A stretch of DNA of 64,000 nucleotides. It comes from Geodermatophilus telluris. GTDB lineage: Bacteria > Actinomycetota > Actinomycetes > Mycobacteriales > Geodermatophilaceae. A program made the position numbers and the translations under genes. Below the pieces are notes generated by a model, which was given only the letters and a program-made list of their open reading frames with translations, was not told the DNA's origin and did not search any database. The DNA is taken from the NCBI RefSeq assembly GCF_900102745.1, contig NZ_FMZF01000002.1, positions 186,001-250,000 of the forward strand, in the 5' to 3' direction. Shown piece by piece: positions 1-64,000 of the stretch. The stretch's first letter is position 1, and each line of letters starts with the position of its first letter.

Positions 1-218
1 GCCGTGTCGATCGCCGCCTGACACGCGGCGGTGTCGTCCACCTGCCCGTCGCCGACTGCGCCGTGGTCGCGCGGGTCGACGTGAGTCCGCGACGGACCTG
101 GCGGTCGCGGCACGTCGTCCGCCGACACCGCGTGCCCGGTCAGCAGTCCGCCGCCCACCGCAGAACCGCCGAGGGCCAGTGCCCGCCGTCGAGACAGCCG
201 GCGGTCCTCGCTCGTCAT
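1..218 (-). CDS. Tat-exported pectate-lyase-like (right-handed beta-helix) protein, N-terminal part only
   Basis: The reading frame opens at ATG 218 and runs leftward off the window, so only about 72 residues are present. They begin with a twin-arginine signal: SRRRALAL, a hydrophobic Gly/Ala/Leu stretch, then Ala-x-Ala near residue 32. The mature start reads HVDPRDHGAVGDG followed by DDTAACQAAID, which is the classic opening of the pectate_lyase_3 / GH28-like parallel beta-helix family (usual form DFGAxGDGxTDDTxAxQxAID). Export as a folded protein and action on a polysaccharide outside the cell are inferred from the family. It is transcribed in the same direction as the BY-kinase just upstream of it (56-base gap), so it may be a glycan lyase or hydrolase that trims the product of this locus. 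The exact enzyme class cannot be told without the rest of the protein. Confidence 0.8.
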   Translation of the reverse strand, partial: MTSEDRRLSRRRALALGGSAVGGGLLTGHAVSADDVPRPPGPSRTHVDPRDHGAVGDGQVDDTAACQAAIDT

Positions 219-273
219 GTCTCGTCTCGTCCGCTGTGTGCAACGGTGACCGACAGGAGGGGCGGCCGTCTGC

Positions 274-1863
274 TCACGGTCGGTCTGCCGTCTCCTCGTC
301 CTCGGCTGCGCGTGAGGTCGACTGCGGCCGTTCAGCCGACGCGACCGGGCGTCCGTCCCCCGTGCCCGCTGTCGCTGTCCTCCCGTCATCCGCCGATGGA
401 GGACCGTCGACTCCGCTGGCGGCGACAGCGGTCTCGGGAGCGGAACCGTCCGCTGCAGCCGCGCGTCTGCCGGCCCGTGAGCCGGAACGGTGCGCGGAGC
501 GTGGACGGTCCGGCGGGTCGTCGCTGTAGCCGTACGCGTACGCGCCGGTCGTCCGGGCACGAGGCGGGACCATCGTCAGCACGGCGCCCAGCACGCTCGC
601 CCCGACACGGTCGAGGACCTCCCGGCTGGACTCCAGGGCCTCCCGTGGTGTCTTGCCGAAGCGCGCACAGATGACGACCCCGTCGACCCGCGACGCGAGA
701 CCCACGGCGTCGGCCACGGGGAGGAGGGGAGGTCCGTCCACCAGGACCACGTCGCTGCGCGTGCGGAGCTGGGCGAGCACCTGGCTCATCGCCTCAGACG
801 ACAGCAGTTCACCGGGGTTGGGTGCCTTGGGGCCGGACGCGAGGACCTGGAGACGACCGTCGCCGTGCGGCTGGAGCACGTCGTCGAGGTCCGCGGTCCC
901 GCTGAGGATGTTGGTGAGGCCGACACCGGTGACCCTGCCGAGGTAGCGCGCCGCTCGGGGACGGCGGAGGTCGGCCTCGACCAGCGTCACGGACAACCCG
1001 GTCTCACTCAGCGCCAGAGCGAGGTTCACCGTGAGCGTGCTCTTGCCCTCCCCGGCCAGGGGGCTCGAGACGAGGATCACGCGAGGAGGCTGGTCGACGC
1101 GCAGGAACTGGAGGTTGGCGCGCACCTGGCGGAAGCCCTCGGCCACACGGCTGGTGTCGTAGGGGCGCATCACGTGCGCCTCGGCGAGCTGGGCGTCCGT
1201 CACGATGTCCCCGATGACGGGGGCGCCCACGGCCGTGGCGGTCGCGTCGTCGTCCTTCACGGCTGTGTCGCGCCGGCCGCGGAGAACGGCCGCGCCCATC
1301 CCGGCCAGCAGACCCAGCGCAGCGCCGAGGGGGACGTCGCGCGCGGTACGCGGTGAGCTGGGCTCCGTCGGCAGCTCCGGGCTGGCCACGACCGCGATCC
1401 GGACGGGGGAGGTGGTGGCGTCCTCGGGGGTCTCCAGCCGTGTGACGAGCTCACCGAACTCATCCGCCACCGAGGAGGTGATGGCGAGGGCTCGCTCCGG
1501 CTCCGGATCGGTCACCGTGACGTCCAGCAGTACCGTCTCGGGCACGACCGTGGCCTCGATCTGGGACTGGAGTTCATCCGGTGTCGTCGCGAGGTCCAGA
1601 CGGTCGATCACGGTGGCCATGAGGTCCCGGCTCTCGAGCAGCTGGGCGTAGGAGGCCACCCGTTCCTGGGAGAACTGGCTCCCCTGGACGGCGGTGGCCA
1701 GGTCGTCCGTGCCGACCGTGGACACGAACAGCCGGGTGTTGGTCTCGTAGAGCGGGGTCGACGCCATGACGACCGCTGTCGCCAGGCCTGCACCCAGGAG
1801 AGCGCCCAAGACGGCCAGCCACCATCCGGCCCGCAGCGCGCGGATGTACTCGGCGTAGGGCAT
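274..1863 (-). CDS. Wzz-domain / bacterial tyrosine kinase (BY-kinase), polysaccharide co-polymerase
   Basis: A 529-residue inner-membrane protein that would control polysaccharide chain length and autophosphorylate on tyrosine. The Wzz part has a first membrane segment at about residues 14-34, an extracytoplasmic region, and a second membrane segment at about 178-195. The cytoplasmic kinase has the Walker A motif SSPLAGEGKST (266-276), a Walker A' motif VEADLRRPR and a Walker B motif VLVDGPP. A short Tyr cluster (AYAYGYSD) lies near the C-terminus, before a disordered Ser/Ala/Gly tail. I chose ATG 1863 because the conserved Wzz start (MPYAEYIRALRAGWW) begins there and GGAGGGAGA lies about 10 nt upstream; the frame stays open further up but looks non-coding. 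Its likely phosphatase partner is the LMW-PTP at 6937. Confidence 0.9.
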   Translation of the reverse strand: MPYAEYIRALRAGWWLAVLGALLGAGLATAVVMASTPLYETNTRLFVSTVGTDDLATAVQGSQFSQERVASYAQLLESRDLMATVIDRLDLATTPDELQSQIEATVVPETVLLDVTVTDPEPERALAITSSVADEFGELVTRLETPEDATTSPVRIAVVASPELPTEPSSPRTARDVPLGAALGLLAGMGAAVLRGRRDTAVKDDDATATAVGAPVIGDIVTDAQLAEAHVMRPYDTSRVAEGFRQVRANLQFLRVDQPPRVILVSSPLAGEGKSTLTVNLALALSETGLSVTLVEADLRRPRAARYLGRVTGVGLTNILSGTADLDDVLQPHGDGRLQVLASGPKAPNPGELLSSEAMSQVLAQLRTRSDVVLVDGPPLLPVADAVGLASRVDGVVICARFGKTPREALESSREVLDRVGASVLGAVLTMVPPRARTTGAYAYGYSDDPPDRPRSAHRSGSRAGRRAAAADGSAPETAVAASGVDGPPSADDGRTATAGTGDGRPVASAERPQSTSRAAEDEETADRP

Positions 1864-2021
1864 GCGGTTCTTGTCTCCCTCCAGCAGGACGGACGAGGTC
1901 CCACGATCGCAGTCGTCAGCCAACACCGCACGGGAGGCGGCCGCCTCGCCCGAACGGGGGAAGTCGCCGAGTGCGCGCCCGACACCGTCGTCAGGGACAC
2001 GCGCAGGCGGAGCCGGCCTCC

Positions 2022-2027
2022 TACCCT
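2022..2027 (+). promoter_or_regulatory. -10 box (TACCCT) for a leaderless start at 2034
   Basis: TACCCT matches the actinobacterial TANNNT -10 element and ends 6 nt before the GTG at 2034. There is no Shine-Dalgarno sequence before that codon, so transcription probably begins at or next to the start codon. Confidence 0.5.
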
Positions 2028-2033
2028 CCATCT

Positions 2034-3308
2034 GTGCCACAGGCTCCTGCCGGTCGAGCGGACACTGCGCCGCAGGCCCTGAGCGCGGGTTTCGTCCGCG
2101 CCTACGCCGCCATGTGGGTCCTCGGGTTGGGCTTCCTGTGGTGGCCTCTCCTGCTGCTGCGGACCCTCGGCGTGCGCCGGCGTTCCCGCCCACCGCAGTT
2201 CCTACCGGCGGCGATCGTCCTCTGTCTCGCGCTGTCCCTGCTGGTGGCGGTCCTGCGCGGGGCGGAGTTCGGCCGTGTCCTGGGAGCCGGCTACAACATC
2301 GTCGTCTGGGTGAGCCTCCTGGCGCTCACCACCGTGACCATCGACTGGCGGTCGCTGTCGAGGGGGATCGCCCAGCTGGCGGGTCTGCAGAGCATCGCCG
2401 TCCTCGTCGCCCTGGCGACGCACCCTCTCCTGAGCGAACTGCGTCTGCCCGCGGCGTACGTCCTGCCGGGGGCCATCGCCTCCGACCCTGCGTTCGAGAG
2501 CTTCACCACCGTCCGCCTCGTGCGGGTGGACTACTTCGGTGAGACGGTGCTGCGTGCGGCCGGCTTCTTCGGGAACTCGACGTGGGCCGGCGCCCTGGCG
2601 GCGCTCGGGATCCTGGTGACACCTGCGCTCCTGCGCGGCGCTTCCCGGCGGGCCGTCCTCGGCTACGGCGCCCTGCTGGCACTGGACGCGGTCACCCTCT
2701 ACCTGTCCTACTCGCGGAACACCTGGCTCGGTCTGGCCGCCGCCGCGGTGGCGGCAGGCGTGCTCGTCCTGTGGCGGCGCCAGCAGTGGTACCTGCTCAC
2801 CGCCCTGGCTGCCACCACGGTGGGTGCCGCCGTGTACGTCATCAGCACCGTGGACTTCACCGAGCTGTTCGCGAACGTGAACAGCGTCCGTGAGGGGTCG
2901 CTGGACGCGCGGACGGCCATCTACTCGTTGACCTGGCAGGCCGTCGTGGACTCGCCCTTCCCGCTGCTCGGCAGCGGTGTGAAGGAGCGCGTTCCCGGCC
3001 TGGTGGCGAGTCTGGGCACCCACGGCACCTACCTGGGGCTGCTCTACCGCGGTGGTTGGTTGGCCGTCGTCCTCCTCGTCCTCTGGCTGGGCCTGCTCGC
3101 CCTGCGCGCGTGGCGGGCAGGGACGCCGCTCGCCCTCGGTGGGGTCGTCTTCGCGACCGTCTGGTTCGTCGCGGAGGACCTCGACGCGGGCCACCTCGCG
3201 CCCCTGGGCCTCGTCGTCGCGCTCGCGGTCCTCGGAGGGGGGACCGGCTCACGCTCGTCGGTGTCGAGGGACTCTCCCAGGTCCGTCGTGGAACTACCGA
3301 CGCCCTGA
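2034..3308 (+). CDS. O-antigen ligase / Wzy-type polymerase family membrane protein
   Basis: A 424-residue protein with about ten to twelve hydrophobic segments. The signature of the Wzy_C/ligase family (PF04932) is seen as SYSRNTWLG in the middle and, after a large extracytoplasmic loop, LLGSGVKER followed by HGTYLGLLYRGG. It would join lipid-linked glycan repeats or transfer the finished chain on the outer face of the membrane. GTG 2034 is preferred because of the TACCCT box just before it; the frame itself is open from 1971. It is divergent from the BY-kinase, with which it would work. Its last 15 bases overlap the end of the convergent WecG-like gene. Polymerase and ligase cannot be told apart from sequence alone. 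Confidence 0.85.
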   Translation: MPQAPAGRADTAPQALSAGFVRAYAAMWVLGLGFLWWPLLLLRTLGVRRRSRPPQFLPAAIVLCLALSLLVAVLRGAEFGRVLGAGYNIVVWVSLLALTTVTIDWRSLSRGIAQLAGLQSIAVLVALATHPLLSELRLPAAYVLPGAIASDPAFESFTTVRLVRVDYFGETVLRAAGFFGNSTWAGALAALGILVTPALLRGASRRAVLGYGALLALDAVTLYLSYSRNTWLGLAAAAVAAGVLVLWRRQQWYLLTALAATTVGAAVYVISTVDFTELFANVNSVREGSLDARTAIYSLTWQAVVDSPFPLLGSGVKERVPGLVASLGTHGTYLGLLYRGGWLAVVLLVLWLGLLALRAWRAGTPLALGGVVFATVWFVAEDLDAGHLAPLGLVVALAVLGGGTGSRSSVSRDSPRSVVELPTP

Positions 3309-4058
3309 GGTCGCGACCCGGCTGGCACGGCGCACAGCGATCACAGCGGCCAGACGGGCAGTCGTCAGTGCTCCACGTGCGTACCGGCCGAGCAGTCGGC
3401 GTGGGTGTTGCCTGAGCCGCCACACCCACTCCAGGCCTCGTCCCCGGAGAGCGGCCGGCGCACGCTGCTCGTGCCCCACGACGAAGCCGAACCAACCTCC
3501 GCAGGTCAGGTAGACGGCCGGCGGGAGGGCCTCGCGCAACGCGCTCAGGAAGAGCATCTCCCTGGGTGAGCCGAGCCCGACGATCACCACGTCCGGTCGC
3601 GTCGTGTGCAACCGGGCGACCAGGGCGTCCGTGTCCACGTCGTACCCGCTGACCGCGCCGACGACGTCGAGCCCGTGATCACCAGCCAGGCGTTGTCCCG
3701 CGGCTTCGGCCAACCCCGGAGGTCCGCCGATGAGGAAGACGCGACGCCGTCCCGCGTCGGCGTGCGCCTGCAGGACCCTGGGGCCGAGGTCGGTCGTCGG
3801 TGCCCGTTCGACGGAACGCGCACCGCTGAGCCGGGCCAGGAGCACGATGGCTGCCCCGTCGGCATAGGTGAGGTCGCCGGACCGGTAGGCGTCGACCACC
3901 CGCGGGTCCGTCACCGCGTTGAGTCCGCCCACGTGCAACGCGAAGGCCAGGACCGGTGCAGTGGCGGCCTCGGACAGGGCGACGACCACGTCGTCCTCGG
4001 TCGCGTCGACCACGGGCACACCGGCCACGTCGACGGTGGGCAGTCGGGTGCTCGTCAT
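3294..4058 (-). CDS. WecG/TagA/CpsF family glycosyltransferase
   Basis: 254 residues, the usual length of GT26 enzymes that add N-acetylmannosaminuronate, N-acetylmannosamine or a similar sugar to a lipid-linked primer. Family features are visible: a DGAAIVLLARLSG segment (family form DGxGxV), RVFLIGGPPG, and RPDVVIVGLGSPREMLFL before a CGGWFGFVVG segment. It has no membrane helix, and a basic, Arg-rich C-terminus (residues 218-254) could hold it to the membrane. ATG 4058 overlaps the stop of the flippase-glycosyltransferase gene (ATGA), so the two are translationally coupled. Confidence 0.92.
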   Translation of the reverse strand: MTSTRLPTVDVAGVPVVDATEDDVVVALSEAATAPVLAFALHVGGLNAVTDPRVVDAYRSGDLTYADGAAIVLLARLSGARSVERAPTTDLGPRVLQAHADAGRRRVFLIGGPPGLAEAAGQRLAGDHGLDVVGAVSGYDVDTDALVARLHTTRPDVVIVGLGSPREMLFLSALREALPPAVYLTCGGWFGFVVGHEQRAPAALRGRGLEWVWRLRQHPRRLLGRYARGALTTARLAAVIAVRRASRVATSGRR

Positions 4059-6472
4059 CCGGTCCCCCCGGTGATCTGGAGCAGGCGTCCCTCCCAGGAG
4101 ACCTCCTCTGCGGGCAGGTGGGGCAGGACCCCCGGGTCCTCGACCAGGTCGCTGAGGGCGGCCACCGCTGCAGCGTCGTCAGCTGGGAGCGCGGTCACGA
4201 ACCCCGCCAGCGACGCGGGGACGGCGATGCCGCGGACGGCCACGCGGAACCCGACGAGGGCGTTCACGAGCTTGGCCGGGGTGATGGTCCCCGCGCGTGC
4301 GCCCCGATACGCGAGCACGGCCACGCGCCAGTGGTCGATGCGCCGCGGCAACTCGTCGACGGGGACCGAGGGGAGGCACTCGACCCCGGCCGCCGTCAGG
4401 CGTTGACGCGCAGCGGGCGTCTCGATCGGCCCGATCGTCTGCACGCGCACGCCGGCTCGGCTCAACGCGCACAGCAGGTCGATGTCGGTCTCTTCACGGA
4501 CCGCTCCGAACCACCCGGCCACGTGGTCCCGGGCCATCAGGTCCGGCCAGGAGTGCGCGAGGAAGGCGGTGTCGGCTGCGGGGAGCACCACGGGCACCGG
4601 GCGGTGCAGCACGCCCTCGAGCTCGCTGGCCAGCGCCGGGTTGTCGCTGACGACCCGCCACTCGGTCGGTAGGGCGATCTCCGCCTCCCGCGCGCGGCGG
4701 GGTGGGTGCCAGTGCGCCGGCGCGCGCGACCAGTCGACGACCGCGTCATAGGTGACGCGCGCACCGTGCCGGGCGAGTTCGTGCGCGAGACGGAGGTAGG
4801 CCGGCGTCGGCGCGTACAGGACGACGTCCAGGGACGCTCCCCGTCCTGCCTCACGCACCACCCGACGTGCCTGTGCCCGAGCCCATGCACCCGCGGAGAA
4901 CAGGGACAGCGGCGTCGGCCGCACCAACCGCACGGCCGGTGGGGGAGGGGTCGGTGCGGGTCCGAGCTCACCTCCGCGGCGGCGCAGGAGGTGGCCGACG
5001 ATCTGCGCGAGGCTCCTGGGCTGGCTCTCCACGAACACCACGGAGCCGCGGTCGGCGGCCGCGACCGCGATGCTCTGGTGACGTTGCCAGAGATAGTCCC
5101 ACCTCACGGTCGCGAGCAGGACGAGGACGGCGCGGTGTCCCGGTCCGCCGGTCGGGGCCGAGTGGTGGTCGTGCCCGCCCGTCGCGGACGGGCGGTGGTT
5201 GCGACGCCGGACGAACCACGCCAGCGCGGCGTACGCGACCGGCGTCACGGCCGCGATCAGGACGTAGGACCGCGTCGTCACGGCGACCACCAGGGTCACC
5301 ACCATCGTCGCCACCGTGGCCACGAAGGCGGCCACGCCGACGTACCGGGTCAGGCCGAGGTGGGTCGCGCGGGCCTGCGTCTGCAGGAACCAGGCCTGGG
5401 GGACGGCGCTGAGCGCTGCGATGGCAGCGACCGGCCAGAGCGCCTGCGGCTGGTAGGAGGAGGGCAGCAGCACCAGCAGAGCCGGTCCGGCGACCAGCGC
5501 CCCGGCCGTCGCCAGTGCCGTGACGCTGAGCATCTGGTCCCGGCGCGCGGTCGGCTCGTCGCGCATGAGCCCGGGGAGCCAGTGGTTGGTCAGTGCGGTG
5601 CCGGCCAGAGCGGCCAGGTTCCCGACCGCGTACGAAGCCTGATAAGGAGCGAGGGCGGCCGTGCCGAGGGTGGCTCCGATGACCAGCCGGTCGCCCATGG
5701 CGAGTGCCACCGCAGCGGCACCGGAGACGGCGAGAGGCAGCGACAGGGTCACGCGCTGCCGATGAAGTGACGCGGCGGTCCTGCGGAACCAGTCGCGAGG
5801 TGCCCAGCGGAGACTGACGGACACCGCCACGGCCACGCCGACCGTCCAGGTGAGCAGGTACGCCGTGAGCGAGCCGGTCCACAGCGCCGCCGCAGCGGCC
5901 AAGGAGACGGACAGGGGGCCGATGGCCACCGTGAGGGCCGCCCACACGGCGGCGAGACCCCGGGTGGCCACCAGGGTGAGGACGATCGAGGCAACGGCGT
6001 TCAGTGTCCCGAGCAGGCAGACGAAGACGGCGATCCTGCTCCCGGACGCTGCGGCGACCACGGTGCTGACCAGTCCCAGGCCGAGCACCGGAAGGACCGA
6101 GCCACGCTCGAGGTGACGACGAGGCCCGTCCGCGGCCCAACTCGCGACCAGGCCGGGGAGCCCCAGGGCGATCACGGTGGTGGCGATCTGCTGACTTGCT
6201 GCGACCAGGGCGATGTTGCCGTAGTCGCTCCGGCTCAGGGCGCGGGTCAGGACCGGGATGAGGGCCGCACTGATCAGCGCCTGCACCCCAATGGCGACGA
6301 GGTACAACGCCTGCTTGCCCACGAGCCGCGTCGCCAGCTGCCGGCGACGTGAGGTCAGGTCGGGCCCTCGACCTGCAACGGCCACCCGCCGACCTCCGCG
6401 ATCCACCTCCGAAGCCCCCGCTGTCGGAGTCACCTGCCCGGACGATAGATCGTCCGGGCCCCGCGCGCCCAC
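4055..6472 (-). CDS. Wzx-type flippase fused to a C-terminal glycosyltransferase
   Basis: One uninterrupted 805-residue frame. Residues about 50-435 are a polytopic MOP/PST-type polysaccharide flippase (12 or so hydrophobic segments; typical opening ALISAALIPVLTRALSRSDYG). A His/Gly/Pro-rich linker (about 436-450) leads into a soluble domain of about 350 residues. That domain starts with VLLATVRWDYLWQRHQS and has a Rossmann-like fold of the GT4 kind; it contains VSDNPALASEL, PAADTAFL and an AKLVNALVGF segment. No stop or good internal SD separates the halves, so this looks like a true fusion placing glycan addition beside export. Two starts are possible: GTG 6472 with GGAGG rather far upstream, or GTG 6433 with a TATCGT box 8 nt before it (792 aa). 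Confidence 0.85.
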   Translation of the reverse strand: MGARGPDDLSSGQVTPTAGASEVDRGGRRVAVAGRGPDLTSRRRQLATRLVGKQALYLVAIGVQALISAALIPVLTRALSRSDYGNIALVAASQQIATTVIALGLPGLVASWAADGPRRHLERGSVLPVLGLGLVSTVVAAASGSRIAVFVCLLGTLNAVASIVLTLVATRGLAAVWAALTVAIGPLSVSLAAAAALWTGSLTAYLLTWTVGVAVAVSVSLRWAPRDWFRRTAASLHRQRVTLSLPLAVSGAAAVALAMGDRLVIGATLGTAALAPYQASYAVGNLAALAGTALTNHWLPGLMRDEPTARRDQMLSVTALATAGALVAGPALLVLLPSSYQPQALWPVAAIAALSAVPQAWFLQTQARATHLGLTRYVGVAAFVATVATMVVTLVVAVTTRSYVLIAAVTPVAYAALAWFVRRRNHRPSATGGHDHHSAPTGGPGHRAVLVLLATVRWDYLWQRHQSIAVAAADRGSVVFVESQPRSLAQIVGHLLRRRGGELGPAPTPPPPAVRLVRPTPLSLFSAGAWARAQARRVVREAGRGASLDVVLYAPTPAYLRLAHELARHGARVTYDAVVDWSRAPAHWHPPRRAREAEIALPTEWRVVSDNPALASELEGVLHRPVPVVLPAADTAFLAHSWPDLMARDHVAGWFGAVREETDIDLLCALSRAGVRVQTIGPIETPAARQRLTAAGVECLPSVPVDELPRRIDHWRVAVLAYRGARAGTITPAKLVNALVGFRVAVRGIAVPASLAGFVTALPADDAAAVAALSDLVEDPGVLPHLPAEEVSWEGRLLQITGGTG
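6442..6447 (-). promoter_or_regulatory. Possible -10 box (TATCGT) for the flippase fusion gene
   Basis: On the minus strand TATCGT lies 8 nt before GTG 6433. If it is used, the fusion gene is leaderless and starts at 6433 rather than 6472. Confidence 0.35.
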
Positions 6473-6936
6473 GAGGCCCAGCCCGCCCCCCTCCGTCGAG
6501 GAGGTCGGGTCGGACCACTCGACGGGGAGGGGAGCTGGCTCACCGGGGCACGCGCCGGTGTCTGACCAGCGGCCCGCAGGTCCGGCACGTGGACCCGGAG
6601 CTGGTGGCGGGGGACGGCGGTCGCCTGGGCGCCTCGTGACCAGGCCGTCCCGTCCTATCCTCTGTCCTGGTGGCCGGGGGTCCTCGGCACGTCGTCACAC
6701 GAGCCGCACGGGGGTCCGGCCATGACGGTGGTCGAGGGTCGCGACGTCCGGAGCCGTGGCGCGGGACCCGTCGCCAGTGCTGGGTGGGTGCGGTCCACCG
6801 GCCGGACCGAGGGTGCGGGCGACTGGGTCCCCCCCGCCGGCCCCGTCCATCGCGCCGTGCTCGGGACGGCCCTCCGGAGGACCACCGCTGCCGTCCTCCG
6901 TGAGGCCGGACCCCACTGACGTCGCAGGAGCGTCCG
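6473..6936. other. Intergenic region with a likely promoter for the phosphatase gene
   Basis: 464 bases without a convincing gene. A TATCCT box at 6656-6661 reads rightward and could serve the phosphatase gene, which would give a long leader of about 270 nt. A 65-codon frame at 6722-6919 starts with ATG behind a G-rich stretch, but its composition is not protein-like. Confidence 0.4.
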
Positions 6937-7569
6937 TTGCGCCGGGACAGGTCCTCCCCGTCACGTCTCACCGTGCTCCTCGTCTGCACGGGCAACATCT
7001 GCCGCTCCGCACTCGCCGAGCGACTCGGTCGCGCCTACCTCGACGAGGCGCTCGGCGCGCACGCGGACGAGGTCGTGCTGGTCAGCGCTGGTGTGCGTGC
7101 GGTGGTCGGTTCGGCCATGCACCCCCACAGCGCGCTGGTGCTCCGCGGCCTCGGTGGGGATCCGGAGGGGTTCCGGGCCCGACAGATCCGCGCGGCGACG
7201 ACCATCGACGCCGATCTCGTCCTCACGATGACCCGGGAGCACCGCCGCGAGGTCCTGGCGCTGGCTCCGCGCACGCTGTCGCGCACCTTCACGCTCCGGG
7301 AGGCTGCGGACCTCGTCCGCTCGGTCGCCGCCGATCCGCCCGGTGCCGTGCTGGCAGACCGGGCCCGCACCCTGGTGCGCGAGCTCCACGACGCACGTCC
7401 TCGCCGACAGAGCAGCCCTGACGACGACATCCGCGACCCGATCGGCCTCCCGCTGGACGTGCACCAGGAGATCGGTGAGGTCATCGCCGCGGCACTCATC
7501 CCGCTGCTCGAGCGGATCGCAGGGCTGGCCGGACCCCGGACGTCCGCGGACGCCCCTGACGTGGCGTGA
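6937..7569 (+). CDS. Low-molecular-weight protein tyrosine phosphatase
   Basis: 210 residues. The phosphate-binding loop VCTGNICRSA (Cys17 to Arg23, CX5R) is intact near the N-terminus, and the general-acid segment appears late as DDDIRDPIGLP. It would dephosphorylate phosphotyrosine, most likely on the BY-kinase encoded at 274-1863; this pairing is the Wzb/Wzc arrangement known from capsule loci and is inferred here from gene context. The TTG start at 6937 is supported by AGGAG 6 nt upstream (6926-6930). It is longer than the usual 145-160 residues because of an extended C-terminal half with a helix-rich insert. Confidence 0.9.
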   Translation: MRRDRSSPSRLTVLLVCTGNICRSALAERLGRAYLDEALGAHADEVVLVSAGVRAVVGSAMHPHSALVLRGLGGDPEGFRARQIRAATTIDADLVLTMTREHRREVLALAPRTLSRTFTLREAADLVRSVAADPPGAVLADRARTLVRELHDARPRRQSSPDDDIRDPIGLPLDVHQEIGEVIAAALIPLLERIAGLAGPRTSADAPDVA

Positions 7570-7674
7570 GGTCGGCAGCTCCACGTGGAGCACCGCCCCA
7601 TCGACGCAGCGCCGGGACACGAGCCGGCGCCCCAGGATCGGCGGAGGGCGCGGCCGGCTCCGGCGGCTGAGCCC

Positions 7675-9189
7675 TCAGTAGGCGCCGGCGCCGCGCAGGA
7701 CCGCCCCCGCGGTCTTCGCCAGGATCATCAGGTCGAGCGCCAGCGACCAGTTCTCCACGTAGCGGACGTCGATGCGCACCGAGTCGTCCCAGGAGAGGTC
7801 GGAGCGGCCGCTGACCTGCCACAGGCCGGTCAGCCCCGGCTTGACCAGGAACCGGCGGTGCATGTCGACCCCGTACTGCTCGACCTCCTTGGCCAGCGGC
7901 GGACGCGGGCCGACCAGGGACATGTCGCCCCGCAGCACGTTGATCAACTGCGGGAGCTCGTCGATCGAGTAGCGGCGCAGCACGCGTCCGACGCGAGTGA
8001 CCCGTGGGTCGGACCTCATCTTGAACAGCACGCCGTTGCCCTGGTTCTGGGCCGCCAGCTGCTCGACCAGGCGCGGCGCGTCCTGCACCATGCTGCGGAA
8101 CTTCAGCATGGTGAAGGTCGTCCCGCACCTGCCGACCCGCTCCTGCCGGAAGAGCACGGGACCCGGGCTGTCCAGGCGTACGGCCACGGCGACCGCCAGC
8201 AGCGCCGGCGCCAGGAGGAGCAGCCCGAGGGCGGCCACCGAGCGGTCCACGAGGTCCTTCGTGACCCGGCGGACGCCGGTCAGCTCGGGACGCTCCACGT
8301 GCAGCAGCGGCAGGCCGGCGACCGGTCGGATGTGCACCCGGGGTCCCACCACGTCGGTGACCGCAGGGGCCAGGAGCAGCTCGGCCTCGGTGTCCTCCAG
8401 CTGCCACCCCAGTCGCCGGAGGACCCCACCGTGGATCTCCGGCCCGGGCAGCACGGCGACCGTGTCGACCTCGAACCGCTGGACGACGTCAGCGACGTCG
8501 GAGACGCCGCCGAGGACGGGCAGGCCGTTGAACGCGTCGGCGCCGCTGGACTGCTCGGAGGCCGGCAGGCAGCACCCGATCACCCGGTACCCCTGGTGGG
8601 GAGACCGTTGCAGCTGCTCGTCGAGGGCGGCGATCGGTTCGCGCGAGCCGACGAGGAGCGTCGTCTGCAGGTTCTGTCCCTGCTGGCGTTCCCGGCGCAG
8701 CCAGTGCCGGTGCGCCACCCGCCCCAGCAGCGTGAGGATCGTGGCCAGGGGCAGCGTCACGACGACGAGGCCGCGGGCCACCTCGAGCTGGAGGCCCCAG
8801 GACACCGTCGCGACGACGGCGAGCACCGCGACGGCCGCGTCCAGCACGCGGCGGTACTCCTCGACGCCGATCCAGAGGAACCGCTCCTCGTAGGTGCGGG
8901 CCAGGACCATCGCCGGCGTCCACACGACCGGGACGAGCAGCGCCTCCCACAGGAGCGGCCGCGGGTCGTCCGCCGCGAGCACCTCGAACCACAGCACGTA
9001 TCCGACGAGTCCGGCGAGGGTGGCGAGGACGGCGTCCAGGACCGCTGTCCGCCACACGTACCGACGGCGCCACGCCCGCCGTGCCGCGGTTCCCTCGCCC
9101 CGGATGCCGGGGGCGAACAACTCCCAGCCGTCCCGGGGGGAGGGCGGGGAGGCGGACCGTCTCGAGCCGTGGACGCTGGTTGCGGACAT
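7675..9189 (-). CDS. Polyprenyl-phosphate sugar-1-phosphate transferase (WbaP/CpsE-like), copy 1
   Basis: 504 residues. Four N-terminal membrane segments (about 45-140) precede a central Rossmann-like domain, and a last membrane helix (about 300-325) leads into the catalytic bacterial sugar-transferase domain. That domain carries FRSM, SIDELPQLINVLRGDMSLVGPRP and KPGLTGLWQVSGR, all hallmarks of this family. It would start repeat-unit synthesis by moving a sugar phosphate from a UDP-sugar to undecaprenyl or decaprenyl phosphate. GGGGAG lies 8 nt before ATG 9189. It is divergent from a paralogue at 9505; the last catalytic stretch of the two is almost identical at DNA level (see repeats). Confidence 0.93.
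   Translation of the reverse strand: MSATSVHGSRRSASPPSPRDGWELFAPGIRGEGTAARRAWRRRYVWRTAVLDAVLATLAGLVGYVLWFEVLAADDPRPLLWEALLVPVVWTPAMVLARTYEERFLWIGVEEYRRVLDAAVAVLAVVATVSWGLQLEVARGLVVVTLPLATILTLLGRVAHRHWLRRERQQGQNLQTTLLVGSREPIAALDEQLQRSPHQGYRVIGCCLPASEQSSGADAFNGLPVLGGVSDVADVVQRFEVDTVAVLPGPEIHGGVLRRLGWQLEDTEAELLLAPAVTDVVGPRVHIRPVAGLPLLHVERPELTGVRRVTKDLVDRSVAALGLLLLAPALLAVAVAVRLDSPGPVLFRQERVGRCGTTFTMLKFRSMVQDAPRLVEQLAAQNQGNGVLFKMRSDPRVTRVGRVLRRYSIDELPQLINVLRGDMSLVGPRPPLAKEVEQYGVDMHRRFLVKPGLTGLWQVSGRSDLSWDDSVRIDVRYVENWSLALDLMILAKTAGAVLRGAGAY
7741..7986 (-). repeat. 246-bp near-identical segment, copy A (within sugar transferase 1)
   Basis: This segment matches 10705-10950 in inverted orientation with only four differences in 246 bases, all synonymous. 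The rest of the two genes has clearly diverged. Gene conversion is the simplest explanation. Confidence 0.9.
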
Positions 9190-9504
9190 GGCCTCACTCC
9201 CCGTTGACCCCCGTGGCCGGCGGGCGTCCAGCCAGCTGGACGCCCGCGCCGTGTCATTGCGCCACGGCGGTCACCACTTGACAAACTCGGGGAGTTCCCA
9301 TCACGCCAGGTCAGGGTGCCGTCACGGAGGCGGTACCGAGCGGTGCGCCTGGCTCTGCAGAGGACCGCCCGGCGCGGCGCGCGGAGTGATCCTGGTCCCA
9401 TTGCGCGCCATACGGCGGCGCACAATCGATATGCTGCCGGCGTCGTGGTGACGCGCTCGCGGGCCCGACAGTCCATGCACGCCAGCGCTGTACGGGGGTC
9501 AGCC
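9190..9504. other. Divergent promoter region between the two sugar transferases
   Basis: 315 bases. A perfect TTGACA (9278-9283) is followed by a small inverted repeat AACTC-GGG-GAGTT (9284-9296). The octamer CATTGCGC occurs twice (from about 9255 and 9400). A TATGCT box at 9430-9435 could be the -10 of the rightward gene, giving a leader of about 60 nt. I see no clear -35 for it. Confidence 0.4.
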
Positions 9505-11016
9505 GTGTCCTTGCTCGCTGTCCGCGACCAAGCGGTCCAGCACCCGACCAGGTCGGTCGACGCCGGCTGGTCCCGCTTCGCCGGTCGACTGCGCGGCGAC
9601 GGGACCGTCGCCCGACGTGCGTGGCGCCGCACGTACGTGCGCCGCGCGCTCGTGCTGGACGCCGCCTCCGCCGTACTGGCCGCGGCTGTCGGCTACCTCG
9701 TCCGCTTCGGCCCCAACGGCAGCGAGGTCACCTACGCCTCCATCGGTTTCGCCCTGGCCCTGCCCATGGCCTGGGTCCTCGCGATGCTCGTCGGCCGCGC
9801 CTACGAGGAGCGCTTCCTCTGGGTCGGTCCCGAGGAGTTCCGCCGTGTCTTCGACGCCGCGGTCCTCCTCCTCGCCGCGGTGGCCACGGTGTCCTGGGGA
9901 CTGTCGATCGACGTCGCCCGGGGCTTCGTCGTCGTCGCCCTGCCCCTCGCCACGGTCCTGACGCTCATCGTCCGCGTGGTGCACCGCCAGTGGCTGCGCC
10001 TGCAGCGCGGCCGCGGCAGGCACCTGCAGACGACCCTCCTGGTCGGGCACCGCAGCGGCGTTGCGGCCCTCGACGAGCAGATCGACCGCGAGGCCCACCA
10101 CGGGCTGAAGGTCGTCGGTTGCTGCCTCCCCACCGGGTCCGCGCGGGGGGCCGACGCCTTCAACGGACTCCCCGTGCTCGGAGGGCTCGACCAGGTGGCC
10201 GCGGTGGTGCGTGAATACCAGGTCGACACCGTCGCCGTCCTGCCCTGCCCCGAGCTGGACGGGGCGGCGCTGCGCCGGCTGGGCTGGGACCTCGAGGACA
10301 CACCGGCCGAGCTGCTGCTGGCGCCCGCCGTCACCGAGATCGTCGGCCCGCGGGTGCGCATCCGGCCGGTCAGCGGCCTGCCGCTGCTGCACGTGGAGCG
10401 CCCCGAGCTCCGGGGCGTGCGCCGGCTGACCAAGGAGGCGTTCGACCGCACCAGCGCCGCCCTCGGCCTCCTGCTGCTCCTCCCGCTCCTGCTGGCCGTG
10501 GCGGTCGCCGTCAGCGTGACGAGTCGCGGTCCGGTGTTCTTCCGCCAGGAGCGGGTAGGTCGGGACGGCGTGCCGTTCCGGATGGTGAAATTCCGCAGCA
10601 TGGTGGTCGACGCGGACCGCATGGTGGACGCGCTGGCCGCCGGGACCGACGGGAACGGCGTGCTCTTCAAGAAGAAGGTCGACCCGCGGGTCACCCGCGT
10701 CGGGCGCGTGCTGCGCCGCTACTCGATCGACGAGCTCCCGCAGCTGATCAACGTGCTGCGGGGCGACATGTCCCTCGTCGGCCCGCGCCCGCCGCTGGCC
10801 AAGGAGGTCGAGCAGTACGGGGTCGACATGCACCGCCGGTTCCTGGTCAAGCCGGGGCTGACCGGCCTGTGGCAGGTCAGCGGCCGCTCCGACCTCTCCT
10901 GGGACGACTCGGTGCGCATCGACGTCCGCTACGTGGAGAACTGGTCCCTGGCCTTCGACGCCATGATCCTGTGGAAGACCGTGGGCGCCGTCCTCCGGGG
11001 CTCCGGCGCCTACTGA
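9505..11016 (+). CDS. Polyprenyl-phosphate sugar-1-phosphate transferase (WbaP/CpsE-like), copy 2
   Basis: 503 residues, the same layout as copy 1: four N-terminal membrane segments, a central domain, a further membrane helix, then the catalytic domain with SIDELPQLINVLRGDMSLVGPRP. I place the start at GTG 9505, not further upstream, because the distance from this residue to the shared DAGW/RDGW motif (22 residues) equals that in copy 1, and GGGGGT lies just before it. Having two initiating transferases back to back suggests either two glycans with different first sugars or a redundant pair. Differences in the middle domain and an extra Lys (FKKKVDP against FKMRSDP) could affect specificity. 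Confidence 0.92.
   Translation: MSLLAVRDQAVQHPTRSVDAGWSRFAGRLRGDGTVARRAWRRTYVRRALVLDAASAVLAAAVGYLVRFGPNGSEVTYASIGFALALPMAWVLAMLVGRAYEERFLWVGPEEFRRVFDAAVLLLAAVATVSWGLSIDVARGFVVVALPLATVLTLIVRVVHRQWLRLQRGRGRHLQTTLLVGHRSGVAALDEQIDREAHHGLKVVGCCLPTGSARGADAFNGLPVLGGLDQVAAVVREYQVDTVAVLPCPELDGAALRRLGWDLEDTPAELLLAPAVTEIVGPRVRIRPVSGLPLLHVERPELRGVRRLTKEAFDRTSAALGLLLLLPLLLAVAVAVSVTSRGPVFFRQERVGRDGVPFRMVKFRSMVVDADRMVDALAAGTDGNGVLFKKKVDPRVTRVGRVLRRYSIDELPQLINVLRGDMSLVGPRPPLAKEVEQYGVDMHRRFLVKPGLTGLWQVSGRSDLSWDDSVRIDVRYVENWSLAFDAMILWKTVGAVLRGSGAY
10705..10950 (+). repeat. 246-bp near-identical segment, copy B (within sugar transferase 2)
   Basis: Inverted partner of 7741-7986. The longest unbroken identity is about 157 bases (10789-10945). 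It codes for the catalytic core from RVLRRYSIDE to YVENWSL. Confidence 0.9.
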
Positions 11017-11054
11017 GCAGGAGCGGCGGCCTGGCGGGATCCCGCCCGGACCCC

Positions 11055-11297
11055 TCAGGCGACGACGTGGCGCAGCGCGGTGCGGGCCGGCCCGACGCCG
11101 CACAGCGCGGCCACCAGCAGGACCGGCCCGTGCTCGGCGACGAGGACGGTGAGGGCCAGCCAGGTCGAGCCCAGGAGGAAAGCCACGACCGGATCCTGGG
11201 GGTCCGCACCGGGCCGGGGTGCGCACGCACGAGGTGTTCGGGGCGCGTGTGAGCCGACGTGGTTGCGGTGGCGAGCGGGACGGTCCGGGGGCACCAC
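11055..11297 (-). CDS. Possible small two-helix membrane protein
   Basis: An 80-codon frame whose last 45 residues look real: DPVVAFLLGSTWLALTV then GPVLLVAALCGVGPAR, two short hydrophobic segments ending in a basic tail. The first 35 codons are Arg/Pro-rich and may not be translated, so the true start is unsure. It lies alone between the second sugar transferase and the LCP gene, in the same direction as LCP. I do not recognise a family. Without comparison it may be chance. Confidence 0.35.
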   Translation of the reverse strand: MVPPDRPARHRNHVGSHAPRTPRACAPRPGADPQDPVVAFLLGSTWLALTVLVAEHGPVLLVAALCGVGPARTALRHVVA

Positions 11298-11312
11298 GGG
11301 CAGCGCCGGCCC

Positions 11313-11336
11313 CTCCCGTCACCCGGGTGACGGGAG
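11313..11336 (-). terminator. Perfect 24-bp palindromic hairpin after the LCP gene
   Basis: CTCCCGTCACCC is followed directly by its reverse complement, 13 bases after the LCP stop codon. There is no T run, which is common for actinobacterial terminators. Confidence 0.6.
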
Positions 11337-11349
11337 CGACGGCGGTGGG

Positions 11350-12426
11350 TCAGCGGGGCACGTCGGGCAGCGCCTGGGCGGCGAACTCGTCCGCGTTCTG
11401 CGACAGGGTGTCGTTCTGCAGGTAGGCCCACATCCGCTGGCCGCCCACCCGGTCGAGGTAGACGACGCTCGCCGGGCCCTCCATGCCGGTGCCCAGCACC
11501 GGCGCGGTGAAGGAGTCGACCGCGTCGGGCCGCAGGTCCCGCATCGAGTAGGCCAGCCCCAGCAGGTCGGTGTCGGCGAGCGAGTCGTCGACGGCGACCG
11601 AGCTGGTCACCGCCAGCAGCGCGGCGTCGAGGCGGCCCGGGTCGGTGAAGGTGTCGGTGGTCAGCAGCTGGCTGAACACCGCCTCGATGAACTGTTGCTG
11701 CCGGCGCACCCGGTCGAAGTCGCCGCCGGGCAGCCCGTAGCGCTGCCCCAGGTACCAGCGCGCCTGGTCACCGTCGAGGTGGTTGACCCCCGCCGGGAAG
11801 GTGTACGGCCCGTTGCTGGTGGTCTCGGCGACGACGACGTCCACCCCGCCCAGGTCGTCGGTGACCTGGATGATCCCCTCGAAGTCGATCGCGACGTAGT
11901 GGTCGATGCGCACCTGGGTCAGCTGCTCGACCGTCTGGACGAGCAGCGCGGGCCCGCCGTAGGCGTAGGCAGCGTTGATCTTGGTCGTCCCGTGGCCGGG
12001 GACGTCGACCCAGGAGTCGCGGGGGATCGACACCAGCTGGGCGTGCTGCCGGTCGGCGGAGAGCCGGGCGATCATGATGGCGTCCGACCGGCCGCCCTCG
12101 GCGATGCCGGCGTCGGCGGTGGCCCGGGTGTCGGTGCCCACGAGGAGGAAGGTGACCGGCTCGTCGCCGGCCTCGGTGGCCGGCGTCGCCGGCGCGGGGC
12201 GGGCCTGCTCGTCGAGGCCGGCGAAGACGTCGGCCACCCGGTCGATGTTGCCCGCGTAGCGGTCGGTCAGGTACCACAGCCCCCCGCCGGCCAGCACCAC
12301 CAGCACGGTGACCAGGACGCCGAGGGCGACCAGGAAGCGGCGCAGTCCGCTCCTGCGCCGCGGCGGCTGCGTCGTGTCCGGCTCGTCGACGACCAGCGTC
12401 GACCCGTCGACCCGCTCGTTCTCCAT
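11350..12426 (-). CDS. LytR-CpsA-Psr (LCP) family glycan ligase
   Basis: 358 residues: a short basic cytoplasmic tail, one membrane helix at about 29-52, then the extracytoplasmic LCP catalytic domain. Conserved parts are FLLVGTDTR, RSDAIMIARLSAD, LVSIPRDSWVD, the KINAAYAYGGP segment and DFDRVRRQQQF. LCP enzymes move lipid-linked polymers onto peptidoglycan or arabinogalactan. Placed here it is a good candidate for attaching the locus product to the wall. The ATG at 12426 has GGGGG about 5 nt upstream. No C-terminal LytR_C domain is present. Confidence 0.93.
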   Translation of the reverse strand: MENERVDGSTLVVDEPDTTQPPRRRSGLRRFLVALGVLVTVLVVLAGGGLWYLTDRYAGNIDRVADVFAGLDEQARPAPATPATEAGDEPVTFLLVGTDTRATADAGIAEGGRSDAIMIARLSADRQHAQLVSIPRDSWVDVPGHGTTKINAAYAYGGPALLVQTVEQLTQVRIDHYVAIDFEGIIQVTDDLGGVDVVVAETTSNGPYTFPAGVNHLDGDQARWYLGQRYGLPGGDFDRVRRQQQFIEAVFSQLLTTDTFTDPGRLDAALLAVTSSVAVDDSLADTDLLGLAYSMRDLRPDAVDSFTAPVLGTGMEGPASVVYLDRVGGQRMWAYLQNDTLSQNADEFAAQALPDVPR

Positions 12427-12612
12427 CTGGACCCCCGTGACTGTCGGGCACCGACGCTACGGCGCGTGGGCGCCGGCCGGACCGGGGAGCCACTCCTCGG
12501 GGTGAGGCCGGCGGCGGGCGGTGTCGGGACCCGTCCGTCCCACGTGCCCCGCCCGACCCTCCTGAGGGGGCGGTCGCTCAGGTCCGGCCCGGTGGGTGCC
12601 GATGACGTCACC

Positions 12613-13482
12613 GTGTGGACCTGGATCGTCGGTGGGCTCGTGGTGTGGGCGCTCGTCGCCGCCGTGCTGGGCGTGGTGATCGGCCGGAGCATCCGGCTGG
12701 CCGACGTCCGGTCGCCGGGCACCCCGGTGGACCGGCCCCTCCCGGCCGCGGCCTCCGACGGCGTCGTCACCCGGCGGGCCGGTGCCCGACGGCGCATCCC
12801 CCTCTCGCCCGTGGGCGTCGGCCTGGCCGCCACCGCCGTGGCGCTCGAGACCGCCGGCTTCGTGCTGCGGCTGACCGACGCCGACGGTCCGCTGTCCCGG
12901 GTGCTGTCGATGGACGCGCCGTCGTCCCTGCCGCGCCTGTACGTCGCCGGCCTGTTCGCGGCTGCCGCGCTGGCCGCCGTCGCCGCCGCGGGGCGCACGC
13001 CCGCGCGTCGCGGCTGGTGGCTGGCGGTCGGGCTGGTCGCCGCCGGCATCGCCGTCGTCAAGGCCGGTGGCACGGTCCACGAGGACGCCGTGCACGCCCT
13101 GACCGAGCGGCTGGGTGCCGCGGGCGCCGTGACCGTCGGCGTCGCGCTCCTCGCCGTCGTCCTCCTCGTCCTCGCCGTCCTCACCCGGGCCGAGCGGCGC
13201 GACCGGCGCCGGGTCCTGGGCGCGCTGGCGGCCTACGGCGTCGCCTCCGTGGGCCTCTCGGCCGTGTCGGCGGTCGCCGGCAGCTGGGCGGTCACGGCCA
13301 CCTACCTCGAGGAGTCCGGTGAGGCGCTGGCCGGCGTCGCCTTCCTCGTCGCCGTCCTCGTCGGCGTCGCGCCCCGGCTCGTCCTGCCCGCCGACGTGGT
13401 GCTGCGCCGCCGTGCCGACGCCGAGACCCTGGACGCCACGGCGGTCCGGCTCCCCGGGCAGCGCGGGGCCACCGGCCGCTGA
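12613..13482 (+). CDS. Polytopic membrane protein of unknown function
   Basis: 289 residues with about seven hydrophobic segments. It opens with WTWIVGGLVVWALVAAVLGVVIG, continues with a cytoplasmic loop rich in Arg and Pro, then pairs of helices (about 75-95, 117-133, 139-155, 176-195, 210-232, 240-255). GTG 12613 is chosen since the helix starts right there; no strong SD is visible. It is divergent from LCP and 89 bases before ugd. I do not recognise the family. Confidence 0.7.
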   Translation: MWTWIVGGLVVWALVAAVLGVVIGRSIRLADVRSPGTPVDRPLPAAASDGVVTRRAGARRRIPLSPVGVGLAATAVALETAGFVLRLTDADGPLSRVLSMDAPSSLPRLYVAGLFAAAALAAVAAAGRTPARRGWWLAVGLVAAGIAVVKAGGTVHEDAVHALTERLGAAGAVTVGVALLAVVLLVLAVLTRAERRDRRRVLGALAAYGVASVGLSAVSAVAGSWAVTATYLEESGEALAGVAFLVAVLVGVAPRLVLPADVVLRRRADAETLDATAVRLPGQRGATGR

Positions 13483-13571
13483 CGGCCTCCTGAGGGGAGG
13501 TCCCACCCAGCGCGGCCGCCACCGGGGTGGTGCACTTCGACGACGACGTGTCCCGAGGTGGGGAGGCGAGG

Positions 13572-14891
13572 ATGCGGATCTCGGTGATCGGCTGCGGCTA
13601 CCTGGGCGCCGTGCACGCGGCCTCCATGGCCGAGCTGGGGCACGAGGTGGTCGGCATCGACGTCGACCGGCGCAAGGTCACCGCGCTGTGTCAGGGGCGG
13701 GCGCCGTTCTACGAGCCGGACTTCCCCGAGCTGCTGCGCCACTCGCTCGGCTCGGGCCGTCTCTCCTTCAGCACCGAGATCGACGACGCCGCCGACGCGG
13801 ACGTGCACTTCCTCTGCGTGGGCACCCCGCAGAAGCACGGGGAGTACGCCGCCGACCTGCGCTTCGTCCAGGCCGCCGCCGAGTCGTTGCTGGCCGTGCT
13901 CCGCCCGGGTCAGCTGGTCGTCGGCAAGTCCACCGTGCCGGTGGGCACCGCCGCCGAGCTCGCCGCCGTGTTCGCCGAGAAGGTGCCCGGGGCGCTGCTG
14001 GCGTGGAACCCGGAGTTCCTCCGCGAGGGCTTCGCCGTCCACGACACCCTCGAGCCCGACCGGCTGGTGTACGGCCTGCCCGCCGGGGACGACGGCGCGA
14101 CCGCCGAGCGCCTCCTCGACGACGTCTACGCCCCCATCGTGGCCCGCGGCACCCCGAAGGTGACCACCGACTTCGCCACCGCCGAGATGGTCAAGACCGC
14201 CGCCAACTCCTTCCTGGCCACCAAGATCTCCTTCATCAACGCGATGGCCGAGCTGTGCGAGGCCACCGGCGCCGACGTCAAGCAGCTCGCCGACGCCATC
14301 GGCTACGACGACCGCATCGGGCGGAAGTTCCTCAACGCCGGCCTCGGCTTCGGCGGCGGCTGCCTGCCCAAGGACATCCGCGCCTTCATGGCCCGCGCCG
14401 GCGAGCTCGGGGCCGATCAGGCGCTGACCTTCCTGCGCGAGGTCGACAACATCAACATGCGCCGCCGCATCCGGATGGTGGAGCTGGCCCGCGAGGTCCT
14501 CGACGGATCGCTGCTCGGCAAGCACGTCGCCGTCCTCGGCGCGGCGTTCAAGCCCGACTCCGACGACATCCGCGACTCCCCGGCGCTCAACGTCGCCGCC
14601 CAGCTGCAGCTCCAAGGCGCGGTGGTGCGGGTGACCGACCCCGCAGCGGTGGACAACGCCCGCCGGCTGTGGCCGCAGCTGGACTACGCGCCCACGCCGG
14701 AGGAGGCCGCCGCCGGCGCGGATGCGGTGCTGGTGCTCACCGAGTGGAAGCAGTACCGCGAGCTCGACCCCGAGGGTTTCGGACGAGTGGTGCGGCAGAA
14801 GCGGGTGCTCGACGGGCGCAACGCCCTCGACCGGGAGGCCTGGACCGCCGCCGGCTGGACCTACCGGGCCCTCGGCCGCCGGACCGACTGA
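13572..14891 (+). CDS. ugd: UDP-glucose 6-dehydrogenase
   Basis: 439 residues. The NAD-binding loop is VIGCGYLGAVHA (residues 5-16), the substrate region is WNPEFLREGFAVHDT, and the catalytic Cys sits in GFGGGCLPKDIRAF. It oxidises UDP-glucose to UDP-glucuronate, the acidic sugar donor for the glycan and the substrate for the UDP-xylose synthase-like enzyme at 59457. GGGAGG lies about 5 nt before ATG 13572; the frame is open further upstream but that part is not conserved. A hairpin follows at 14910. Confidence 0.95.
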   Translation: MRISVIGCGYLGAVHAASMAELGHEVVGIDVDRRKVTALCQGRAPFYEPDFPELLRHSLGSGRLSFSTEIDDAADADVHFLCVGTPQKHGEYAADLRFVQAAAESLLAVLRPGQLVVGKSTVPVGTAAELAAVFAEKVPGALLAWNPEFLREGFAVHDTLEPDRLVYGLPAGDDGATAERLLDDVYAPIVARGTPKVTTDFATAEMVKTAANSFLATKISFINAMAELCEATGADVKQLADAIGYDDRIGRKFLNAGLGFGGGCLPKDIRAFMARAGELGADQALTFLREVDNINMRRRIRMVELAREVLDGSLLGKHVAVLGAAFKPDSDDIRDSPALNVAAQLQLQGAVVRVTDPAAVDNARRLWPQLDYAPTPEEAAAGADAVLVLTEWKQYRELDPEGFGRVVRQKRVLDGRNALDREAWTAAGWTYRALGRRTD

Positions 14892-14909
14892 CAACCCGGT
14901 CTCCACCAC

Positions 14910-14929
14910 GGGACGGACGGTTCCGTCCC
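14910..14929 (+). terminator. Hairpin after ugd
   Basis: A 7-bp stem (GGGACGG/CCGTCCC) with a 6-nt loop, 18 bases after the ugd stop codon. Confidence 0.5.
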
Positions 14930-15020
14930 ACCAGGCATGGCGCGCGCCGCGCCGTGCCCTTACCATCCGGGGCACGAGGGGACGCCCACCCAGCGCGGTG
15001 GACGTGGGAAAGGCTGTGCG

Positions 15021-15260
15021 GTGCACGCTCCGGGCGAGGACCAGCTACCCAGTCGGCGCGCCCTCCACCCTCACGACCCCCTTCCTGCTGACCGGCCGCG
15101 CCTGCGGGCGGTCGAGGACCCGCTCCCGCCGACCGGCCCGCCGTGCACCTGCGGCCACGGGAAGACGGCCCACGAGCACTACCGGCGGGGCCGGGAGTGT
15201 GCCCTCTGCCGCTGCTCCTCCTACCGTCGTCGCAGGTGGTTCCGCCGCAACCGCGCATGA
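15021..15260 (+). CDS. Small Cys/His-rich 'YRRG' protein, member 1
   Basis: 79 residues from GTG 15021, with GGGAAAGG about 7 nt upstream. The C-terminal half holds CTCGHGKTAHEHYRRGRECALC and then C, Y and a run of Arg. The spacing C-x-C-G-H-G-K-x2-H-x-H-Y-R-R-G-x-[DE]-C-x2-C recurs in two other genes of this window (18070 and 38226). The Cys and His residues suggest a small zinc-binding knuckle; the YRRG and Arg-rich tail suggest contact with nucleic acid or acidic lipid or polymer. No known domain is recognised. It follows ugd. Confidence 0.75.
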   Translation: MHAPGEDQLPSRRALHPHDPLPADRPRLRAVEDPLPPTGPPCTCGHGKTAHEHYRRGRECALCRCSSYRRRRWFRRNRA

Positions 15261-15471
15261 GCCAGCGCTCCGGGACAGCCGGGACGACTGCCCACGGACG
15301 ACGCGGCGACTACGGAGCGTGAGACACGCCAGGGGTGCACCCAAATGGGACCCCTCGACCAGTTGAACGACGGACCAACACCACGCCAAGGTCGTCACCG
15401 GGTGTACCCGGCTCCTGGCCGGGTGCCCCGCCGCGGTGCGACCGGCGCGCCGAGGTGGCGAGGAGGGCAAC

Positions 15472-16758
15472 GTGCTGGTCGACGAGGACTGCGGAGGAGC
15501 GCTCGGCTCCGTCGCGGTGCCCGTCCCCGGCCGCGGCCCGCTCCGCCGGACCCTCGGCCGCGGTCTCGCGCTCCTCGTCCTCCTCGCCGGTGCCTGGCTC
15601 CTCCTCGCGCTCGTGGGCGGTACCGCCCGCGCCGACGACGCCGTGCCGGCCGCCGACGACGCCTCCGCGGGCTGGGGAGACGACGGCAGCACCGGGCACG
15701 CGACGTCCGAGCCGGTCGAGGAGCCGGCCGGGACGTGGCCGGTGGCCGCCGAGGACCCCGTGCCGGTGGAGCCGGTCACGACGTGGGAGCCTGCGGACCC
15801 GGTCGAGCCGACGCCCGTCCCGGACGCCCCGGCTCCGGACGCCCCGGTGACGGAGCCCGAGCCCCCGATCGCCGCCGAGCCCCCGGTCGCCGCCGAGCCC
15901 CCGGTCGCCGCCGAGCCCTCGGTCGGCACCGACGCCGGCACCCCGGACGCCGGTACCCCGGGGACGACGGACCCGGCTCCCGCCGCCCCGGCCACCCCGA
16001 CGGAGCCGGTCACCACCGAGCCCGTCCCGACCGAGCCAGGCACCACCGACCCGACCACCACCGAGCCTGCCCCGACGGACCCGGCCGTCCCGACGGACCC
16101 CGCCGCGACCGACCCCGCCACCACCGACCCCGCCACCACCGACCCCGCCACGGGGGCCGCGACGGCCGGCAGTGTGGGCGCCGGGGCCCCGGCGACCACT
16201 GACGAGGCCACCGGCGACGCCGCGCCCACCGCCGGGCCGGACGTGCTCGCGATCCAGGCCGACGCCCCGCTCGCCGCGGCGGAGGCCGGCCCGGCCGACC
16301 CCGCCGGGACGCCGACCTGTGACGGCAGCGAGGACCCCGCGGCGCCGGCCCCGGCGGAGACGGCCGCACCGTCCCGCGGCGGTCACGACGACACCACGAC
16401 GTCCGTCCGGCGCGAGCCCCCTGCGGGTCCCGCCCCGGACGGTGGCATCGAGGTCGCCGCCGCGCCCGCCTCCGTCGCCCCCTCGACGGCTCCTGCCGGC
16501 GCTCCCGCACCCGCTCCTCCGCTCCCGCCGCCGCTCCCGCCGGCACCGCCGGCGGTGCCGGCGGGCTCCTGCGTCACGGGGGCCGGCGGCAGCTACGCCG
16601 GCACCGGCGGGGGGCAGAACGGTGGGTCCGCGACGGACCTCGCCGTCCTCGGCCGGGGTCTCCCGGCCCCACCCCTGGCCGCTCCCGGCCTCCTGCACGG
16701 CTCTGCCGTCGACCCGGTCACCCACCGCGCCGACGAGCCTGGTTCGTCTCCGGACTGA
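15472..16758 (+). CDS. Secreted Pro/Thr/Ala-rich low-complexity protein
   Basis: 428 residues from GTG 15472, with AGGAGGG 5 nt upstream. A signal sequence or membrane anchor (about 27-48, LALLVLLAGAWLLLALVGG then TARADD) is followed by about 300 residues made mostly of Pro, Thr, Ala, Glu and Asp. Repeats include three copies of (V/I)AAEPP and three of DPATT. A short C-terminal stretch with one Cys pair is richer in Gly. Its extended, acidic, Thr-rich make-up resembles wall-spanning or O-mannosylated stalk proteins of actinobacteria. The opposite strand also stays open over this range, but that is a composition effect. Function unknown. Confidence 0.75.
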   Translation: MLVDEDCGGALGSVAVPVPGRGPLRRTLGRGLALLVLLAGAWLLLALVGGTARADDAVPAADDASAGWGDDGSTGHATSEPVEEPAGTWPVAAEDPVPVEPVTTWEPADPVEPTPVPDAPAPDAPVTEPEPPIAAEPPVAAEPPVAAEPSVGTDAGTPDAGTPGTTDPAPAAPATPTEPVTTEPVPTEPGTTDPTTTEPAPTDPAVPTDPAATDPATTDPATTDPATGAATAGSVGAGAPATTDEATGDAAPTAGPDVLAIQADAPLAAAEAGPADPAGTPTCDGSEDPAAPAPAETAAPSRGGHDDTTTSVRREPPAGPAPDGGIEVAAAPASVAPSTAPAGAPAPAPPLPPPLPPAPPAVPAGSCVTGAGGSYAGTGGGQNGGSATDLAVLGRGLPAPPLAAPGLLHGSAVDPVTHRADEPGSSPD

Positions 16759-16960
16759 GACGCACGGGTGGGTCCCACGGCCCACCCCTGCCCCGTGGTC
16801 GTGCTCCGGCACCCCGCCCGGCACCACACCTCGGCCCGCCCCCCAGCGCCACCCCGGCGCTCCCGCGCCACCGTCCCGTGGACCCGTCCCGGTCCCGGCG
16901 GCGCGGACGAGGCAGCGGCCGCAGTCCCCGAGACCGCGCACCAGCACCGAGAGCTGAGAC

Positions 16961-17854
16961 ATGACCGACACGCAGAGCCACACGCCCGTCCGCATCCCGG
17001 CCCAGCCGGGCCCGCAGGCCCGCATCCACCACGTCCCCGTCCGCACCGCGGCGCCGCGCGTGAGCGTCGTCATCCCCACGTACAACGAGGCCCGGAACCT
17101 GCCGCACGTCTTCGCCCAGCTCCCCGCGGGCCTGCACGAGGTGGTCGTCGTCGACGGCCACAGCGTCGACGGGACCGTGGAGGTGGCCCAGGCGCTGCGG
17201 CCCGACGTCCGGATCGTCCGGCAGAACCGCCGCGGCAAGGGCAACGCCATGGCCTGCGGCTTCGCGGCCGTGACGGGCGACGTCGTGGTCATGCTCGACG
17301 CCGACGGCTCGGCCGACGGGCAGGAGATCGAGCGCTTCGTCGCCGCGCTGTCGGCCGGCGCCGACTTCGCCAAGGGCACCCGCTTCGCGGGCGACGGCGG
17401 CAGCAGCGACATCACCGCCGTCCGTGCGTGGGGCAACCGGTGGCTCAACCGGATCGCCAACGTGCTGTTCGGCACCCGCTACACCGACCTCTGCTACGGC
17501 TACAACGCGTTCTGGACGCACTGTCTGCCGGCGCTCGAGCTCGACCCCGGCACGCAGACCGACGACGCGACGCTGTGGGGCGACGGCTTCGAGATCGAGA
17601 CGATCATCAACACCCGCATGGCGAAGGCGGGCATGAAGATCACCGAGGTGCCCAGCTACGAGCACCCGCGGCTGCACGGCACGAGCAACCTCAACACCTG
17701 GCGGGACGGGCTCCGCGTCCTCCGGGCGCTGGTGGTGGAGCGGTGCAACGGCCGGGGGCGCGCCGTGCTCGCCGAGGTCGGCCACCTGACGCCGCGACGG
17801 GAGGACGGCGCCGTGGTGGAGGGCGCCGCCCGGGGCTCCAGCCGGACGGCGTGA
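16961..17854 (+). CDS. GT2 glycosyltransferase (DPM1/DPG-synthase-like), copy 1
   Basis: 297 residues. Residues about 28-260 form a GT-A fold: VSVVIPTYNEARNLPHV, the metal-binding MLDADGSAD, KGTRF and GYNAFW. It resembles dolichyl/polyprenyl-phosphate mannose or glucose synthases and has no membrane helix, so the product would be a sugar on a membrane lipid or repeat unit. It is strikingly similar to the protein encoded at 32053-32931: long runs such as RPDVRIVRQNRRGKGNAMACGF are the same in both. The start ATG has only a weak SD (GAGAG). Confidence 0.9.
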   Translation: MTDTQSHTPVRIPAQPGPQARIHHVPVRTAAPRVSVVIPTYNEARNLPHVFAQLPAGLHEVVVVDGHSVDGTVEVAQALRPDVRIVRQNRRGKGNAMACGFAAVTGDVVVMLDADGSADGQEIERFVAALSAGADFAKGTRFAGDGGSSDITAVRAWGNRWLNRIANVLFGTRYTDLCYGYNAFWTHCLPALELDPGTQTDDATLWGDGFEIETIINTRMAKAGMKITEVPSYEHPRLHGTSNLNTWRDGLRVLRALVVERCNGRGRAVLAEVGHLTPRREDGAVVEGAARGSSRTA

Positions 17855-17972
17855 CCGCCCGCGGCCGCGCGGCCGGCGTCCCGCCACCACGGGGGCGGCG
17901 GGCAGTCGGCGGACCGCGGCCGCGGAGCGGTGGGGCCGGTGGGGTGTCCGGTGTGAGTGGTCCCGCTGGAGG

Positions 17973-17993
17973 GTGACACCTACAGCGTGTCAC
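17973..17993. promoter_or_regulatory. Inverted-repeat operator GTGACAC-N7-GTGTCAC
   Basis: A perfect 7-bp inverted repeat with a 7-nt spacer, directly before the expected -35 position of the promoter whose -10 is at 18017. A dimeric repressor bound here would probably hinder RNA polymerase. Confidence 0.6.
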
Positions 17994-18016
17994 TGTCCAG
18001 TAGCAGAGCGGAGGCC

Positions 18017-18022
18017 TAGGTT
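18017..18022 (+). promoter_or_regulatory. -10 box (TAGGTT) for YRRG protein 2
   Basis: TAGGTT fits TANNNT and lies 47 nt before ATG 18070, leaving a short leader with an AGGAGG ribosome site. Confidence 0.5.
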
Positions 18023-18069
18023 GATCCCGTCGGACGCGCCCCCCGGGGCCGAACCCCCAGGAGGTCGCC

Positions 18070-18291
18070 ATGCAGCCGGTCCGTACCGCCCCGCCCGTCG
18101 AGAGCCCCGCCCCGCGGCGGTCCGCCGTGCGCCTGGCCGCCGCGGCAGCCGCTCCTGTCGCCGCCGCGTGCGACTGCGGGCACGGCAAGCAGGCCCACCA
18201 GCACTACCGCCGGGGGAGCGACTGCGCCTTCTGCGGCTGCGCGCGCTACCACCGTCCGCTGCTGCGCCGCCTGATCTCGCTCGCCCGCTGA
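18070..18291 (+). CDS. Small Cys/His-rich 'YRRG' protein, member 2
   Basis: 73 residues. ATG 18070 has AGGAGG 6 nt upstream, a strong signal. An Ala-rich N-terminal half (possibly a helix) leads to CDCGHGKQAHQHYRRGSDCAFC, then GCARYHRPLLRRL. All Cys and His positions match member 1. It is monocistronic, with its own promoter and a palindromic operator at 17973-17993, so it is likely to be switched by a dedicated regulator. No function is known to me for this family. Confidence 0.8.
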   Translation: MQPVRTAPPVESPAPRRSAVRLAAAAAAPVAAACDCGHGKQAHQHYRRGSDCAFCGCARYHRPLLRRLISLAR

Positions 18292-18631
18292 GCCACGCGC
18301 CACCGCGCGACCTGCGAGGGCGGGCCGGCCCGGTGCCCGGAGCGGGCGCCGACCGGTGACCGGCGGGTCCCCGGGTGCGGCCGGTGCCGGTGGGGCGCGT
18401 GTGACGACCGTGGCGAACGAGGTGGACGAGCACCTCGGGACGGACGGGTCCGCCCCGTCCCCCTCCGCGGCGGCCGCCGAGCGGTCGGGTCGCCCCTGAC
18501 CAGGCCCGGAACGACGCGGATCTCGGCCAGGTAACGGCCGGGTGCTCAAGATCTGCCCGAAGTCAAGCGTGAGATTCATCAAGCTTGTGCGGACCGTGTT
18601 CGGGCAATGACAGACAGCTACTGTCAACGAC
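18292..18631. other. Intergenic region before the first GH16 gene
   Basis: 340 bases. The left part is GC-rich and holds only a 32-codon frame from GTG 18401 to 18499 that I cannot support. The right part (18531-18630) is AT-richer, with three TCAAG motifs, and ends in the leaderless promoter at 18619. Confidence 0.4.
18619..18624 (+). promoter_or_regulatory. -10 box (TACTGT) for a leaderless GH16 gene
   Basis: TACTGT ends 7 nt before ATG 18632 and there is no SD. The same hexamer, at the same type of spacing, occurs before the short frame at 38526. Confidence 0.55.
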
Positions 18632-19807
18632 ATGCAGCACCGCGCGCCGCGTCGCCCCCGGTTCTTCGTCACGACCTCGGTCATGGCCCTGCTCGTCGGC
18701 AGCGGCGGCGTGGTGGGCGGTCTGCTCGCCGAGAGCGCCCCGGTGTCCCAGGAGGCCGCCGTGAGCAGCCCCGACCTCGCCGAGGCCGCCCGGACGCGGT
18801 GGCAGGACGCGCAGCGCGCCTCCCGCGAGGCCGCCTCCCGTTGGCCCGGGGGCGGTCGGCCGTCGACGCCGACGACCACGCCGGCACCCACCGCTGCCGT
18901 GCCGCCGACGACCGCGGCACCGGTCCCCACCGCCCCTGCGACGCAGACCCCGACCGCGAGCGCCACCCCCGTCCCGACGACGTCGGACCCCGCGCCGGCC
19001 GCCACGCCCTCCAGCCCCGCGACCGGCGGGACCGCCCCCACCACGCAGGCCGGCAGCGGCACCACCGGCGGGACCACGAGCGGCAGCACGGGCAGCAGCA
19101 CGGCCGTCAGCCCCGCGGTCAGCGCCGCCGGCTTCGACTCCGTCGAGGAGTTCGCCACGCCGGTCCCGGCCGGTACCTGGCCGTCCGACGGCCGGGCGCC
19201 CACGGCCTACCCGAAGTACGTCTCCTACCGTGACGGGACCTCGAACACCTACTACCCGTCGCAGGTGCTCAGCGTCCACGACGGCGTCCTGGACTGGAAC
19301 GTGCGCAACAGCATGGGCGCCGCCGTCCTGCCCTTCGGGTACCAGGGGTTCACCTACGGGACGTACACGGTGCGCATGCGGACCGACAACTTCCCCGACT
19401 ACCACATCGCCTTCCTGCTCTGGCCGAACACCGACAAGTGGACCCACGAGCTCGACGGCCCCGAGTCGGACACCGACAAGACCAACCCCTACTCGGCGGT
19501 CCTGCAGTCGACCGACCCGGTCCGCTTCCTGCCGTCGGACCCCAAGCCCACGACGCCCATCTCCTGGAACGCGCCGGAGTTCCACAACTACACGTGGCAG
19601 TGGGGCCCGGACTTCGTGGCCTTCTACCAGGACGGCGTGCAGATCTCCCGGGTGACGAGCAACGTGCCCAACCAGGGCATGCACCCGGTGATGCAGGTCG
19701 AGTTCGAGAAGGCGGGCGTCAAGCCGGCCGCGTCCATCTCCGGCCACGTCCTCGTCGACCGCGTCATGTACGACCCGAGCTACACGATCGCGGTCCCCAC
19801 CGTCTGA
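18632..19807 (+). CDS. Secreted GH16-type glycoside hydrolase with Ser/Thr/Pro linker
   Basis: 391 residues. An N-terminal signal or anchor (about 12-32), a short charged helix, a long Thr/Pro/Ser/Gly linker (about 75-165), then a beta-jelly-roll domain of about 225 residues. The GH16 catalytic signature ExDxxE is seen as HELDGPE, with strands YGTYTVRMRTD before it and NYTWQWGPDFVAFYQDG after it. GH16 enzymes cut beta-1,3/1,4-glucans, galactans or xyloglucan, or transfer chains. In this locus it could trim or remodel the exported polymer. The start is leaderless (TACTGT at 18619). Confidence 0.85.
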   Translation: MQHRAPRRPRFFVTTSVMALLVGSGGVVGGLLAESAPVSQEAAVSSPDLAEAARTRWQDAQRASREAASRWPGGGRPSTPTTTPAPTAAVPPTTAAPVPTAPATQTPTASATPVPTTSDPAPAATPSSPATGGTAPTTQAGSGTTGGTTSGSTGSSTAVSPAVSAAGFDSVEEFATPVPAGTWPSDGRAPTAYPKYVSYRDGTSNTYYPSQVLSVHDGVLDWNVRNSMGAAVLPFGYQGFTYGTYTVRMRTDNFPDYHIAFLLWPNTDKWTHELDGPESDTDKTNPYSAVLQSTDPVRFLPSDPKPTTPISWNAPEFHNYTWQWGPDFVAFYQDGVQISRVTSNVPNQGMHPVMQVEFEKAGVKPAASISGHVLVDRVMYDPSYTIAVPTV

Positions 19808-19814
19808 GGTCGCG

Positions 19815-19839
19815 GGCTCACCCCTTCGGGCGGGGAGCC
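19815..19839 (+). terminator. Imperfect hairpin after GH16 gene 1
   Basis: GGCT-CA-CCCC pairs with GGGG-AGCC around a 7-nt loop, 8 bases after the stop codon. There is a 2-nt bulge. Confidence 0.4.
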
Positions 19840-19917
19840 GCCGCTCCCGCCCGCCCCGCGCGGTACCGTCCCGGGGCCCGGCCGCCGGAGTCGGGGCAGG
19901 GGACGAGAGGGTGGACG

Positions 19918-21228
19918 GTGACTCCTCAGCAGGCGCCGGGGACCGGGGGGAGCGCCGTGCCCGCCCTGTGGTGCGGCGAGCTCGAGCTGGCCGGCGAACC
20001 GGCGGTCACCGGCATCCGCGCCTACGCCGGCCAGCGCCGGGCGCGGGTCCTGCTGCGGCTGCACGGCGACCCGCTCGGCTACCTGGAGGTGCCGGTCACC
20101 GGTGCCGGCCCGGACGCCGCAGAGGTGGCCCGCACCGGCGCCGAGCGCCACGTCGGGGCGATCGCCGCCCACCTGGCCGCCGAGGGCGTGGACTGGACCG
20201 TCGGGGACCCGGTGCCCGCCCCGGCGAGCGGGTGCCCCGGCCGGTTCGCCTCCGACACCGAGGTCACCGTCGTCGTCTGCACCCGGGACCGGGGGGAGGC
20301 GCTGGCGGAGTGCCTCGAGCGGCTGGCGGCCCTGACCCACCCGCACCTGGAGCTGCTGGTCGTCGACAACGCCCCTTCCGACGACAGCACCCGCCGGGTG
20401 GTCGAGTCCTTCGCCGCCCGGGACCCCCGCTTCCGGCACGTGCTGGAACCGCGGCCCGGGCTGTCCCGGGCCCGCAACCGCGGCCTCGCCGAGGCCCGGG
20501 GCGCGGTCATCGCCTACACCGACGACGACGTGGCCGTGGACCCCGGCTGGGTCCAGGGCCTGCTGCGGGGCTTCGCGCGCCGGGCCGACGTGGGCTGCGT
20601 GACCGGCCTGGTGGCCACGGCCGGCATCGACACCGGCGAGGAGGCCTACTTCGACGCCCGCGCGGCCTCCTGGTCGACCCGCTGCGAGCCGGAGATCTAC
20701 GACCTGGCCGGCGACGCGCGCGACGACGCCCTCTACCCCTACTCGGCCGGGATCTTCGGCACGGGCGCGAACTTCGCCTTCGACACCGCGATGCTCCGGG
20801 AGCTCGGCGGCTTCGACGAGGCGCTCGGCGCGGGTGCGCCGACCCGCGGCGGTGAGGACCTCGACGTGTTCGTCCGGGTGCTCCGGGCCGGCCGCGCGCT
20901 GGCCTACGAGCCGGCCGCCGTCGTCTGGCACCACCACCGCGCCGACCCCGCCGCCCTGCTGCGCCAGCTGTACGGCTACGGCACCGGGCTGACCGCCTAC
21001 CTCACCAAGTGCCTGCTGCAGCGCGACGTCCGCCGGGACGTCATCCGCCGGGTCCCGCGGGGGCTCGCGCGGGTGGTCCGGATCCGGCAGGCCACCGACG
21101 AGCGGCTGGGGGAGGGGGCGCGGGCGCCGCAGGGCGCGCTCGCCAGCGAGCTGCGCGGCTACCTCGCCGGCCCGGCGCTCTACCTCCGGGCCCGCCGGGA
21201 GGTCGGGCGCAGCCGCGCCGGCGCGTAG
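19918..21228 (+). CDS. GT2 glycosyltransferase with N-terminal extension
   Basis: 436 residues from GTG 19918 (GAGAGGG upstream). The first 110 residues form an unassigned alpha/beta domain seen ahead of some actinobacterial GT2 enzymes. The GT-A domain follows: VTVVVCTRDRGEAL, VVDNAPSDDST, AYTDDDVAVD as the metal site, then GTGANFAFD and GGEDLDVFVRV as the acceptor and catalytic region. It is probably cytoplasmic and adds one sugar of the repeat unit. Its last 49 bases overlap the end of the convergent membrane protein gene. Confidence 0.88.
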   Translation: MTPQQAPGTGGSAVPALWCGELELAGEPAVTGIRAYAGQRRARVLLRLHGDPLGYLEVPVTGAGPDAAEVARTGAERHVGAIAAHLAAEGVDWTVGDPVPAPASGCPGRFASDTEVTVVVCTRDRGEALAECLERLAALTHPHLELLVVDNAPSDDSTRRVVESFAARDPRFRHVLEPRPGLSRARNRGLAEARGAVIAYTDDDVAVDPGWVQGLLRGFARRADVGCVTGLVATAGIDTGEEAYFDARAASWSTRCEPEIYDLAGDARDDALYPYSAGIFGTGANFAFDTAMLRELGGFDEALGAGAPTRGGEDLDVFVRVLRAGRALAYEPAAVVWHHHRADPAALLRQLYGYGTGLTAYLTKCLLQRDVRRDVIRRVPRGLARVVRIRQATDERLGEGARAPQGALASELRGYLAGPALYLRARREVGRSRAGA

Positions 21229-21881
21229 CCGTCGTCCCGGCGGGGCCCCCGCCAGGCCCGCAGGGCGACCACGCCGACGGCGGCGACCAGCACGCCCGCG
21301 TAGACCGGGTACGGCAGGTGCGCCGACGTCGGCAGCAGCGGCCAGAGCAGGGGCACGCCGGGTCCGGAGGCCAGGTCCCGGACGACGTGCAGGACCACCC
21401 CGAGGGCCAGCCCCGCCAGCCGGGTGCGCTGCGCCCGCCAGACCCCCGCCGCCACGAGCAGGACCAGCACCGTGGTCACCGAGTGGCTGACCGGGCGGCC
21501 GCCGTCGGCGGTGACCTCGGCCCCCAGGTAGAGCGGCACGTGGTCGAGGTCGATGAGCACCGCCCCGGCGAGGGCCCAGAGCACGAGCCGGCGGGACCGC
21601 ACCCCGGCCGCGGCCAGCAGCAGCCCGGCGGTCAGCAGGTGGGCCGGCTCGTCGAGCAGCGCCTCGGCCGGCACCGACCAGTGGCGCAGGGCGAGCAGCC
21701 GGTCGATCCCGAGGACGGCGACGAGTGCCGCGACGGCGCCGAGGACCACACGGGCACGGGCCGCCACCCCGCCGTCCTGACCGGCGCCACCCGGCAGCGG
21801 GCGCCCGTCGATCCCTGCCACGGTCCTGCACAACGCGCGGGCTCCGCCCGGTGTCCCCCGCGACGCCGTGGCCCCGGTCAC
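21180..21881 (-). CDS. YdjM/DUF457-type membrane-bound metal-dependent hydrolase-like protein
   Basis: 233 residues, of which about 190 are solid. Four to five membrane helices carry conserved polar residues: DEPAHLLTAG, LIDLDHVPLYLG, PVSHSV and LHVVRDLASGPGVPLLWPL. This His/Asp pattern is that of the YdjM (LexA-regulated) / DUF457 family, thought to be membrane metallo-hydrolases. The N-terminal 35 residues from GTG 21881 are low-complexity, and a start at about 21765 is possible. Substrate unknown. Confidence 0.75.
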   Translation of the reverse strand: MTGATASRGTPGGARALCRTVAGIDGRPLPGGAGQDGGVAARARVVLGAVAALVAVLGIDRLLALRHWSVPAEALLDEPAHLLTAGLLLAAAGVRSRRLVLWALAGAVLIDLDHVPLYLGAEVTADGGRPVSHSVTTVLVLLVAAGVWRAQRTRLAGLALGVVLHVVRDLASGPGVPLLWPLLPTSAHLPYPVYAGVLVAAVGVVALRAWRGPRRDDGYAPARLRPTSRRARR

Positions 21882-21984
21882 GTGGGCGGACCGTTACCAC
21901 GATCGTTGCGCTCCGTAGCCGAGCCCGGCTCGGACACGCCGTCCTCCGGTACCCTGGAGCCCGCAAGGTGACGGACAGCTACCT

Positions 21985-21999
21985 GAGGAGCCCCCCATT
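21985..21999 (+). promoter_or_regulatory. Shine-Dalgarno GAGGAG placed 6 nt before an ATT codon
   Basis: GAGGAG (21985-21990), six C residues, then ATT (21997-21999) in frame with the GH16 protein. No ATG, GTG or TTG exists in this frame between the previous stop (21916) and ATG 22141. Confidence 0.55.
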
Positions 22000-22917
22000 T
22001 CCGGAGCAGGCCCGGTCCTGGACCCGCACGAGACCGGTGCCGGCGGGACGCCCCCCGCCGGTGACCCCGGGGGCCGGGCGGCCCGTCGTGCACGGGCGCT
22101 GCTCGCCGGCGTCCGCCCCCGCACCTGGGTCGTCGCCGGGATGGTGCTCGTCCTGCTGGTGGGGGGTCTCGTGTGGACGTCGTGGGACCGGCACGACAGC
22201 ACGATGCCCGTCGGCGACCTGGACGGCTGGCGGCAGACCTTCACCGAGGACTTCCAGGAGGACGTGCCGCTGGGGTCGTTCCCCGGCGCCCCCTACGAGG
22301 AGAAGTGGACCGGGTACCAGGGCTTCACCGACACCTCGGGCGAGGGCCGGTACGAGACCGCGCACGTCGTCTCCGTGCAGGACGGCATCCTGGACATGTA
22401 CCTGCGCACGGAGGACGGCACGCCCCTGGTGGCCGCGCCGGTCCCGCTGGTCAGCGGTTCGTGGGGCGGCCAGCTCTACGGCCGGTTCGAGGTCCGCTTC
22501 CGGGCGGACCCGGTGACCGGCTACAAGACCGCCTGGCTGCTGTGGCCGGACTCCGACGAGTGGGCCGACGGCGAGGTCGACTTCCCGGAGGGGCCGCTCG
22601 ACGGCGAGTTCTACGCCGCCAACCTCTGCGTGGGCGAGCCGGGCACCTTCTGCTACCGCAGCGAGGACCTCGCGACCTTCACCTCGTGGCACACCGCGGC
22701 CATCGAGTGGACGCCGGCGGGGGTGACCTTCTACCTCGACGGGGAGGAGGTCGGGCACTCCGACGAGAGCCCGTCCAAGCCCATGCACTGGGTGCTGCAG
22801 ACCGAGACCGACCACGGCGAGCCCCCGGCCTCGTCGTCCGGGCACGTCGAGATCGACTGGGTCACCATCTACGAGATGACCCCCGACCACCCGGACGCCG
22901 AGCAGACCGCGTCCTGA
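21997..22917 (+). CDS. Membrane-anchored GH16-type glycoside hydrolase, probable ATT start
   Basis: 306 residues if it begins at ATT 21997, 258 if at ATG 22141. The region before ATG 22141 codes for a Gly/Pro-rich tail and a basic ARRARALLAGVRPRTW segment that would orient the membrane helix VVAGMVLVLLVGGLVW; starting at 22141 would cut into that helix and leave no SD. The mature domain shows the GH16 signature ExDxxE as DGEVDFPEG, with YGRFEVRFRAD before it and HVEIDWVTIYEM at the end. It would be an extracytoplasmic glycanase or transglycosylase anchored in the membrane, in contrast to the linker-type enzyme at 18632. Confidence 0.8.
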   Translation: MSGAGPVLDPHETGAGGTPPAGDPGGRAARRARALLAGVRPRTWVVAGMVLVLLVGGLVWTSWDRHDSTMPVGDLDGWRQTFTEDFQEDVPLGSFPGAPYEEKWTGYQGFTDTSGEGRYETAHVVSVQDGILDMYLRTEDGTPLVAAPVPLVSGSWGGQLYGRFEVRFRADPVTGYKTAWLLWPDSDEWADGEVDFPEGPLDGEFYAANLCVGEPGTFCYRSEDLATFTSWHTAAIEWTPAGVTFYLDGEEVGHSDESPSKPMHWVLQTETDHGEPPASSSGHVEIDWVTIYEMTPDHPDAEQTAS

Positions 22918-22937
22918 CCGGCGCCCCGGGCCGGCCT

Positions 22938-22967
22938 CCCCGCGCCACCGGTCGGGGCGGCGCGGGG
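22938..22967. terminator. Bidirectional hairpin between convergent genes
   Basis: CCCCGCGCC and GGCGCGGGG form a 9-bp stem with a 12-nt loop, lying between the stops of the GH16 gene and the leftward membrane protein gene. Confidence 0.5.
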
Positions 22968-22974
22968 GCGTCGA

Positions 22975-25170
22975 TCAGGTGGGCGGGATCCCCGGGCCGA
23001 CGTACTGCAGGACCCAGGTGCCGCGCTCCTGCCGCACCACCTGCCAGTCCGGGTCCGACCGCAGCGTGGCCAGCAGGTCCTCGTAGCTGCCCTGCGGGTA
23101 GGTCCGGTAGTAGTCGTCGTAGACCTGCATGCTCTCGGTGAAGACGACGTACACCGGTGCCCCGTCGGCCCGGCTGAAGACGACGTCCTGCAGGGCGTCG
23201 ACGCTCAGCGGCAGCGACTCGGTGACCGGCTCGCCCGCGTAGAACGCCGCCTCCCGCAGGGCCTGGTCCAGCGCCACGTCCGCGTCGCTGCCCGTGGTGC
23301 CGCTGTCCGGGTCGCCCCCCGCCGTGGACAGCGTGGGGTCGCTCCACCCGCGGCCGGGCCAGTTGCCGTCGACGGCGATGACGAGGGACTCGTCCGGCTG
23401 CGCCTCCAGGAACCGGGCGGCGCGGATCTCCTCCGGGCGGATGCTGTTGACGTACCAGGGGCCGAAGGTGGCCTGCGCGACGGCGACGCCGGCGACGACG
23501 GTCCACGCGGTGGCCGCGAGCGGGGCGAGCACCCGCACCCCGCGCCCCTCGCCCGCGAGGGCGGTCGCCAGCGCCGGCCCCAGGACGGCGACGCAGCCGA
23601 CGGTCGAGTACAGCGTCACGCGGAGGATGGCCTCGCCGCCGTAGTTCTGCGCGGCGAGCAGCGCGAACGGCGAGAAGGTGACCGCGGCCTGCACCACGAC
23701 GTCCCGGCGCCGCCACGCCTCGCGCCAGCCCTGGCGCCGGAGGCGGACGAGCAGGACACCCAGCGTGGACAGCCACAGCAGCACCGCGGTGCCGCGGGCG
23801 AACAGGCCCGCCGTGTCACGGCCCAGCGCCGGGACGGGCGCGACGTTGCCGGCCGCGTTGGAGACGATGTCGAAGCCGCTGAAGATGCCGTAGGACGCGA
23901 CGGCGTCGTACCGCGACGCCAGGTAGCCCAGGGCGACCACGGCCATGGCGGCGGGCAGCCACCACGGGGCCCGGCGGATCACGGCCAGCACCACGGTCAG
24001 GCCCAGCAGCCAGAACGGGGTCAGCTGGTGCGTCGGGACGACGACCACGTAGAGCGCGAGGGCGAGCACCGCGCTGGTGCGGCTGTCCGGGGACCGGACC
24101 AGCAGGACGAGGAAGCCCGCGGCGAGGCAGATGGCCACGGCCTGGGGGGAGAAGTAGTCCTGCCCCACCCAGTTGAAGAGGACGACCAGCGCGGCCGCCG
24201 CCGCGGCGCCGACCGGGCGGGCGCCGTAGGCACGGGCCAGCGCGGCCGCGGCGACGGCGAGCAGCACGTGCACCATCGCCGGGAACCAGCGCGCCGTGTC
24301 GAGCGTGGCGACCCCGCTGGCGTCGCCGAAGAAGGCGGCAGCGGTGAACATGCTCGGCCAGTTCATGTAGATGTTCGTGCCGCCGAGCACGTGCTGGCTG
24401 TCCTGCAGGACCGTGACGATGCCGATGTGCTTGTAGGTCCACGTCGCGTTGGGCACGGCGGAGGCCGCCGCCGCGGTGACCCGCAGGACCAGCGCCAGGG
24501 CCACCGCCGAGCCGGCGACGACCGCCGTCCGCCCGAGGCGCAGGCCGGCGACCAGGACCGCGAGCGCGACGACGAGCGCGGCCGTGAGCTGCCAGGGGCC
24601 CGACACCAGCAGGCCGAGGACCGACGGGTCGGAGGTGCGGATGCGCGGCAGCGCGATCGCCCACAGCACGACGGACAGCAGCAGGCCGGCGCCGAGCGCC
24701 AGCGTCGACGACCGGGGCCGGGGCAGGGGGAGGGGCGCCAGCCCGCTCCTCCGCAGCGCCAGGGCGGCGACCACCAGGGAGGCCGCCGCGACGACGGCGA
24801 AGCCGAGGCGGGGGATCCACACCCCCGTCCAGCCGCCCAGGGTCGACAGCGCCAGCAGGACGGCGAGCCCCAGGAGCGGTGCCACGGCGGCCCGCGTCAT
24901 CGCGGGGAGGCGGAGCCCGGCCGTGATCGCCGTGCCGGGCGCGGTGAGCCAGAACAGCAGCAGGACCAGGCCGCGGACGGTGGTGCCCAGCCCGCCGTCG
25001 TCCGCGGGGAAGCCGGCGAGGACGACGAGCGCCAGGACGGAGGTGACGACCGCGAGCAGGGCCGCCCAGGAGTCCCGCCCCCGACGCGGGCGGCGGGTGG
25101 CCGGACGGACGTCCCGCGGTGCCGTCGCGACCTCCGCCGGGCCCCCCGACGGTAGTATGAGCTCCGACAC
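22975..25170 (-). CDS. Large polytopic membrane protein, glycosyltransferase-C or polymerase-like
   Basis: 731 residues from GTG 25170, with GGGAGG 8 nt upstream. About 14-16 hydrophobic segments are followed by a soluble C-terminal region of about 150 residues that includes VIAVDGNWPGRGW and PVYVVFTESMQVYDDYY. The layout (many helices, then an outside domain) resembles GT-C mannosyltransferases and some EPS polymerases of actinobacteria, but I do not see a safe DxD motif in the first loop; the loop has TSDPS and NATWTYKHIG. A role in glycan assembly is inferred from size, topology and context. Confidence 0.7.
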   Translation of the reverse strand: MSELILPSGGPAEVATAPRDVRPATRRPRRGRDSWAALLAVVTSVLALVVLAGFPADDGGLGTTVRGLVLLLFWLTAPGTAITAGLRLPAMTRAAVAPLLGLAVLLALSTLGGWTGVWIPRLGFAVVAAASLVVAALALRRSGLAPLPLPRPRSSTLALGAGLLLSVVLWAIALPRIRTSDPSVLGLLVSGPWQLTAALVVALAVLVAGLRLGRTAVVAGSAVALALVLRVTAAAASAVPNATWTYKHIGIVTVLQDSQHVLGGTNIYMNWPSMFTAAAFFGDASGVATLDTARWFPAMVHVLLAVAAAALARAYGARPVGAAAAAALVVLFNWVGQDYFSPQAVAICLAAGFLVLLVRSPDSRTSAVLALALYVVVVPTHQLTPFWLLGLTVVLAVIRRAPWWLPAAMAVVALGYLASRYDAVASYGIFSGFDIVSNAAGNVAPVPALGRDTAGLFARGTAVLLWLSTLGVLLVRLRRQGWREAWRRRDVVVQAAVTFSPFALLAAQNYGGEAILRVTLYSTVGCVAVLGPALATALAGEGRGVRVLAPLAATAWTVVAGVAVAQATFGPWYVNSIRPEEIRAARFLEAQPDESLVIAVDGNWPGRGWSDPTLSTAGGDPDSGTTGSDADVALDQALREAAFYAGEPVTESLPLSVDALQDVVFSRADGAPVYVVFTESMQVYDDYYRTYPQGSYEDLLATLRSDPDWQVVRQERGTWVLQYVGPGIPPT

Positions 25171-25322
25171 CCGCTGTGCCTCCCGCCGATTCGTGTGGAT
25201 GACGCCCGGCCTCGACGCCGTGGCTGGGACCGCGGTGCGCGGGTCCTCGGCGCGCCTGCAGTGCGGCGCGCGCTTCCCATGGTGCCGTCCCCGCAGCGCA
25301 CCGGGCCAGTGCCCACCCCCGT

Positions 25323-25342
25323 CGGGTGAGGCCACTCACCCG
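25323..25342 (-). terminator. Hairpin after flippase 2
   Basis: CGGGTGAG-GCCA-CTCACCCG, an 8-bp stem with a 4-nt loop, about 80 bases past the stop of the flippase gene. The rest of 25171-25422 is leader for the membrane protein gene and shows nothing else clear. Confidence 0.5.
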
Positions 25343-25422
25343 GTCGGAGCGCTCCTGGTCACGGGCCGGTCACGTGCCGTGTCGCAGCGCCGTCCCGCGC
25401 GGACGGGGCGGCCGCCTCCCGC

Positions 25423-27069
25423 TCAGGCTGCGACGGGACCGCGTCGCCGGACGATGGCCAGCAGCTCCCGCAGCACCGACGGGAAGGCCACGGCGAGCGT
25501 GCCGGCGGCCGCGGCCGCCCCGCCCACCACCACGACGGCCAGCAGCAGCGGCGTGGGCAGGGGCAGCAGCGACAGCGCGACCCCCACGGCGGCCACCGCC
25601 GCCCCCACCACCAGGGACGGGAGGACCGAGCGGGCCAGCACCCACCACCGCAGCTGCAGCATGCGTGCGGCGACGACCTGGACCACCACCGCGAACAGCA
25701 GGGAGGTGGCGAACTGGGCCCAGGCCACACCCACGATCCCCCACTGCAGGGCGGCGAGGGCGAGGGCGGGGACCAGCACGGCCAGCCGGGCCAGCGACAC
25801 CACCAGCGACAGTCCGGGCCGGCCGAGGGCCTTGTAGACCTCGTTGGAGCCGCCGGACAGCGACCGGCAGGCGCAGTACAGCGCCAGGGCGACGAGCGGG
25901 GCCACCGACGCCCCCCACTGGGGACCGAACAGCAGCGGCACGAGCAGCGGCGCGGTGACGGCCAGGCCCACCCCGGTCGTCACGCCGTACAGGGCGTAGA
26001 CGCGCAGGCTGAAGAGGTAGCCGTTCTGCAGCCGGCCGAGGTCGCCGCGCATCTTCGTGTACAGCGGGAAGACGACCACCGAGAGCACGAAGAAGACGTT
26101 GAGGATCACCATCTCGGGCAGCCGGAAGGCCAGCGTGTAGTAGCCCAGGGCGGTGGCGCCGAGGATGCGGCCGACGACGAGGTAGTCGACGTCGAAGACG
26201 AGCTTGGCCAGCAGCGTGCTGCCGGCCACCGGGGCGCCGTAGCCCAGGACGCTGCGGACGTCGGCCCGCCCGGCGCGCCAGAACGCCACGTCCGGCCGCT
26301 GCGGCGTGAGCAGCCACGCGGCGACGACGTAGGACACCGCGCCGGCCACCGTGCCCCCGACGATCGCGTAGGCGCCCGCGCCGGCGAAGGCCAGCACGAC
26401 CGACACCACGCCGGTGACGACGGTGCGCACCATCGCCGCGGCGACCACCCGGCGGAACGCCAGCTCCCGGCGCATGAGCGCGTCGGGCAGCGCGGCCAGC
26501 GAGTTGCAGAACAGCGACAGCGACAGCAGCCGCACCAGCGGCTCGACCTCGGGGTGGCCGAAGAAGCCGGCGATCAGCGGCGCCGCCAGCTGCACCAGGC
26601 CGAGCAGCAGCAGGCCCGCGACCAGCGAGCACAGCAGCGCCGCCCGCTCGGCGGCCCTCGTGCGCTCGAGGTAGATGAGGGCCTGCGCGACCCCGGCGTC
26701 GGCGATCGCCTCCGCGTAGACCAGCAGGACCAGCGCGAGGGAGACCAGGCCGAACTCGGCGGGGGTCAGCAGGCGCGCGAGCAGCACCGTGGTGAGCAGC
26801 GTGACCAGCTTGCCGGCCACCTGGGCGCCGCCGAGCCACGCGGCCCCGCTGGCGCCGGCGCGGGTCAGGTCCTGGCCCTCCGGCGGTCGCTGCGCGGGCG
26901 GCTCGCTCGCCGTCGCGACGTCGTCCGGGCCGGCGGTCACCGGGGACCGCCCGGGGGCGACGGGCGGGCCGTCGTCGGTCGCGCCGCCGTCGGACGGGGT
27001 GCCGTCGGGCCGGCTGTCGTCGGTGGCCTCCGCGCTGCGGGCAGGCTCGACCGGACTGTGGCGACCCAT
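25423..27069 (-). CDS. Polysaccharide flippase (Wzx/WzxC, MOP superfamily)
   Basis: 548 residues: an acidic, disordered N-terminal 75 residues, then about 14 hydrophobic segments. The family opening is seen in VTLLTTVLLARLLTPAEFGLVSLA, and the middle has VVGRILGATALGYYTLAFRLPE, close to WzxC/colanic-acid-type exporters. It would flip the lipid-linked unit outward. It is the second flippase of the window, the other being the fusion at 4055. ATG 27069 is preceded by a TACCCT box at 7 nt, so it has a leaderless promoter separate from the gene set upstream. Confidence 0.92.
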   Translation of the reverse strand: MGRHSPVEPARSAEATDDSRPDGTPSDGGATDDGPPVAPGRSPVTAGPDDVATASEPPAQRPPEGQDLTRAGASGAAWLGGAQVAGKLVTLLTTVLLARLLTPAEFGLVSLALVLLVYAEAIADAGVAQALIYLERTRAAERAALLCSLVAGLLLLGLVQLAAPLIAGFFGHPEVEPLVRLLSLSLFCNSLAALPDALMRRELAFRRVVAAAMVRTVVTGVVSVVLAFAGAGAYAIVGGTVAGAVSYVVAAWLLTPQRPDVAFWRAGRADVRSVLGYGAPVAGSTLLAKLVFDVDYLVVGRILGATALGYYTLAFRLPEMVILNVFFVLSVVVFPLYTKMRGDLGRLQNGYLFSLRVYALYGVTTGVGLAVTAPLLVPLLFGPQWGASVAPLVALALYCACRSLSGGSNEVYKALGRPGLSLVVSLARLAVLVPALALAALQWGIVGVAWAQFATSLLFAVVVQVVAARMLQLRWWVLARSVLPSLVVGAAVAAVGVALSLLPLPTPLLLAVVVVGGAAAAAGTLAVAFPSVLRELLAIVRRRGPVAA

Positions 27070-27076
27070 GTCAGCG

Positions 27077-27082
27077 AGGGTA
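27077..27082 (-). promoter_or_regulatory. -10 box (TACCCT) for leaderless flippase 2
   Basis: On the minus strand TACCCT lies 7 nt before ATG 27069; no SD is seen. Confidence 0.5.
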
Positions 27083-27114
27083 CGTTCCGGGCCCGCACGG
27101 GCCCGTCGCGTCGG

Positions 27115-28263
27115 TCACCGGTCCACCTGGGAGAGGGACGCGCGGCACTCCTCGAGGTACTCCTCGGCCACCGTGCGCCAGGTGCGCACCGGCTCGGCCG
27201 GGGTCGCCGGACCGGGCCCGGCGGCCTGCCCGGTCAGCGCCTCCCGCACCAGCCGGACCAGCTCGCCCTCCGACCCCGCGACGCGCAGCAGCGGGTGCGG
27301 CGGCTGCTCGCGGGCACCGGCCGCGGTGGCCACGACCGGGAGCCCGGCGGCCAGCGCCTCGGTGACGGAGTTCCGGATGCCCAGGCCGTGCCGGTCGGGG
27401 AAGACGGCGACGTCGGACTCCGCGAAGACGTCGGCCATCGAGGGGACGTTGGGCCGGACCTCGACGCGGTCCTCGGCCAGCGCGAGCACCGCGGGGGTCG
27501 GCTGCCGGCCGGCCAGCAGGAACCGGGTGCCCGGGGCCTGCTCCCACACCTGCGGCGCGACCTCGCGCACGAGCACGGTCGCGCTCTCGATGTTGGGCTC
27601 GTAGTGCAGGCTGCCCACGAAGCAGACCGTGGGCGGCCCCGGCACGCGCACCCGCGGCCCGGCCGGGGTCTCGGTGCCGTTGGGGACGGCCCGCACCGGG
27701 CGCCCGAGCAGCGCGGACCAGCGCTCGGCGTCCCGCTGCCCGACGGTGAGCAGCCGCACCCGCTGCGGCAGGGCCCGCTCCGCGACGAGCGCCTGGCGCG
27801 CCTTGCGCGCGCGGAAGCGGCGCCGCAGGCCGGTGGCCAGCTCCACCTCCATGCCCAGGCGCATCGACCACGGGTCGACCGCCTGCAGCACCACGGGGCC
27901 GCGCACCGCGTGGACCAGCGGGGTGACGTGCGGACCGTGCACCAGCGTCACGTCGGCGTCCGCGGACAGCCGGGCGACCGCCGCCCGGGCCTCGGGCGTG
28001 CACACCGCCTCGGCGCCGGGGTGGGCGCGCGAGACCAGCGAGCGGAGGAGCGCGAGCCGCGGGTCGCGGGGGCGCAGCAGCTGCACGTCGGCGCAGCGGG
28101 CCGCGACCTCCGGCGGCACCGGCACGTCGCCGGTGTAGGTCAGCAGCGTGACCTCGACGTCGTCGGGGAGCGCACCGAGCACCCCGTAGGGGATCAGCGA
28201 GCTGCCGTCGCCCCGCTCCGGGTCCCGGTTGGGCACGCCCTCGGTGACGTAGACCAGCCTCAC
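27115..28263 (-). CDS. GT4 glycosyltransferase
   Basis: 382 residues, GT-B fold. The N-terminal domain opens with LVYVTEGVPNRDPERGDGSS, the donor domain with PPTVCFVGSLHYEPNIE, and the nucleotide-sugar site reads ESDVAVFPDRHGLGIRNSVTEALAAGLPVVAT, which holds the conserved Glu of GT4 enzymes. The sequence resembles the sugar transferase family that includes PslH and WcaI-like proteins. GTG 28263 follows GAGGGGGA and sits 13 bases after the APH-like gene, so it belongs to the same leftward transcript as the kinase genes. Confidence 0.9.
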   Translation of the reverse strand: MRLVYVTEGVPNRDPERGDGSSLIPYGVLGALPDDVEVTLLTYTGDVPVPPEVAARCADVQLLRPRDPRLALLRSLVSRAHPGAEAVCTPEARAAVARLSADADVTLVHGPHVTPLVHAVRGPVVLQAVDPWSMRLGMEVELATGLRRRFRARKARQALVAERALPQRVRLLTVGQRDAERWSALLGRPVRAVPNGTETPAGPRVRVPGPPTVCFVGSLHYEPNIESATVLVREVAPQVWEQAPGTRFLLAGRQPTPAVLALAEDRVEVRPNVPSMADVFAESDVAVFPDRHGLGIRNSVTEALAAGLPVVATAAGAREQPPHPLLRVAGSEGELVRLVREALTGQAAGPGPATPAEPVRTWRTVAEEYLEECRASLSQVDR

Positions 28264-28276
28264 GTCCCGGTCCCCC

Positions 28277-29299
28277 TCACAGCTGCTCCACCCGGTCGAG
28301 CGCGTGCCGCCACAGCGCCACGTCGCGGTCCGCGGCGACGGCCGCGCGCGCCTGCTCCGGCGTGGGCCGTCCGGCGTCCTCCGACGACGACGCGCCGGCC
28401 GGGACCAGGCGCTCGGCCAGCGTCGCCGAGGACCGGGCCCAGGCCAGGACCACCACCTGCGGCAGCAGCGCCGGGTCGATCCCCCGCGCGCGGAGGTGGT
28501 CGGCCAGCAGCGGCCGGGCCCAGGCGGCCGGGCCGGTGAACGTGGCGTCGAACGCCTCCCGCTGCCCGTCGCGCGTCCACGCGCCGCGCCGCGCCTCGCC
28601 CAGGTGGCCGAGGAGGAAGACCAGGTCGTGCCCCGGGACGCCGTGCTCGTCGGCCCGCTCCCAGTCGATCACCTGCAGCGAGCCGTCGGCGGCCAGGAAG
28701 AGGTTGGGGTGGCTGAGGTCGGCGTGCTCGAGGACGGCCGGCACCGCGACGTCCCGGAGGGGGGCCAGGACGGCGTGCGTGCGCTCAACGAGTCCGGCCA
28801 GGTCGCCGCCGTCGTCGCCGACCAGCTCGACCAGGGACCGCAGCGGCCGCTGCACCGCGCGCTCGTACCAGCCCGCGTTCGCGTCCGCGGGCCGGGTGAC
28901 CGGGAGGGCGGAGACGAACGCCACGCCGGCGGCCACCGCGGCCTCCGGGTCCTGGCGCACGCGGGCGGGGTCCAGCTCGGCCCCCCGGACGACGGTCTCC
29001 ACGAGCACGGCGCGGTCCTCGTGCTCCACGAGCCCGACCAGCTGCGGCGCGCCCACGCCGGTGCCGGCGAGCAGGCCGAGCACGTGGGCCTCGCGCCGGG
29101 TGCCGCTGTCGTCGCCGGCGCGGCGGGGGACCTTGACCACCAGCTCGGGGCGGCCGCGCGCGCCGGACACCATGCCGACCACGTGCCGCGAGGTGGTGAA
29201 CCGGGGCGTGAGCACGGAGGTGCGCATGCCGCGCACCCGCCGCTCGTCCAGGCCGAGCGCGGCGCGGTGCTGCCGCAGCAGCTCCTCGACGAAGGTCAC
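28277..29299 (-). CDS. APH/choline-kinase-fold phosphotransferase
   Basis: 340 residues from GTG 29299, which overlaps the stop of the gene before it (GTGA). The catalytic loop is HADLSHPNLFL (family form HxDxxxxN) and the metal site VIDWERAD; the ATP-binding lobe has ELVVKVPRR and RREAHVLGLL. Members phosphorylate small molecules such as aminoglycosides, choline, homoserine or sugars. Sitting between a nucleotidyltransferase-kinase fusion and a GT4, it more likely acts on a sugar or on a lipid or polyol head group of the glycan than on a drug. That role is inference. Confidence 0.82.
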   Translation of the reverse strand: MTFVEELLRQHRAALGLDERRVRGMRTSVLTPRFTTSRHVVGMVSGARGRPELVVKVPRRAGDDSGTRREAHVLGLLAGTGVGAPQLVGLVEHEDRAVLVETVVRGAELDPARVRQDPEAAVAAGVAFVSALPVTRPADANAGWYERAVQRPLRSLVELVGDDGGDLAGLVERTHAVLAPLRDVAVPAVLEHADLSHPNLFLAADGSLQVIDWERADEHGVPGHDLVFLLGHLGEARRGAWTRDGQREAFDATFTGPAAWARPLLADHLRARGIDPALLPQVVVLAWARSSATLAERLVPAGASSSEDAGRPTPEQARAAVAADRDVALWRHALDRVEQL

Positions 29300-29910
29300 G
29301 GGACCTCCGGCCGTCGTCCGACGGTGCTGCCCTCGGGAACCCCGGCCGGGAAGACGCCGAGCGCCACCGCGGCCCGCCCGGCCAGGGACAGGGCCCGGCC
29401 GAAGCGCACGGCGCCGTGGCGGGACAGCGCGTCGCGGACGAGCGCCGGCGCGTCCAGGGGCACCATGCGCGAGCAGGTGCGCAGGTCGGGCGCGTGCCAG
29501 TGGGCGACGACGTCGGTGAGCCCGGCGGCGCGGAACGCGCGCGGCCAGCCGAGCAGGGTGCGCGGCCCGGCGGCGTGCAGGTCGCGGCGGACCTCGGCGT
29601 ACACCCAGCCTCCGGGGCGCACGGCGGCGGCCGCGGCGGCGAGGTCTGCGGCGGTCGGCTGCACCAGCACCACGACGTCGGGCGCGGCGTCGGCGACCGG
29701 CCGCCAGTCGGGACCGGGCCGGACGACGTCGACCTGCAGCAGCCGCAGCGCCGCGAGCAGGTCGTCGTCGGGCGTGCCGCCGCAGGCCACCACGCGCAGG
29801 CGGGTCGACGGCAGCAGGAACCGCCAGTCCAGGCGCCGCCACAGGTGCAGCGGCAGGTCGGGGGCCGCCGGGTCCGCGGGGGCCCCCGGGTCGACGTGCG
29901 GTCCGGTCAT
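29296..29910 (-). CDS. Methyltransferase-like small protein (degenerate SAM fold)
   Basis: 204 residues from ATG 29910, overlapping the stop of the gene before it (ATGA) and the start of the next (GTGA). It reads as an alpha/beta fold: LRVVACGGTPDDD, DVVVLVQPT, then VRPGGWVYAEVRRD, which looks like the strand-4/strand-5 part of a class I methyltransferase, and FRAAGLTDVVAHWHAPDL. The SAM-binding Gly-rich loop is weak (VACGG), so it could be catalytic or a scaffold. The tight coupling to two kinase-type genes suggests one pathway. Confidence 0.6.
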   Translation of the reverse strand: MTGPHVDPGAPADPAAPDLPLHLWRRLDWRFLLPSTRLRVVACGGTPDDDLLAALRLLQVDVVRPGPDWRPVADAAPDVVVLVQPTAADLAAAAAAVRPGGWVYAEVRRDLHAAGPRTLLGWPRAFRAAGLTDVVAHWHAPDLRTCSRMVPLDAPALVRDALSRHGAVRFGRALSLAGRAAVALGVFPAGVPEGSTVGRRPEVP

Positions 29911-31262
29911 CGGCGCCGTCGTCCGCCGGAGCGGGCGGGACCACCGGGAGGCGGCGCGGCCAGGGCCTCGACCCGCTCCCACACGACGGCCAGCGCCCGC
30001 CGCCGGACCTCGTCCGCGGGTGCGCCGGCGTCGAGCACGACCATGCCCGGCAGCCGGTCGCGCAGCGCGAGGTAGGCCTGGCGGCGCTCCTCGAGCACCT
30101 CGGGGGAGTGCTCGCCCTTGCGCCGGAACATCAGCTCGCCGGGGGCGTCGAGCAGGAGCAGCACGTCCGGGGAGGGCCCGAGCCGGAGCATGGCGGCGTT
30201 GGCCACGCGGTCACCGAGGCTCGACCCCGGCGCGGCGAGCAGCGCGTCGTAGACGAACCGGTCGACGACCACGAGCCGTCCGCGGGCCCGGTGCCAGCGC
30301 GCCTCGCCCACGCTGCGGACCACCCGCAGCAGCAGCCGGCCGAGCCGGCCGCCGGGGACCCGGCGCACGTAGGGGTCCCAGCGCGTCTCCTGCCACATGC
30401 CCATGTACACGTACCGCGTCGGCAGCGGCACCTGGGCGGTGAGCGCGTCGGACAGGGTGGTCTTGCCGGCGCCGTCGGGGCCCAGGACGGCCACCAGGGA
30501 GCCGGGCAGCCGGTCGGCCCGGCGGGGAGCGGGCAGCCGGCGGGCCGCGCGGCTGCCCAGCGTCCGGGCCGGCAGCCGCAGCCCCAGCTCCCGGGCCCAG
30601 CCGGCGCGGAGCTCCCCGCCCAGCCGCACGGCCTCCTCGACCCGGCCCGCGCCGACGGCCGCCAGCAACCGGTCCGCACTCCCGGGACCGCCGTGGCGGT
30701 CGACGAGCGCGGCGGCGGGGCCGTCGGTGCCGGCGACCCGAGCGGCCGCGGCGGCGGGCTCGACCCGCGACGGCGCGATGGTGCCCTTGTCGAGCAGCTG
30801 GTGCAGGAGGTAGAGCCACGCCTCGTCCTGCGGGGCGAGCCGCTGCAGGCCCCCCTGCAGGTGCCGGCGGGCGAGGGCGCCCGCGGCCAGGTCGGTGCGG
30901 AGCTCCTGGTAGGTGCCGAAGGCGACCTCGGTGACCACGTCGAGCTTGAGCCAGAGGTCCTCGGCGGAGTCGTAGCGGTGGTAGAAGCGGTGGCTGCCGT
31001 GCCCGGCCGCCGGGAGGCGGGTCAGGCCGGCCGCGCGGAGCCCGGCGTCCAGGACCGGCAGCGCGGCCGGGTCGACGAGGACGTCGACGTCGCCGGACGG
31101 GCGGCGCAGCTCGTCGGCCCCGCGCACCAGCGCCCACGCCGCACCGGTGCGGTCGAGGGCGTCGAAGGCGGCCCGGATGGTCGGGTGCACCTCCGGGGCG
31201 TCGCCGGTCCCGCCGGGTGACCCCGGCGCTCCGACCGCCTCGGCGCGGGCCTGGCCGGCCAT
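29907..31262 (-). CDS. Nucleotidyltransferase fused to a thymidylate-kinase-like P-loop kinase
   Basis: 451 residues. Residues about 25-150 have a nucleotidyltransferase fold: ALVRGADELRRPSGDVDVLVDP holds the GD-x-DxD metal motif, with LKLDVV as the third acidic residue. From about residue 250 comes a P-loop kinase: VAVLGPDGAGKTTL, VVVDRFVYDALL and a LID-like MFRRKGEHSPEVLEERR, as in dTMP kinases. ATG 31262 is chosen because GGGGGACGGG lies just before it; the open frame upstream is low-complexity. The fusion might make and use a phosphorylated or nucleotide-activated group for glycan decoration. The substrate is unknown. Confidence 0.78.
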   Translation of the reverse strand: MAGQARAEAVGAPGSPGGTGDAPEVHPTIRAAFDALDRTGAAWALVRGADELRRPSGDVDVLVDPAALPVLDAGLRAAGLTRLPAAGHGSHRFYHRYDSAEDLWLKLDVVTEVAFGTYQELRTDLAAGALARRHLQGGLQRLAPQDEAWLYLLHQLLDKGTIAPSRVEPAAAAARVAGTDGPAAALVDRHGGPGSADRLLAAVGAGRVEEAVRLGGELRAGWARELGLRLPARTLGSRAARRLPAPRRADRLPGSLVAVLGPDGAGKTTLSDALTAQVPLPTRYVYMGMWQETRWDPYVRRVPGGRLGRLLLRVVRSVGEARWHRARGRLVVVDRFVYDALLAAPGSSLGDRVANAAMLRLGPSPDVLLLLDAPGELMFRRKGEHSPEVLEERRQAYLALRDRLPGMVVLDAGAPADEVRRRALAVVWERVEALAAPPPGGPARSGGRRRR

Positions 31263-31378
31263 CCCGTCCCCCTGTCTGTCGCTGGCCCCGCCGTCGGCGG
31301 GTGCCGGTCGTCGGTCCGACGTCGGGGGCGCGGCGTGCGCCCCCGTCCTGCCCCGCCCTCGTCCCGGGCGGGCCGGGG

Positions 31379-31981
31379 TCACAGCCCCCAGCTCACGTCC
31401 TTGCGCTTGACGACGGCGGGGACGCCGGCGACCAGCGTCCCCGGCGGGACGTCGCGGGTCACCACGGAGTGCGCCGCGACCACGGCGCCCCGGCCGATGG
31501 TGACGCCCTTCATGATGGTGGCGCCGAAGCCGATCCAGACGTCGTCCTCGACGACGATCGGCGCGGACTGCGGCTTGCCGTCCATGTCGTGGTTGTCGCT
31601 GTCGCGGAAGGTGACGCGGTCACCGATGATCACGTTGTCGCCGATGGTGATCGACCGGTAGCAGGAGAGCCGGATGTCGACGTTGGAGCCGCTGCCGTGG
31701 CCGATCCGCAGGACCGCTCCCGACGCCACCCCCACGCGGAGCCCGCTCATGAACGAGCCCCGGCCGGCCACGTGCACCTGCGCGCCGTCGCGCACCACGA
31801 AGTGCCCCGGGTAGAGCGGCGCCCCGCCCGCCCACTGCCGGCCCAGCGTGAACTTCTCCCCGATGGAGAGCTCCGCGCTGCGGGCCACGCGGAAGGTCAC
31901 CTTGCGGTACACGACCAGCTTGCTGCCGTGCCGCAGGGACGGCAGGGGGTTGATCCGGAGCAGTTCACGAGCGGCGGACAC
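31379..31981 (-). CDS. Hexapeptide-repeat (left-handed beta-helix) acyltransferase
   Basis: 200 residues. The C-terminal two thirds are hexapeptide repeats: SITIGDNVIIGDRV, PIVVEDDVWIGFGATIMKGVTIGRGAVVAAHSVV and a final DVPPGTLVAGVPAVVKR. The His in DNHDMDG is the usual catalytic base of LacA/NodL/WcaF-type O-acetyltransferases. It would acetylate a sugar of the polymer as a homotrimer. GTG 31981 has a TAAGGT box 8 nt upstream and no SD, so it is probably leaderless. Confidence 0.88.
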   Translation of the reverse strand: MSAARELLRINPLPSLRHGSKLVVYRKVTFRVARSAELSIGEKFTLGRQWAGGAPLYPGHFVVRDGAQVHVAGRGSFMSGLRVGVASGAVLRIGHGSGSNVDIRLSCYRSITIGDNVIIGDRVTFRDSDNHDMDGKPQSAPIVVEDDVWIGFGATIMKGVTIGRGAVVAAHSVVTRDVPPGTLVAGVPAVVKRKDVSWGL

Positions 31982-31989
31982 GACGTCTG

Positions 31990-31995
31990 ACCTTA
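31990..31995 (-). promoter_or_regulatory. -10 box (TAAGGT) for the acyltransferase
   Basis: On the minus strand TAAGGT lies 8 nt before GTG 31981. It sits inside a 71-base gap that also holds the terminator at 32008. Confidence 0.5.
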
Positions 31996-32007
31996 GGGGA
32001 GGAGGAG

Positions 32008-32044
32008 CCCGGTGCCGTCCCCCGTCGGGGTGGACGGCACCGGG
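32008..32044 (-). terminator. Strong hairpin after GT2 copy 2
   Basis: CCCGGTGCCGTCC pairs perfectly with GGACGGCACCGGG over 13 bp around an 11-nt loop, 8 bases past the stop of the GT2 gene. Confidence 0.75.
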
Positions 32045-32052
32045 CGGGGCCC

Positions 32053-32931
32053 TCAGGCCGAGCGGGCCTCGATGGCCGGGCGCTCCGCGGCCAGCAGGGC
32101 CTCGGCGGTCTCCGGCGTGGCCACCGGCGCCGACGCGGCGAGGGTGCGGTCGCCGCGGCGGACGTGCCGGCTGCCCCCACGGTTGACCCGCTCGATGGCG
32201 AGCGCGCGCAGGACCCGCAGGCCGTCCCGCCACGTGTTCAGGTTGCTCTCGCCGTGGATGCGCTCGAACTCGAAGCTCGGCACCTCGACGATCCGCAGCT
32301 TCGCCTTGGCGACGCGGGTGTTGATGATCGTCTCGATCTCGAACCCGTCGCCCCAGCGCTTGCGGTCCTCGTCGTGGTCGCCCGCCTTGAGGTCCAGGAC
32401 CGTCAGGCAGTGCTCCCAGAAGGCGTTGTAGCCGTAGCACAGGTCGGTGTAGCGGGTGCCGAACAGCACGTTGGCCGAGCGGTTGAGCCACCGGTTGCCC
32501 CAGGCGCGCATGCGGGTGATGTCCGCGCTGCCGCCGCCGTTGGCGAAGCGGGTGCCCTTGGCGTAGTCCGCGCCGTCGACCAGGGCCTGCACGAACCGCG
32601 GGATCTCGCGGGGGTCGGCCGAGCCGTCGGCGTCCAGCATGACCACGATGTCACCGGTCACCGCCGCGAAGCCGCACGCCATGGCGTTGCCCTTGCCCCG
32701 GCGGTTCTGCCGCACGATGCGCACGTCGGGGCGCAGCGAGCGGGCGACGGCGATGGTGTCGTCCACGCTGCGGCCGTCCACGACGATGACCTCGTACACG
32801 TCCTCGGGCAGCAGCGAGAAGACGTGCGGGAGGTTGCGGGCCTCGTTGTAGGTGGGGATGACGACGCTCACCCGAGGGAGCGCGCCGGCCGGCCTCTCGA
32901 GCGGGGACGCGTCGGAGGTGTCGCGGTGCAT
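32053..32931 (-). CDS. GT2 glycosyltransferase (DPM1-like), copy 2
   Basis: 292 residues from ATG 32931 with AAGGAG 9 nt upstream. The GT-A domain has VSVVIPTYNEARNLPHV, MLDADGSAD and GYNAFWEH, nearly the same as the protein at 16961-17854. Over residues 20-250 I estimate that more than four fifths of residues match; at DNA level many synonymous sites differ, so this is an older duplication than the sugar-transferase repeat. An upstream in-frame ATG (33015) exists but lacks an SD. The two copies may add the same sugar in two assembly lines. Confidence 0.9.
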   Translation of the reverse strand: MHRDTSDASPLERPAGALPRVSVVIPTYNEARNLPHVFSLLPEDVYEVIVVDGRSVDDTIAVARSLRPDVRIVRQNRRGKGNAMACGFAAVTGDIVVMLDADGSADPREIPRFVQALVDGADYAKGTRFANGGGSADITRMRAWGNRWLNRSANVLFGTRYTDLCYGYNAFWEHCLTVLDLKAGDHDEDRKRWGDGFEIETIINTRVAKAKLRIVEVPSFEFERIHGESNLNTWRDGLRVLRALAIERVNRGGSRHVRRGDRTLAASAPVATPETAEALLAAERPAIEARSA

Positions 32932-33401
32932 GAGGGTCCTCTCCTTGCGGAAGGGCCCGGTTTCGCCACTGCTCACTGCCGGACTCTGGCGACCAGGGTT
33001 CGTCCGGCAGGTCATCGCTGCCCTGTCTGTGCTTCGGTGGTCGATCCCGTGGTCCGGTGTCCCGAGGCCCTCCTTGGCCTCACGACGCCACTCCGGAGCG
33101 CTCGACTGCTGCGCCGCCTGGGCCCCCACGGGTGACCTTCGAGTGAAACGACTCGGTCCATGTGTCTACAACAGAGGTCATCTGCTGTCCATCGGACCGC
33201 GCGCCGCCACCCGTCCGGGGACGACGGCCGGTTCCCGACCGCGACCGGGAGCGGGCGGACCGGCGAGGGCCTCCGCGCGGCCGTCCCAGGCGTGTCACTG
33301 CCCGAGCGTCAGGGCACGTTGACCCTGCGCCACGACGAGGGGGCGGGACGACGTCCGGGCGGGGGCGCGGTGGGGCGCGCTCCGCGAGCCTGTGTCTCTC
33401 C
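32932..33401. other. Intergenic region upstream of GT2 copy 2
   Basis: 470 bases with no gene I can support. An 8-bp inverted repeat TGCCGGAC / GTCCGGCA (32977-33009) lies in the leader of the GT2 gene. An AT-richer island at 33135-33190 probably holds its promoter, and contains a small CGAGT-N6-ACTCG hairpin; no clear -35/-10 pair stands out. Confidence 0.35.
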
Positions 33402-34361
33402 TCACCCGTCGAGCTGGTCGTCGGTCAGGCCGTCCCGCCGGGGGTCGTCGAGCACCTCCTGCAGCGCCCGGGCGGCGTCCGCGTCGCCGGACAGGGTCGA
33501 GCGCAGGAAGTCCGTCGTGGTGGCGAGCACCGTGGCGAAGCTGGGGTCCTCCGGCTTGCCGTAGGGCGAGCTGTGGGTGGCCTCGCGCAGCCCCAGGAAG
33601 GCCTTCGGGGCCGGGGCCGCCTCGAACGCGGCGCGCCCGTCCGCCACCGGGATCGTGTCGTCAGCGGTGCCGTGCTCGAACAGGGTCGGCACGCCGGGCT
33701 GGGCGAAGGACGCCCCGAAGCCGGTCAGCGTCCCGGCCAGCACCACCGCCGCGGTGATCCGCTCGTCGGCGCAGCAGGTGTTGAGCAGGCCGATGGTGGT
33801 CACCGCGCCGCCGGAGTGCCCGGCGGCGGCGACCGCCGAGGGGTCCAGCCGTCCCTCGAGGACGTCACCGGCCGTGGTGTCGAGGGCCAGCACCTGGGTG
33901 AGCACGAAGGAGACGTCGGCGGGCTGGTTGAGCACGTCGGTGTAGACGGGGTCCACGTCGGCGTTGGTCAGCGGGAAGGTGGGCGCGGCGACGACGAACC
34001 CGGCCGAGGCCCACCCCGAGAGCAGGTCGTCGTACGCGGCGGGTCCCGACGTGATGCCGTGGCTGAAGACCACGACGGGGTAGGGGCCCTCGCCGTCGGT
34101 GGGGTACCAGACCGTGGTCGGCAGGTCCCGGCCCGCCACCTCGTCGCCGGGCTCGCCCGGCGTCGGGTCGGTGGCGCGGCTGGTGTCGGTCAGCTCGAGG
34201 GTCCGCGTGTCGACCGGGTGGGTGTCGACGGCCGCGGCCGTGGTCGAGGTGCCCGCCGGCGGGGACGCCGACGGCTCGGACGTGCCGCAGCCGACGGTCG
34301 TGCCGACGAGGAGCCCGGCGAGGACGGGGGGCAGGAGGCGTCGGAGCCGCGGTCGGGACAC
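33402..34361 (-). CDS. Lipoprotein alpha/beta hydrolase (dienelactone/PAF-acetylhydrolase-like)
   Basis: 319 residues from GTG 34361 (GTG 34379 is also possible). A basic start, a short hydrophobic stretch and the lipobox-like TVGC at about residue 24 mark an exported lipoprotein. The hydrolase domain has VVFSHGITSGP (oxyanion region), AAGHSGGAV with the nucleophile Ser, EHGTADDTIP with the Asp, and a late REATHSSPYG with the His. It could remove ester groups such as the acetyl groups placed by the acyltransferase at 31379. That link is only by location. Confidence 0.82.
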   Translation of the reverse strand: MSRPRLRRLLPPVLAGLLVGTTVGCGTSEPSASPPAGTSTTAAAVDTHPVDTRTLELTDTSRATDPTPGEPGDEVAGRDLPTTVWYPTDGEGPYPVVVFSHGITSGPAAYDDLLSGWASAGFVVAAPTFPLTNADVDPVYTDVLNQPADVSFVLTQVLALDTTAGDVLEGRLDPSAVAAAGHSGGAVTTIGLLNTCCADERITAAVVLAGTLTGFGASFAQPGVPTLFEHGTADDTIPVADGRAAFEAAPAPKAFLGLREATHSSPYGKPEDPSFATVLATTTDFLRSTLSGDADAARALQEVLDDPRRDGLTDDQLDG

Positions 34362-34405
34362 CGCCCGAGCATCCCCCACGGACGACGGGTGGCCGCCGAG
34401 GGGAG

Positions 34406-37057
34406 TCAGCGGTCGTCGTCCTCGGCGATCCCCCGCGCGATCTCCTCGACGTGCGGCGAGCGCAGCAGCGAGTTGTGGTCGCCGTTGAGGGTGACCACGT
34501 CGATCGGGCCGGGCAGCAGCGCCCGCCACGCCTGCGGGTCGTCGGGGTTGAGGTGGCTCACGTAGACGCGGACCCGCCCGGACCACGGCTGCGGCCGGTG
34601 CATGAGCGAGGTGCGCACGCCCAGCTCGCGCAGCCCCTCCATCCGCGTCGCCGAGGGGCGGACGAGGGGACCGAGGAGGGCGACCACGCGTCGGCGCCAC
34701 AGCTCGCGCGGTGGTGGGGTCGCGTCGTCGGCACCGCCGACGGGCGGGTCGGACAGCGCGAACAGCACCTCCGACCGCTTGCCGTCGGTCGAGGGCAGGC
34801 CGGCGCGCCGGGCGAGGCTGGGCGGGGCGAAGGTGTCGATCAGGGTCACCGCCCGGACGTCCTCGCCCGCCGCCGTGAGCAGCCGCGCCACCTGCAGGGC
34901 GACCAGGCCGCCCATCGAGTGGCCCACCAGCCGGTAGGGACCCGACGGCTGCAGCTCGCGGACCCGTCGCAGGTGCCGGCGGGCGGCCATGCGCACGGTG
35001 AGGTCGGGCAGCGCCCACTCCTCGAGCCCGTGCGGCTGGAAGGCGAAGACCGGCTGGTCGGGCCCGAGGGCGTCGGCCAGGGGGAGGAACGCCTGGCCGC
35101 CGGCGCCCGCCCCCGCGAAGCAGAGGACCGGCGGCCGCTCCCCGGTCGCGCGCAGCGCCACCAGGCTGCCGTGCCGCCCGCGGCGGCGGCCCGGGGCCGG
35201 CGCGGCGTCGGGCCCGGACCCCGCGCCGTGCGCGGCGAGCACGGCGGCCAGCTCCCGGACGGTGGGCGCCTCGGCCACGTCGGAGGTCGACAGCACGACG
35301 CCGTACTGCTCGGCCATCCGGGTGAGCAGCTCCTCCACGGTGAGGGAGTCGCCCCCGAGGGAGGTCAGGCTCACGTCCCGGCCGACGTCGCGGCGGCCGA
35401 GCACGGTGGCGAACAGCTCGGCGACCCGCCGCTCCCACTCGCCCTGCGGCGGCTCGTCGGACGGGGGAGCGGGACGCGGCAGGGCGCCGCGGTCGACCTT
35501 GCCCCGCTCGGTGCGCGGCAGCTCGCCGAGCAGCCGGATCTCCGCGGGCACCATCCAGCTCGGCAGGGCCGCCACCAGTCCCCGGCGCAGCTGCGCCGGG
35601 GAGGGCGTGCGGCCGGCCCCGTCCGGGACGGCGTACCCGACGAGGCGGGCGTCGGAGCCGGTGGGGACCGCGAGGACGGCGGCGTCGGCCACGCCCGACT
35701 GCCCCCGCAGCGCCGCCTCCACCTCGGCCGGCTCGACCAGGTACCCGCCGACCTTCACGGCGTCGTCGGCCCGGCCCAGCACGTGCAGCACGCCGGCCTC
35801 GTCGAAGCGCGCCCGGTCGCCCATGCGGAACGACTGGCGCCCGTCGTCGGTGGCCCGGAACACGTCGCCGCCGCCGTCGAGGTAGCTGGAGAGGAAGGGG
35901 GCGGTCACCCGGAGCCCGCCCACCTCGCCGGGGGGCAGCACGCGGCCCTCGCCGTCGACGACCTCGACGTCCTTGGTCTCCACGGGACGGCCGGCGGGGA
36001 CCGCGCCGTCGGGGAGGGGGTCCTCCGGGCCGAGCGGCAGGAAGGTGATCTGGCAGGTCTCGGACGAGCCCAGCCCGTTGACGACGGTCACCGGCCCCAG
36101 CCGCTCCCGGGCGGTGCGGACGTCGCGGGCCTGCAGGGCCTCGCCCGCGCACGCCACCAGCCGCAGGTCGTCCAGCGGCTCGCCGTCGGGGGTGGCGCCG
36201 GCGACCGCGCGCAGCAGCGAGGGCGTCAGCGAGGTGACCTGCACGCCCTCGCGGCGCAGCCAGTCGGGCACCCCGCGGATGCCGGCCGCCCGCGGGTCGA
36301 GGACGTGCAGGCTCCCGCCGGCCAGGAGGGTGCCGAACACGCAGTGCTCGCCGAGGGAGAACGACGGCGGCAGCAGCTGCGCGACGCGGGTGCCCGGGCC
36401 GATGCCCAGGTGGCGCGCGGTCAGGGCGGCCTCGGCCAGCACCAGCCCGTGCGAGTGCACGACGCCCTTGGGACGGCCGGTCGACCCGGAGGTGAACACG
36501 ATCGTGGCCGGACTGGTCAGCGCGGGCCGGGGACCGTCCGGCTCCGGCGTCCCGGCGGGGAACTCCCCGCCGGGGGCTACCACCTCGTGGAGGTCCGCGA
36601 CGACGGGCGCGTCGCGCAGCCCGGCGACGCGGTCCCGCAGCGCCGGCTCGGCCAGGCAGAGCGCCGCCCCGGCCATCTCCTGGATCTGCTGGAGGCGGCC
36701 GACGGGCAGCTGCGAGTCCAGGACGACGAGCGGGCGGCCGGAGAGCACCACGCCGACCATGGCCACCACGAGGGCGGCGGAGGGGGTGCCCAGGACGGCG
36801 ACCGGCGCGGTCTCGGCGACGGTCTCCGGGGTGAGGGTGCGCAGGCGGCGCGCGCAGGCGGCGGCGCGGTCGGCCAGCTCCGCGTAGGTCAGCGAGAGGT
36901 CCGGGGAGGTCACCGCCAGGGACGCCGGCCGGGCCGCGACCACCGCACCGAGCGCCGCGGCCACCGAGCCGGCCCCGGCGGCCGCCGCGGGACCGTCGGC
37001 CGTCCCGGGATCGGTGTCGGTCATGGCAGCACCCTCGAGCTCGGTCGGTTCGGACAT
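34406..37057 (-). CDS. Free-standing A-PCP-thioesterase (NRPS-like) protein
   Basis: 883 residues. Adenylation domain about 25-525, with core motif FTSGSTGRPKG (188-198), GLGSSETCQ, the YGD-like RMGDRARF and the Lys of A10 in RTERGKVDR (Lys520). A carrier domain about 540-610 has LGGDSL with the phosphopantetheine Ser at 571. A type I thioesterase about 640-880 has GHSMGG (712-717). There is no condensation domain, so it can activate, load and release or transfer an acyl or amino-acyl group but not join two residues. In this locus it may decorate the glycan with an amino or hydroxy acid. ATG 37057 has TAGCGT 7 nt upstream (leaderless); ATG 37024 is the alternative. Confidence 0.9.
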   Translation of the reverse strand: MSEPTELEGAAMTDTDPGTADGPAAAAGAGSVAAALGAVVAARPASLAVTSPDLSLTYAELADRAAACARRLRTLTPETVAETAPVAVLGTPSAALVVAMVGVVLSGRPLVVLDSQLPVGRLQQIQEMAGAALCLAEPALRDRVAGLRDAPVVADLHEVVAPGGEFPAGTPEPDGPRPALTSPATIVFTSGSTGRPKGVVHSHGLVLAEAALTARHLGIGPGTRVAQLLPPSFSLGEHCVFGTLLAGGSLHVLDPRAAGIRGVPDWLRREGVQVTSLTPSLLRAVAGATPDGEPLDDLRLVACAGEALQARDVRTARERLGPVTVVNGLGSSETCQITFLPLGPEDPLPDGAVPAGRPVETKDVEVVDGEGRVLPPGEVGGLRVTAPFLSSYLDGGGDVFRATDDGRQSFRMGDRARFDEAGVLHVLGRADDAVKVGGYLVEPAEVEAALRGQSGVADAAVLAVPTGSDARLVGYAVPDGAGRTPSPAQLRRGLVAALPSWMVPAEIRLLGELPRTERGKVDRGALPRPAPPSDEPPQGEWERRVAELFATVLGRRDVGRDVSLTSLGGDSLTVEELLTRMAEQYGVVLSTSDVAEAPTVRELAAVLAAHGAGSGPDAAPAPGRRRGRHGSLVALRATGERPPVLCFAGAGAGGQAFLPLADALGPDQPVFAFQPHGLEEWALPDLTVRMAARRHLRRVRELQPSGPYRLVGHSMGGLVALQVARLLTAAGEDVRAVTLIDTFAPPSLARRAGLPSTDGKRSEVLFALSDPPVGGADDATPPPRELWRRRVVALLGPLVRPSATRMEGLRELGVRTSLMHRPQPWSGRVRVYVSHLNPDDPQAWRALLPGPIDVVTLNGDHNSLLRSPHVEEIARGIAEDDDR

Positions 37058-37064
37058 CGGAGCA

Positions 37065-37070
37065 ACGCTA
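37065..37070 (-). promoter_or_regulatory. -10 box (TAGCGT) for the NRPS-like gene
   Basis: On the minus strand TAGCGT is 7 nt before ATG 37057, and no SD precedes that ATG. Confidence 0.5.
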
Positions 37071-37124
37071 GGTCCCCGCTGATCCGGCCGCGACGCCTCC
37101 CTCCGGACGCGGTGCTCGCCGGGG

Positions 37125-38087
37125 TCACCCGGAGCGTCGTGCGCGCACCCGGGCCCAGGCGTAGCTGGTGGCGGTGAGCAGCGCGCCCTCGACGATGGCC
37201 CACGCCCGCGCCGCACCGGCGCGGTCGCCGCGGGCCGCCTGCCGCAGGCCGCGGACGATCCCGGACGGCAGCGTCTGCCGGACGTAGACCCGCTCGCTGG
37301 ACAGCGCCTGGTCGGTCCCGGCCAGGCGGCTGACCAGCGCCTTCGAGCGCCCCTCGGCCCGGCAGCGGCGCCGGAAGTAGCGCCGCGTCACCCGGTCGGC
37401 GGGCACGTGGTGGTGGCACCGGGCGTCCGGCTCCACCAGGACGCGGCTGCCCGGCCGCGCCCGGCGTGCCCGGATGGCGAACTCGGTCTCCTCGCAGCCG
37501 GCCGCGTCCTTGCCCAGCCGGCCGATGTCGCTGTCGAAACCACCCGCGTCGGTGAACACGTCGCGCCGGAAGGCCATGTTCGCGCCGATCGGGTTGCGGA
37601 CCTCGGCGCGCGTCCGGGGCAGGCCCTGGTAGCTGCAGCCCACGACCCACAGGAACTCGTCGGGGAACCACGCCGGCCGCGGCGCGCGCCAGTCCGGCAG
37701 CACGCCGCCGCCGACGCCGATGACGTCGTCCCCGGTGAAGGCGGCCAGCAGGCGCTCGGCCCACTCCGGCTCCGCCGCGGCGTCGTCGTCGAGGAAGGCG
37801 ACCACGTCGCCCTCGGCGACCGCGACGCCGGTGTTGCGCGCGCCGGAGAGCCCGCGCGGGCCGGTGTTGGGCACGCACGTGACGTCGGGGAAGGCGGCCC
37901 GCGCGCGCTCGAGCAGCTCGTCGTTGTGGTCGGCCACGACGACGACCTGCGCGGGCGCGACCGTCTGCCGCCGGAGGCTGGCCACGGCCTGCTCGATGTC
38001 GCTCCAGCGTTCGAGCGTGTAGGCGCAGAGCACGACGCTCAGGCGCAGGTCGTCGGCCCGCAACGGGCCCTCGGGTCCGTCGGGCAC
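37125..38087 (-). CDS. GT2 glycosyltransferase
   Basis: 320 residues. GT-A features: LSVVLCAYTLERW, VVVADHNDELL, SGARNTGVAVAEGDVVAFLDDDAAAEP with the metal-binding Asp residues, then GANMAFRRDVF and CEETEFAIRARRA. It would be a cytoplasmic enzyme adding a sugar to the lipid-linked unit. GTG 38087 is chosen because a TATGCT box lies 6 nt upstream; earlier in-frame codons are not conserved in character. Confidence 0.9.
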   Translation of the reverse strand: MPDGPEGPLRADDLRLSVVLCAYTLERWSDIEQAVASLRRQTVAPAQVVVVADHNDELLERARAAFPDVTCVPNTGPRGLSGARNTGVAVAEGDVVAFLDDDAAAEPEWAERLLAAFTGDDVIGVGGGVLPDWRAPRPAWFPDEFLWVVGCSYQGLPRTRAEVRNPIGANMAFRRDVFTDAGGFDSDIGRLGKDAAGCEETEFAIRARRARPGSRVLVEPDARCHHHVPADRVTRRYFRRRCRAEGRSKALVSRLAGTDQALSSERVYVRQTLPSGIVRGLRQAARGDRAGAARAWAIVEGALLTATSYAWARVRARRSG

Positions 38088-38093
38088 CCCGGG

Positions 38094-38099
38094 AGCATA
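38094..38099 (-). promoter_or_regulatory. -10 box (TATGCT) for the GT2 at 37125
   Basis: On the minus strand TATGCT is 6 nt before GTG 38087 with no SD. Confidence 0.5.
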
Positions 38100-38225
38100 G
38101 GACCGACGGGTGCGGGAGCCGGTCCGGTCGCCGGACGGCCCCACCCGGAGGGGGCACCTCCGGGTCGTCCACTGTTTTCCCCGTGGCCTTTCCCCGGACC
38201 CCCCTCGTCCGGGCAGAATGGAGCC

Positions 38226-38402
38226 GTGCAGAGGGAGGCCCCGGCGGTGTTGCTCGAGCTCGGCCAGGTGCTGGGCGCCGCACGGTGCCGGTGCGGTGAC
38301 GGCCGGGTGTGGCACGAACACCACCGCCGTGGCAGCGACTGCTCCTTCCCCGGGTGTCCGTGTGCGCGCTACCGGAGGGCATCGGTCATCCCGACACGGT
38401 GA
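38226..38402 (+). CDS. Small Cys/His-rich 'YRRG' protein, member 3 (variant)
   Basis: 58 residues from GTG 38226. CRCGDGRVWHEHHRRGSDCSF, then PGCPCARYRR. The first His of the motif is Asp here (CGDG for CGHG), Tyr is His in HHRRG, and one residue is inserted before the last Cys pair, so this is the most diverged member. A CAGAAT box ends 6 nt before the GTG, hinting at a leaderless start. It is divergent from the GT2 gene at 38087. Confidence 0.72.
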   Translation: MQREAPAVLLELGQVLGAARCRCGDGRVWHEHHRRGSDCSFPGCPCARYRRASVIPTR

Positions 38403-38511
38403 TTCCGGGCGAGGCTCACCCTGCGTCATCGGCCAATTGCAGGAATAGCATCTGCGTCGGTGGAGAAACACCGTCAGTGAGCGGCCGATGATGCTCAGTC
38501 ATCGAATGCCC

Positions 38512-38517
38512 TACTGT
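38512..38517 (+). promoter_or_regulatory. -10 box (TACTGT), distal promoter of the PKD protein gene
   Basis: TACTGT ends 8 nt before the ATG of the 13-codon frame at 38526. It is the same hexamer as the GH16 promoter at 18619. Confidence 0.45.
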
Positions 38518-38525
38518 GACGGACA

Positions 38526-38567
38526 ATGAAGATCATCACCCTTTGCGGGCATGGTGATCTCCGTTAG
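38526..38567 (+). CDS. Possible leaderless leader peptide (13 residues)
   Basis: ATG at 38526 gives MKIITLCGHGDLR and stops at TAG 38565-38567. It would be leaderless behind TACTGT. An ATCACC / GGTGAT stem (38535-38540 with 38553-38558) lies inside it, and its stop falls in the second promoter's -10 box. It may be a regulatory upstream frame for the secreted protein gene, or chance. Confidence 0.35.
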   Translation: MKIITLCGHGDLR

Positions 38568-38570
38568 CTT
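38543..38570 (+). promoter_or_regulatory. Proximal promoter TTGCGG-N16-TAGCTT
   Basis: A possible -35 (38543-38548) and -10 (38565-38570) upstream of the PKD protein gene. The predicted start of transcription is near 38577, just before the palindrome at 38584. Confidence 0.45.
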
Positions 38571-38583
38571 CCCTCTCCGGTGT

Positions 38584-38601
38584 GTTGCGGACGTCCGCAA
38601 C
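38584..38601. promoter_or_regulatory. Perfect 18-bp palindromic operator
   Basis: GTTGCGGACGTCCGCAAC is its own reverse complement. It lies just after the predicted transcription start of the proximal promoter and about 57 bases before ATG 38658, the usual place for a repressor site. Confidence 0.6.
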
Positions 38602-38657
38602 GCCGCTGCCGGCCGCTGCTGCGGTCGGCGCGGATCCGTCACGGGGAGAGGCAGTAG

Positions 38658-40877
38658 ATGAGCAGGCTACGGAGAGCGGTTCACGTCCTGGTGGCGAGCG
38701 CGCTCGTCGCTCTGGGCGTGGTCGCCGGGGGCGGCGTCGCGGCCGCGGCGCCCGGGGACATCGGTTACGTGGGGCCGTCGTTCGCGGGGGCGGTCAACCC
38801 GCCCACCGCGGACAAGCCGCAGAGCAAGCTCTGGCACACGGACGGCTCCTGGTTCGCCGTCATGTTCGACTCGGTCTCGAAGACCTGGCACGTCTTCCGG
38901 CTGGACCGTCCCACCCAGACGTGGGTGGACACCGGCGTCGTGGTGGACACCCGCGCCAACACCTCGACCGACGCCCTGTGGGACGGCTCGCGCCTCTACA
39001 CCGCCTCGCACGTGGTCACCGTGTCCGGTGACAGCGGCAGCAAGCCGTCGGTGGGCAACAGCCCGGCCCGGCTCAACCGGTACAGCTACAACGCGGCGAC
39101 GAAGTCCTTCACCCTCGACGCGGGCTTCCCGGCCACGATCACCACCCAGTCGTCCGAGTCGATGACCATCGACAAGGACTCGACCGGGAAGATCTGGGCG
39201 ACCTGGACCCAGGTGAGCGGCAACTCCACCTCCGGCTACACCAGCGCCGTCTACGTCAACTCGACGACCACGTCCGACAGCGCGTGGGGCACCCCCTTCG
39301 TGCTGCCGGTGGCCGGGGCCAACCCGGCGCCCGACGACATCTCCGCGGTGGTCAGCTACCGCGGGTCCATCGGCGTGCTCTGGAGCAACCAGCGCGACGC
39401 CACCGTCTACTGGGCGATGCACCGGGACGGCGACGCCGTCGGCACCTGGCGCGGCGCGCCGGCCATCCGCGGCAACAAGGCCGCCGACGACCACCTGAAC
39501 GTCAAGGCCCTGCAGTCGGATGCGGCCGGGCGGGTGTTCGCCGTCCTGAAGACCGGCGCCGACACGATCAGCGGTGCCCCGTCCACCTCGGCGCAGATCC
39601 TCGTCGCCTCCTTCAAGCCGGCGACCGGGGCCTGGACGTCGGCGACGTTCGGGACGCTGGCCGACTGCCACACCCGCCCGCAGCTGGTCCTCGACGAGCA
39701 GAACCAGCGGGTGCGCGTCGTGGCGACGGCGCCGACGGCCTCGGGCTGCGCCTTCTCCGGCGCCGCGGGGACCATCTACGAGAAGTCCGCGCCGATGGAC
39801 ACCCTCGCCTTCACGTCCGGCCGGGGGACGCCGGTCATCCGCGACGCGGCGTCGGCGAACATGAACAACCCGACGGTGACCAAGCAGGCGGTCAACGGCT
39901 CCACCGGCTTCGTCGTCCTGGCCAGCAACACCTCGACCGGCCGGTACTGGCACGCCGACATCCCGCTCGGGACGCCGGCGCCGGCTCCCGCGCCGACGGC
40001 GAACTTCACCTCGGCCGCGTCGACCAGCAACTCGCTGGCCTGGCAGTTCACCGACACCTCGACCGGGGCCCCGACGTCGTGGGCGTGGGACTTCGGCGAC
40101 GGCGGGACCGCCACGGTGCAGAACCCGGCGCACACCTACGCCGCCGCGGGCACCTACACCGTGCGGCTCACGGCGACCAACGCCGGCGGGTCGAACACCG
40201 TCACGAAGTCGATCACCGTGACGGCGCCGGCGCCGAACCCCACCCCGACGGGTGCGGTCACGGCCGGTGCCTCCACCACGGCGAGCAACGCCACCGGCTC
40301 CGCGTCGGTCACCGTGCCGGTGCCGGCGGGTGTGGTGCCCGGTGACGTCCTCATCGCGCAGTTCACCACCAACAACGCGCCCACCGTCGCCGCGGCGCCG
40401 GCCGGCTGGTCCACCATCGCCCCGCGGACGGCCATCGGCTCCGGCGCGGCGCTGTTCGCCTACTACCACGTGGTCACCGGCGCGGAGCCGGCGTCCTACA
40501 CGTGGACGCTGTCGGCGGCACAGAAGTGGAACGCCGGGATGACCGACTTCCACGGGGTGAACACGGCCACGCCGTTCGACACGGCCGCCACGACCGCGGT
40601 GGACACGTCCTACGCCCGGGCGTCCCTGGCCGTCCCGGGGGTCACCACGGTCACCCCGGGCGCCATGCTCGTCGGCGGGGTGGGTGAGGACTCGTCCTCG
40701 ATCGCCGTGACCCCGCCGGGCGGGGCCACCGAGGCCTTCGAGAGCGCTGGTGCCCAGGTCACCGAGCTGGCCTACCGGGCGCTGCCGACGGCCGGGGCCA
40801 CCGGGACGCAGACCTGGACCTTCGCGGCGAACGCCGCGTCGGCCGGCTGGCTGCGGGCGCTGCGACCGGCGAGCTGA
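38658..40877 (+). CDS. Secreted beta-propeller-like protein with PKD domain
   Basis: 739 residues. A Sec signal peptide (about 1-32, ending AAAAPG) is followed by about 400 residues of repeated beta structure with Trp/Gly turns (SKLWHTDGSW, SKTWHVFRLD, GKIWATWTQV, IGVLWSNQ), like a sialidase or exo-alpha-type propeller. A Pro/Ala linker leads to a PKD domain (about 455-530, SWAWDFGDGGTATVQNPAHTYAAAGTYTVRLT), and a final beta-sandwich domain of about 200 residues starts near TAGASTTASNATGSAS. No catalytic residues can be named. GGGGAGAGG lies 6 nt before the ATG. It is likely a glycan-binding or adhesive protein. Confidence 0.85.
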   Translation: MSRLRRAVHVLVASALVALGVVAGGGVAAAAPGDIGYVGPSFAGAVNPPTADKPQSKLWHTDGSWFAVMFDSVSKTWHVFRLDRPTQTWVDTGVVVDTRANTSTDALWDGSRLYTASHVVTVSGDSGSKPSVGNSPARLNRYSYNAATKSFTLDAGFPATITTQSSESMTIDKDSTGKIWATWTQVSGNSTSGYTSAVYVNSTTTSDSAWGTPFVLPVAGANPAPDDISAVVSYRGSIGVLWSNQRDATVYWAMHRDGDAVGTWRGAPAIRGNKAADDHLNVKALQSDAAGRVFAVLKTGADTISGAPSTSAQILVASFKPATGAWTSATFGTLADCHTRPQLVLDEQNQRVRVVATAPTASGCAFSGAAGTIYEKSAPMDTLAFTSGRGTPVIRDAASANMNNPTVTKQAVNGSTGFVVLASNTSTGRYWHADIPLGTPAPAPAPTANFTSAASTSNSLAWQFTDTSTGAPTSWAWDFGDGGTATVQNPAHTYAAAGTYTVRLTATNAGGSNTVTKSITVTAPAPNPTPTGAVTAGASTTASNATGSASVTVPVPAGVVPGDVLIAQFTTNNAPTVAAAPAGWSTIAPRTAIGSGAALFAYYHVVTGAEPASYTWTLSAAQKWNAGMTDFHGVNTATPFDTAATTAVDTSYARASLAVPGVTTVTPGAMLVGGVGEDSSSIAVTPPGGATEAFESAGAQVTELAYRALPTAGATGTQTWTFAANAASAGWLRALRPAS

Positions 40878-40924
40878 CCGGTCGGGGAGGCGGCGCCGTC
40901 CGCCTCCTCGGCCAGCCCTCCACC

Positions 40925-40962
40925 CGCGATCCCGCGTGTCCTCCCCGGCACGCGGGATCGCG
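40925..40962 (+). terminator. Strong hairpin after the PKD protein gene
   Basis: CGCGATCCCGCGTG pairs perfectly with CACGCGGGATCGCG over 14 bp, with a 10-nt loop, 47 bases past the stop codon. Confidence 0.75.
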
Positions 40963-41018
40963 GCGTTCCGGGACCCGTGCCGGCCGAGGTAGTGGGTCCC
41001 GGCGCGACCACCGGCGGG

Positions 41019-42071
41019 TCAGCCGGTGGTCCACTCCAGGAGCTCGTCGGCGGTCCAGGTGTTGACCACCCGCTCGGGGTCGACGCCGGTCTCGACGGCC
41101 CGCTCGCAGCCGTTGGCCTGCCAGTCGAGCTGACCGGGGGCGTGCGCGTCGGTGTCGACGGCGAACGAGCAGCCGAGCTCCACGGCGAGGGCGAGCAGCC
41201 GCAGCGGCGGGTCCAGCCGCTCGGGCCGGGAGTTGATCTCCACCGCGGTGCCGTGCTGCGCGCAGGCGGTGAACACCGCCTCGGCGTCGAAGGCGCTCTC
41301 CGGCCGGGGCCGCTGGCGCCGCCCCTCGCGCTGCTCGCGCGGGATCAGCAGCCGGCCGGTGCAGTGCCCGAGGACGTCGGTGTGCGGGTTGGCGACGGCG
41401 GCGAGCATCCGCTCGGTCATCGCCGCGGACTCCGCGCGCAGGTCGGAGTGCACGCTGGCCACCACGACGTCGAGGCGGCCGAGCAGCTCGTCGGTCTGGT
41501 CGAGGCTGCCGTCGAGGTGGATGTCGCACTCGATGCCGGTGAGGATCCGGAAGGGGCGCAGCTCCTCGTTGAGCTCGGCGACCACGTCGAGCTGGCGCTC
41601 GAGCCGCTCGGCGCTCAGCCCGTTGGCGACCGTCAGCCGCGGGGAGTGGTCGGTGAGGGCGATGTACTCGTGGCCCAGCCCGATCGCCGCCTCGGCCATC
41701 TCGCGGATCGGGCTGCCGCCGTCGGACCAGTCGGAGTGGGTGTGCAGGTCGCCGCGCAGGGTGGCGCGGAACTCGGCGACGTCGTCGGCGAGCGGCACGA
41801 GCTCGGCGTGCGTCTCCTCGAGCCGGGCCAGGTACTCGGGCACCTCGCCGGCGTGCGCCTGGACGATCGCCGCGCCCGTCTTGGGGCCGATGCCGCGCAG
41901 GTCGGTGAGCGTGCGCGTGCGGATCCGCCGGTCGAGCTCCTCGGGCCCGATCGTGTCGACGACGGCGGCCGCGGTGCGGAACGCGGCGACCCGGTGGGTG
42001 GGCTCGCGGGCGCGCTCCAGGAGGAAGGCGATCCTCCGGAGCGCGGCCGCGGGCGGGAGCGGGGTGGTCAG
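41019..42071 (-). CDS. PHP-family phosphoesterase with helix-hairpin-helix, probable CTG start
   Basis: 350 residues. An N-terminal helical region contains LTDLRGIGPKTGAAIV, a helix-hairpin-helix DNA-binding motif; the PHP domain follows with RGDLHTHSDWSDGG, ALTDHSP, TGIECDIH, VASVHSD, LGHCTGR and DTDAHAPG, giving a full set of metal-binding His/Asp. It matches the PolX-type C-terminal half but has no polymerase domain. The frame has no ATG, GTG or TTG at the right place; CTG 42071 overlaps the DoxX stop as CTGA and has GGAAGG 4 nt upstream. Confidence 0.82.
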   Translation of the reverse strand: MTTPLPPAAALRRIAFLLERAREPTHRVAAFRTAAAVVDTIGPEELDRRIRTRTLTDLRGIGPKTGAAIVQAHAGEVPEYLARLEETHAELVPLADDVAEFRATLRGDLHTHSDWSDGGSPIREMAEAAIGLGHEYIALTDHSPRLTVANGLSAERLERQLDVVAELNEELRPFRILTGIECDIHLDGSLDQTDELLGRLDVVVASVHSDLRAESAAMTERMLAAVANPHTDVLGHCTGRLLIPREQREGRRQRPRPESAFDAEAVFTACAQHGTAVEINSRPERLDPPLRLLALAVELGCSFAVDTDAHAPGQLDWQANGCERAVETGVDPERVVNTWTADELLEWTTG

Positions 42072-42613
42072 CTGGCCTTCCGGAGCTGCTTCTGGGCCTG
42101 CTTCTCGGCCTTGGCGGCGCGCTTCTGCGCCTGCGCGACGCTCTTCTCCGTGGCCGTGGAGGCGCGCCGGGCGGCACGGCGGGCGCGGTAGCCCACCGAC
42201 GGCCGGCCCTCGGTGTCGACGGCGGCGATGAGCAGCCCCCCGAGCAGGCCGGCGTTCTTGAGGAAGTTCGACAGCTGCCCGAAGCGCTCCTCCGGGTCCT
42301 CGTGCTCCCAGAACCGGTGGCCGGCGAGCGTCGTCGGCACGATGCTGCCGGCCAGCGCCAGCGCGGACAGCCGCGGCAGCTTGCCCAGGGCGAACAGCGA
42401 GCCGGCGCCCACCTTGATGCCGGCGTCGATCTTCACCCACTGCTCGACGTCGCGCGGCACCTGCACCGGCAGCTGCTGGTCGGCGGCCCGGGTGATCTGG
42501 TCGACGACCGGCTGCGCGCCCGGCACCCGGGTCTGCGGGTTGCGCAGGGTGTCGATGCCGCCGTAGACGAACGACGCTGCGAGCAGGGGCCGGGCGATCC
42601 GGCGGACCAACAT
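42068..42613 (-). CDS. DoxX family membrane protein
   Basis: 181 residues from ATG 42613, with GAGG about 6 nt upstream. Typical DoxX start: MLVRRIARPLLAASFVYGGIDTLRNP. Three to four hydrophobic segments follow and then a long Lys/Ala-rich cytoplasmic tail (about 140-181). Members are linked to redox homeostasis or are subunits of thiosulfate:quinone oxidoreductase-like systems; the exact role here is unknown. It is coupled to the PHP gene by a 4-base overlap. Confidence 0.88.
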   Translation of the reverse strand: MLVRRIARPLLAASFVYGGIDTLRNPQTRVPGAQPVVDQITRAADQQLPVQVPRDVEQWVKIDAGIKVGAGSLFALGKLPRLSALALAGSIVPTTLAGHRFWEHEDPEERFGQLSNFLKNAGLLGGLLIAAVDTEGRPSVGYRARRAARRASTATEKSVAQAQKRAAKAEKQAQKQLRKAS

Positions 42614-42740
42614 GGAGGACCTCTTTCCCTCGGGGACGTGCGCTGCGGTGTCCTGGTGCCCGCCGAACGGCGCGGGACACCCTGGTCGCGACCGTAGTGA
42701 TCCACGCGTCACCCCGCCCGTCCAGGGCGCGCGGCAGGCG

Positions 42741-44183
42741 TCAGTCGGTGCGGCTGCAGTACACGGTGAGCGACGGCCGCTTGCGGAAGAGGAAGGACGA
42801 GGTCGCGGGTGCGGTCTCCCCGTCGTAGGCCAGCGGCTCGGGCCCCGACCACAGCTGCACCCGCACCTCCGGCGCGGCCGCGGTGGCGTAGCCGGAGCTG
42901 CGGTCGCTCACGCCCAGCAGCGCCCCGAGCACCGCCCGGGTGCGGCTGAACGGGACGTCGGCGCGCAGGTACTGGACGTCGAGCAGCCCGTCCTCCAGCC
43001 GCGGCCGCCACGCCGGTGCCAGTCCGCGTGGGGTGTAGCGGCAGTTGCCGACGAACAGGACCCACACCTCGACCGGCCGGCCGTCGACGACCATCGACAC
43101 CGGCGCCCCGCCGCGCAGCACCTGCGCGGCGGACACGGCGGTGGCCAGCCAGCGGCCGAGCCGGCCCTCGAGGGCGTCGCGCCGGCGGACCATCTCGGGG
43201 TAGACGCCGATGCTCGCGGTGTTGAGGAAGGGCACCCCGTTGACCTCGGCGACGTCCACGCAGACCGCCCGGCCCTCCTCGACCGCCGCGGCGGCCTCCT
43301 GCGGCGTCTCGACGCCGAGGTCGCGGGCGAAGTGGTTGAGCGTGCCGGCCGGGACGACGACGAGCGGCAGGCCGTGCTCGAGGGCCACCGCAGCCGCGGC
43401 GGCCATGCTGCCGTCCCCGCCGGCGACCCCGAGCGCCCGGACGCCGCCCGCGCGGGCCGCGTCGGCCAGCAGCTCGCCCACCCCGCGCTCCGGCGAGGCG
43501 GTCAGCACCTCGGCGGCCGGCAGCAGCTCCCGCACCTCCGCCGCCGGGTCGTACCCGTCGGGGCCCGAGCGGGGGTTGACCGCCACGACGAGGCCCGCGC
43601 CGCCGGGCAGCGCCGGCGCCGCCGACGCCGGGCGCACCCGTGCCGGCTCGGTCGGCCGCACCGGCCACCAGCGCCGCCCGGCCAGGGCCACCCCGGTGCC
43701 GATGGCCAGCCCCGAGACGACGTCGCCGGGGTAGTGCACGCCCACGTGCACCCGCGAGTAGCCGACCGCCAGGGCCAGGGGAGCCAGCGCCGCCCCGGCC
43801 AGGGGGCTCTCCAGGGCCACGCCGGTGGCGAAGGCGCCCGCCGAGGACGAGTGCCCGCTGGGGAAGGAGAAGGTGTGGTGCGCCCGCGGCAGCCGGCGGT
43901 GGCTGGCCAGGTTGGCGAGGTCGGGCCGCACCCGCCCGACGAGCCGCTTGAGGACGGCGTTGACCACGGTGCTGGCCACCGCCAGCGAGCCCACTCCGCG
44001 CACCGCGCCGCGCCGCAGCGGCCCCCGGCGCAGGCCCAGGAGCAGGGCGACGCCGAACCAGAGCTTGCCGTGGTCGGCGGTCATCGACAGCCGGCGCAGC
44101 CACCGGTCGGCGGGCGAGTCGGGCAGCGCCCCGATCGCGGCGTGCAGCCGGGCGTCCCAGTACCGGAGCCGCAGGGGGGTCAC
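42741..44183 (-). CDS. PAP2 phosphatase fused to diacylglycerol kinase catalytic domain
   Basis: 480 residues. The N-terminal PAP2 domain (about 1-165) has the three phosphatase motifs: KRLVGRVRP, PSGHSSS and SRVHVGVHYPGD. The C-terminal domain (about 195-480) is a lipid/sphingosine-type kinase with VAVNPRSG and GVAGGDGSMAAAA, then VPAGTLNHFARDLG. The two activities are opposite in sense; the fusion could interconvert polyprenol and its phosphate, or recycle lipid carriers, and such proteins are known in actinobacteria. GTG 44183 is the start. Confidence 0.9.
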   Translation of the reverse strand: MTPLRLRYWDARLHAAIGALPDSPADRWLRRLSMTADHGKLWFGVALLLGLRRGPLRRGAVRGVGSLAVASTVVNAVLKRLVGRVRPDLANLASHRRLPRAHHTFSFPSGHSSSAGAFATGVALESPLAGAALAPLALAVGYSRVHVGVHYPGDVVSGLAIGTGVALAGRRWWPVRPTEPARVRPASAAPALPGGAGLVVAVNPRSGPDGYDPAAEVRELLPAAEVLTASPERGVGELLADAARAGGVRALGVAGGDGSMAAAAAVALEHGLPLVVVPAGTLNHFARDLGVETPQEAAAAVEEGRAVCVDVAEVNGVPFLNTASIGVYPEMVRRRDALEGRLGRWLATAVSAAQVLRGGAPVSMVVDGRPVEVWVLFVGNCRYTPRGLAPAWRPRLEDGLLDVQYLRADVPFSRTRAVLGALLGVSDRSSGYATAAAPEVRVQLWSGPEPLAYDGETAPATSSFLFRKRPSLTVYCSRTD

Positions 44184-44216
44184 CCGCGGGACGTTACGGC
44201 TCCGTCCGGGACGGCG

Positions 44217-44750
44217 TCAGACCTTCCGGCGGGCCCGGTAGGCGGCGACGGTCGACCGGCTGGCGCAGGTGTTCGAGCAGTAGCGCCGGCTGGCGTTGCG
44301 CGAGGTGTCGACGTAGACGTCGTCGCAGTTCTCGGCCGAGCAGACGCCCAGCCGCTGCCACCCGTGCTGGGCCACCACCTGCGACAGGCCCATCGCCACC
44401 GTCGTCGTCAGCTGCTCGAGCGCGGGCGCGTCGGGGCGGGCGTAGTGCAGGTGCAGCTCGCCGTCGTGGTCGGTGGCGTAGGGGTGCGGCCGGGCCAGCG
44501 CGAGCAGCTCGTTGAGCCGGGCGATGACGTCGTCCTGCGTGGTGGCGACGGCGACCGCCCGCACCAGGTCGGCGGTCGCGGCCGCCCGGCGCGCCTCGGC
44601 CGGGGCGAGCTCGAGGGGCGTGTCGACCGTGAACCACTCGTCGTGGGCGCGCAGGAACGCGTCGGCCCAGGTGGGGTCCGCGTCGCGGTCGGTGTTGGCC
44701 AGGTCGATGGCCAGCTCGACCGCGTTCGACCCGTAGGTGTCGTAATCCAT
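44217..44750 (-). CDS. CGNR zinc-finger (ABATE-domain) transcription regulator
   Basis: 177 residues. The N-terminal ABATE-like ligand region opens with DTYGSNAVELAIDLANT; the C-terminal zinc finger has Cys residues in GVCSAENCDDVYVDTSRN and RRYCSNTCASR, where CASR stands in place of the usual CGNR. ATG 44750 has AGGGAG 5 nt upstream. It is divergent from an MFS exporter, and a perfect inverted repeat between them (44784-44801) is its likely operator. A typical local regulator-pump pair. Confidence 0.88.
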   Translation of the reverse strand: MDYDTYGSNAVELAIDLANTDRDADPTWADAFLRAHDEWFTVDTPLELAPAEARRAAATADLVRAVAVATTQDDVIARLNELLALARPHPYATDHDGELHLHYARPDAPALEQLTTTVAMGLSQVVAQHGWQRLGVCSAENCDDVYVDTSRNASRRYCSNTCASRSTVAAYRARRKV

Positions 44751-44783
44751 GTGACTCCCTACCGCCCCTGCTAGTGTGTAGGT

Positions 44784-44801
44784 GGTCAACGCTGTTTGAC
44801 C
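44784..44801. promoter_or_regulatory. Inverted-repeat operator GGTCAA-N6-TTGACC
   Basis: A perfect 6-bp inverted repeat in the 93-base divergent region. TTGACC and its mirror may also act as -35 elements; a TACTGT box follows at 44805-44810 on the plus strand. Confidence 0.55.
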
Positions 44802-44843
44802 GACTACTGTTCCTGATCTGCGAGCGTTGAAGCGGGTTTCGTC

Positions 44844-46049
44844 GTGCGTTCCTACCTGTCGGTCTGGCGGTTGCCGTCCGCCCCCGTCCTGCTGGTCGGC
44901 GGGTTCGCCGGCCGGTTGCCGTCGGCGATGGTCCCGCTGGCGCTGCTGCTCATGGTGCAGCAGCAGACCGGTTCCTACGCCGTCGCCGGGCTCGCCTCGG
45001 CCACCTACGGCCTGGCGATGGCGGCCATGGCCCCGGTGCTGGGGCGGCTGGCCGACCGGCGCACCCCGCGGCCGGTGCTGCTGGCCCAGGCCGCGGCCTA
45101 CCCGCTGCTGCTGGGCCTGCTGGTCGCCGCCGTCCTCGGGGGTGCGCCGACGGTGGCCGTCGTCGGCGCCTCGGCCGCCGCCGGCGCCGGGACGCCGCTG
45201 GTCTCCGGCGCGGTCCGGGCGATGTGGTCGCGGGTCGACCCGCGCGTGCGCGGCACCGCCTACGCCCTCGACGCGACGGCCACCGAGCTGGTCTTCGTGG
45301 CCGGCCCGACGCTCGTCGCCACCCTGGCGGTGCTGGCCGCCCCGGCCTGGGCGCTGGCCGTGGCGGGCGTGCTCGCGGTGGCCGGCGCGACCGGCGTCGC
45401 GACGTCGTCGGCCATGCGCGGGTGGGTGCCGGCGCCGGCGGGGCCGCGGACCAGCCCGTTCGCCACGGTGCTCGCCCCCGGCATGCCGCGGGTGCTGCTC
45501 AGCGGCACGGCGCTGATGCTCGGCTTCGGCGCCCTCGAGGTCGCCGTCCCGGCGTTCGCCGACTCGGCCGGCTCGCCCGGGCTGTCGGGCCTGCTGCTCG
45601 CGCTGTGGTCGCTCGGCTCGGTCGCCGGCGGGCTGTGGTTCGGCGCCCGGGTGGTCAGCGCCTCGCTGCCGCGCCAGTACCGCTGGCTGCTGCTCGGCGT
45701 GACCATCGGGCTGGCCCCGCTCACCGCGGCGTCCAACCCGTGGGTGCTCGGTGCGCTGCTGTTCCTCGGCGGGACGGCGATCGCCCCCACGCTGACCGTG
45801 CAGAACTCCCTGGTCGGCGCGCTCGCCCCGGCGCACGCCACGACCGAGGCCTTCACCTGGCTGTCCACGATCGCCACCGGCGCGTCGGCGCTCGGCGCGG
45901 CCTGCGGTGGCGCGCTGATCGAGGGCCCGTCCGGGGTGACCGGCAGCCTCGTGCTGGCCGTCGCCGGGGCGGCGCTCGCGGTGCTCGTGACGCTGGTGCC
46001 CGGCCGCCGCCCGCTGCCGGCCGCCGCGGCGGAGCGGGTGGCGGTCTGA
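44844..46049 (+). CDS. MFS-family transporter
   Basis: 401 residues, 12 predicted membrane helices. The conserved loop 2-3 motif reads GRLADRRTPRPVL, and the opening LVGGFAGRLPSAMVPLALLLMVQQQTGSYAVAG is common in actinobacterial drug or sugar exporters. The substrate is unknown. GTG 44844 has no good SD. It is divergent from the CGNR regulator, which probably controls it. Confidence 0.9.
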   Translation: MRSYLSVWRLPSAPVLLVGGFAGRLPSAMVPLALLLMVQQQTGSYAVAGLASATYGLAMAAMAPVLGRLADRRTPRPVLLAQAAAYPLLLGLLVAAVLGGAPTVAVVGASAAAGAGTPLVSGAVRAMWSRVDPRVRGTAYALDATATELVFVAGPTLVATLAVLAAPAWALAVAGVLAVAGATGVATSSAMRGWVPAPAGPRTSPFATVLAPGMPRVLLSGTALMLGFGALEVAVPAFADSAGSPGLSGLLLALWSLGSVAGGLWFGARVVSASLPRQYRWLLLGVTIGLAPLTAASNPWVLGALLFLGGTAIAPTLTVQNSLVGALAPAHATTEAFTWLSTIATGASALGAACGGALIEGPSGVTGSLVLAVAGAALAVLVTLVPGRRPLPAAAAERVAV

Positions 46050-46120
46050 CCCACCCTGGGACCCCGCGGGGAGGCGCTGGTAGTCTCTTCCGCGGTGGTT
46101 CCGGGGGGACTCGGACCCCG

Positions 46121-46209
46121 GGAGGCTTCGCCTAGTCCGGTCTATGGCGCCGCACTGCTAATGCGGTTTGGGTTAATCCCCATCCCGGGTTCAAATCCCG
46201 GAGCCTCCG
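46121..46209 (+). tRNA. tRNA-Ser(GCU)
   Basis: 89 bases, a class II tRNA. The acceptor stem GGAGGCT pairs with AGCCTCC; the anticodon stem CCGCA/TGCGG holds the loop CTGCTAA with anticodon GCT at 46157-46159; a long variable arm and the TTCAAAT T-loop follow. The CCA end is not encoded. A TAGTCT box at 46081-46086 is the likely promoter. Confidence 0.95.
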
Positions 46210-46230
46210 CGCACGACAACTGCACAGCAC

Positions 46231-46303
46231 GCACCCGTAGCTCAACGGATAGAGCATCTGACTACGGATCAGAAGGTTAGGGGTTCGAATCCCTTCGGGT
46301 GCA
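46231..46303 (+). tRNA. tRNA-Arg(ACG)
   Basis: 73 bases. The acceptor stem GCACCCG pairs with CGGGTGC, the anticodon stem TCTGA/TCAGA holds the loop CTACGGA with anticodon ACG at 46264-46266 (A34 would be edited to inosine), and GGTTCGAATCC forms the T arm. CCA is not encoded. It lies 21 bases after tRNA-Ser and is probably co-transcribed. Confidence 0.95.
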
Positions 46304-46615
46304 CGTCTGGTTGAGACAGCACCGCGGCCCCGTCCTCCTCCTGGAGGGCGGGGCCGCGGTGTCTCCCGGGTCGGGTGCGGTGCGTGGCCGCACGGGGGTG
46401 TGGATGTGTGGGGCGGGGGGCCGGTCCTGGCGGTCTGGCCGCGTTGGTCGATCCACCGAGCTGTCGGTGGCCACTCGTTCGCCGGCTGCCCCCGCCCACG
46501 ACCACTGTGAGCCGCGTCACAGCGAGAGTCAACCCCGGCCGCCCACCGGGCGTGTCGGCCCTGCGCCCCGACCCCGCCCTCCCGGCCCCGCCCACCCGGC
46601 CCCGCCCACCCGGGC
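46304..46615. other. Region after the tRNAs
   Basis: 312 bases without a gene. It holds the terminator at 46321 and, at its right end, tandem imperfect copies of CCCGGCCCCGCCCA (about 46581-46615) just after the flavoenzyme stop. I see nothing else. Confidence 0.5.
46321..46360 (+). terminator. Terminator of the tRNA pair
   Basis: ACCGCGGCCCCG pairs perfectly with CGGGGCCGCGGT over 12 bp, and the loop can extend the stem (CCTCC/GGAGG). It lies 17 bases after tRNA-Arg. Confidence 0.75.
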
Positions 46616-47932
46616 TCAGCCCACCCGGCGCAGCACCTCCGGGGTGAGCTCGCCCACCGAGGTGTGCCCGGTCAGGCCGAGGGTCAGGTCGAACTCACCG
46701 AGCACGTCGGAGACCACCTGCCGCACCCCGGCCTCCCCGGCCAGCCCGAGCCCCCAGGCGTAGGGCCGGCCCAGGAGCACCGCCCGGGCGCCCAGGGCGA
46801 CCGCGACGAGCACGTCGGCGCCGCTGCGGACGCCGCTGTCGAGCAGCACCGGCGCCCGGTCGCCCACGGCCGCGACCACGTCGGGCAGCGCGTCCAGGGC
46901 GGAGATCGAGCGGTCCACCTGCCGGCCGCCGTGGGTGCTCACCACGACGCCGTCGACGCCCTCGTCCAGCGCCCGGCGGGCGTCGTCGGGGTGCAGGACC
47001 CCCTTGAGCAGGATCGGCAGCCGGGTGCGGGCGCGCAGCCAGGCGAGGTCGGCCCAGGTGATCGAGGGCCGGGAGTAGATCGCCTGGAAGGTCTCGACGG
47101 CGGCCCGCGGCAGCGGCGAGCGCAGGTTCTCCCGCAGGGGGCCGGGCCAGGCGCGGGCCATGCCGACCATCGCCAGCACGGCGGCCAGCGTCGGCCGGGG
47201 CTGGCGGTCCCGCCCGGCGGCCGCCCCCGCCTGCGCGGGGGCGGCGTCCCCGGCCTCGGCGACCCGCCGCTCCACCAGCCGGCGGAACACCGGGTCGGAG
47301 GTGTACTGCGCGATGCCCTTGCCGAGCGCGAAGGGCAGGTGGCCCAGGTCGAGGTCGCGCGGGCGCCAGCCGAGCATCGTGGTGTCGAGGGTGACCACCA
47401 GCGCCTCGCAGCCGGCCGCCTCGGCGCGGGCGACCAGGCTCTCCACCAGCTCGTCGGAGGTGGACCAGTAGAGCTGGGACCACCGCGGCGCGTCGCCCAT
47501 GGCCTGCGCGCACGTCTCCATCGGCACCGACGCCTGGTTGGAGAAGACGAACGGCACGCCCAGCGACGCCGCGGCGCGGGCCACCGCGAGGTCGGCCTCG
47601 CGGTGCACCAGCTCCAGCGCGCCGACCGGGCCGAGCAGCAGCGGCGCGGGGATCCGCCGGCCGAACAGCTCGACCGACGTGTCGCGGGCGCTGACGTCGC
47701 GCAGCACCCGGGGGACGACGGCCCACCGGTCGAAGGCCGCCCGGTTGGCCCGCTGGGTGTGCTCCTCGCCGGCGCCGCCCGCGACGTAGGCGTAGGCCCG
47801 GGCGGTCAGCCGCGCCCGCGCCCGGCGCTGCAGCGGCCGAGCGGTGGTCGGGACGAGCGGTGTGCGCCCGTACACCCCGGCGCGGTAGACCTCGTTCTGG
47901 CGCTGGCGTCCGGTCCCGGCTGCTGAGTCCAC
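46616..47932 (-). CDS. FMN-dependent alpha-hydroxy-acid dehydrogenase (lactate 2-monooxygenase type)
   Basis: 438 residues. The beta-barrel has [28 protein letters not shown] (FMN site), [17 protein letters not shown] with the FMN-binding Lys, [11 protein letters not shown] with the His and Arg of the active site, and [10 protein letters not shown] / [10 protein letters not shown] for the phosphate. It oxidises an L-2-hydroxy acid such as lactate. An Ala-rich insertion at about 215-240 is typical of the monooxygenase subgroup. GTG 47932 has TACGGT 7 nt upstream (leaderless); GTG 47941 is possible. The reading frame stays open far upstream, but only through non-coding sequence and other genes. 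Confidence 0.88.
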
Positions 47933-47939
47933 GACCGTC

Positions 47940-47945
47940 ACCGTA
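47940..47945 (-). promoter_or_regulatory. -10 box (TACGGT) for the flavoenzyme gene
   Basis: On the minus strand TACGGT is 7 nt before GTG 47932 without an SD. Confidence 0.4.
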
Positions 47946-48133
47946 GTGACCGCGCTCACGGGTTCCGGACCCGTACCGGCCGGTACGACACGCGCAGGTG
48001 ACGACACGCCGTGCGCCGCGGACGACGCGCCGTGGACTCCTCGTCCGCACGCGGTGACGCACCGCATCATGGGGGCCGCGTCCCGGGCGGAACCACCGCG
48101 CGGGACGCCGCACGACCGCTCGAGGGGGAATCC

Positions 48134-49174
48134 GTGCCGGTCGGGACGACGCTGCGGCGTCCGCCCCGCCCCGTCCTGACGACGGGGCTCCTGCTGCTGT
48201 CCACCGTGGCCGGCGCGCTCGCGCTCGGCGTCGCCACCGCCCTGCCCGCCTCGGCCGCCGACGACCCCTCGCGCCCCGACGCGCTGGTCACCCACGGACC
48301 CAGCTGCCGCACCGGCGGCGTGGTCGTCGAGGTCACCGCCGGGACCGTGGCCTACGCGGTCACCCTCACCACCACCCGCCACCCCGAGGGCGAGGACTCC
48401 GCCGAGGTCCAGCCCGGCGTCACGGTGGTGCTGCGCACCGGTGACGTGGAGTGGGGCGAGACCATCGACACCCGCCTGGAGTACACCGCCCTCGACGGGT
48501 CGGGCCTCACCCACGTCGACGAGCTCGACGGGCACGACTACACCCGGCCCTCCGAGGCCGACTGCGCGGCGATCACCGCGCCCCAGCCGCCGCAGGACGT
48601 CTCCCCGGCGCCCAGCTCCGAGCCGGGGTCCGAGACGGGAGCGGCGCCGGGGTCCGGACCGGGCTCGGCGCCCCCGGCACCCGAGGTGCAGCCACTGCCC
48701 GGCGCGCCCGCCCCCTCGCCGGGCCCCGGTGCCCCGGCCGACGGCCCGGTCGCCGGCGGCCCGGCCGCGGGCGCCGTCTCCGCCTCGGCGCGCCAGGTGC
48801 CCGCGGGCGGCCGGGTGGTGCTCACCGGCACCGGGTTCACGCCGGGCGAGCCGGTCACCGTGCGGGTGGCCGACGGCGAGGTGCTCACCACGGTCGCCGC
48901 CGGGCCGGACGGGACCGTCGAGGTGACCGTCCGGATCCCCGGCGGTGTGTCGGCCGGGCCGGCCACGGTGCAGCTCGCCGGGGCCGACTCGGCGGTGACC
49001 GCGGCCGTGCAGCTGCAGGTGGCCGCCGTCGCCACCCCGGTCGCCCCGGAGCCGCTGCCGGTCCCGCTGGTCGCCGCCGGCCTGGCGCTGGTCGTCGGCG
49101 CGGCCGGGCTGGTGCTGACCGCCGCGCGCCCCCGCCCGGACGCGGCCCCCGCCTGGCCGACCGGGAGCGCCTGA
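48134..49174 (+). CDS. Secreted, C-terminally anchored surface protein
   Basis: 346 residues from GTG 48134 with GAGGGGGAA 3-4 nt upstream. A signal peptide (about 1-36, ending PASAADD), a first domain of about 110 residues with two Cys (in GPSCRTGG and EADCAAI) likely joined by a disulfide, a Pro/Ser/Gly linker, a beta-sandwich with [18 protein letters not shown] (an IPT/bacterial-Ig-like pattern), and a final membrane helix (about 308-330) with a short basic tail. There is no LPXTG motif. Function unknown; the layout is that of a wall-exposed binding protein. Confidence 0.75.
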
Positions 49175-49199
49175 GCGCTCCGTCGGCGAGACTGGTCGG

Positions 49200-49727
49200 G
49201 TGGGCCCCGAGGACGTGCTGGCGAGCACCGCCCCGCCCGACGCCGTCCCCGCTCCCGAGGTGCCGGCCGACCCCGCGGCGCTCTCCGGCGTCGCGCCGCG
49301 GTCGGCCGAGACGTGGCTGCGCATCGTGCAGGTGCACGACCGGATCACCCACCGCGTCGACTCCGCGCTGCACCGCGAGCACGACCTGTCGCTCACCGGC
49401 TTCGAGGCGCTGCGCCGGATCGCCGAGGCGCCGGGGGAGCGGGCCACGATGGGCGAGGTCGCCGAGGCCCTGGGCCTGTCGCGGGCCGGGGTGACCAGCA
49501 CCGTGGGCCGGCTGGTCGGGCAGGGGCTGGTCGTGCGCGAGCGGCGTCCCGGCGACCGGCGGCTGCTGCACGCCCGGCTCACCGACGCCGGCCGCGACCG
49601 CGTCCGCGCCGCCGCGGCCACCCACGACGAGCTCGTCGCGCACCTGCTCACCCTGCTCGGGAACGACGCGGCCGTCGTCACCGACGCCCTGGCCCGGGTC
49701 TCCGCGGCCACCCGCATCCGCCGCTGA
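49200..49727 (+). CDS. MarR-family transcription regulator
   Basis: 175 residues. A Pro/Ala-rich N-terminal tail of 30 residues, then a winged helix-turn-helix: [45 protein letters not shown] with the wing [22 protein letters not shown] 49200 is behind GAGACT at 6 nt, a weak leaderless signal. It lies 25 bases after the surface protein gene and before the heptose operon; either may be its target, but no operator is obvious. Confidence 0.88.
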
Positions 49728-49862
49728 GGACGGACCCCTCGCCCCCGCCCGCTCGCTCCGCTCCCGTGCGGGCCCCCGCGCGGGGGCCGTTCCCGTCAGT
49801 CACCCCGGGGAACTTCAAGCCCGTAGTGTTTGCGGGCCACCGTGTCCGGGCAGGGCGCGATC

Positions 49863-51353
49863 ATGCTCGCGGAGTGCACCGTCGTCGTGCCGACCATCGG
49901 TCGGCCGTCGCTCGACGTGCTCCTCGACGCCCTCGCCGCCGCGCCGGGACCCCGACCGGCCGGGCTGGTGGTGGTCGACGACCGCCCCGACGGGCCGCCG
50001 TTGGCGGTCGACCGGCCGGGACTGCCGCCGGTGCGCGTGGTCCGCACCGGGGGCGGCGGGCCGGCGCGCGCCCGCAACCTCGGCTGGCGGGTCGCGCGCA
50101 CCCCGTGGATCGCCTTCCTCGACGACGACGTCGTCCCCGACCCCGACTGGTACCGGCGGCTGGACGACGACCTGGCGGGCCTGCCCGCCGACGTCGCCGG
50201 CAGCCAGGGCCGGGTCCGGGTGCCGCTGCCGGCCGACCGCCGGCCCACCGACTGGGAGCGCGGCACCGCCGGGCTGGCCACCAGCTCGTGGATCACCGCC
50301 GACCTGGCCTACCGCCGCGCCGCGCTGTCCGCCGTCGGCGGGTTCGACGAGCGGTTCCCCCGCGCCTTCCGCGAGGACTCCGACCTCGCGCTCCGCGTCA
50401 TGGACACCGGCGGCCGATTGGTGCGCGGGCAGCGCCGGATCACCCACCCGGTGCGGCCCACCGACCGCTGGGTCAGCGTGCGGGTGCAGGCCGGCAACGC
50501 CGACGACGTGCTCATGCGCCGGCTGCACGGCCCGGACTGGCGCCGGCGCGCCGACGCCGCGCTCGGCCGCCGCCCGCAGCACCTGGCCGTCACCGCCGCG
50601 GGCGCGGCCGCCCTCGGCCTGGCCGTGGCGGGCCGGCCCCGCGCGGCGCTCGCCGCCGCGGCGGCCTGGGCGGCCGGCACCGCGGAGTTCGCGTGGGCCC
50701 GGATCGCACCCGGCCCGCGCGACCGCGCGGAGGTGACCACGATGGCGCTGACCAGTGCCGCGATCCCCCCGCTGGCCACCTGGCACTGGCTGCGCGGCGT
50801 GCTGCGCCACCGCCGGGTGACGCCGTGGCGCGGGCTGCCCGAGCTGGTGCTCTTCGACCGCGACGGCACCCTGGTCCGCGACTACCCCTACAACGGCGAC
50901 CCCGAGCTGGTGCGGCCGGTGCCCGGCGCGCGCGAGGCGGTGGACGCGCTGCGCGCCCGCGGCGTGCGCGTCGGGGTGGTGAGCAACCAGTCGGGCGTGG
51001 CCCGCGGGATCATCACCCGCGACCAGGTCGACGCCTGCATGGCCCGCCTCGAGGAGCTGCTCGGCCCCTTCGACACGGTCCAGGTCTGCCCGCACGGGCC
51101 CGACGACGGCTGCTCCTGCCGCAAGCCCGCCCCCGGCATGGTCAAGACGGCCTGCGCCGAGCTCGGCGTGGACCCGGCGCGCACCGTCGTCATCGGTGAC
51201 ATCGGGGCCGACGTCGAGGCCGCCGCGGCCGCCGGCGCCAGCGGCCTCCTGGTGCCGACGCCGGTGACGCGGAAGGAGGAGGTCGCCGCCGCCCCCCGCG
51301 TCGCGGCCACCCTGACCGCCGCGGTCGACGACGTCCTGGCGGGCCGGTGGTGA
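49863..51353 (+). CDS. GT2 glycosyltransferase fused to GmhB-type heptose bisphosphate phosphatase
   Basis: 496 residues. GT-A domain about 5-260 (TVVVPTIGRPSL, AFLDDDVVPD metal site, FREDSDLALRV). A hydrophobic middle (about 250-300) leads to a HAD phosphatase from about 325: LFDRDGTLV nucleophile, SNQSGVARG, a zinc loop CPHGPDDGCSCRKPAPGM, and IGDIGADVEAA. The second half matches D,D-heptose 1,7-bisphosphate phosphatase, the step between the two HldE reactions. ATG 49863 is preferred as the GT2 fold begins there; GTG 49842 is an alternative. A TAGTGT box at 49824-49829 may start the operon. Confidence 0.88.
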   Translation: MLAECTVVVPTIGRPSLDVLLDALAAAPGPRPAGLVVVDDRPDGPPLAVDRPGLPPVRVVRTGGGGPARARNLGWRVARTPWIAFLDDDVVPDPDWYRRLDDDLAGLPADVAGSQGRVRVPLPADRRPTDWERGTAGLATSSWITADLAYRRAALSAVGGFDERFPRAFREDSDLALRVMDTGGRLVRGQRRITHPVRPTDRWVSVRVQAGNADDVLMRRLHGPDWRRRADAALGRRPQHLAVTAAGAAALGLAVAGRPRAALAAAAAWAAGTAEFAWARIAPGPRDRAEVTTMALTSAAIPPLATWHWLRGVLRHRRVTPWRGLPELVLFDRDGTLVRDYPYNGDPELVRPVPGAREAVDALRARGVRVGVVSNQSGVARGIITRDQVDACMARLEELLGPFDTVQVCPHGPDDGCSCRKPAPGMVKTACAELGVDPARTVVIGDIGADVEAAAAAGASGLLVPTPVTRKEEVAAAPRVAATLTAAVDDVLAGRW

Positions 51354-52375
51354 CCCGGCGCCGGGGGACCGTCCTCGTCGCCCGGCTCGACAACGCCGGC
51401 GACGTCCTGCTGCAGGGGCCACTGGTGCGCGCGGTGGCCGCCTCCGCCGAGCGGGTCGTCTTCCTGGCCGGCCCCGCCGGTGCCGAGGCGGCCGCGCTGC
51501 TGCCCGGCGTCGACGAGGTGCTGACCTGGGCCTGCCCGTGGATCCTCGGCGACCCGCCGCCGGTCGACGCCGCCGACCTGGCCGCGCTGACCGACCGGGT
51601 GCGCGCGCTGGCGCCCGACGAGGCCGTCGTGAGCACCTCCTTCCACCAGTCGCCGCTGCCGCTGGCGCTGCTGCTGCGGGCGGCCGGCGTCCCGCGGATC
51701 AGCGCGACGAGCGTCGACTACCCGGGCTCGCTGCTCGACGTCCGGCACCGGGTGGACCAGGACGACGAGGTGGACCTGCCCGAACCCGAGCGCGCGCTGT
51801 CCCTGGCCCGTGCGGCCGGCTTCGACCTGCCCGACGGCGACGACGGCCGGCTCGCGGTCCGCCGCCCGCTGCCACCGGCCGGCGGTCTCGAGCCCGGGTA
51901 CGTCGTGGTGCACCCCGGCGCGTCGGTCCCCGCGCGCGCCTGGCCCGCCGAGCGGTGCGCCGAGGCGGTCGAGGCGCTCGCCGACGCCGGCCACCGGGTG
52001 CTGGTCACCGGCGGGCCGGGGGAGCGGGCGCTGACCGCCGCGGTCGCCGGCACCCGGGGGGTCGACCTGGGCGGGACCACGACGCTGGCGCAGACGGCGG
52101 CACTGCTCGACGGCGCCGCGGCCGTCGTCGTCGGCAACACCGGCCCGGCGCACCTGGCCGCCGCGGTCGGGACCCCGGTCGTGTCGCTGTTCGCGCCCGT
52201 GGTGCCCGCCGCGCGGTGGGCACCGTACGGCGTGCCGACCGTGCTGCTCGGCGACCAGGACGCCCCCTGCCGGCTCACCCGGGCCCGCGAGTGCCCGGTG
52301 CCCGGCCACCCCTGCCTGACCTCGGTGACGGCGGACGACGTGGTCGCCGCGGTGGAGAAGCTGGTGAGTGCGTGA
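51350..52375 (+). CDS. GT9 heptosyltransferase-like glycosyltransferase, first copy
   Basis: 341 residues; GTG 51350 overlaps the previous stop (GTGA). GT-B fold of the ADP-heptose:LPS heptosyltransferase family (WaaF/WaaC): opening [21 protein letters not shown], then [29 protein letters not shown] and [24 protein letters not shown]. The Asp in the first loop (LDNAGD) is where the catalytic base sits in this family. The donor is presumably the heptose made by this operon; the acceptor is unknown since Gram-positives have no lipid A core. Confidence 0.9.
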
Positions 52376-53352
52376 AGGTCCTGGTCTGGCACGTGCACGG
52401 CTCCTGGACGACGGCGTTCGTCCAGGGGGCGCACGAGTACCTGGTGCCGGTGGTCCCCGGCCGGGGCCCCGACGGGCTGGGCCGCGCGCGCACCTGGGAC
52501 TGGCCGGCGTCGGTCCGCGAGGTCACACCGGAGCAGCTGCGCGAGGAGGACGTCGACGTCGTCGTCCTGCAGCGGGTGCGCGACCTCGAGCTGGTGCGCG
52601 CGTGGCTCGGCCGCGAGCCCGGCCGCGACCTGCCGGCGGTCTTCCTCGAGCACAACGCGCCCGGCCTGGAGGACGGCGCCGCGCCCGTCCCGTACACCCG
52701 GCACCCGCTGGCCGACCGCGACGACGTCCCGATCGCGCACGTCACCCACTTCAACCGGCTCTTCTACGACAACGGCCGCGCGCCCACGACCGTGGTCGAG
52801 CACGGCATCGTCGACCCCGGCGAGCGCTGGACCGGCGAGCTGGCCCGCGCCGCCGTCGTCACCAACGAGCCGGTGCGCCGCGGCCGGACGGTGGGGGCCG
52901 ACCTGCTGCCGGGCCTGGCGGAGGTCGCCCCGGTCGACGTCTTCGGCATGGGCCTGGCCGGGCTGCACGAGCGCTACGGCCTCGACCCCGGCCGGGTCAC
53001 GCTGGTCGACGACCCGCCGCAGGCCGCGATGCACACCGAGCTGGCCCGCCGCCGCGTCTACGTGCACCCGGTCCGGTGGACCTCGCTGGGGCTCTCCCTC
53101 CTCGAGGCGATGCACCTGGGCATGCCGGTGGTGGCGCTGGCGGCCACCGAGGTGGTGGAGGCGGTCCCCGCGGGCGCCGGGGTGGTGTCCACCCGTCCCG
53201 AGGTGCTCTGGGACGCCGTCCGCACCTACCTGCACGACGAGGACGCCGCCCGGCTGGCCGGCAAGGCGGCCCGCGCCGCCGCGCTGGAGCGCTACGGGCT
53301 CCCCCGGTTCCTCGCCGACTGGGACCGGCTGCTCGGAGAGGTGACGAGATGA
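52372..53352 (+). CDS. GT4-type glycosyltransferase
   Basis: 326 residues; GTG 52372 overlaps the previous stop (GTGA). It begins [26 protein letters not shown] and has [28 protein letters not shown] and a donor-site region [31 protein letters not shown]. The usual GT4 EX7E Glu positions are partly kept (the second in LLEAMHLG). It is compact for the family. It probably extends the heptose-bearing chain. Confidence 0.85.
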
Positions 53353-54593
53353 GGACGCACCGGCGCACCGGCGCACCCCTGCGCGTCGACCTGGTCAGCG
53401 AGCACGCCTCGCCGCTGGCCGCGATCGGCGGCGTGGACGCCGGCGGGCAGAACGTGCACGTGGCGGCGCTCGCCGCGGGCCTGGCCGCGCGGGGCCACGA
53501 GGTCACCGTGCACACCCGCCGCGACGACCCCGGCCTGCCCGACGAGGTCCCCACCGACGACGGCTACGTGGTCAGCCACGTGACCGCCGGGCCGGCCGAG
53601 CCGCTGCCCAAGGACGACCTGCTGGCGCACGTGCCGGCGCTGGCCGCCGGGCTGCGCGCCCGCTGGGCCGTCACGCCGCCCGACGTCGTGCACGCGCACT
53701 TCTGGATGAGCGGGCTGGCCGCGGTCGAGGCGGCCGGCAGCCTGCTCACGCCGGTGCCGGTGCTGCAGACCTTCCACGCGCTCGGCTCGGTCAAGCGCCG
53801 CCACCAGGGCGCCGCCGACACCTCGCCGGCCGACCGCGTCGAGCTCGAGCGGAACCTGTGCCGGGCGGTCGACCACGTCGTCGCCACCTGCAGCGACGAG
53901 GTGTTCGAGCTGCGCCGCCTGGGCCTGTCCCGCGACCGCGTCTCGGTCGTGCCGTGCGGCGTGGACACCACCGTGTTCACCCCGCGCGGGCCGGTGGCGC
54001 CGCGCACCGCCCGGCCCCGGCTGCTGGTGCTCGGCCGGCTGGTGGAGCGCAAGGGCCAGGAGGACGCCGTCCGCGCGCTGGCCGCCGTCCCCGGCGCCGA
54101 GCTGGTCGTCGTGGGCGGTCCCCCGCCGGACGCCGTCGACGCCGATCCGGAGGTCCGCCGGCTGCGGGCGGTCGCCGCCTCGCTGGGCGTCGCCGACCGG
54201 GTCTGCTTCGCCGGGTCGGTGGCCCGCGCCGACGTGCCGGCGTGGGTGCGCTCGGCCGACGTCGTGCTGGCCGTGCCCTGGTACGAGCCGTTCGGCATCA
54301 CGCCGCTGGAGGCGATGGCCTGCGGCCGCCCGGTGGTGGCCACCGCCGTCGGGGGGCTGCAGGACTCGGTGGCCGACGGCGTCACCGGCGACCTCGTGCC
54401 GCCCCGCGACCCCGGGCGGCTCGGCGCCGTGCTCGCCGCGCTGCTCGCCGACGACGAGCGGCGCGCCGCCTATGGCGCGGCCGGCGTCCGGCGCGCCCGC
54501 GACCGCTACCGGTGGGCCCGCGTGGCCGCCGACACCGAGGCCGTCTACCGGCAGGTCCTGTCCACCCGGCGTCCCGTCGAGGCCGTCCGATGA
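53349..54593 (+). CDS. GT4 glycosyltransferase (MshA/sucrose-phosphate-synthase-like)
   Basis: 414 residues; ATG 53349 overlaps the previous stop (ATGA). [46 protein letters not shown] is the family opening with the GGxxxxV loop, followed by [37 protein letters not shown], and the EX7E site in [25 protein letters not shown]. It resembles retaining transferases such as MshA, but the coupling to gmhA suggests a glycan role. Confidence 0.9.
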
Positions 54594-54613
54594 GCGTCCC
54601 CGGAGGTCGCCCG

Positions 54614-55309
54614 ATGAGCCCTGCCCCCCTGTCCGAGGCTCCCCGCCACGCCCACGAGAGCACGGCCGGCGAGGTCGTCTCGCCCGACTCGTGCACGCAC
54701 CTGACCGGCCGCGACCACGTCGCGTCGCTGACGCACGCCCTGCGCAGCCTGGACGCCTCGGTCGACACCCTCGACCGCTGGGGCGCGCTGCTGGCCGACG
54801 TGCTGTGCGGGGAGACGCGCGGGCGGCTGCTGGCCGCCGGCAACGGGGGGAGCGCCGCGCAGGCGCAGCACCTCACCGCCGAGCTCGTGGGCCGCTACCG
54901 CGCCGACCGGCCGCCGTTCTCGGCGATCTGCCTGACGGCGGAGACGTCCTCGCTCACCGCGATCGCCAACGACTACCCGGCCGACGAGCTGTTCGCGCGG
55001 CAGGTCGAGGCGCACGGCCGCGCGGGCGACGTCCTGGTGCTGCTGTCCACCTCCGGCCGCAGCCCCAACGCCGTCGCCGCGGCCCGGCGCGCGCGGGAGT
55101 GCGGCATCACCGTTCTGTCGGTCACCGGACCGGCGCCCAACCCGCTGGCCGCGGCCTCCGACGAGGCGGTGTGCATCGACTCCCCGTGGACGGCGACCGT
55201 GCAGGAGTGCCACCTGGTCGCCCTGCACCTGCTGTGCGCGGCCTTCGACGCGGCGGTGCTGGCCGAGCCCGCGCGGGTGCCGCAGACCCGCCTCGGGGTC
55301 GCCCGGTGA
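54614..55309 (+). CDS. gmhA: Sedoheptulose 7-phosphate isomerase
   Basis: 231 residues from ATG 54614, which has a perfect GGAGGT 6 nt upstream; an earlier ATG at 54590 overlaps the previous stop and would add 8 residues. One SIS domain: LLAAGNGGSAAQAQHLTAELVGRY, a LTAETSSLTAIANDY substrate region, and DVLVLLSTSGRSPNA. It turns sedoheptulose 7-phosphate into D-glycero-D-manno-heptose 7-phosphate. The N-terminal 45 residues go beyond the usual length of about 190. It is the first step of the heptose pathway in this operon. Confidence 0.92.
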   Translation: MSPAPLSEAPRHAHESTAGEVVSPDSCTHLTGRDHVASLTHALRSLDASVDTLDRWGALLADVLCGETRGRLLAAGNGGSAAQAQHLTAELVGRYRADRPPFSAICLTAETSSLTAIANDYPADELFARQVEAHGRAGDVLVLLSTSGRSPNAVAAARRARECGITVLSVTGPAPNPLAAASDEAVCIDSPWTATVQECHLVALHLLCAAFDAAVLAEPARVPQTRLGVAR

Positions 55310-56667
55310 GGCCGCTGGTGGTCGTGGGGGACGCCCTCCTCGACGTCGACCTGGTCGGCACCTCGTCGCGGCTGACCCCCGACGCGCCGGTGCCGGTGGT
55401 CGAGGACCTCGAGATCCGCGAGCGTCCCGGCGGCGCGGCGCTGGCCGCCGTCGTCGCCGCGCAGGCCACGGACCGCGAGGTCGTGCTGGTGGCGCCGCTG
55501 GCCGACGACGAGGGGGCCGCGCGGCTGCGGGCGCTGCTGTCCGGGCGGGTGCGGCTGGTCGCCGTCCCGGCCACCGGCGGCACCGCGGTCAAGCAGCGGG
55601 TGCGCGTGGGCGACCACTCGGTGGTGCGCCTGGACAGCGGTGCGCCCGCCGTGACCCTGGGCGAGCTCCCGGCCGAGGCGGTCGAGGCCGTCCGCGGGGC
55701 CGCCGCGGTGCTCGTCGCCGACTACGGCCGCGGCACCACCGCCGACGCGGGCGTCCGCGCGCTGCTGGCCGAGGCCGGTGGCCCGGTGGTGTGGGACCCG
55801 CACCCGCGGGGCGCCGACCCGGTGCCCACCGTGCGGCTGGTGACGCCCAACGGCGCCGAGGCCGCGCGCGTGGCTCCCGGCCCCGCAGGCGACGGCCTGG
55901 CCGCCGTCGGCGCGCGGGCGGAGGCGCTCATCCGGCACTGGGGGGTGGGCGCGGTCGCCGTGACCCTCGGCGCCCGGGGCGCGCTGCTGTCCTACGGCGA
56001 GGGCGCGCCGATGGTGGTGCCCGCCGTGCCGGTGACCGGCGGCGACCCGTGCGGCGCCGGCGACTCGTTCGCCGCCGCGGCGGCGCTGGCCCTGGCCGAC
56101 GGCGCGGTGACCGGCGAGGCGGTGGCCGCGGCGGTGGCGTTCGCCGGCCGGTTCGTCGCCGCGGGCGGTGCCACGGCGTGGGACGCCCCCGCCGTGCGCG
56201 AGCCGAACGTGGCCGCCGAGGACGGCGTGTCCGCGCTGCTGGCCCGGGTGCGCGGCGCCGGCGGCACGGTGGTGGCCACCGGGGGCTGCTTCGACCTGTT
56301 GCACGCCGGACACGTGGCCACGCTGCGCGCCGCCCGCGGGCTGGGGGACTGCCTGGTCGTGTGCGTCAACTCCGACGACTCGGTGCGCCGGCTCAAGGGC
56401 CCCTCGCGGCCGCTGGTGACCGCGGAGGACCGGGCGCGGGTGCTGGAGGCGCTGGAGTTCGTCGACGCCGTCGTGGTGTTCGACGAGGACACCCCGGCGC
56501 AGGTGCTCGACCGGCTGCGGCCCGACGTCTGGGCCAAGGGCGGCGACTACGCCGGCGCCGACCTGCCCGAGGCCGCGGTGCTGCGCCGGTGGGGCGGGCA
56601 GGCCGTCGTGCTGCCCTACCTGGACGGGCACTCGACCACGGCCCTGGTCGAGCGCTCGCGCACCTGA
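55306..56667 (+). CDS. hldE: Bifunctional heptose 7-phosphate kinase / heptose 1-phosphate adenylyltransferase
   Basis: 453 residues; GTG 55306 overlaps the gmhA stop (GTGA). Residues 1-300 are a PfkB/ribokinase-type kinase with ERPGGAALAAV, DYGRGT, VTPNGAEA and the DPCGAGDS anion hole (247-254). Residues 320-453 are a nucleotidyltransferase: ATGGCFDLLHAGHVATL, VCVNSDDSV and WAKGGDY. The two domains carry out 1-phosphorylation and nucleotide transfer on either side of the GmhB step. Whether ATP or another NTP is used cannot be read from sequence. Confidence 0.93.
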   Translation: MRPLVVVGDALLDVDLVGTSSRLTPDAPVPVVEDLEIRERPGGAALAAVVAAQATDREVVLVAPLADDEGAARLRALLSGRVRLVAVPATGGTAVKQRVRVGDHSVVRLDSGAPAVTLGELPAEAVEAVRGAAAVLVADYGRGTTADAGVRALLAEAGGPVVWDPHPRGADPVPTVRLVTPNGAEAARVAPGPAGDGLAAVGARAEALIRHWGVGAVAVTLGARGALLSYGEGAPMVVPAVPVTGGDPCGAGDSFAAAAALALADGAVTGEAVAAAVAFAGRFVAAGGATAWDAPAVREPNVAAEDGVSALLARVRGAGGTVVATGGCFDLLHAGHVATLRAARGLGDCLVVCVNSDDSVRRLKGPSRPLVTAEDRARVLEALEFVDAVVVFDEDTPAQVLDRLRPDVWAKGGDYAGADLPEAAVLRRWGGQAVVLPYLDGHSTTALVERSRT

Positions 56668-56697
56668 GGCCGTGCACCTCCGCGGAGGTGCACGGCC
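56668..56697. repeat. 30-bp perfect palindrome at the hldE/GT9 junction
   Basis: The arm GGCCGTGCACCTCCG is followed at once by its reverse complement. It begins at the first base after the hldE stop codon (56665-56667) and covers the possible GTG start of the next gene at 56672. In RNA it would form a very stable hairpin that might terminate, process or hide the start. The second arm holds a GGAGG. Confidence 0.7.
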
Positions 56698-57634
56698 GGT
56701 CGCGGTCGTGCTGCGGCCGCTGGGGCTCGGTGACCTGCTCACCGGCGTCCCCGCGATCCGCGCGGTGCGGGCCGCGGTGCCGGACCACCGGCTGGTGCTG
56801 GCGACGACGGCCGCGCTCGCCCCGCTGGCCGGACTGGTCGACGCCGTCGACGAGGTGCTGCCCGCCCGCGAGCTCGAGCCGCTGGACTGGACCGGGCCGC
56901 CGCCGGAGCTCGCGGTGGACCTGCACGGCAGGGGACCGGCCTCGCACGTCGTCGTCGCCGACCTGCACCCGGCCCGGCTCCTGACCTTCGCCAGCCCCGG
57001 GTACCCCGGGCCGACCTGGTACCCCGACGAGCACGAGGTGCGGCGGTGGTGCCGGCTGGTGTCCGAGGGCCTGGACGTGGACGCCGACCCCGACGCGCTC
57101 GACCTCGCCGTCCCGGCCGTGCCCCCGCCGGTGACCGGCGCCGCCCTGGTCCACCCCGGCGCGGCCTTCCCCGGCCGGCGCTGGCCGCCCGGGCGGTTCG
57201 CCGCCGTCGCCCGGGAACTGGCCGGCGCCGGGCACGACGTGCGGGTCACCGGCGGGCCGGCCGAGCGCGACCTGGCGCTCGCGGTGGCCCGGGACGCCGG
57301 GCTGGGGGAGGAGGCGGTGCTCGCCGGCCGCACGACCACCCTCGAGCTGGCCGCCACGGTGGCCGCGGCTCGGGTCGTGATCAGCGGCGACACCGGCGTC
57401 GCCCACCTGGCCAGCGCCTACCGCCGGCCCTCGGTGGTGCTCTTCGGGCCGGTGTCCCCGGCGCTGTGGGGGCCGCCGCCGCGGCCGCAGCACGTGGTCC
57501 TCTGGCACGGTGACGGCACCGGCGACCCCTGGGGCACCGAGCTGGACCCGGCCCTCGCGCGGATCACCGTCGAGGAGGTCACCGCGGCCCTGGAGTCCCT
57601 CCTGGCGGGGGGCGGCGACGATCAGGTGACCTGA
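56672..57634 (+). CDS. GT9 heptosyltransferase-like glycosyltransferase, second copy
   Basis: 320 residues from GTG 56672, or 308 from GTG 56708, which is where the family usually begins (VLRPLGLGDLLTGVPAIRAV). Later motifs are ALVHPGAAFPGRRWPPGRFA, VRVTGGPAERD, VISGDTGVAHLASAYRRPSVVLFGPVSP. The catalytic Asp is seen in GLGDLL. It ends the heptose operon. The start is unclear because a 30-bp palindrome covers the first 26 bases; a start at 56708 would put the hairpin in the leader. Confidence 0.88.
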   Translation: MHLRGGARPVAVVLRPLGLGDLLTGVPAIRAVRAAVPDHRLVLATTAALAPLAGLVDAVDEVLPARELEPLDWTGPPPELAVDLHGRGPASHVVVADLHPARLLTFASPGYPGPTWYPDEHEVRRWCRLVSEGLDVDADPDALDLAVPAVPPPVTGAALVHPGAAFPGRRWPPGRFAAVARELAGAGHDVRVTGGPAERDLALAVARDAGLGEEAVLAGRTTTLELAATVAAARVVISGDTGVAHLASAYRRPSVVLFGPVSPALWGPPPRPQHVVLWHGDGTGDPWGTELDPALARITVEEVTAALESLLAGGGDDQVT

Positions 57635-57640
57635 TCGTCG
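57616..57640 (+). terminator. Terminator of the heptose operon
   Basis: CGACGATCAGGT, one base, then ACCTGATCGTCG: a 12-bp perfect inverted repeat that includes the GT9 stop codon (57632-57634). Confidence 0.65.
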
Positions 57641-57700
57641 AGTGTCCGACCCGACCGTGGGACGTCGGGTGGGACGCGCTGCGGTGAGGGAGGACGGCGG

Positions 57701-59335
57701 TCAGCGCTGGCGCAGGGCGTCGAAGAGGACGCCCTGGAAGTCGGTCGGGTCGACGGCGGAGTACGCGGCACCACCGGTGGCCTCCGCGATCTGCTCCAGC
57801 GCGCCGACGTCGGCGTCCGGGCCCAGCGCGACGCCGATCACCTTCACCGGCCGGTCGGGGTCGGCCTCGTCCCGGAGGGTCTGCAGCAGCGCCTCCAGCG
57901 AGGTGCCGTCGTCCTCGTCGGTGCCGTCGGTGACCATCAGCACGCTGTTCACCGCGGTCGGGTCGTAGTCCGCGCGGGCCGCGCGGACCGCGTCCAGCGT
58001 GGTGTCGTACAGGCCGGTGCCGCCGGGGCTGAGCCGGTCGGGGATGGTGTCGAGCTCGGCGTCGAGCAGGTCGCGCTGGCTGCTGCCGTCGACCTCCGAC
58101 TCCAGGGCCCGGGTGGGCACCGCCTCGGTCCAGTCCCGGTCCTCCTCCAGGTCGCGGGCGAAGAACCACAGGCCGAGCGAGAAGGTGCCCGGCACCAGCG
58201 TGAGCGTGCTCTTGGCGGCGTCCCGGGCCAGCGTCGCCCGGGTGCCGTCGCCCGCGGGGGCCTCCATGGAGGTCGAGACGTCGAAGACCGTGAGGATGCG
58301 CGAGGGCGCGGCCAGCCGGGACAGCTCGGTGAGCAGCGCCTGCACCGACTCGGCGTCGACGTCCACGGTGCCGGGCGCCTCCTGCGGCACCGCGTCGCCG
58401 GCGTCGGTGGGCGCGGTGCCCTCGGCGTCGCGGAACCCGGCGGCCAGGACGGCGGTGCGCGCGGTCGCCGAGGTCAGCGTCCGGACGACGGCGTCGACGG
58501 CCGAGCGGTCGTCGTCCGCCACCGTCCCGACCCGCAGGACCGGGTAGTCCAGCCGCGGCGACCCCTCCGAGGGGTAGACCGGCACGAGCGCGGAGTCGGC
58601 CGCCTCCCGGGTGGTGGCGACGACCTCCTGCTCGCTCACCGGCACCAGCGGTGCGTCGGCCGCGTCCGAGCCCGCCGCCGCCAGCGCGTCGGCCGGGCTG
58701 GCGGCCGGACCGCGGCGGGCGGCCAGCACGGCCTGCACGACGGCGTTGTCGGCGGACTCGTCGCCGCCGAGGGAGGTGCGCAGCGCGGCGAGCGCGGCGA
58801 GCCCCTCGGCGCTCTCGGCGAGGTCGGGCACCGCCACCGGGCGGTCGCCGCTGAGCGCCTCGGCCCACGACGGCGGCTCCGCGCCCCAGCCGAGCTCGTC
58901 GACGGCCGCCCGGCTGGTGCCCAGGACGACCGGCGAGGTGGCCATCGAGCCCGACGCGTCGAGGGTGACGTCGGCCGCCCGCACGGTCCACAGCGAGCTG
59001 TCGGGCACCCACACCTGCGGCAGCGCGGCGTCGTCGAGGGCCTGCAGGTCGCCGACGGTCTGCAGCGGCTCCTGCGCGCTCACCTCGGCGCCGGCGCAGT
59101 TGCCGTCCCCGAGGTCCCGGGGCTCCGCGAGCAGGTCCTGCGCGACCGGGGCGAGCTCGGGGGCGACGGTGACCCGGACGGTGCGCGTCTCGTCGCAGCC
59201 GCCGCCGGACCCGGCCAGCCACCACACCAGCCCACCGGCGACCAGCGCGACGACGACCAGCGCGACGACGAGGGCGACGGGCGCGGGGCGGGCCGGCAGG
59301 CGGCGCGCGGAGGTGGTGTCGGCGTGGCGGCCCAT
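57701..59335 (-). CDS. Membrane-anchored solute-binding / von Willebrand A (VWA) domain protein
   Basis: 544 residues. A membrane anchor (about 19-42), then a periplasmic-binding-protein-like domain (about 48-340) with VRVTVAPELAPVAQDLL, LPQVWVPDSSLWTVR and SPVVLGTSRAAVDELG, as in type II extracellular solute-binding proteins. A VWA domain follows from about 345: MIDAS start FDVSTSME, then GTGLYDTTLDAVR and VLMVTDGTDEDDG. The pair (ligand-binding plus metal-dependent adhesion) is seen in actinobacterial surface proteins, and the ligand is unknown. It is convergent with the heptose operon and has its own promoter region. Confidence 0.85.
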   Translation of the reverse strand: MGRHADTTSARRLPARPAPVALVVALVVVALVAGGLVWWLAGSGGGCDETRTVRVTVAPELAPVAQDLLAEPRDLGDGNCAGAEVSAQEPLQTVGDLQALDDAALPQVWVPDSSLWTVRAADVTLDASGSMATSPVVLGTSRAAVDELGWGAEPPSWAEALSGDRPVAVPDLAESAEGLAALAALRTSLGGDESADNAVVQAVLAARRGPAASPADALAAAGSDAADAPLVPVSEQEVVATTREAADSALVPVYPSEGSPRLDYPVLRVGTVADDDRSAVDAVVRTLTSATARTAVLAAGFRDAEGTAPTDAGDAVPQEAPGTVDVDAESVQALLTELSRLAAPSRILTVFDVSTSMEAPAGDGTRATLARDAAKSTLTLVPGTFSLGLWFFARDLEEDRDWTEAVPTRALESEVDGSSQRDLLDAELDTIPDRLSPGGTGLYDTTLDAVRAARADYDPTAVNSVLMVTDGTDEDDGTSLEALLQTLRDEADPDRPVKVIGVALGPDADVGALEQIAEATGGAAYSAVDPTDFQGVLFDALRQR

Positions 59336-59456
59336 GAGCGCTCTTTCGTGAGTGTCCGGTCATCAGGCGTACCCACGACGCCGGGCTCCAGCGTAGATGT
59401 GAACCGGGTCCCGGTGCTGCGGGGGAGGGCCGCCCCGCGGCCCGCGGGCGGGTGCG

Positions 59457-60434
59457 TCAGCCGGCCCGCAGGGCCGCCGTCCGGCGCTGCTCGGCGAACC
59501 AGGCGACCGTGCGGCGCAGGCCGTCCTCGGAGGGCACCGTCGGCCGCCAGTCGAGCAGCTGCTCGGCGCGGGTGGTGTCGGGGCGGCGCACCTTCGGGTC
59601 GTCGACCGGCAGGTCGACGAACGAGATCGGCGACGACGACCCGGTCAGCTCCACGATCCACTGCGCCAGCCGCAGCATGGACAGCTCGTCGGGGTTGCCG
59701 ATGTTCACCGGCCCGGGCTGGTCGGAGAACGCGAGCGCGAGGATGCCGCGCACCGTGTCGTCGACGTAGCAGATGGAGCGCGTCTGCGAGCCGTCACCGG
59801 CCACGGTCAGCGGCCGGCCGGACAGCGCCTGCCCGACGAACGCGGGGATGGCCCGGCCGTCGTCGGGGCGCATCCGCGGGCCGTAGGTGTTGAAGATCCG
59901 CACGATGCCGGTGTCGGTGCCCTTCGACGTCCGGTAGGCCGTCGTCATGGCCTCGCTGAACCGCTTGGCCTCGTCGTAGACCCCGCGCGGTCCCACCGGG
60001 TTGACGTTGCCCCAGTACTCCTCCCGCTGCGGGTGCTCCAGCGGGTCGCCGTAGACCTCCGACGTCGACGCCAGCACGTAGCGGGCGCCCTTCTCGTGGG
60101 CCAGGCCGAGCGTGTGCAGCGTGCCCAGGCTGCCGACCTTCAGCGTCTCGATCGGCATCTTCAGGTAGTCCAGCGGGCTGGCCGGCGAGGCGAAGTGCAG
60201 CACCAGGTCGACGTCGCCGGGCACGTGCACGAAGTCAGTGACGTCGCAGCGCACCAGCCGGAACCCGGGGTGCTCCATCAGGTGGACGACGTTCTCCGGC
60301 GACCCGGTGAGGAAGTTGTCCAGGCAGACGACCTCGACACCGCGGTCGAGCAGGTGCTCGCACAGGTGCGAGCCGAGGAAGCCGGCGCCGCCGGTCACCA
60401 CCGCCCGCCGGATCGTCCGTGCCGCGCGCACCAT
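59457..60434 (-). CDS. UDP-glucuronate decarboxylase-like extended SDR (UDP-xylose synthase type)
   Basis: 325 residues. The NAD loop is VTGGAGFLGSHL (residues 13-24); LDNFLTGS, LHFASPASPLDYLKMPIETLKVGSLGTLH, the catalytic STSEVYGDP and YDEAKRF, and VRIFNTYGPRMRPDDGR match UXS1-type enzymes rather than HldD, which has a different substrate region. It would turn UDP-glucuronate, from Ugd at 13572, into UDP-xylose. ATG 60434 has GGGAG 5 nt upstream. Confidence 0.85.
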   Translation of the reverse strand: MVRAARTIRRAVVTGGAGFLGSHLCEHLLDRGVEVVCLDNFLTGSPENVVHLMEHPGFRLVRCDVTDFVHVPGDVDLVLHFASPASPLDYLKMPIETLKVGSLGTLHTLGLAHEKGARYVLASTSEVYGDPLEHPQREEYWGNVNPVGPRGVYDEAKRFSEAMTTAYRTSKGTDTGIVRIFNTYGPRMRPDDGRAIPAFVGQALSGRPLTVAGDGSQTRSICYVDDTVRGILALAFSDQPGPVNIGNPDELSMLRLAQWIVELTGSSSPISFVDLPVDDPKVRRPDTTRAEQLLDWRPTVPSEDGLRRTVAWFAEQRRTAALRAG

Positions 60435-60545
60435 CGCTGCTCCCGCCCTCCGTGCCGTCGTCCCGGGCTGCCTACCCGGAGATCAACTCCCGACACTTCG
60501 GGAGCTGAGTGTTCCGCCGGACGGCCCGCCCCGCGACACGGCGAC

Positions 60546-60660
60546 GGGCCGCCGGCCTCCCGGAGGAGACCGACGGCCCGGAAAGGACCCCGTCCTCCTC
60601 ACCCCTCGCAGGCTCGGGGTGAGCCTCTGGACGGGGCCACCCGCATGCGAGGGGTGAGGA
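60546..60660 (-). terminator. Structured region after the binding-protein gene, two strong hairpins
   Basis: TCCTCACCCCTCGCA (60596-60610) pairs with TGCGAGGGGTGAGGA (60646-60660) over 15 bp, with an inner GGCTC/GAGCC hairpin. CCCCGTCC (60588-60595) can also pair with GGACGGGG (60629-60636), which interleaves with the first stem. Further left GGGCCG...CGGCCC (60546-60577) encloses CCTCC/GGAGG. It lies 15 bases past the stop at 60675, so termination is the simplest role. Confidence 0.6.
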
Positions 60661-60674
60661 GCAGCGGACCTCTG

Positions 60675-62015
60675 CTAGTTGACCGGCTCCTCGTCCGGGA
60701 TGCCGCTCTCCGGCGGGGTGGTGGCCTCGCCGTCGTACTCCTCGATCTCGGCGTCGCCGTTGTCGGTGACCAGCACCGGCGTCAGGTCCTCCGAGCCCTG
60801 GCCCACGATCCGGCTGACCAGCATGCCGCTGTAGCCGGCGTGCTTGTCCTCGGAGTAGCGGAACGGCGCGAAGCCCGGGCCCTCCCAGTCCGCACCGGCC
60901 TGCTCGACGGCGGCGACCAGGTCGTCCCGCGTCGGGTTCTGGCCGGCCGACTGCAGCGCCTGGATCATGGTGTAGGCCATCGACATGCCGTAGGCCCGGT
61001 AGTTGGTGAGCTCACCCTCCTGGCCGGACTCGTCCCAGACCCGCTGGTAGAGCTGGATCCACGGGTCGTCCGGGGTGTCGACGGTGGGGATGTACTCGGT
61101 GGTGAGCACGCCGTCGAGCAGGCTGGCGTCGCTGACCGCGCCCTCGGAGAAGCGGGCCAGCAGCGAGCCGACCAGCGCCGGGTCCGAGCCGACGTTCGAG
61201 TAGAACCACTGCGGCTGGTAGCCCAGCTGCAGCGCGGTCAGCTGCGACAGCGCGGTGTAGCTCGGCACGTTGAAGCCCAGGACGAGGTCGGCACCGGCGG
61301 CCTGCAGCGCGGAGATCTGCGGGCGGACGTCGGTGTTGCCGGGGACGTAGGTCTCCTCGGCGACGATCTGGTCCTCGAGGAACTGCTTGGCACCGGCCGC
61401 GCCGTCCTCGCCGAAGTCGTCGCCCTGGAGGAACAGGCCGACCTTGGCGTCGGGGAAGTTCTCGGCCACGTACTGACCGATAATCTTGCCCTCGATCTCG
61501 TAGTCGGGCTGCCAGCCGAAGGTGTAGGGCTTCTCCTCCGGGTCGTCCCACAGCCGCGAGCCCGACGACACGAACAGGTCGGGCACGCCCTCGCTGTTGA
61601 GGAAGTCGGTGACCGCGTTGTGGGTCGGGGTGCCCAGGCCGCCCATGATCGCGAACACCTCGTCCTCGAGGACGAGCTGGTTGACGACCTGGCTGGTGTT
61701 GGTCGGGTTGTAGGCGTCGTCGCGGTAGATCCACTCGATCTCGCGCCCGTTGACCCCGCCGTTGGCGTTGACGTAGTCGAAGTACGCCTGGACGCCGGTC
61801 GGGATCTCGCTGTAGCCGGGCGCCGCGACGCCGGTCAGCGGGTAGTGGGCACCGATGCGGATGGTGTCCTCGGTGATGCCGACGTCCGAGGCCTCGTTCT
61901 CCTCGTCGCCGCCGCCGCCACCGCCACCACCACCGCCGCCGCCGCAGGCGGCCAGGGTGGAGGCGACGGTCGCCGCGGCCACGAAGCTGACGAGGCGTCG
62001 TGAGGATCGTGTCAA
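60675..62015 (-). CDS. livK: Branched-chain amino acid/amide ABC transporter substrate-binding lipoprotein
   Basis: 446 residues from TTG 62015, supported by AGGAG 6 nt upstream. A lipoprotein signal ends with the lipobox LAAC and is followed by a run of 12 Gly, then an acidic linker. The type I periplasmic-binding fold starts at IRIGAHYPLTGVAAPGYSEIPTG, with VNANGGVNGREIE and MGGLGTPTHNAV in the ligand cleft. It feeds the LivM and LivH permeases encoded just upstream. The ligand could be branched-chain amino acids, urea or short amides. The poly-Gly tract is unusually long. Confidence 0.9.
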   Translation of the reverse strand: MTRSSRRLVSFVAAATVASTLAACGGGGGGGGGGGGDEENEASDVGITEDTIRIGAHYPLTGVAAPGYSEIPTGVQAYFDYVNANGGVNGREIEWIYRDDAYNPTNTSQVVNQLVLEDEVFAIMGGLGTPTHNAVTDFLNSEGVPDLFVSSGSRLWDDPEEKPYTFGWQPDYEIEGKIIGQYVAENFPDAKVGLFLQGDDFGEDGAAGAKQFLEDQIVAEETYVPGNTDVRPQISALQAAGADLVLGFNVPSYTALSQLTALQLGYQPQWFYSNVGSDPALVGSLLARFSEGAVSDASLLDGVLTTEYIPTVDTPDDPWIQLYQRVWDESGQEGELTNYRAYGMSMAYTMIQALQSAGQNPTRDDLVAAVEQAGADWEGPGFAPFRYSEDKHAGYSGMLVSRIVGQGSEDLTPVLVTDNGDAEIEEYDGEATTPPESGIPDEEPVN

Positions 62016-62072
62016 GGGTTCTCCTCTGTGCGGACCCGGGCGCCTGTGCCCGGGAGTCTGGGTGGGCGCCGG

Positions 62073-63230
62073 TCAGCCGCGGGCGGAGCGGCGGGCGCGG
62101 GACCGGAGCAGGGCGAGGCGGATCGAGCCGACCAGTCCTGCCGGGGCGAAGAGCATGACCACGACGAGGATCACGCCGTAGACGACGTAGCTGATCTCGG
62201 CGGCCTGGGCGGCGTCCATGTCCAGCGACTCGCCGGCGTCGCGCAGCAGCCGCGGCAGGAAGACCAGCAGCACCGAGCCGACCAGGGCGCCGAAGAGGCT
62301 GCCCAGGCCGCCGATGACGATCGCGGTCAGCAGCGACAGCGAGAGCACGATGGTGAACGCCGTCGGTGCGGTGAGCCGGACGACGAGGGCGAGCACCGCG
62401 CCGGCGAGGCCGGCCGCCGCCGCGCTGACGACGAAGGCCACCACCCGCCAGGTCCCCAGGGAGATGCCGGCCAGCTCGGCGGCGACCTCCTGGTCGCGCA
62501 CCGCGCGCCAGGTCCGCCCGACCCGGCTGCGCATCAGGTTGGCCAGCAGGAAGTAGGTGATCAGCAGGCAGGCGACGCTGATGTAGGCGATCCACTTGAC
62601 GCCGGAGGGGGAGCCGCCCGACAGCGTGCGGATCGCCTCGGTGAACCACTCCGGGCGGTCGGGGCTGGAGACCGTCAGCCCCTGCTCGCCGCCGAGCGTC
62701 TCCTTGAAGTAGAGCGCCAGGCCGGGCAGGCCCACGGCGAGGGCCAGCGTGGCGCCGGCCAGGTAGGGGCCGTGCAGGCGGGCCGCCGCGACGCCGACGA
62801 CCGCGCCGACCAGCGAGGTGAGCGCGACGGCGGCCAGGAAGATGACGACCAGCGGCAGCGGTTCCTCGGCGTCGAGCATCAGCGCCGTGGTGTAGCCGCC
62901 GACGGCCATCAGCGCGCCGTGGCCGAGGGAGATCTGCCCGTTGAGGCCGGTGAGCACGGTGAGCCCACCGGCGGCGATGGCGTAGTAGGCCACGTAGCCG
63001 ATCTGGGCGTTGAAGCCCAGGTCGGTCGACTCGAGCAGGACGACGGCGCCGACGGCGCAGAGCACCAGCACGAGCAGGTGGCGCAGCAGGGTGTTGCGCG
63101 GCAGGAACGTGCGGCCGCCGGTGGCCTGGGCCGAGGAGGCGTTGGACGCGGCCGTCGCGCTGACCGGGGCGTCGGAGGTGGCCGCGCCGGCGGCGGAGGC
63201 GGGGGTCTGCAGGTCGCTCACGGCGCTCAC
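62073..63230 (-). CDS. livM: Branched-chain amino acid ABC transporter permease (LivM type)
   Basis: 385 residues; GTG 63230 overlaps the livH stop (GTGA). An Ala/Ser-rich cytoplasmic N-terminus of about 45 residues, then nine to ten membrane helices. Family motifs are LTGLNGQISLGHGALMAVGGYTTA and the coupling-helix loop RVGRTWRAVRDQEVAAELAGI, with VIGGLGSLFGALVGSVLL towards the end. It forms the membrane channel with LivH. The ATPase genes livG and livF are not in the window. Confidence 0.93.
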   Translation of the reverse strand: MSAVSDLQTPASAAGAATSDAPVSATAASNASSAQATGGRTFLPRNTLLRHLLVLVLCAVGAVVLLESTDLGFNAQIGYVAYYAIAAGGLTVLTGLNGQISLGHGALMAVGGYTTALMLDAEEPLPLVVIFLAAVALTSLVGAVVGVAAARLHGPYLAGATLALAVGLPGLALYFKETLGGEQGLTVSSPDRPEWFTEAIRTLSGGSPSGVKWIAYISVACLLITYFLLANLMRSRVGRTWRAVRDQEVAAELAGISLGTWRVVAFVVSAAAAGLAGAVLALVVRLTAPTAFTIVLSLSLLTAIVIGGLGSLFGALVGSVLLVFLPRLLRDAGESLDMDAAQAAEISYVVYGVILVVVMLFAPAGLVGSIRLALLRSRARRSARG

Positions 63231-64000
63231 GCCCTCCGGGTCTGGGTCGTCGAGAAGAGCCCGCCGGGCCGGACGAGCAGCACCACCACGAGGACGACGA
63301 GCGCGGCGAGGCCGACGAGCTCGTCGCCGACGTAGCCGCGCACGTAGCTGAGCAGCAGGCCGAGCAGCAGCCCGCCGACGACGGCGCCGACCGGCGAGTC
63401 GAGGCCGCCGAGCACCGCCGCGACGAAGCCGAAGACGATCAGCGCGTCCATGTAGGTCGGGGTGACGAAGGTGACCTCGGCGGCGATGAGCATGCCGGCG
63501 AGGGAGCCGACGACGGCGGCCAGCGCCCAGCCGAGGGTGAGCATCCGGCCGACCCGGACGCCGAGCAGCCGGGCGACCTCCTGGCCGAAGGCGGAGGCGC
63601 GCATCGCCAGGCCGACGCGGGTGAACCGGAACAGTGCGGTGAGCCCGACCATGACCAGCAGCACCGCGCCGAGGGTGAACAGGGTGTTCGGGCTGAGCGC
63701 CAGGCTGTTGTCGCCGACGCGGAAGCCGATGGTGGAGAAGGGGGCGACGAAGGCCCGCTGGTTGACGCCGAAGAGCACCGAGATGAGCGCCTGGATGGCG
63801 ATGAACAGACCCAGCGTGACGATGACCGCGTTGAGCTCGGGGCCGCCCTCCACCGGCCGGATCACCAGCCGCTCGACGACCGCGCCGATCACCAGGCCGG
63901 CCAGCAGCGCGACGACCAGGCCGACCCAGTAGGACTGGCCGGACTCGATGAGCGACAGCGCGATGAACGTGGTGATCGCGGCCATGGCGCCCTGCGCGAA
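63227..64000 (-). CDS. livH: Branched-chain amino acid ABC transporter permease (LivH type), cut by the window edge
   Basis: The frame is open to the right end, and the first codons in view read FAQGAMAAITTFIAL, the family segment normally found about 40 residues inside the protein, so the true start lies beyond 64000. An ATG at 63985 is internal. About 257 residues are seen, with seven or so helices and the motifs NAVIVTLGLFIAIQAL, RVGLAMRASAFGQEVARLLGV (coupling loop) and GGLDSPVGAVVGGLLLG. The stop overlaps the livM start. Confidence 0.92.
   Translation of the reverse strand, partial: FAQGAMAAITTFIALSLIESGQSYWVGLVVALLAGLVIGAVVERLVIRPVEGGPELNAVIVTLGLFIAIQALISVLFGVNQRAFVAPFSTIGFRVGDNSLALSPNTLFTLGAVLLVMVGLTALFRFTRVGLAMRASAFGQEVARLLGVRVGRMLTLGWALAAVVGSLAGMLIAAEVTFVTPTYMDALIVFGFVAAVLGGLDSPVGAVVGGLLLGLLLSYVRGYVGDELVGLAALVVLVVVLLVRPGGLFSTTQTRRA

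Follow-up and report, generated by a model that had tools for sequence, protein, structure and literature searches.

The three small genes described here lie on the forward strand of a 64,000-nucleotide stretch of the Geodermatophilus telluris genome (contig NZ_FMZF01000002.1, positions 186,001 to 250,000; hereafter the window). Copy 1 (15021-15260) encodes 79 residues from a GTG start, copy 2 (18070-18291) 73 residues from an ATG, and copy 3 (38226-38402) 58 residues from a GTG. All three ORFs, of 58-79 residues, are present exactly where a sequence-only reading had placed them, and codon usage backs the gene status of copy 2. The encoded proteins share a Cys/His core, referred to here as the knuckle, which the core alignment locates at 15144..15224 in copy 1, 18169..18249 in copy 2, and 38286..38372 in copy 3 (all + strand). 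The three cores have 14 invariant columns in common and follow the pattern C-x-C-G-[HD]-x4-H-x-H-[YH]-R-R-G-x-[DE]-C-x2(4)-C-x-C-x2-Y. The motif first proposed for them is indeed common to all three copies but proves to be longer, going on as C-x2(4)-C-x-C-x2-[YF]. Both of the residues it allowed after C-x-C-G occur, but His is found at this position in >90% of 41 relatives, and Asp is the copy 3 type, which the corresponding copies of loci L049 and L056 share. The copy 3 core also carries two additional residues ahead of the next-to-last Cys. Searching the genome with a profile of the three cores recovers copies 1-3 at E-values of 6e-20 to 7e-19; the next match lies at 0.07, and this search yielded no further clear knuckle copy.

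The profile search that the same reading had named beforehand as a test reveals a Cys/His core conserved well outside this genome. Within the organism's own family, 48 of 112 genomes contain a profile match at E≤0.01: 32 reach E≤1e-7, and 16 are weaker, of which 13 are short and cover no more than profile positions 3-18. Relatives occur in at least 71 of 397 genomes sampled from the order and at least 5 of 396 from the phylum (own genome counted in), both of which are underestimates because 20 first-look candidates were scored in most genomes. Homologs are also spread over many named genera of actinomycetes, and 29 viral loci encode them as well. Core dN/dS values range from 0 to 0.29 in 12 of 13 ortholog pairs, with synonymous sites saturated in the thirteenth. 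Chance resemblance of the three cores is ruled out by the profile E-values, the family matches, and the low dN/dS. In an alignment (A5) of 118 of the 119 distinct cores, all but that of the transmembrane variant L076, Cys36, His43, His45, Cys52, and Cys55 are invariant, and Cys34, His38, and Cys57 are present in ≥90% of sequences. The family thus retains a conserved Cys/His set of the metal-ligand type, and the three genes are members of one real, so far unnamed actinobacterial small-protein family.

The core had been described as a compact knuckle with no known domain, and no Pfam or NCBIfam model fits it; membership of a known family was likewise rejected after searches of PHROGs and PDB sequences (best PDB E-value 1.2). 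FAM221 (PF14753), a eukaryotic family with a similar spacing (CGH...H...C..CxC), gives a weak profile match in 3 of 118 members (best E 0.017) and no match at E≤10 in the three window copies. This lies far under family level, and other weak matches are equal or better, among them PF04060 (FeS; 5 of 118 members, best E 0.0011) and PF01078 (best E 0.0065 among the 118). Two phage families whose function is not given, phrog_1311 (5 of 118, best E 5.9e-5) and phrog_11944 (11 of 118, best E 0.0026), leave the majority of members without a match. WhiB-like proteins are small and Cys-rich, bind an iron-sulfur cluster through four Cys, and occur in actinobacteria and their phages, but the knuckle differs in its His ligands and spacing; MucR/Ros proteins are small zinc proteins tied to exopolysaccharide control, chiefly proteobacterial, with a different finger spacing. 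Neither a WhiB nor a MucR/Ros model appears among the Pfam/NCBIfam matches of knuckle members. AlphaFold produced poor models in two runs (mean pLDDT 61.5 and 58.8). In annotated phages and plasmids, copies 2 and 3 and one viral copy remained unmatched, and a consensus core produced only marginal matches (E 4 to 10); at one of these, in a Bacillus phage, the annotated genes run on the opposite strand. A literature search of titles and abstract openings found no published account of the family.

Each copy had also been credited with its own promoter or Shine-Dalgarno sequence, of which the second holds for copy 1 (GGGAAAGG, 7 nt ahead of the GTG) and copy 2 (AGGAGG, 5 nt ahead of the ATG), and copy 3 has just GGAG 2 nt ahead of its GTG, a weak ribosome-binding site. 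A separate promoter is not apparent: a sigma-70 consensus scan detects no promoter-like site close to copies 1-3, leaving room for other promoter types. A box upstream of copy 1 is conserved together with the ribosome-binding site and start in loci L041, L048, L053, and L054. Inverted repeats lie upstream of copies 1-3 but are not conserved in relatives, and we rejected them as an operator; among the alignments listed, word counts and upstream alignments show no shared upstream motif beyond close orthologs.

The proximity to glycan genes noted at the outset is borne out both in the window and in loci elsewhere. Copy 1 is preceded by a nucleotide-sugar dehydrogenase of the UDP-glucose 6-dehydrogenase type (13527..14891, +; TIGR03026, 422.9 bits, cut-off 189.8), and copy 2 by a family-2 glycosyltransferase (GT2; 16961..17854, +) whose nearest NCBIfam model is AglJ (126.9 bits, below the cut-off of 325). 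After copy 2 come a glycoside hydrolase family 16 protein (18632..19807, +) and a further GT2 (19957..21228, +), the third glycosyltransferase class of a recurrent cluster, with a mycofactocin glycosyltransferase as its best NCBIfam match (119.6 bits, under the cut-off of 280). A YdjM-type membrane protein (21180..21749, -) has homologs within 1.5 kb of at least 12 of 54 family knuckle sites. A paralogous AglJ-like GT2 (32053..32931, -; 126.6 bits, under the same cut-off of 325) belongs to a class that stands head-to-head with a knuckle gene in many other genera. Copy 3 is itself head-to-head with a GT2 (37125..38087, -) whose 5' side ends at 38087 and whose nearest NCBIfam model is AglG (227.2 bits, cut-off 440); copies 1 and 2 are in line with their neighbors rather than divergent. 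These enzymes are termed AglJ-like and AglG-like because their scores fall under the NCBIfam equivalog cut-offs.

Across genomes, AglJ/AglG-like glycosyltransferases emerge as the partner of the knuckle gene, often adjoining it and frequently head-to-head, a link new to this analysis. A GT2 from one of the four classes present in the window adjoins the knuckle gene in 30 of 60 named loci outside the family, compared with 0 of 158 control genes; the other 30 loci have no such neighbor. A GT2 of these classes is divergent in 22 of the 60 and downstream on the same strand in 5. At 42 sampled out-of-family sites, an AglJ- or AglG-like gene is head-to-head with the knuckle gene in 14, and none has these classes downstream. 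The 42-site and 60-locus counts are not independent, because the named loci partly repeat other sampled genomes (e.g., L265 = L163 and L200 = L148). The neighbor tally covers 137 of 157 listed neighbors (137 of 143 for its control), the viral tally 91 of 112, and the family orientation count 51 of 54 sites, the three sites with no called upstream gene being left out. Gene order around the knuckle is conserved over several families. No knuckle-glycosyltransferase fusion occurs among the 49 knuckle genes recovered by a simple gene caller, which misses most knuckle genes and skips those <55 aa; two of the 49 exceed 115 aa, both viral.

Enzyme and knuckle also track each other in presence and copy number, in co-occurrence tests that carry no correction for phylogeny. 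In the order sample (397 genomes), an AglJ-like enzyme is present in 61 of 71 knuckle-positive genomes versus 21 of 326 others, that is, 61 genomes with both, 10 with the knuckle only, 21 with the enzyme only, and 305 with neither. Within the organism's own genus, the enzyme is found in 9 of 9 strong-knuckle genomes versus 0 of 8 others. In a second genus (g13), the counts as searched are 20 with both, 4 knuckle only, 15 enzyme only, and 109 with neither; they become 18, 4, 1, and 125 under post-hoc score cuts, for which the strong AglJ-like threshold of 360 bits was set after the scores had shown a gap between 364 and 350 bits and the weak knuckle genomes G840 and G883 were left out. Copy numbers of knuckle and enzyme correlate (rho 0.75 over 25 genomes), and the pair co-occurs unlinked, 4.4 Mb apart by coordinates in G895, 1.1 Mb apart in G822, and on two contigs in G436. 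Of the 21 enzyme-only genomes, 14 carry a strong AglJ-like gene (>360 bits), and accessory pairing is therefore not obligatory. In 15 regions around AglJ-like genes of knuckle-negative genomes (14 from the enzyme-only set and one from g13; one region spans only 5.7 kb), no knuckle was found (best score 10.1 bits).

Segments of transmembrane strength, defined as a hydropathy of 1.9 over 19 residues, are found in 0 of 3 window copies, 0 of 42 out-of-family copies, 1 of 54 family copies, and 8 of 29 viral copies, where they adjoin the knuckle. The earlier suggestion of a wall-binding peptide is less supported, the window copies having no such segment. Copy 2 has an Ala-rich stretch ahead of the first Cys (19-residue hydropathy 1.33), which we do not call a signal peptide because, by eye, the L048 ortholog and the related L052 copy do not have it. 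With a mean net charge of +4.2 to +4.5 the tails are basic, and their amphipathicity exceeds that of shuffled sequences only outside the family (z 1.08, n=34), compared with 0.12 in the family (n=44) and 0.15 in viruses (n=20). Family members are small and probably cytosolic; besides the basic tail, each has a Cys/His knuckle that probably binds two metals. A hydrophobic segment is missing from the AglJ- and AglG-like enzymes (highest 19-residue hydropathy 1.24-1.61), which may therefore need something to bring them to a lipid carrier, as soluble DPM1 depends on DPM3 according to PMC7728079.

Taken together, the family, its gene linkage, and its presence in viral sequences suggest that surface-sugar synthesis has a helper or regulator not described before. 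We tentatively favor a metal-stabilized accessory role for the knuckle, in which it would bring soluble lipid-carrier glycosyltransferases to the membrane or tune them there. Knuckle proteins would then be accessory proteins in an AglJ/AglG-type glycan pathway, in which soluble GT2 enzymes would place sugars, their identities suggested by analogy with haloarchaeal enzymes, on a polyprenyl-phosphate carrier for surface polysaccharide. The knuckle part would touch the glycosyltransferase, and the tail (in some viral copies a hydrophobic helix) would keep this enzyme at the membrane or adjust its activity, comparable in action to DPM3/DPM2 with soluble DPM1. The likeness to these subunits of dolichol-phosphate-mannose synthase, which would lie in pairing a small protein with a soluble lipid-carrier GT2, is a proposed analogy (PMC7728079): DPM3 and DPM2 are hydrophobic, whereas the window copies have no transmembrane segment and no sequence match to them, and DPM3/DPM2 Pfam models are absent from the matches listed for the 118 members (25 of 26 matching families). 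A bolder form of this model, in which a metal-gated membrane recruiter of soluble polyprenyl-phosphate glycosyltransferases, the functional equivalent of DPM3 in bacteria, was duplicated with its enzymes, and membrane-tethered phage mimics capture or divert the host enzyme and alter the surface glycan of the host, strikes us as rather improbable.

The main rival, somewhat unlikely in our judgment, is that the knuckle serves as a small transcriptional regulator for the divergent glycosyltransferase operon, perhaps sensing metal or redox state, WhiB-like in action though unrelated. The head-to-head arrangement at 14 of 42 out-of-family sites, with none of these classes downstream, the divergent GT2 genes at 22 of 60 named loci, and the basic tails suit such a role, and conserved divergent synteny is a hint of regulator-target pairs in PMC4944035, which there credits Korbel et al. 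2004. The upstream regions, however, show no operator, their inverted repeats not being conserved and no motif extending beyond close orthologs; no DNA-binding family in Pfam or NCBIfam matches; the 5 of 60 loci with a same-strand downstream GT2 and window copies 1 and 2 are not divergent; and membrane-tethered viral copies suit DNA binding less well.

We consider it unlikely that the knuckle is a general nucleic-acid- or protein-binding metal module with no direct glycan role, carried in glycan and phage loci that are variable islands exchanged together. Such a module would fit the 30 of 60 named loci with no adjoining GT2, the members in viral contigs, and the 10 of 71 knuckle genomes that have no AglJ-like enzyme, but gene order conserved over several families, unlinked co-occurrence, and the copy-number correlation are hard to explain by shared islands alone. 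That the small Cys-rich protein is instead the acceptor of the glycosyltransferase, being a glycocin-like product or another ribosomal peptide, appears very improbable: a small peptide gene does adjoin GT2 enzymes, and the 19957-21228 gene has its sub-cut-off mycofactocin glycosyltransferase match, but the eight Cys/His positions have knuckle-like spacing, no maturation or leader genes stood out, and the peptide glycosyltransferase SunS matches at just 20-21 bits.

A family outside the Pfam and NCBIfam models thereby gains a testable partner, one clade of lipid-carrier glycosyltransferases whose presence, copy number, and gene order it follows. The viral-contig copies, partly membrane-tethered, suggest that the knuckle may matter in the contest between phage and host. 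If it is a subunit, the knuckle would reveal how soluble enzymes of the AglJ/AglG type get to the membrane; a regulatory role would make it a control point for actinobacterial surface polysaccharide.

Three open reading frames of the window encode small Cys/His-motif (knuckle) proteins of 79 (copy 1, 15021-15260), 73 (copy 2, 18070-18291) and 58 amino acids (copy 3, 38226-38402), all present where the sequence-only reading had placed them. Their aligned cores follow the pattern C-x-C-G-[HD]-G-[KR]-x2-H-x-H-[YH]-R-R-G-x-[DE]-C-x2(4)-C-x-C-x2-Y-x-R, with 14 columns invariant among the three. Searched with a profile of these cores, the source genome (4.8 Mb, 12 contigs) returns the window copies at E below 1e-18 and a next match at E 0.07. 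The profile also matches 48 of 112 Geodermatophilaceae genomes at E ≤ 0.01 (32 of them at E ≤ 1e-7), where two to four copies are frequently found close together. With a broader profile of 41 cores (A3), matches at E ≤ 0.001 appear in 71 of the 397 order genomes, and an even draw from the phylum gave 5 of 396. At least 79 loci emerged from a scan of named genomes, including Geodermatophilus, Blastococcus, Modestobacter, Rhodococcus, Mycolicibacterium, Pseudonocardia, Nocardioides, Curtobacterium, Frigoribacterium, Frondihabitans, Microbacterium, Kineococcus, Paractinoplanes and one Acidobacteria MAG. Across 118 sequences (copy 2 numbering), C36, H43, H45, C52 and C55 are invariant and C34, G37, H38, R47, G49, D51 and C57 are at least 90% conserved; eight possible ligands would suffice for two metal ions. 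Core dN/dS lies between 0 and 0.29 for 12 of 13 ortholog pairs. The sequence-only reading was right to take these proteins for a family, one that merits a name.

Grouped by eye, copy 1 has counterparts at four loci (L041, L048, L053, L054) with conserved upstream box, ribosome-binding site and start. Copy 2 has a close counterpart in L048, leader included, and less similar ones in L053 and L052. Copy 3, which carries an insertion and D for H, is matched in L049 and L056, adjoining the same glycosyltransferase. Upstream of copy 2 lies an inverted repeat (17966-18000) whose 14-nt arms are 86% complementary and enclose a 7-nt loop; it was not found at the knuckle genes of relatives.

The surrounding genes encode family-2 glycosyltransferases (GT2; 16961-17854 on the forward strand, 19957, and 32053-32931 and 37125-38087 on the reverse strand), GH16 proteins (18632, 22141), a YdjM protein (21180), a bacterial sugar transferase (9505) and a PKD protein (38658). 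The best NCBIfam model is AglJ for 16961 and 32053 and AglG for 37125, all below equivalog cut-offs, and the 13527 gene exceeds the cut-off for nucleotide-sugar dehydrogenases. Because of these matches we liken the locus to the haloarchaeal AglJ-AglG-UDP-glucuronate module, a resemblance rather than membership. The module-like set (13527-14891 with the three Agl-like genes, two of them AglJ-like paralogs) sits in an actinobacterial polysaccharide locus. The same locus holds an NRPS-like adenylation protein (34406-36943; TIGR01733, 245.6 bits against a cut-off of 317.4). In relatives, 4 of 54 knuckle sites have a homolog of this protein no more than 1.5 kb away.

Within the family, a homolog of 16961, 32053, 37125 or 21180 lies within 1.5 kb of 37 of 54 knuckle sites; at 51 sites, a GT2-class gene is head-to-head in 16, downstream in 13 and on either side in 34. 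Outside the family, an AglJ- or AglG-like gene is head-to-head at 14 of 42 sites, and none of these classes lies downstream at any of the 42. Among 60 named out-of-family loci, one of the four GT2 classes (those of 16961, 19957, 32053 and 37125) is divergent next door in 22 (AglJ-like in 18), on the same strand downstream in 5 and upstream in 3, and none is next door in 30. No control gene falls in these classes (0/158). One gene order, from the 19957 class through the 37125 and 32053 classes to the knuckle, is repeated in Frigoribacterium, Microbacterium, Frondihabitans, some Curtobacterium and Paractinoplanes, several loci having one additional gene between the 19957 and 37125 classes. Among 137 nearest neighbors outside the family, 23 are Pfam Glycos_transf_2 and 7 GH16; GT2 makes up at most 2 of 137 control neighbors, being absent from the 25 families listed, which go down to 2 members.

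An AglJ-like profile (E ≤ 1e-70) was searched against 397 genomes of the order, taken as the draw of the knuckle search since the handles agree, and 82 were positive. Both genes occur in 61 genomes, the knuckle only in 10, the enzyme only in 21 and neither in 305 (Fisher p 9e-43, not phylogeny-corrected). In the source genus the enzyme is present in 9/9 strong-knuckle genomes versus 0/8 others (p 4e-5), or p 0.002 when two weak matches (genomes G050 and G052) are scored positive. Weaker relatives lie in these two genomes (locus L077 in G050) and in G089 (locus L079), all three lacking an AglJ-like enzyme; the surroundings of L077 and L079 seem alike, so relatives of this type may form a second subfamily. 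Genus g13 probably corresponds to Mycobacterium sensu lato, as a Rhodococcus contig (L200, G744:C11) falls in the same family, f2. There, strong matches give 18 genomes with both, 4 knuckle only, 1 enzyme only and 125 neither (p 2e-18); the thresholds as searched give 20, 4, 15 and 109 (p 8e-12). The AglG-like profile hits 33 of the 148 g13 genomes and 19 of the 22 strong-knuckle ones, and its link to the knuckle is therefore looser. The order draw contains 98 knuckle places; an AglJ-like gene starts within 5 kb of 45 and within 30 kb of 59 of them. Unlinked pairs occur in G895, where the coordinates put the two genes 4.4 Mb apart, in G822 (1.1 Mb) and in G436 (two contigs). For 25 family genomes, the copy numbers of knuckle and enzyme are correlated (rho 0.75, p 1e-5).

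Against a fixed partnership, 14 of the 21 enzyme-only genomes hold strong AglJ-like genes (over 360 bits), a search of 15 regions surrounding AglJ-like genes in genomes negative for the knuckle revealed no hidden copy, the enzyme is missing from 10 knuckle genomes of the order draw, and one of the four GT2 classes is next door at only half of the named out-of-family loci.

The family also extends to viruses, with 29 loci in IMG/VR. In a scan covering 91 of 112 viral neighbors, the 25 families listed, out of 80, include portal, terminase, head-tail adaptor, tail, endolysin and anti-repressor proteins. A transmembrane-strength segment stands before or after the knuckle in 8 of the 29 copies (L087-L091, L093, L096, L101), five of them near-identical in architecture, in 1 of 54 family copies and in none of the others. 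The family exception, L076:10318 (G048:C1:1922317), is a weakly matching host variant (25 bits) whose knuckle precedes a hydrophobic helix and an extended region rich in Pro, Ser and Thr.

DPM1-type GT2 enzymes work on a lipid carrier in the membrane. No hydrophobic segment is present in the AglJ- and AglG-like proteins, whose hydropathy over 19 residues peaks at 1.24 to 1.61, and the knuckle protein could be an accessory or anchoring partner of these soluble enzymes at the membrane. As described in PMC7728079, a Dpm1 that lacks a transmembrane domain depends on Dpm3 as its anchor. Because of the soluble enzymes, this precedent, the basic tails of the knuckle proteins and the viral segments, we tentatively place the accessory or anchoring role first, at somewhat below even chances, ahead of a somewhat less likely second reading in which the knuckle regulates the divergent operon. 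A conserved operator was not found upstream of knuckle genes. Tail amphipathicity exceeds that of shuffles in the out-of-family set only. The membrane step is the weakest part of the anchoring proposal. No PDB relative was found, nor was a useful structure model of the protein obtained. What is new is the coupling of the knuckle family to one glycosyltransferase clade, where an accessory function is its candidate role.
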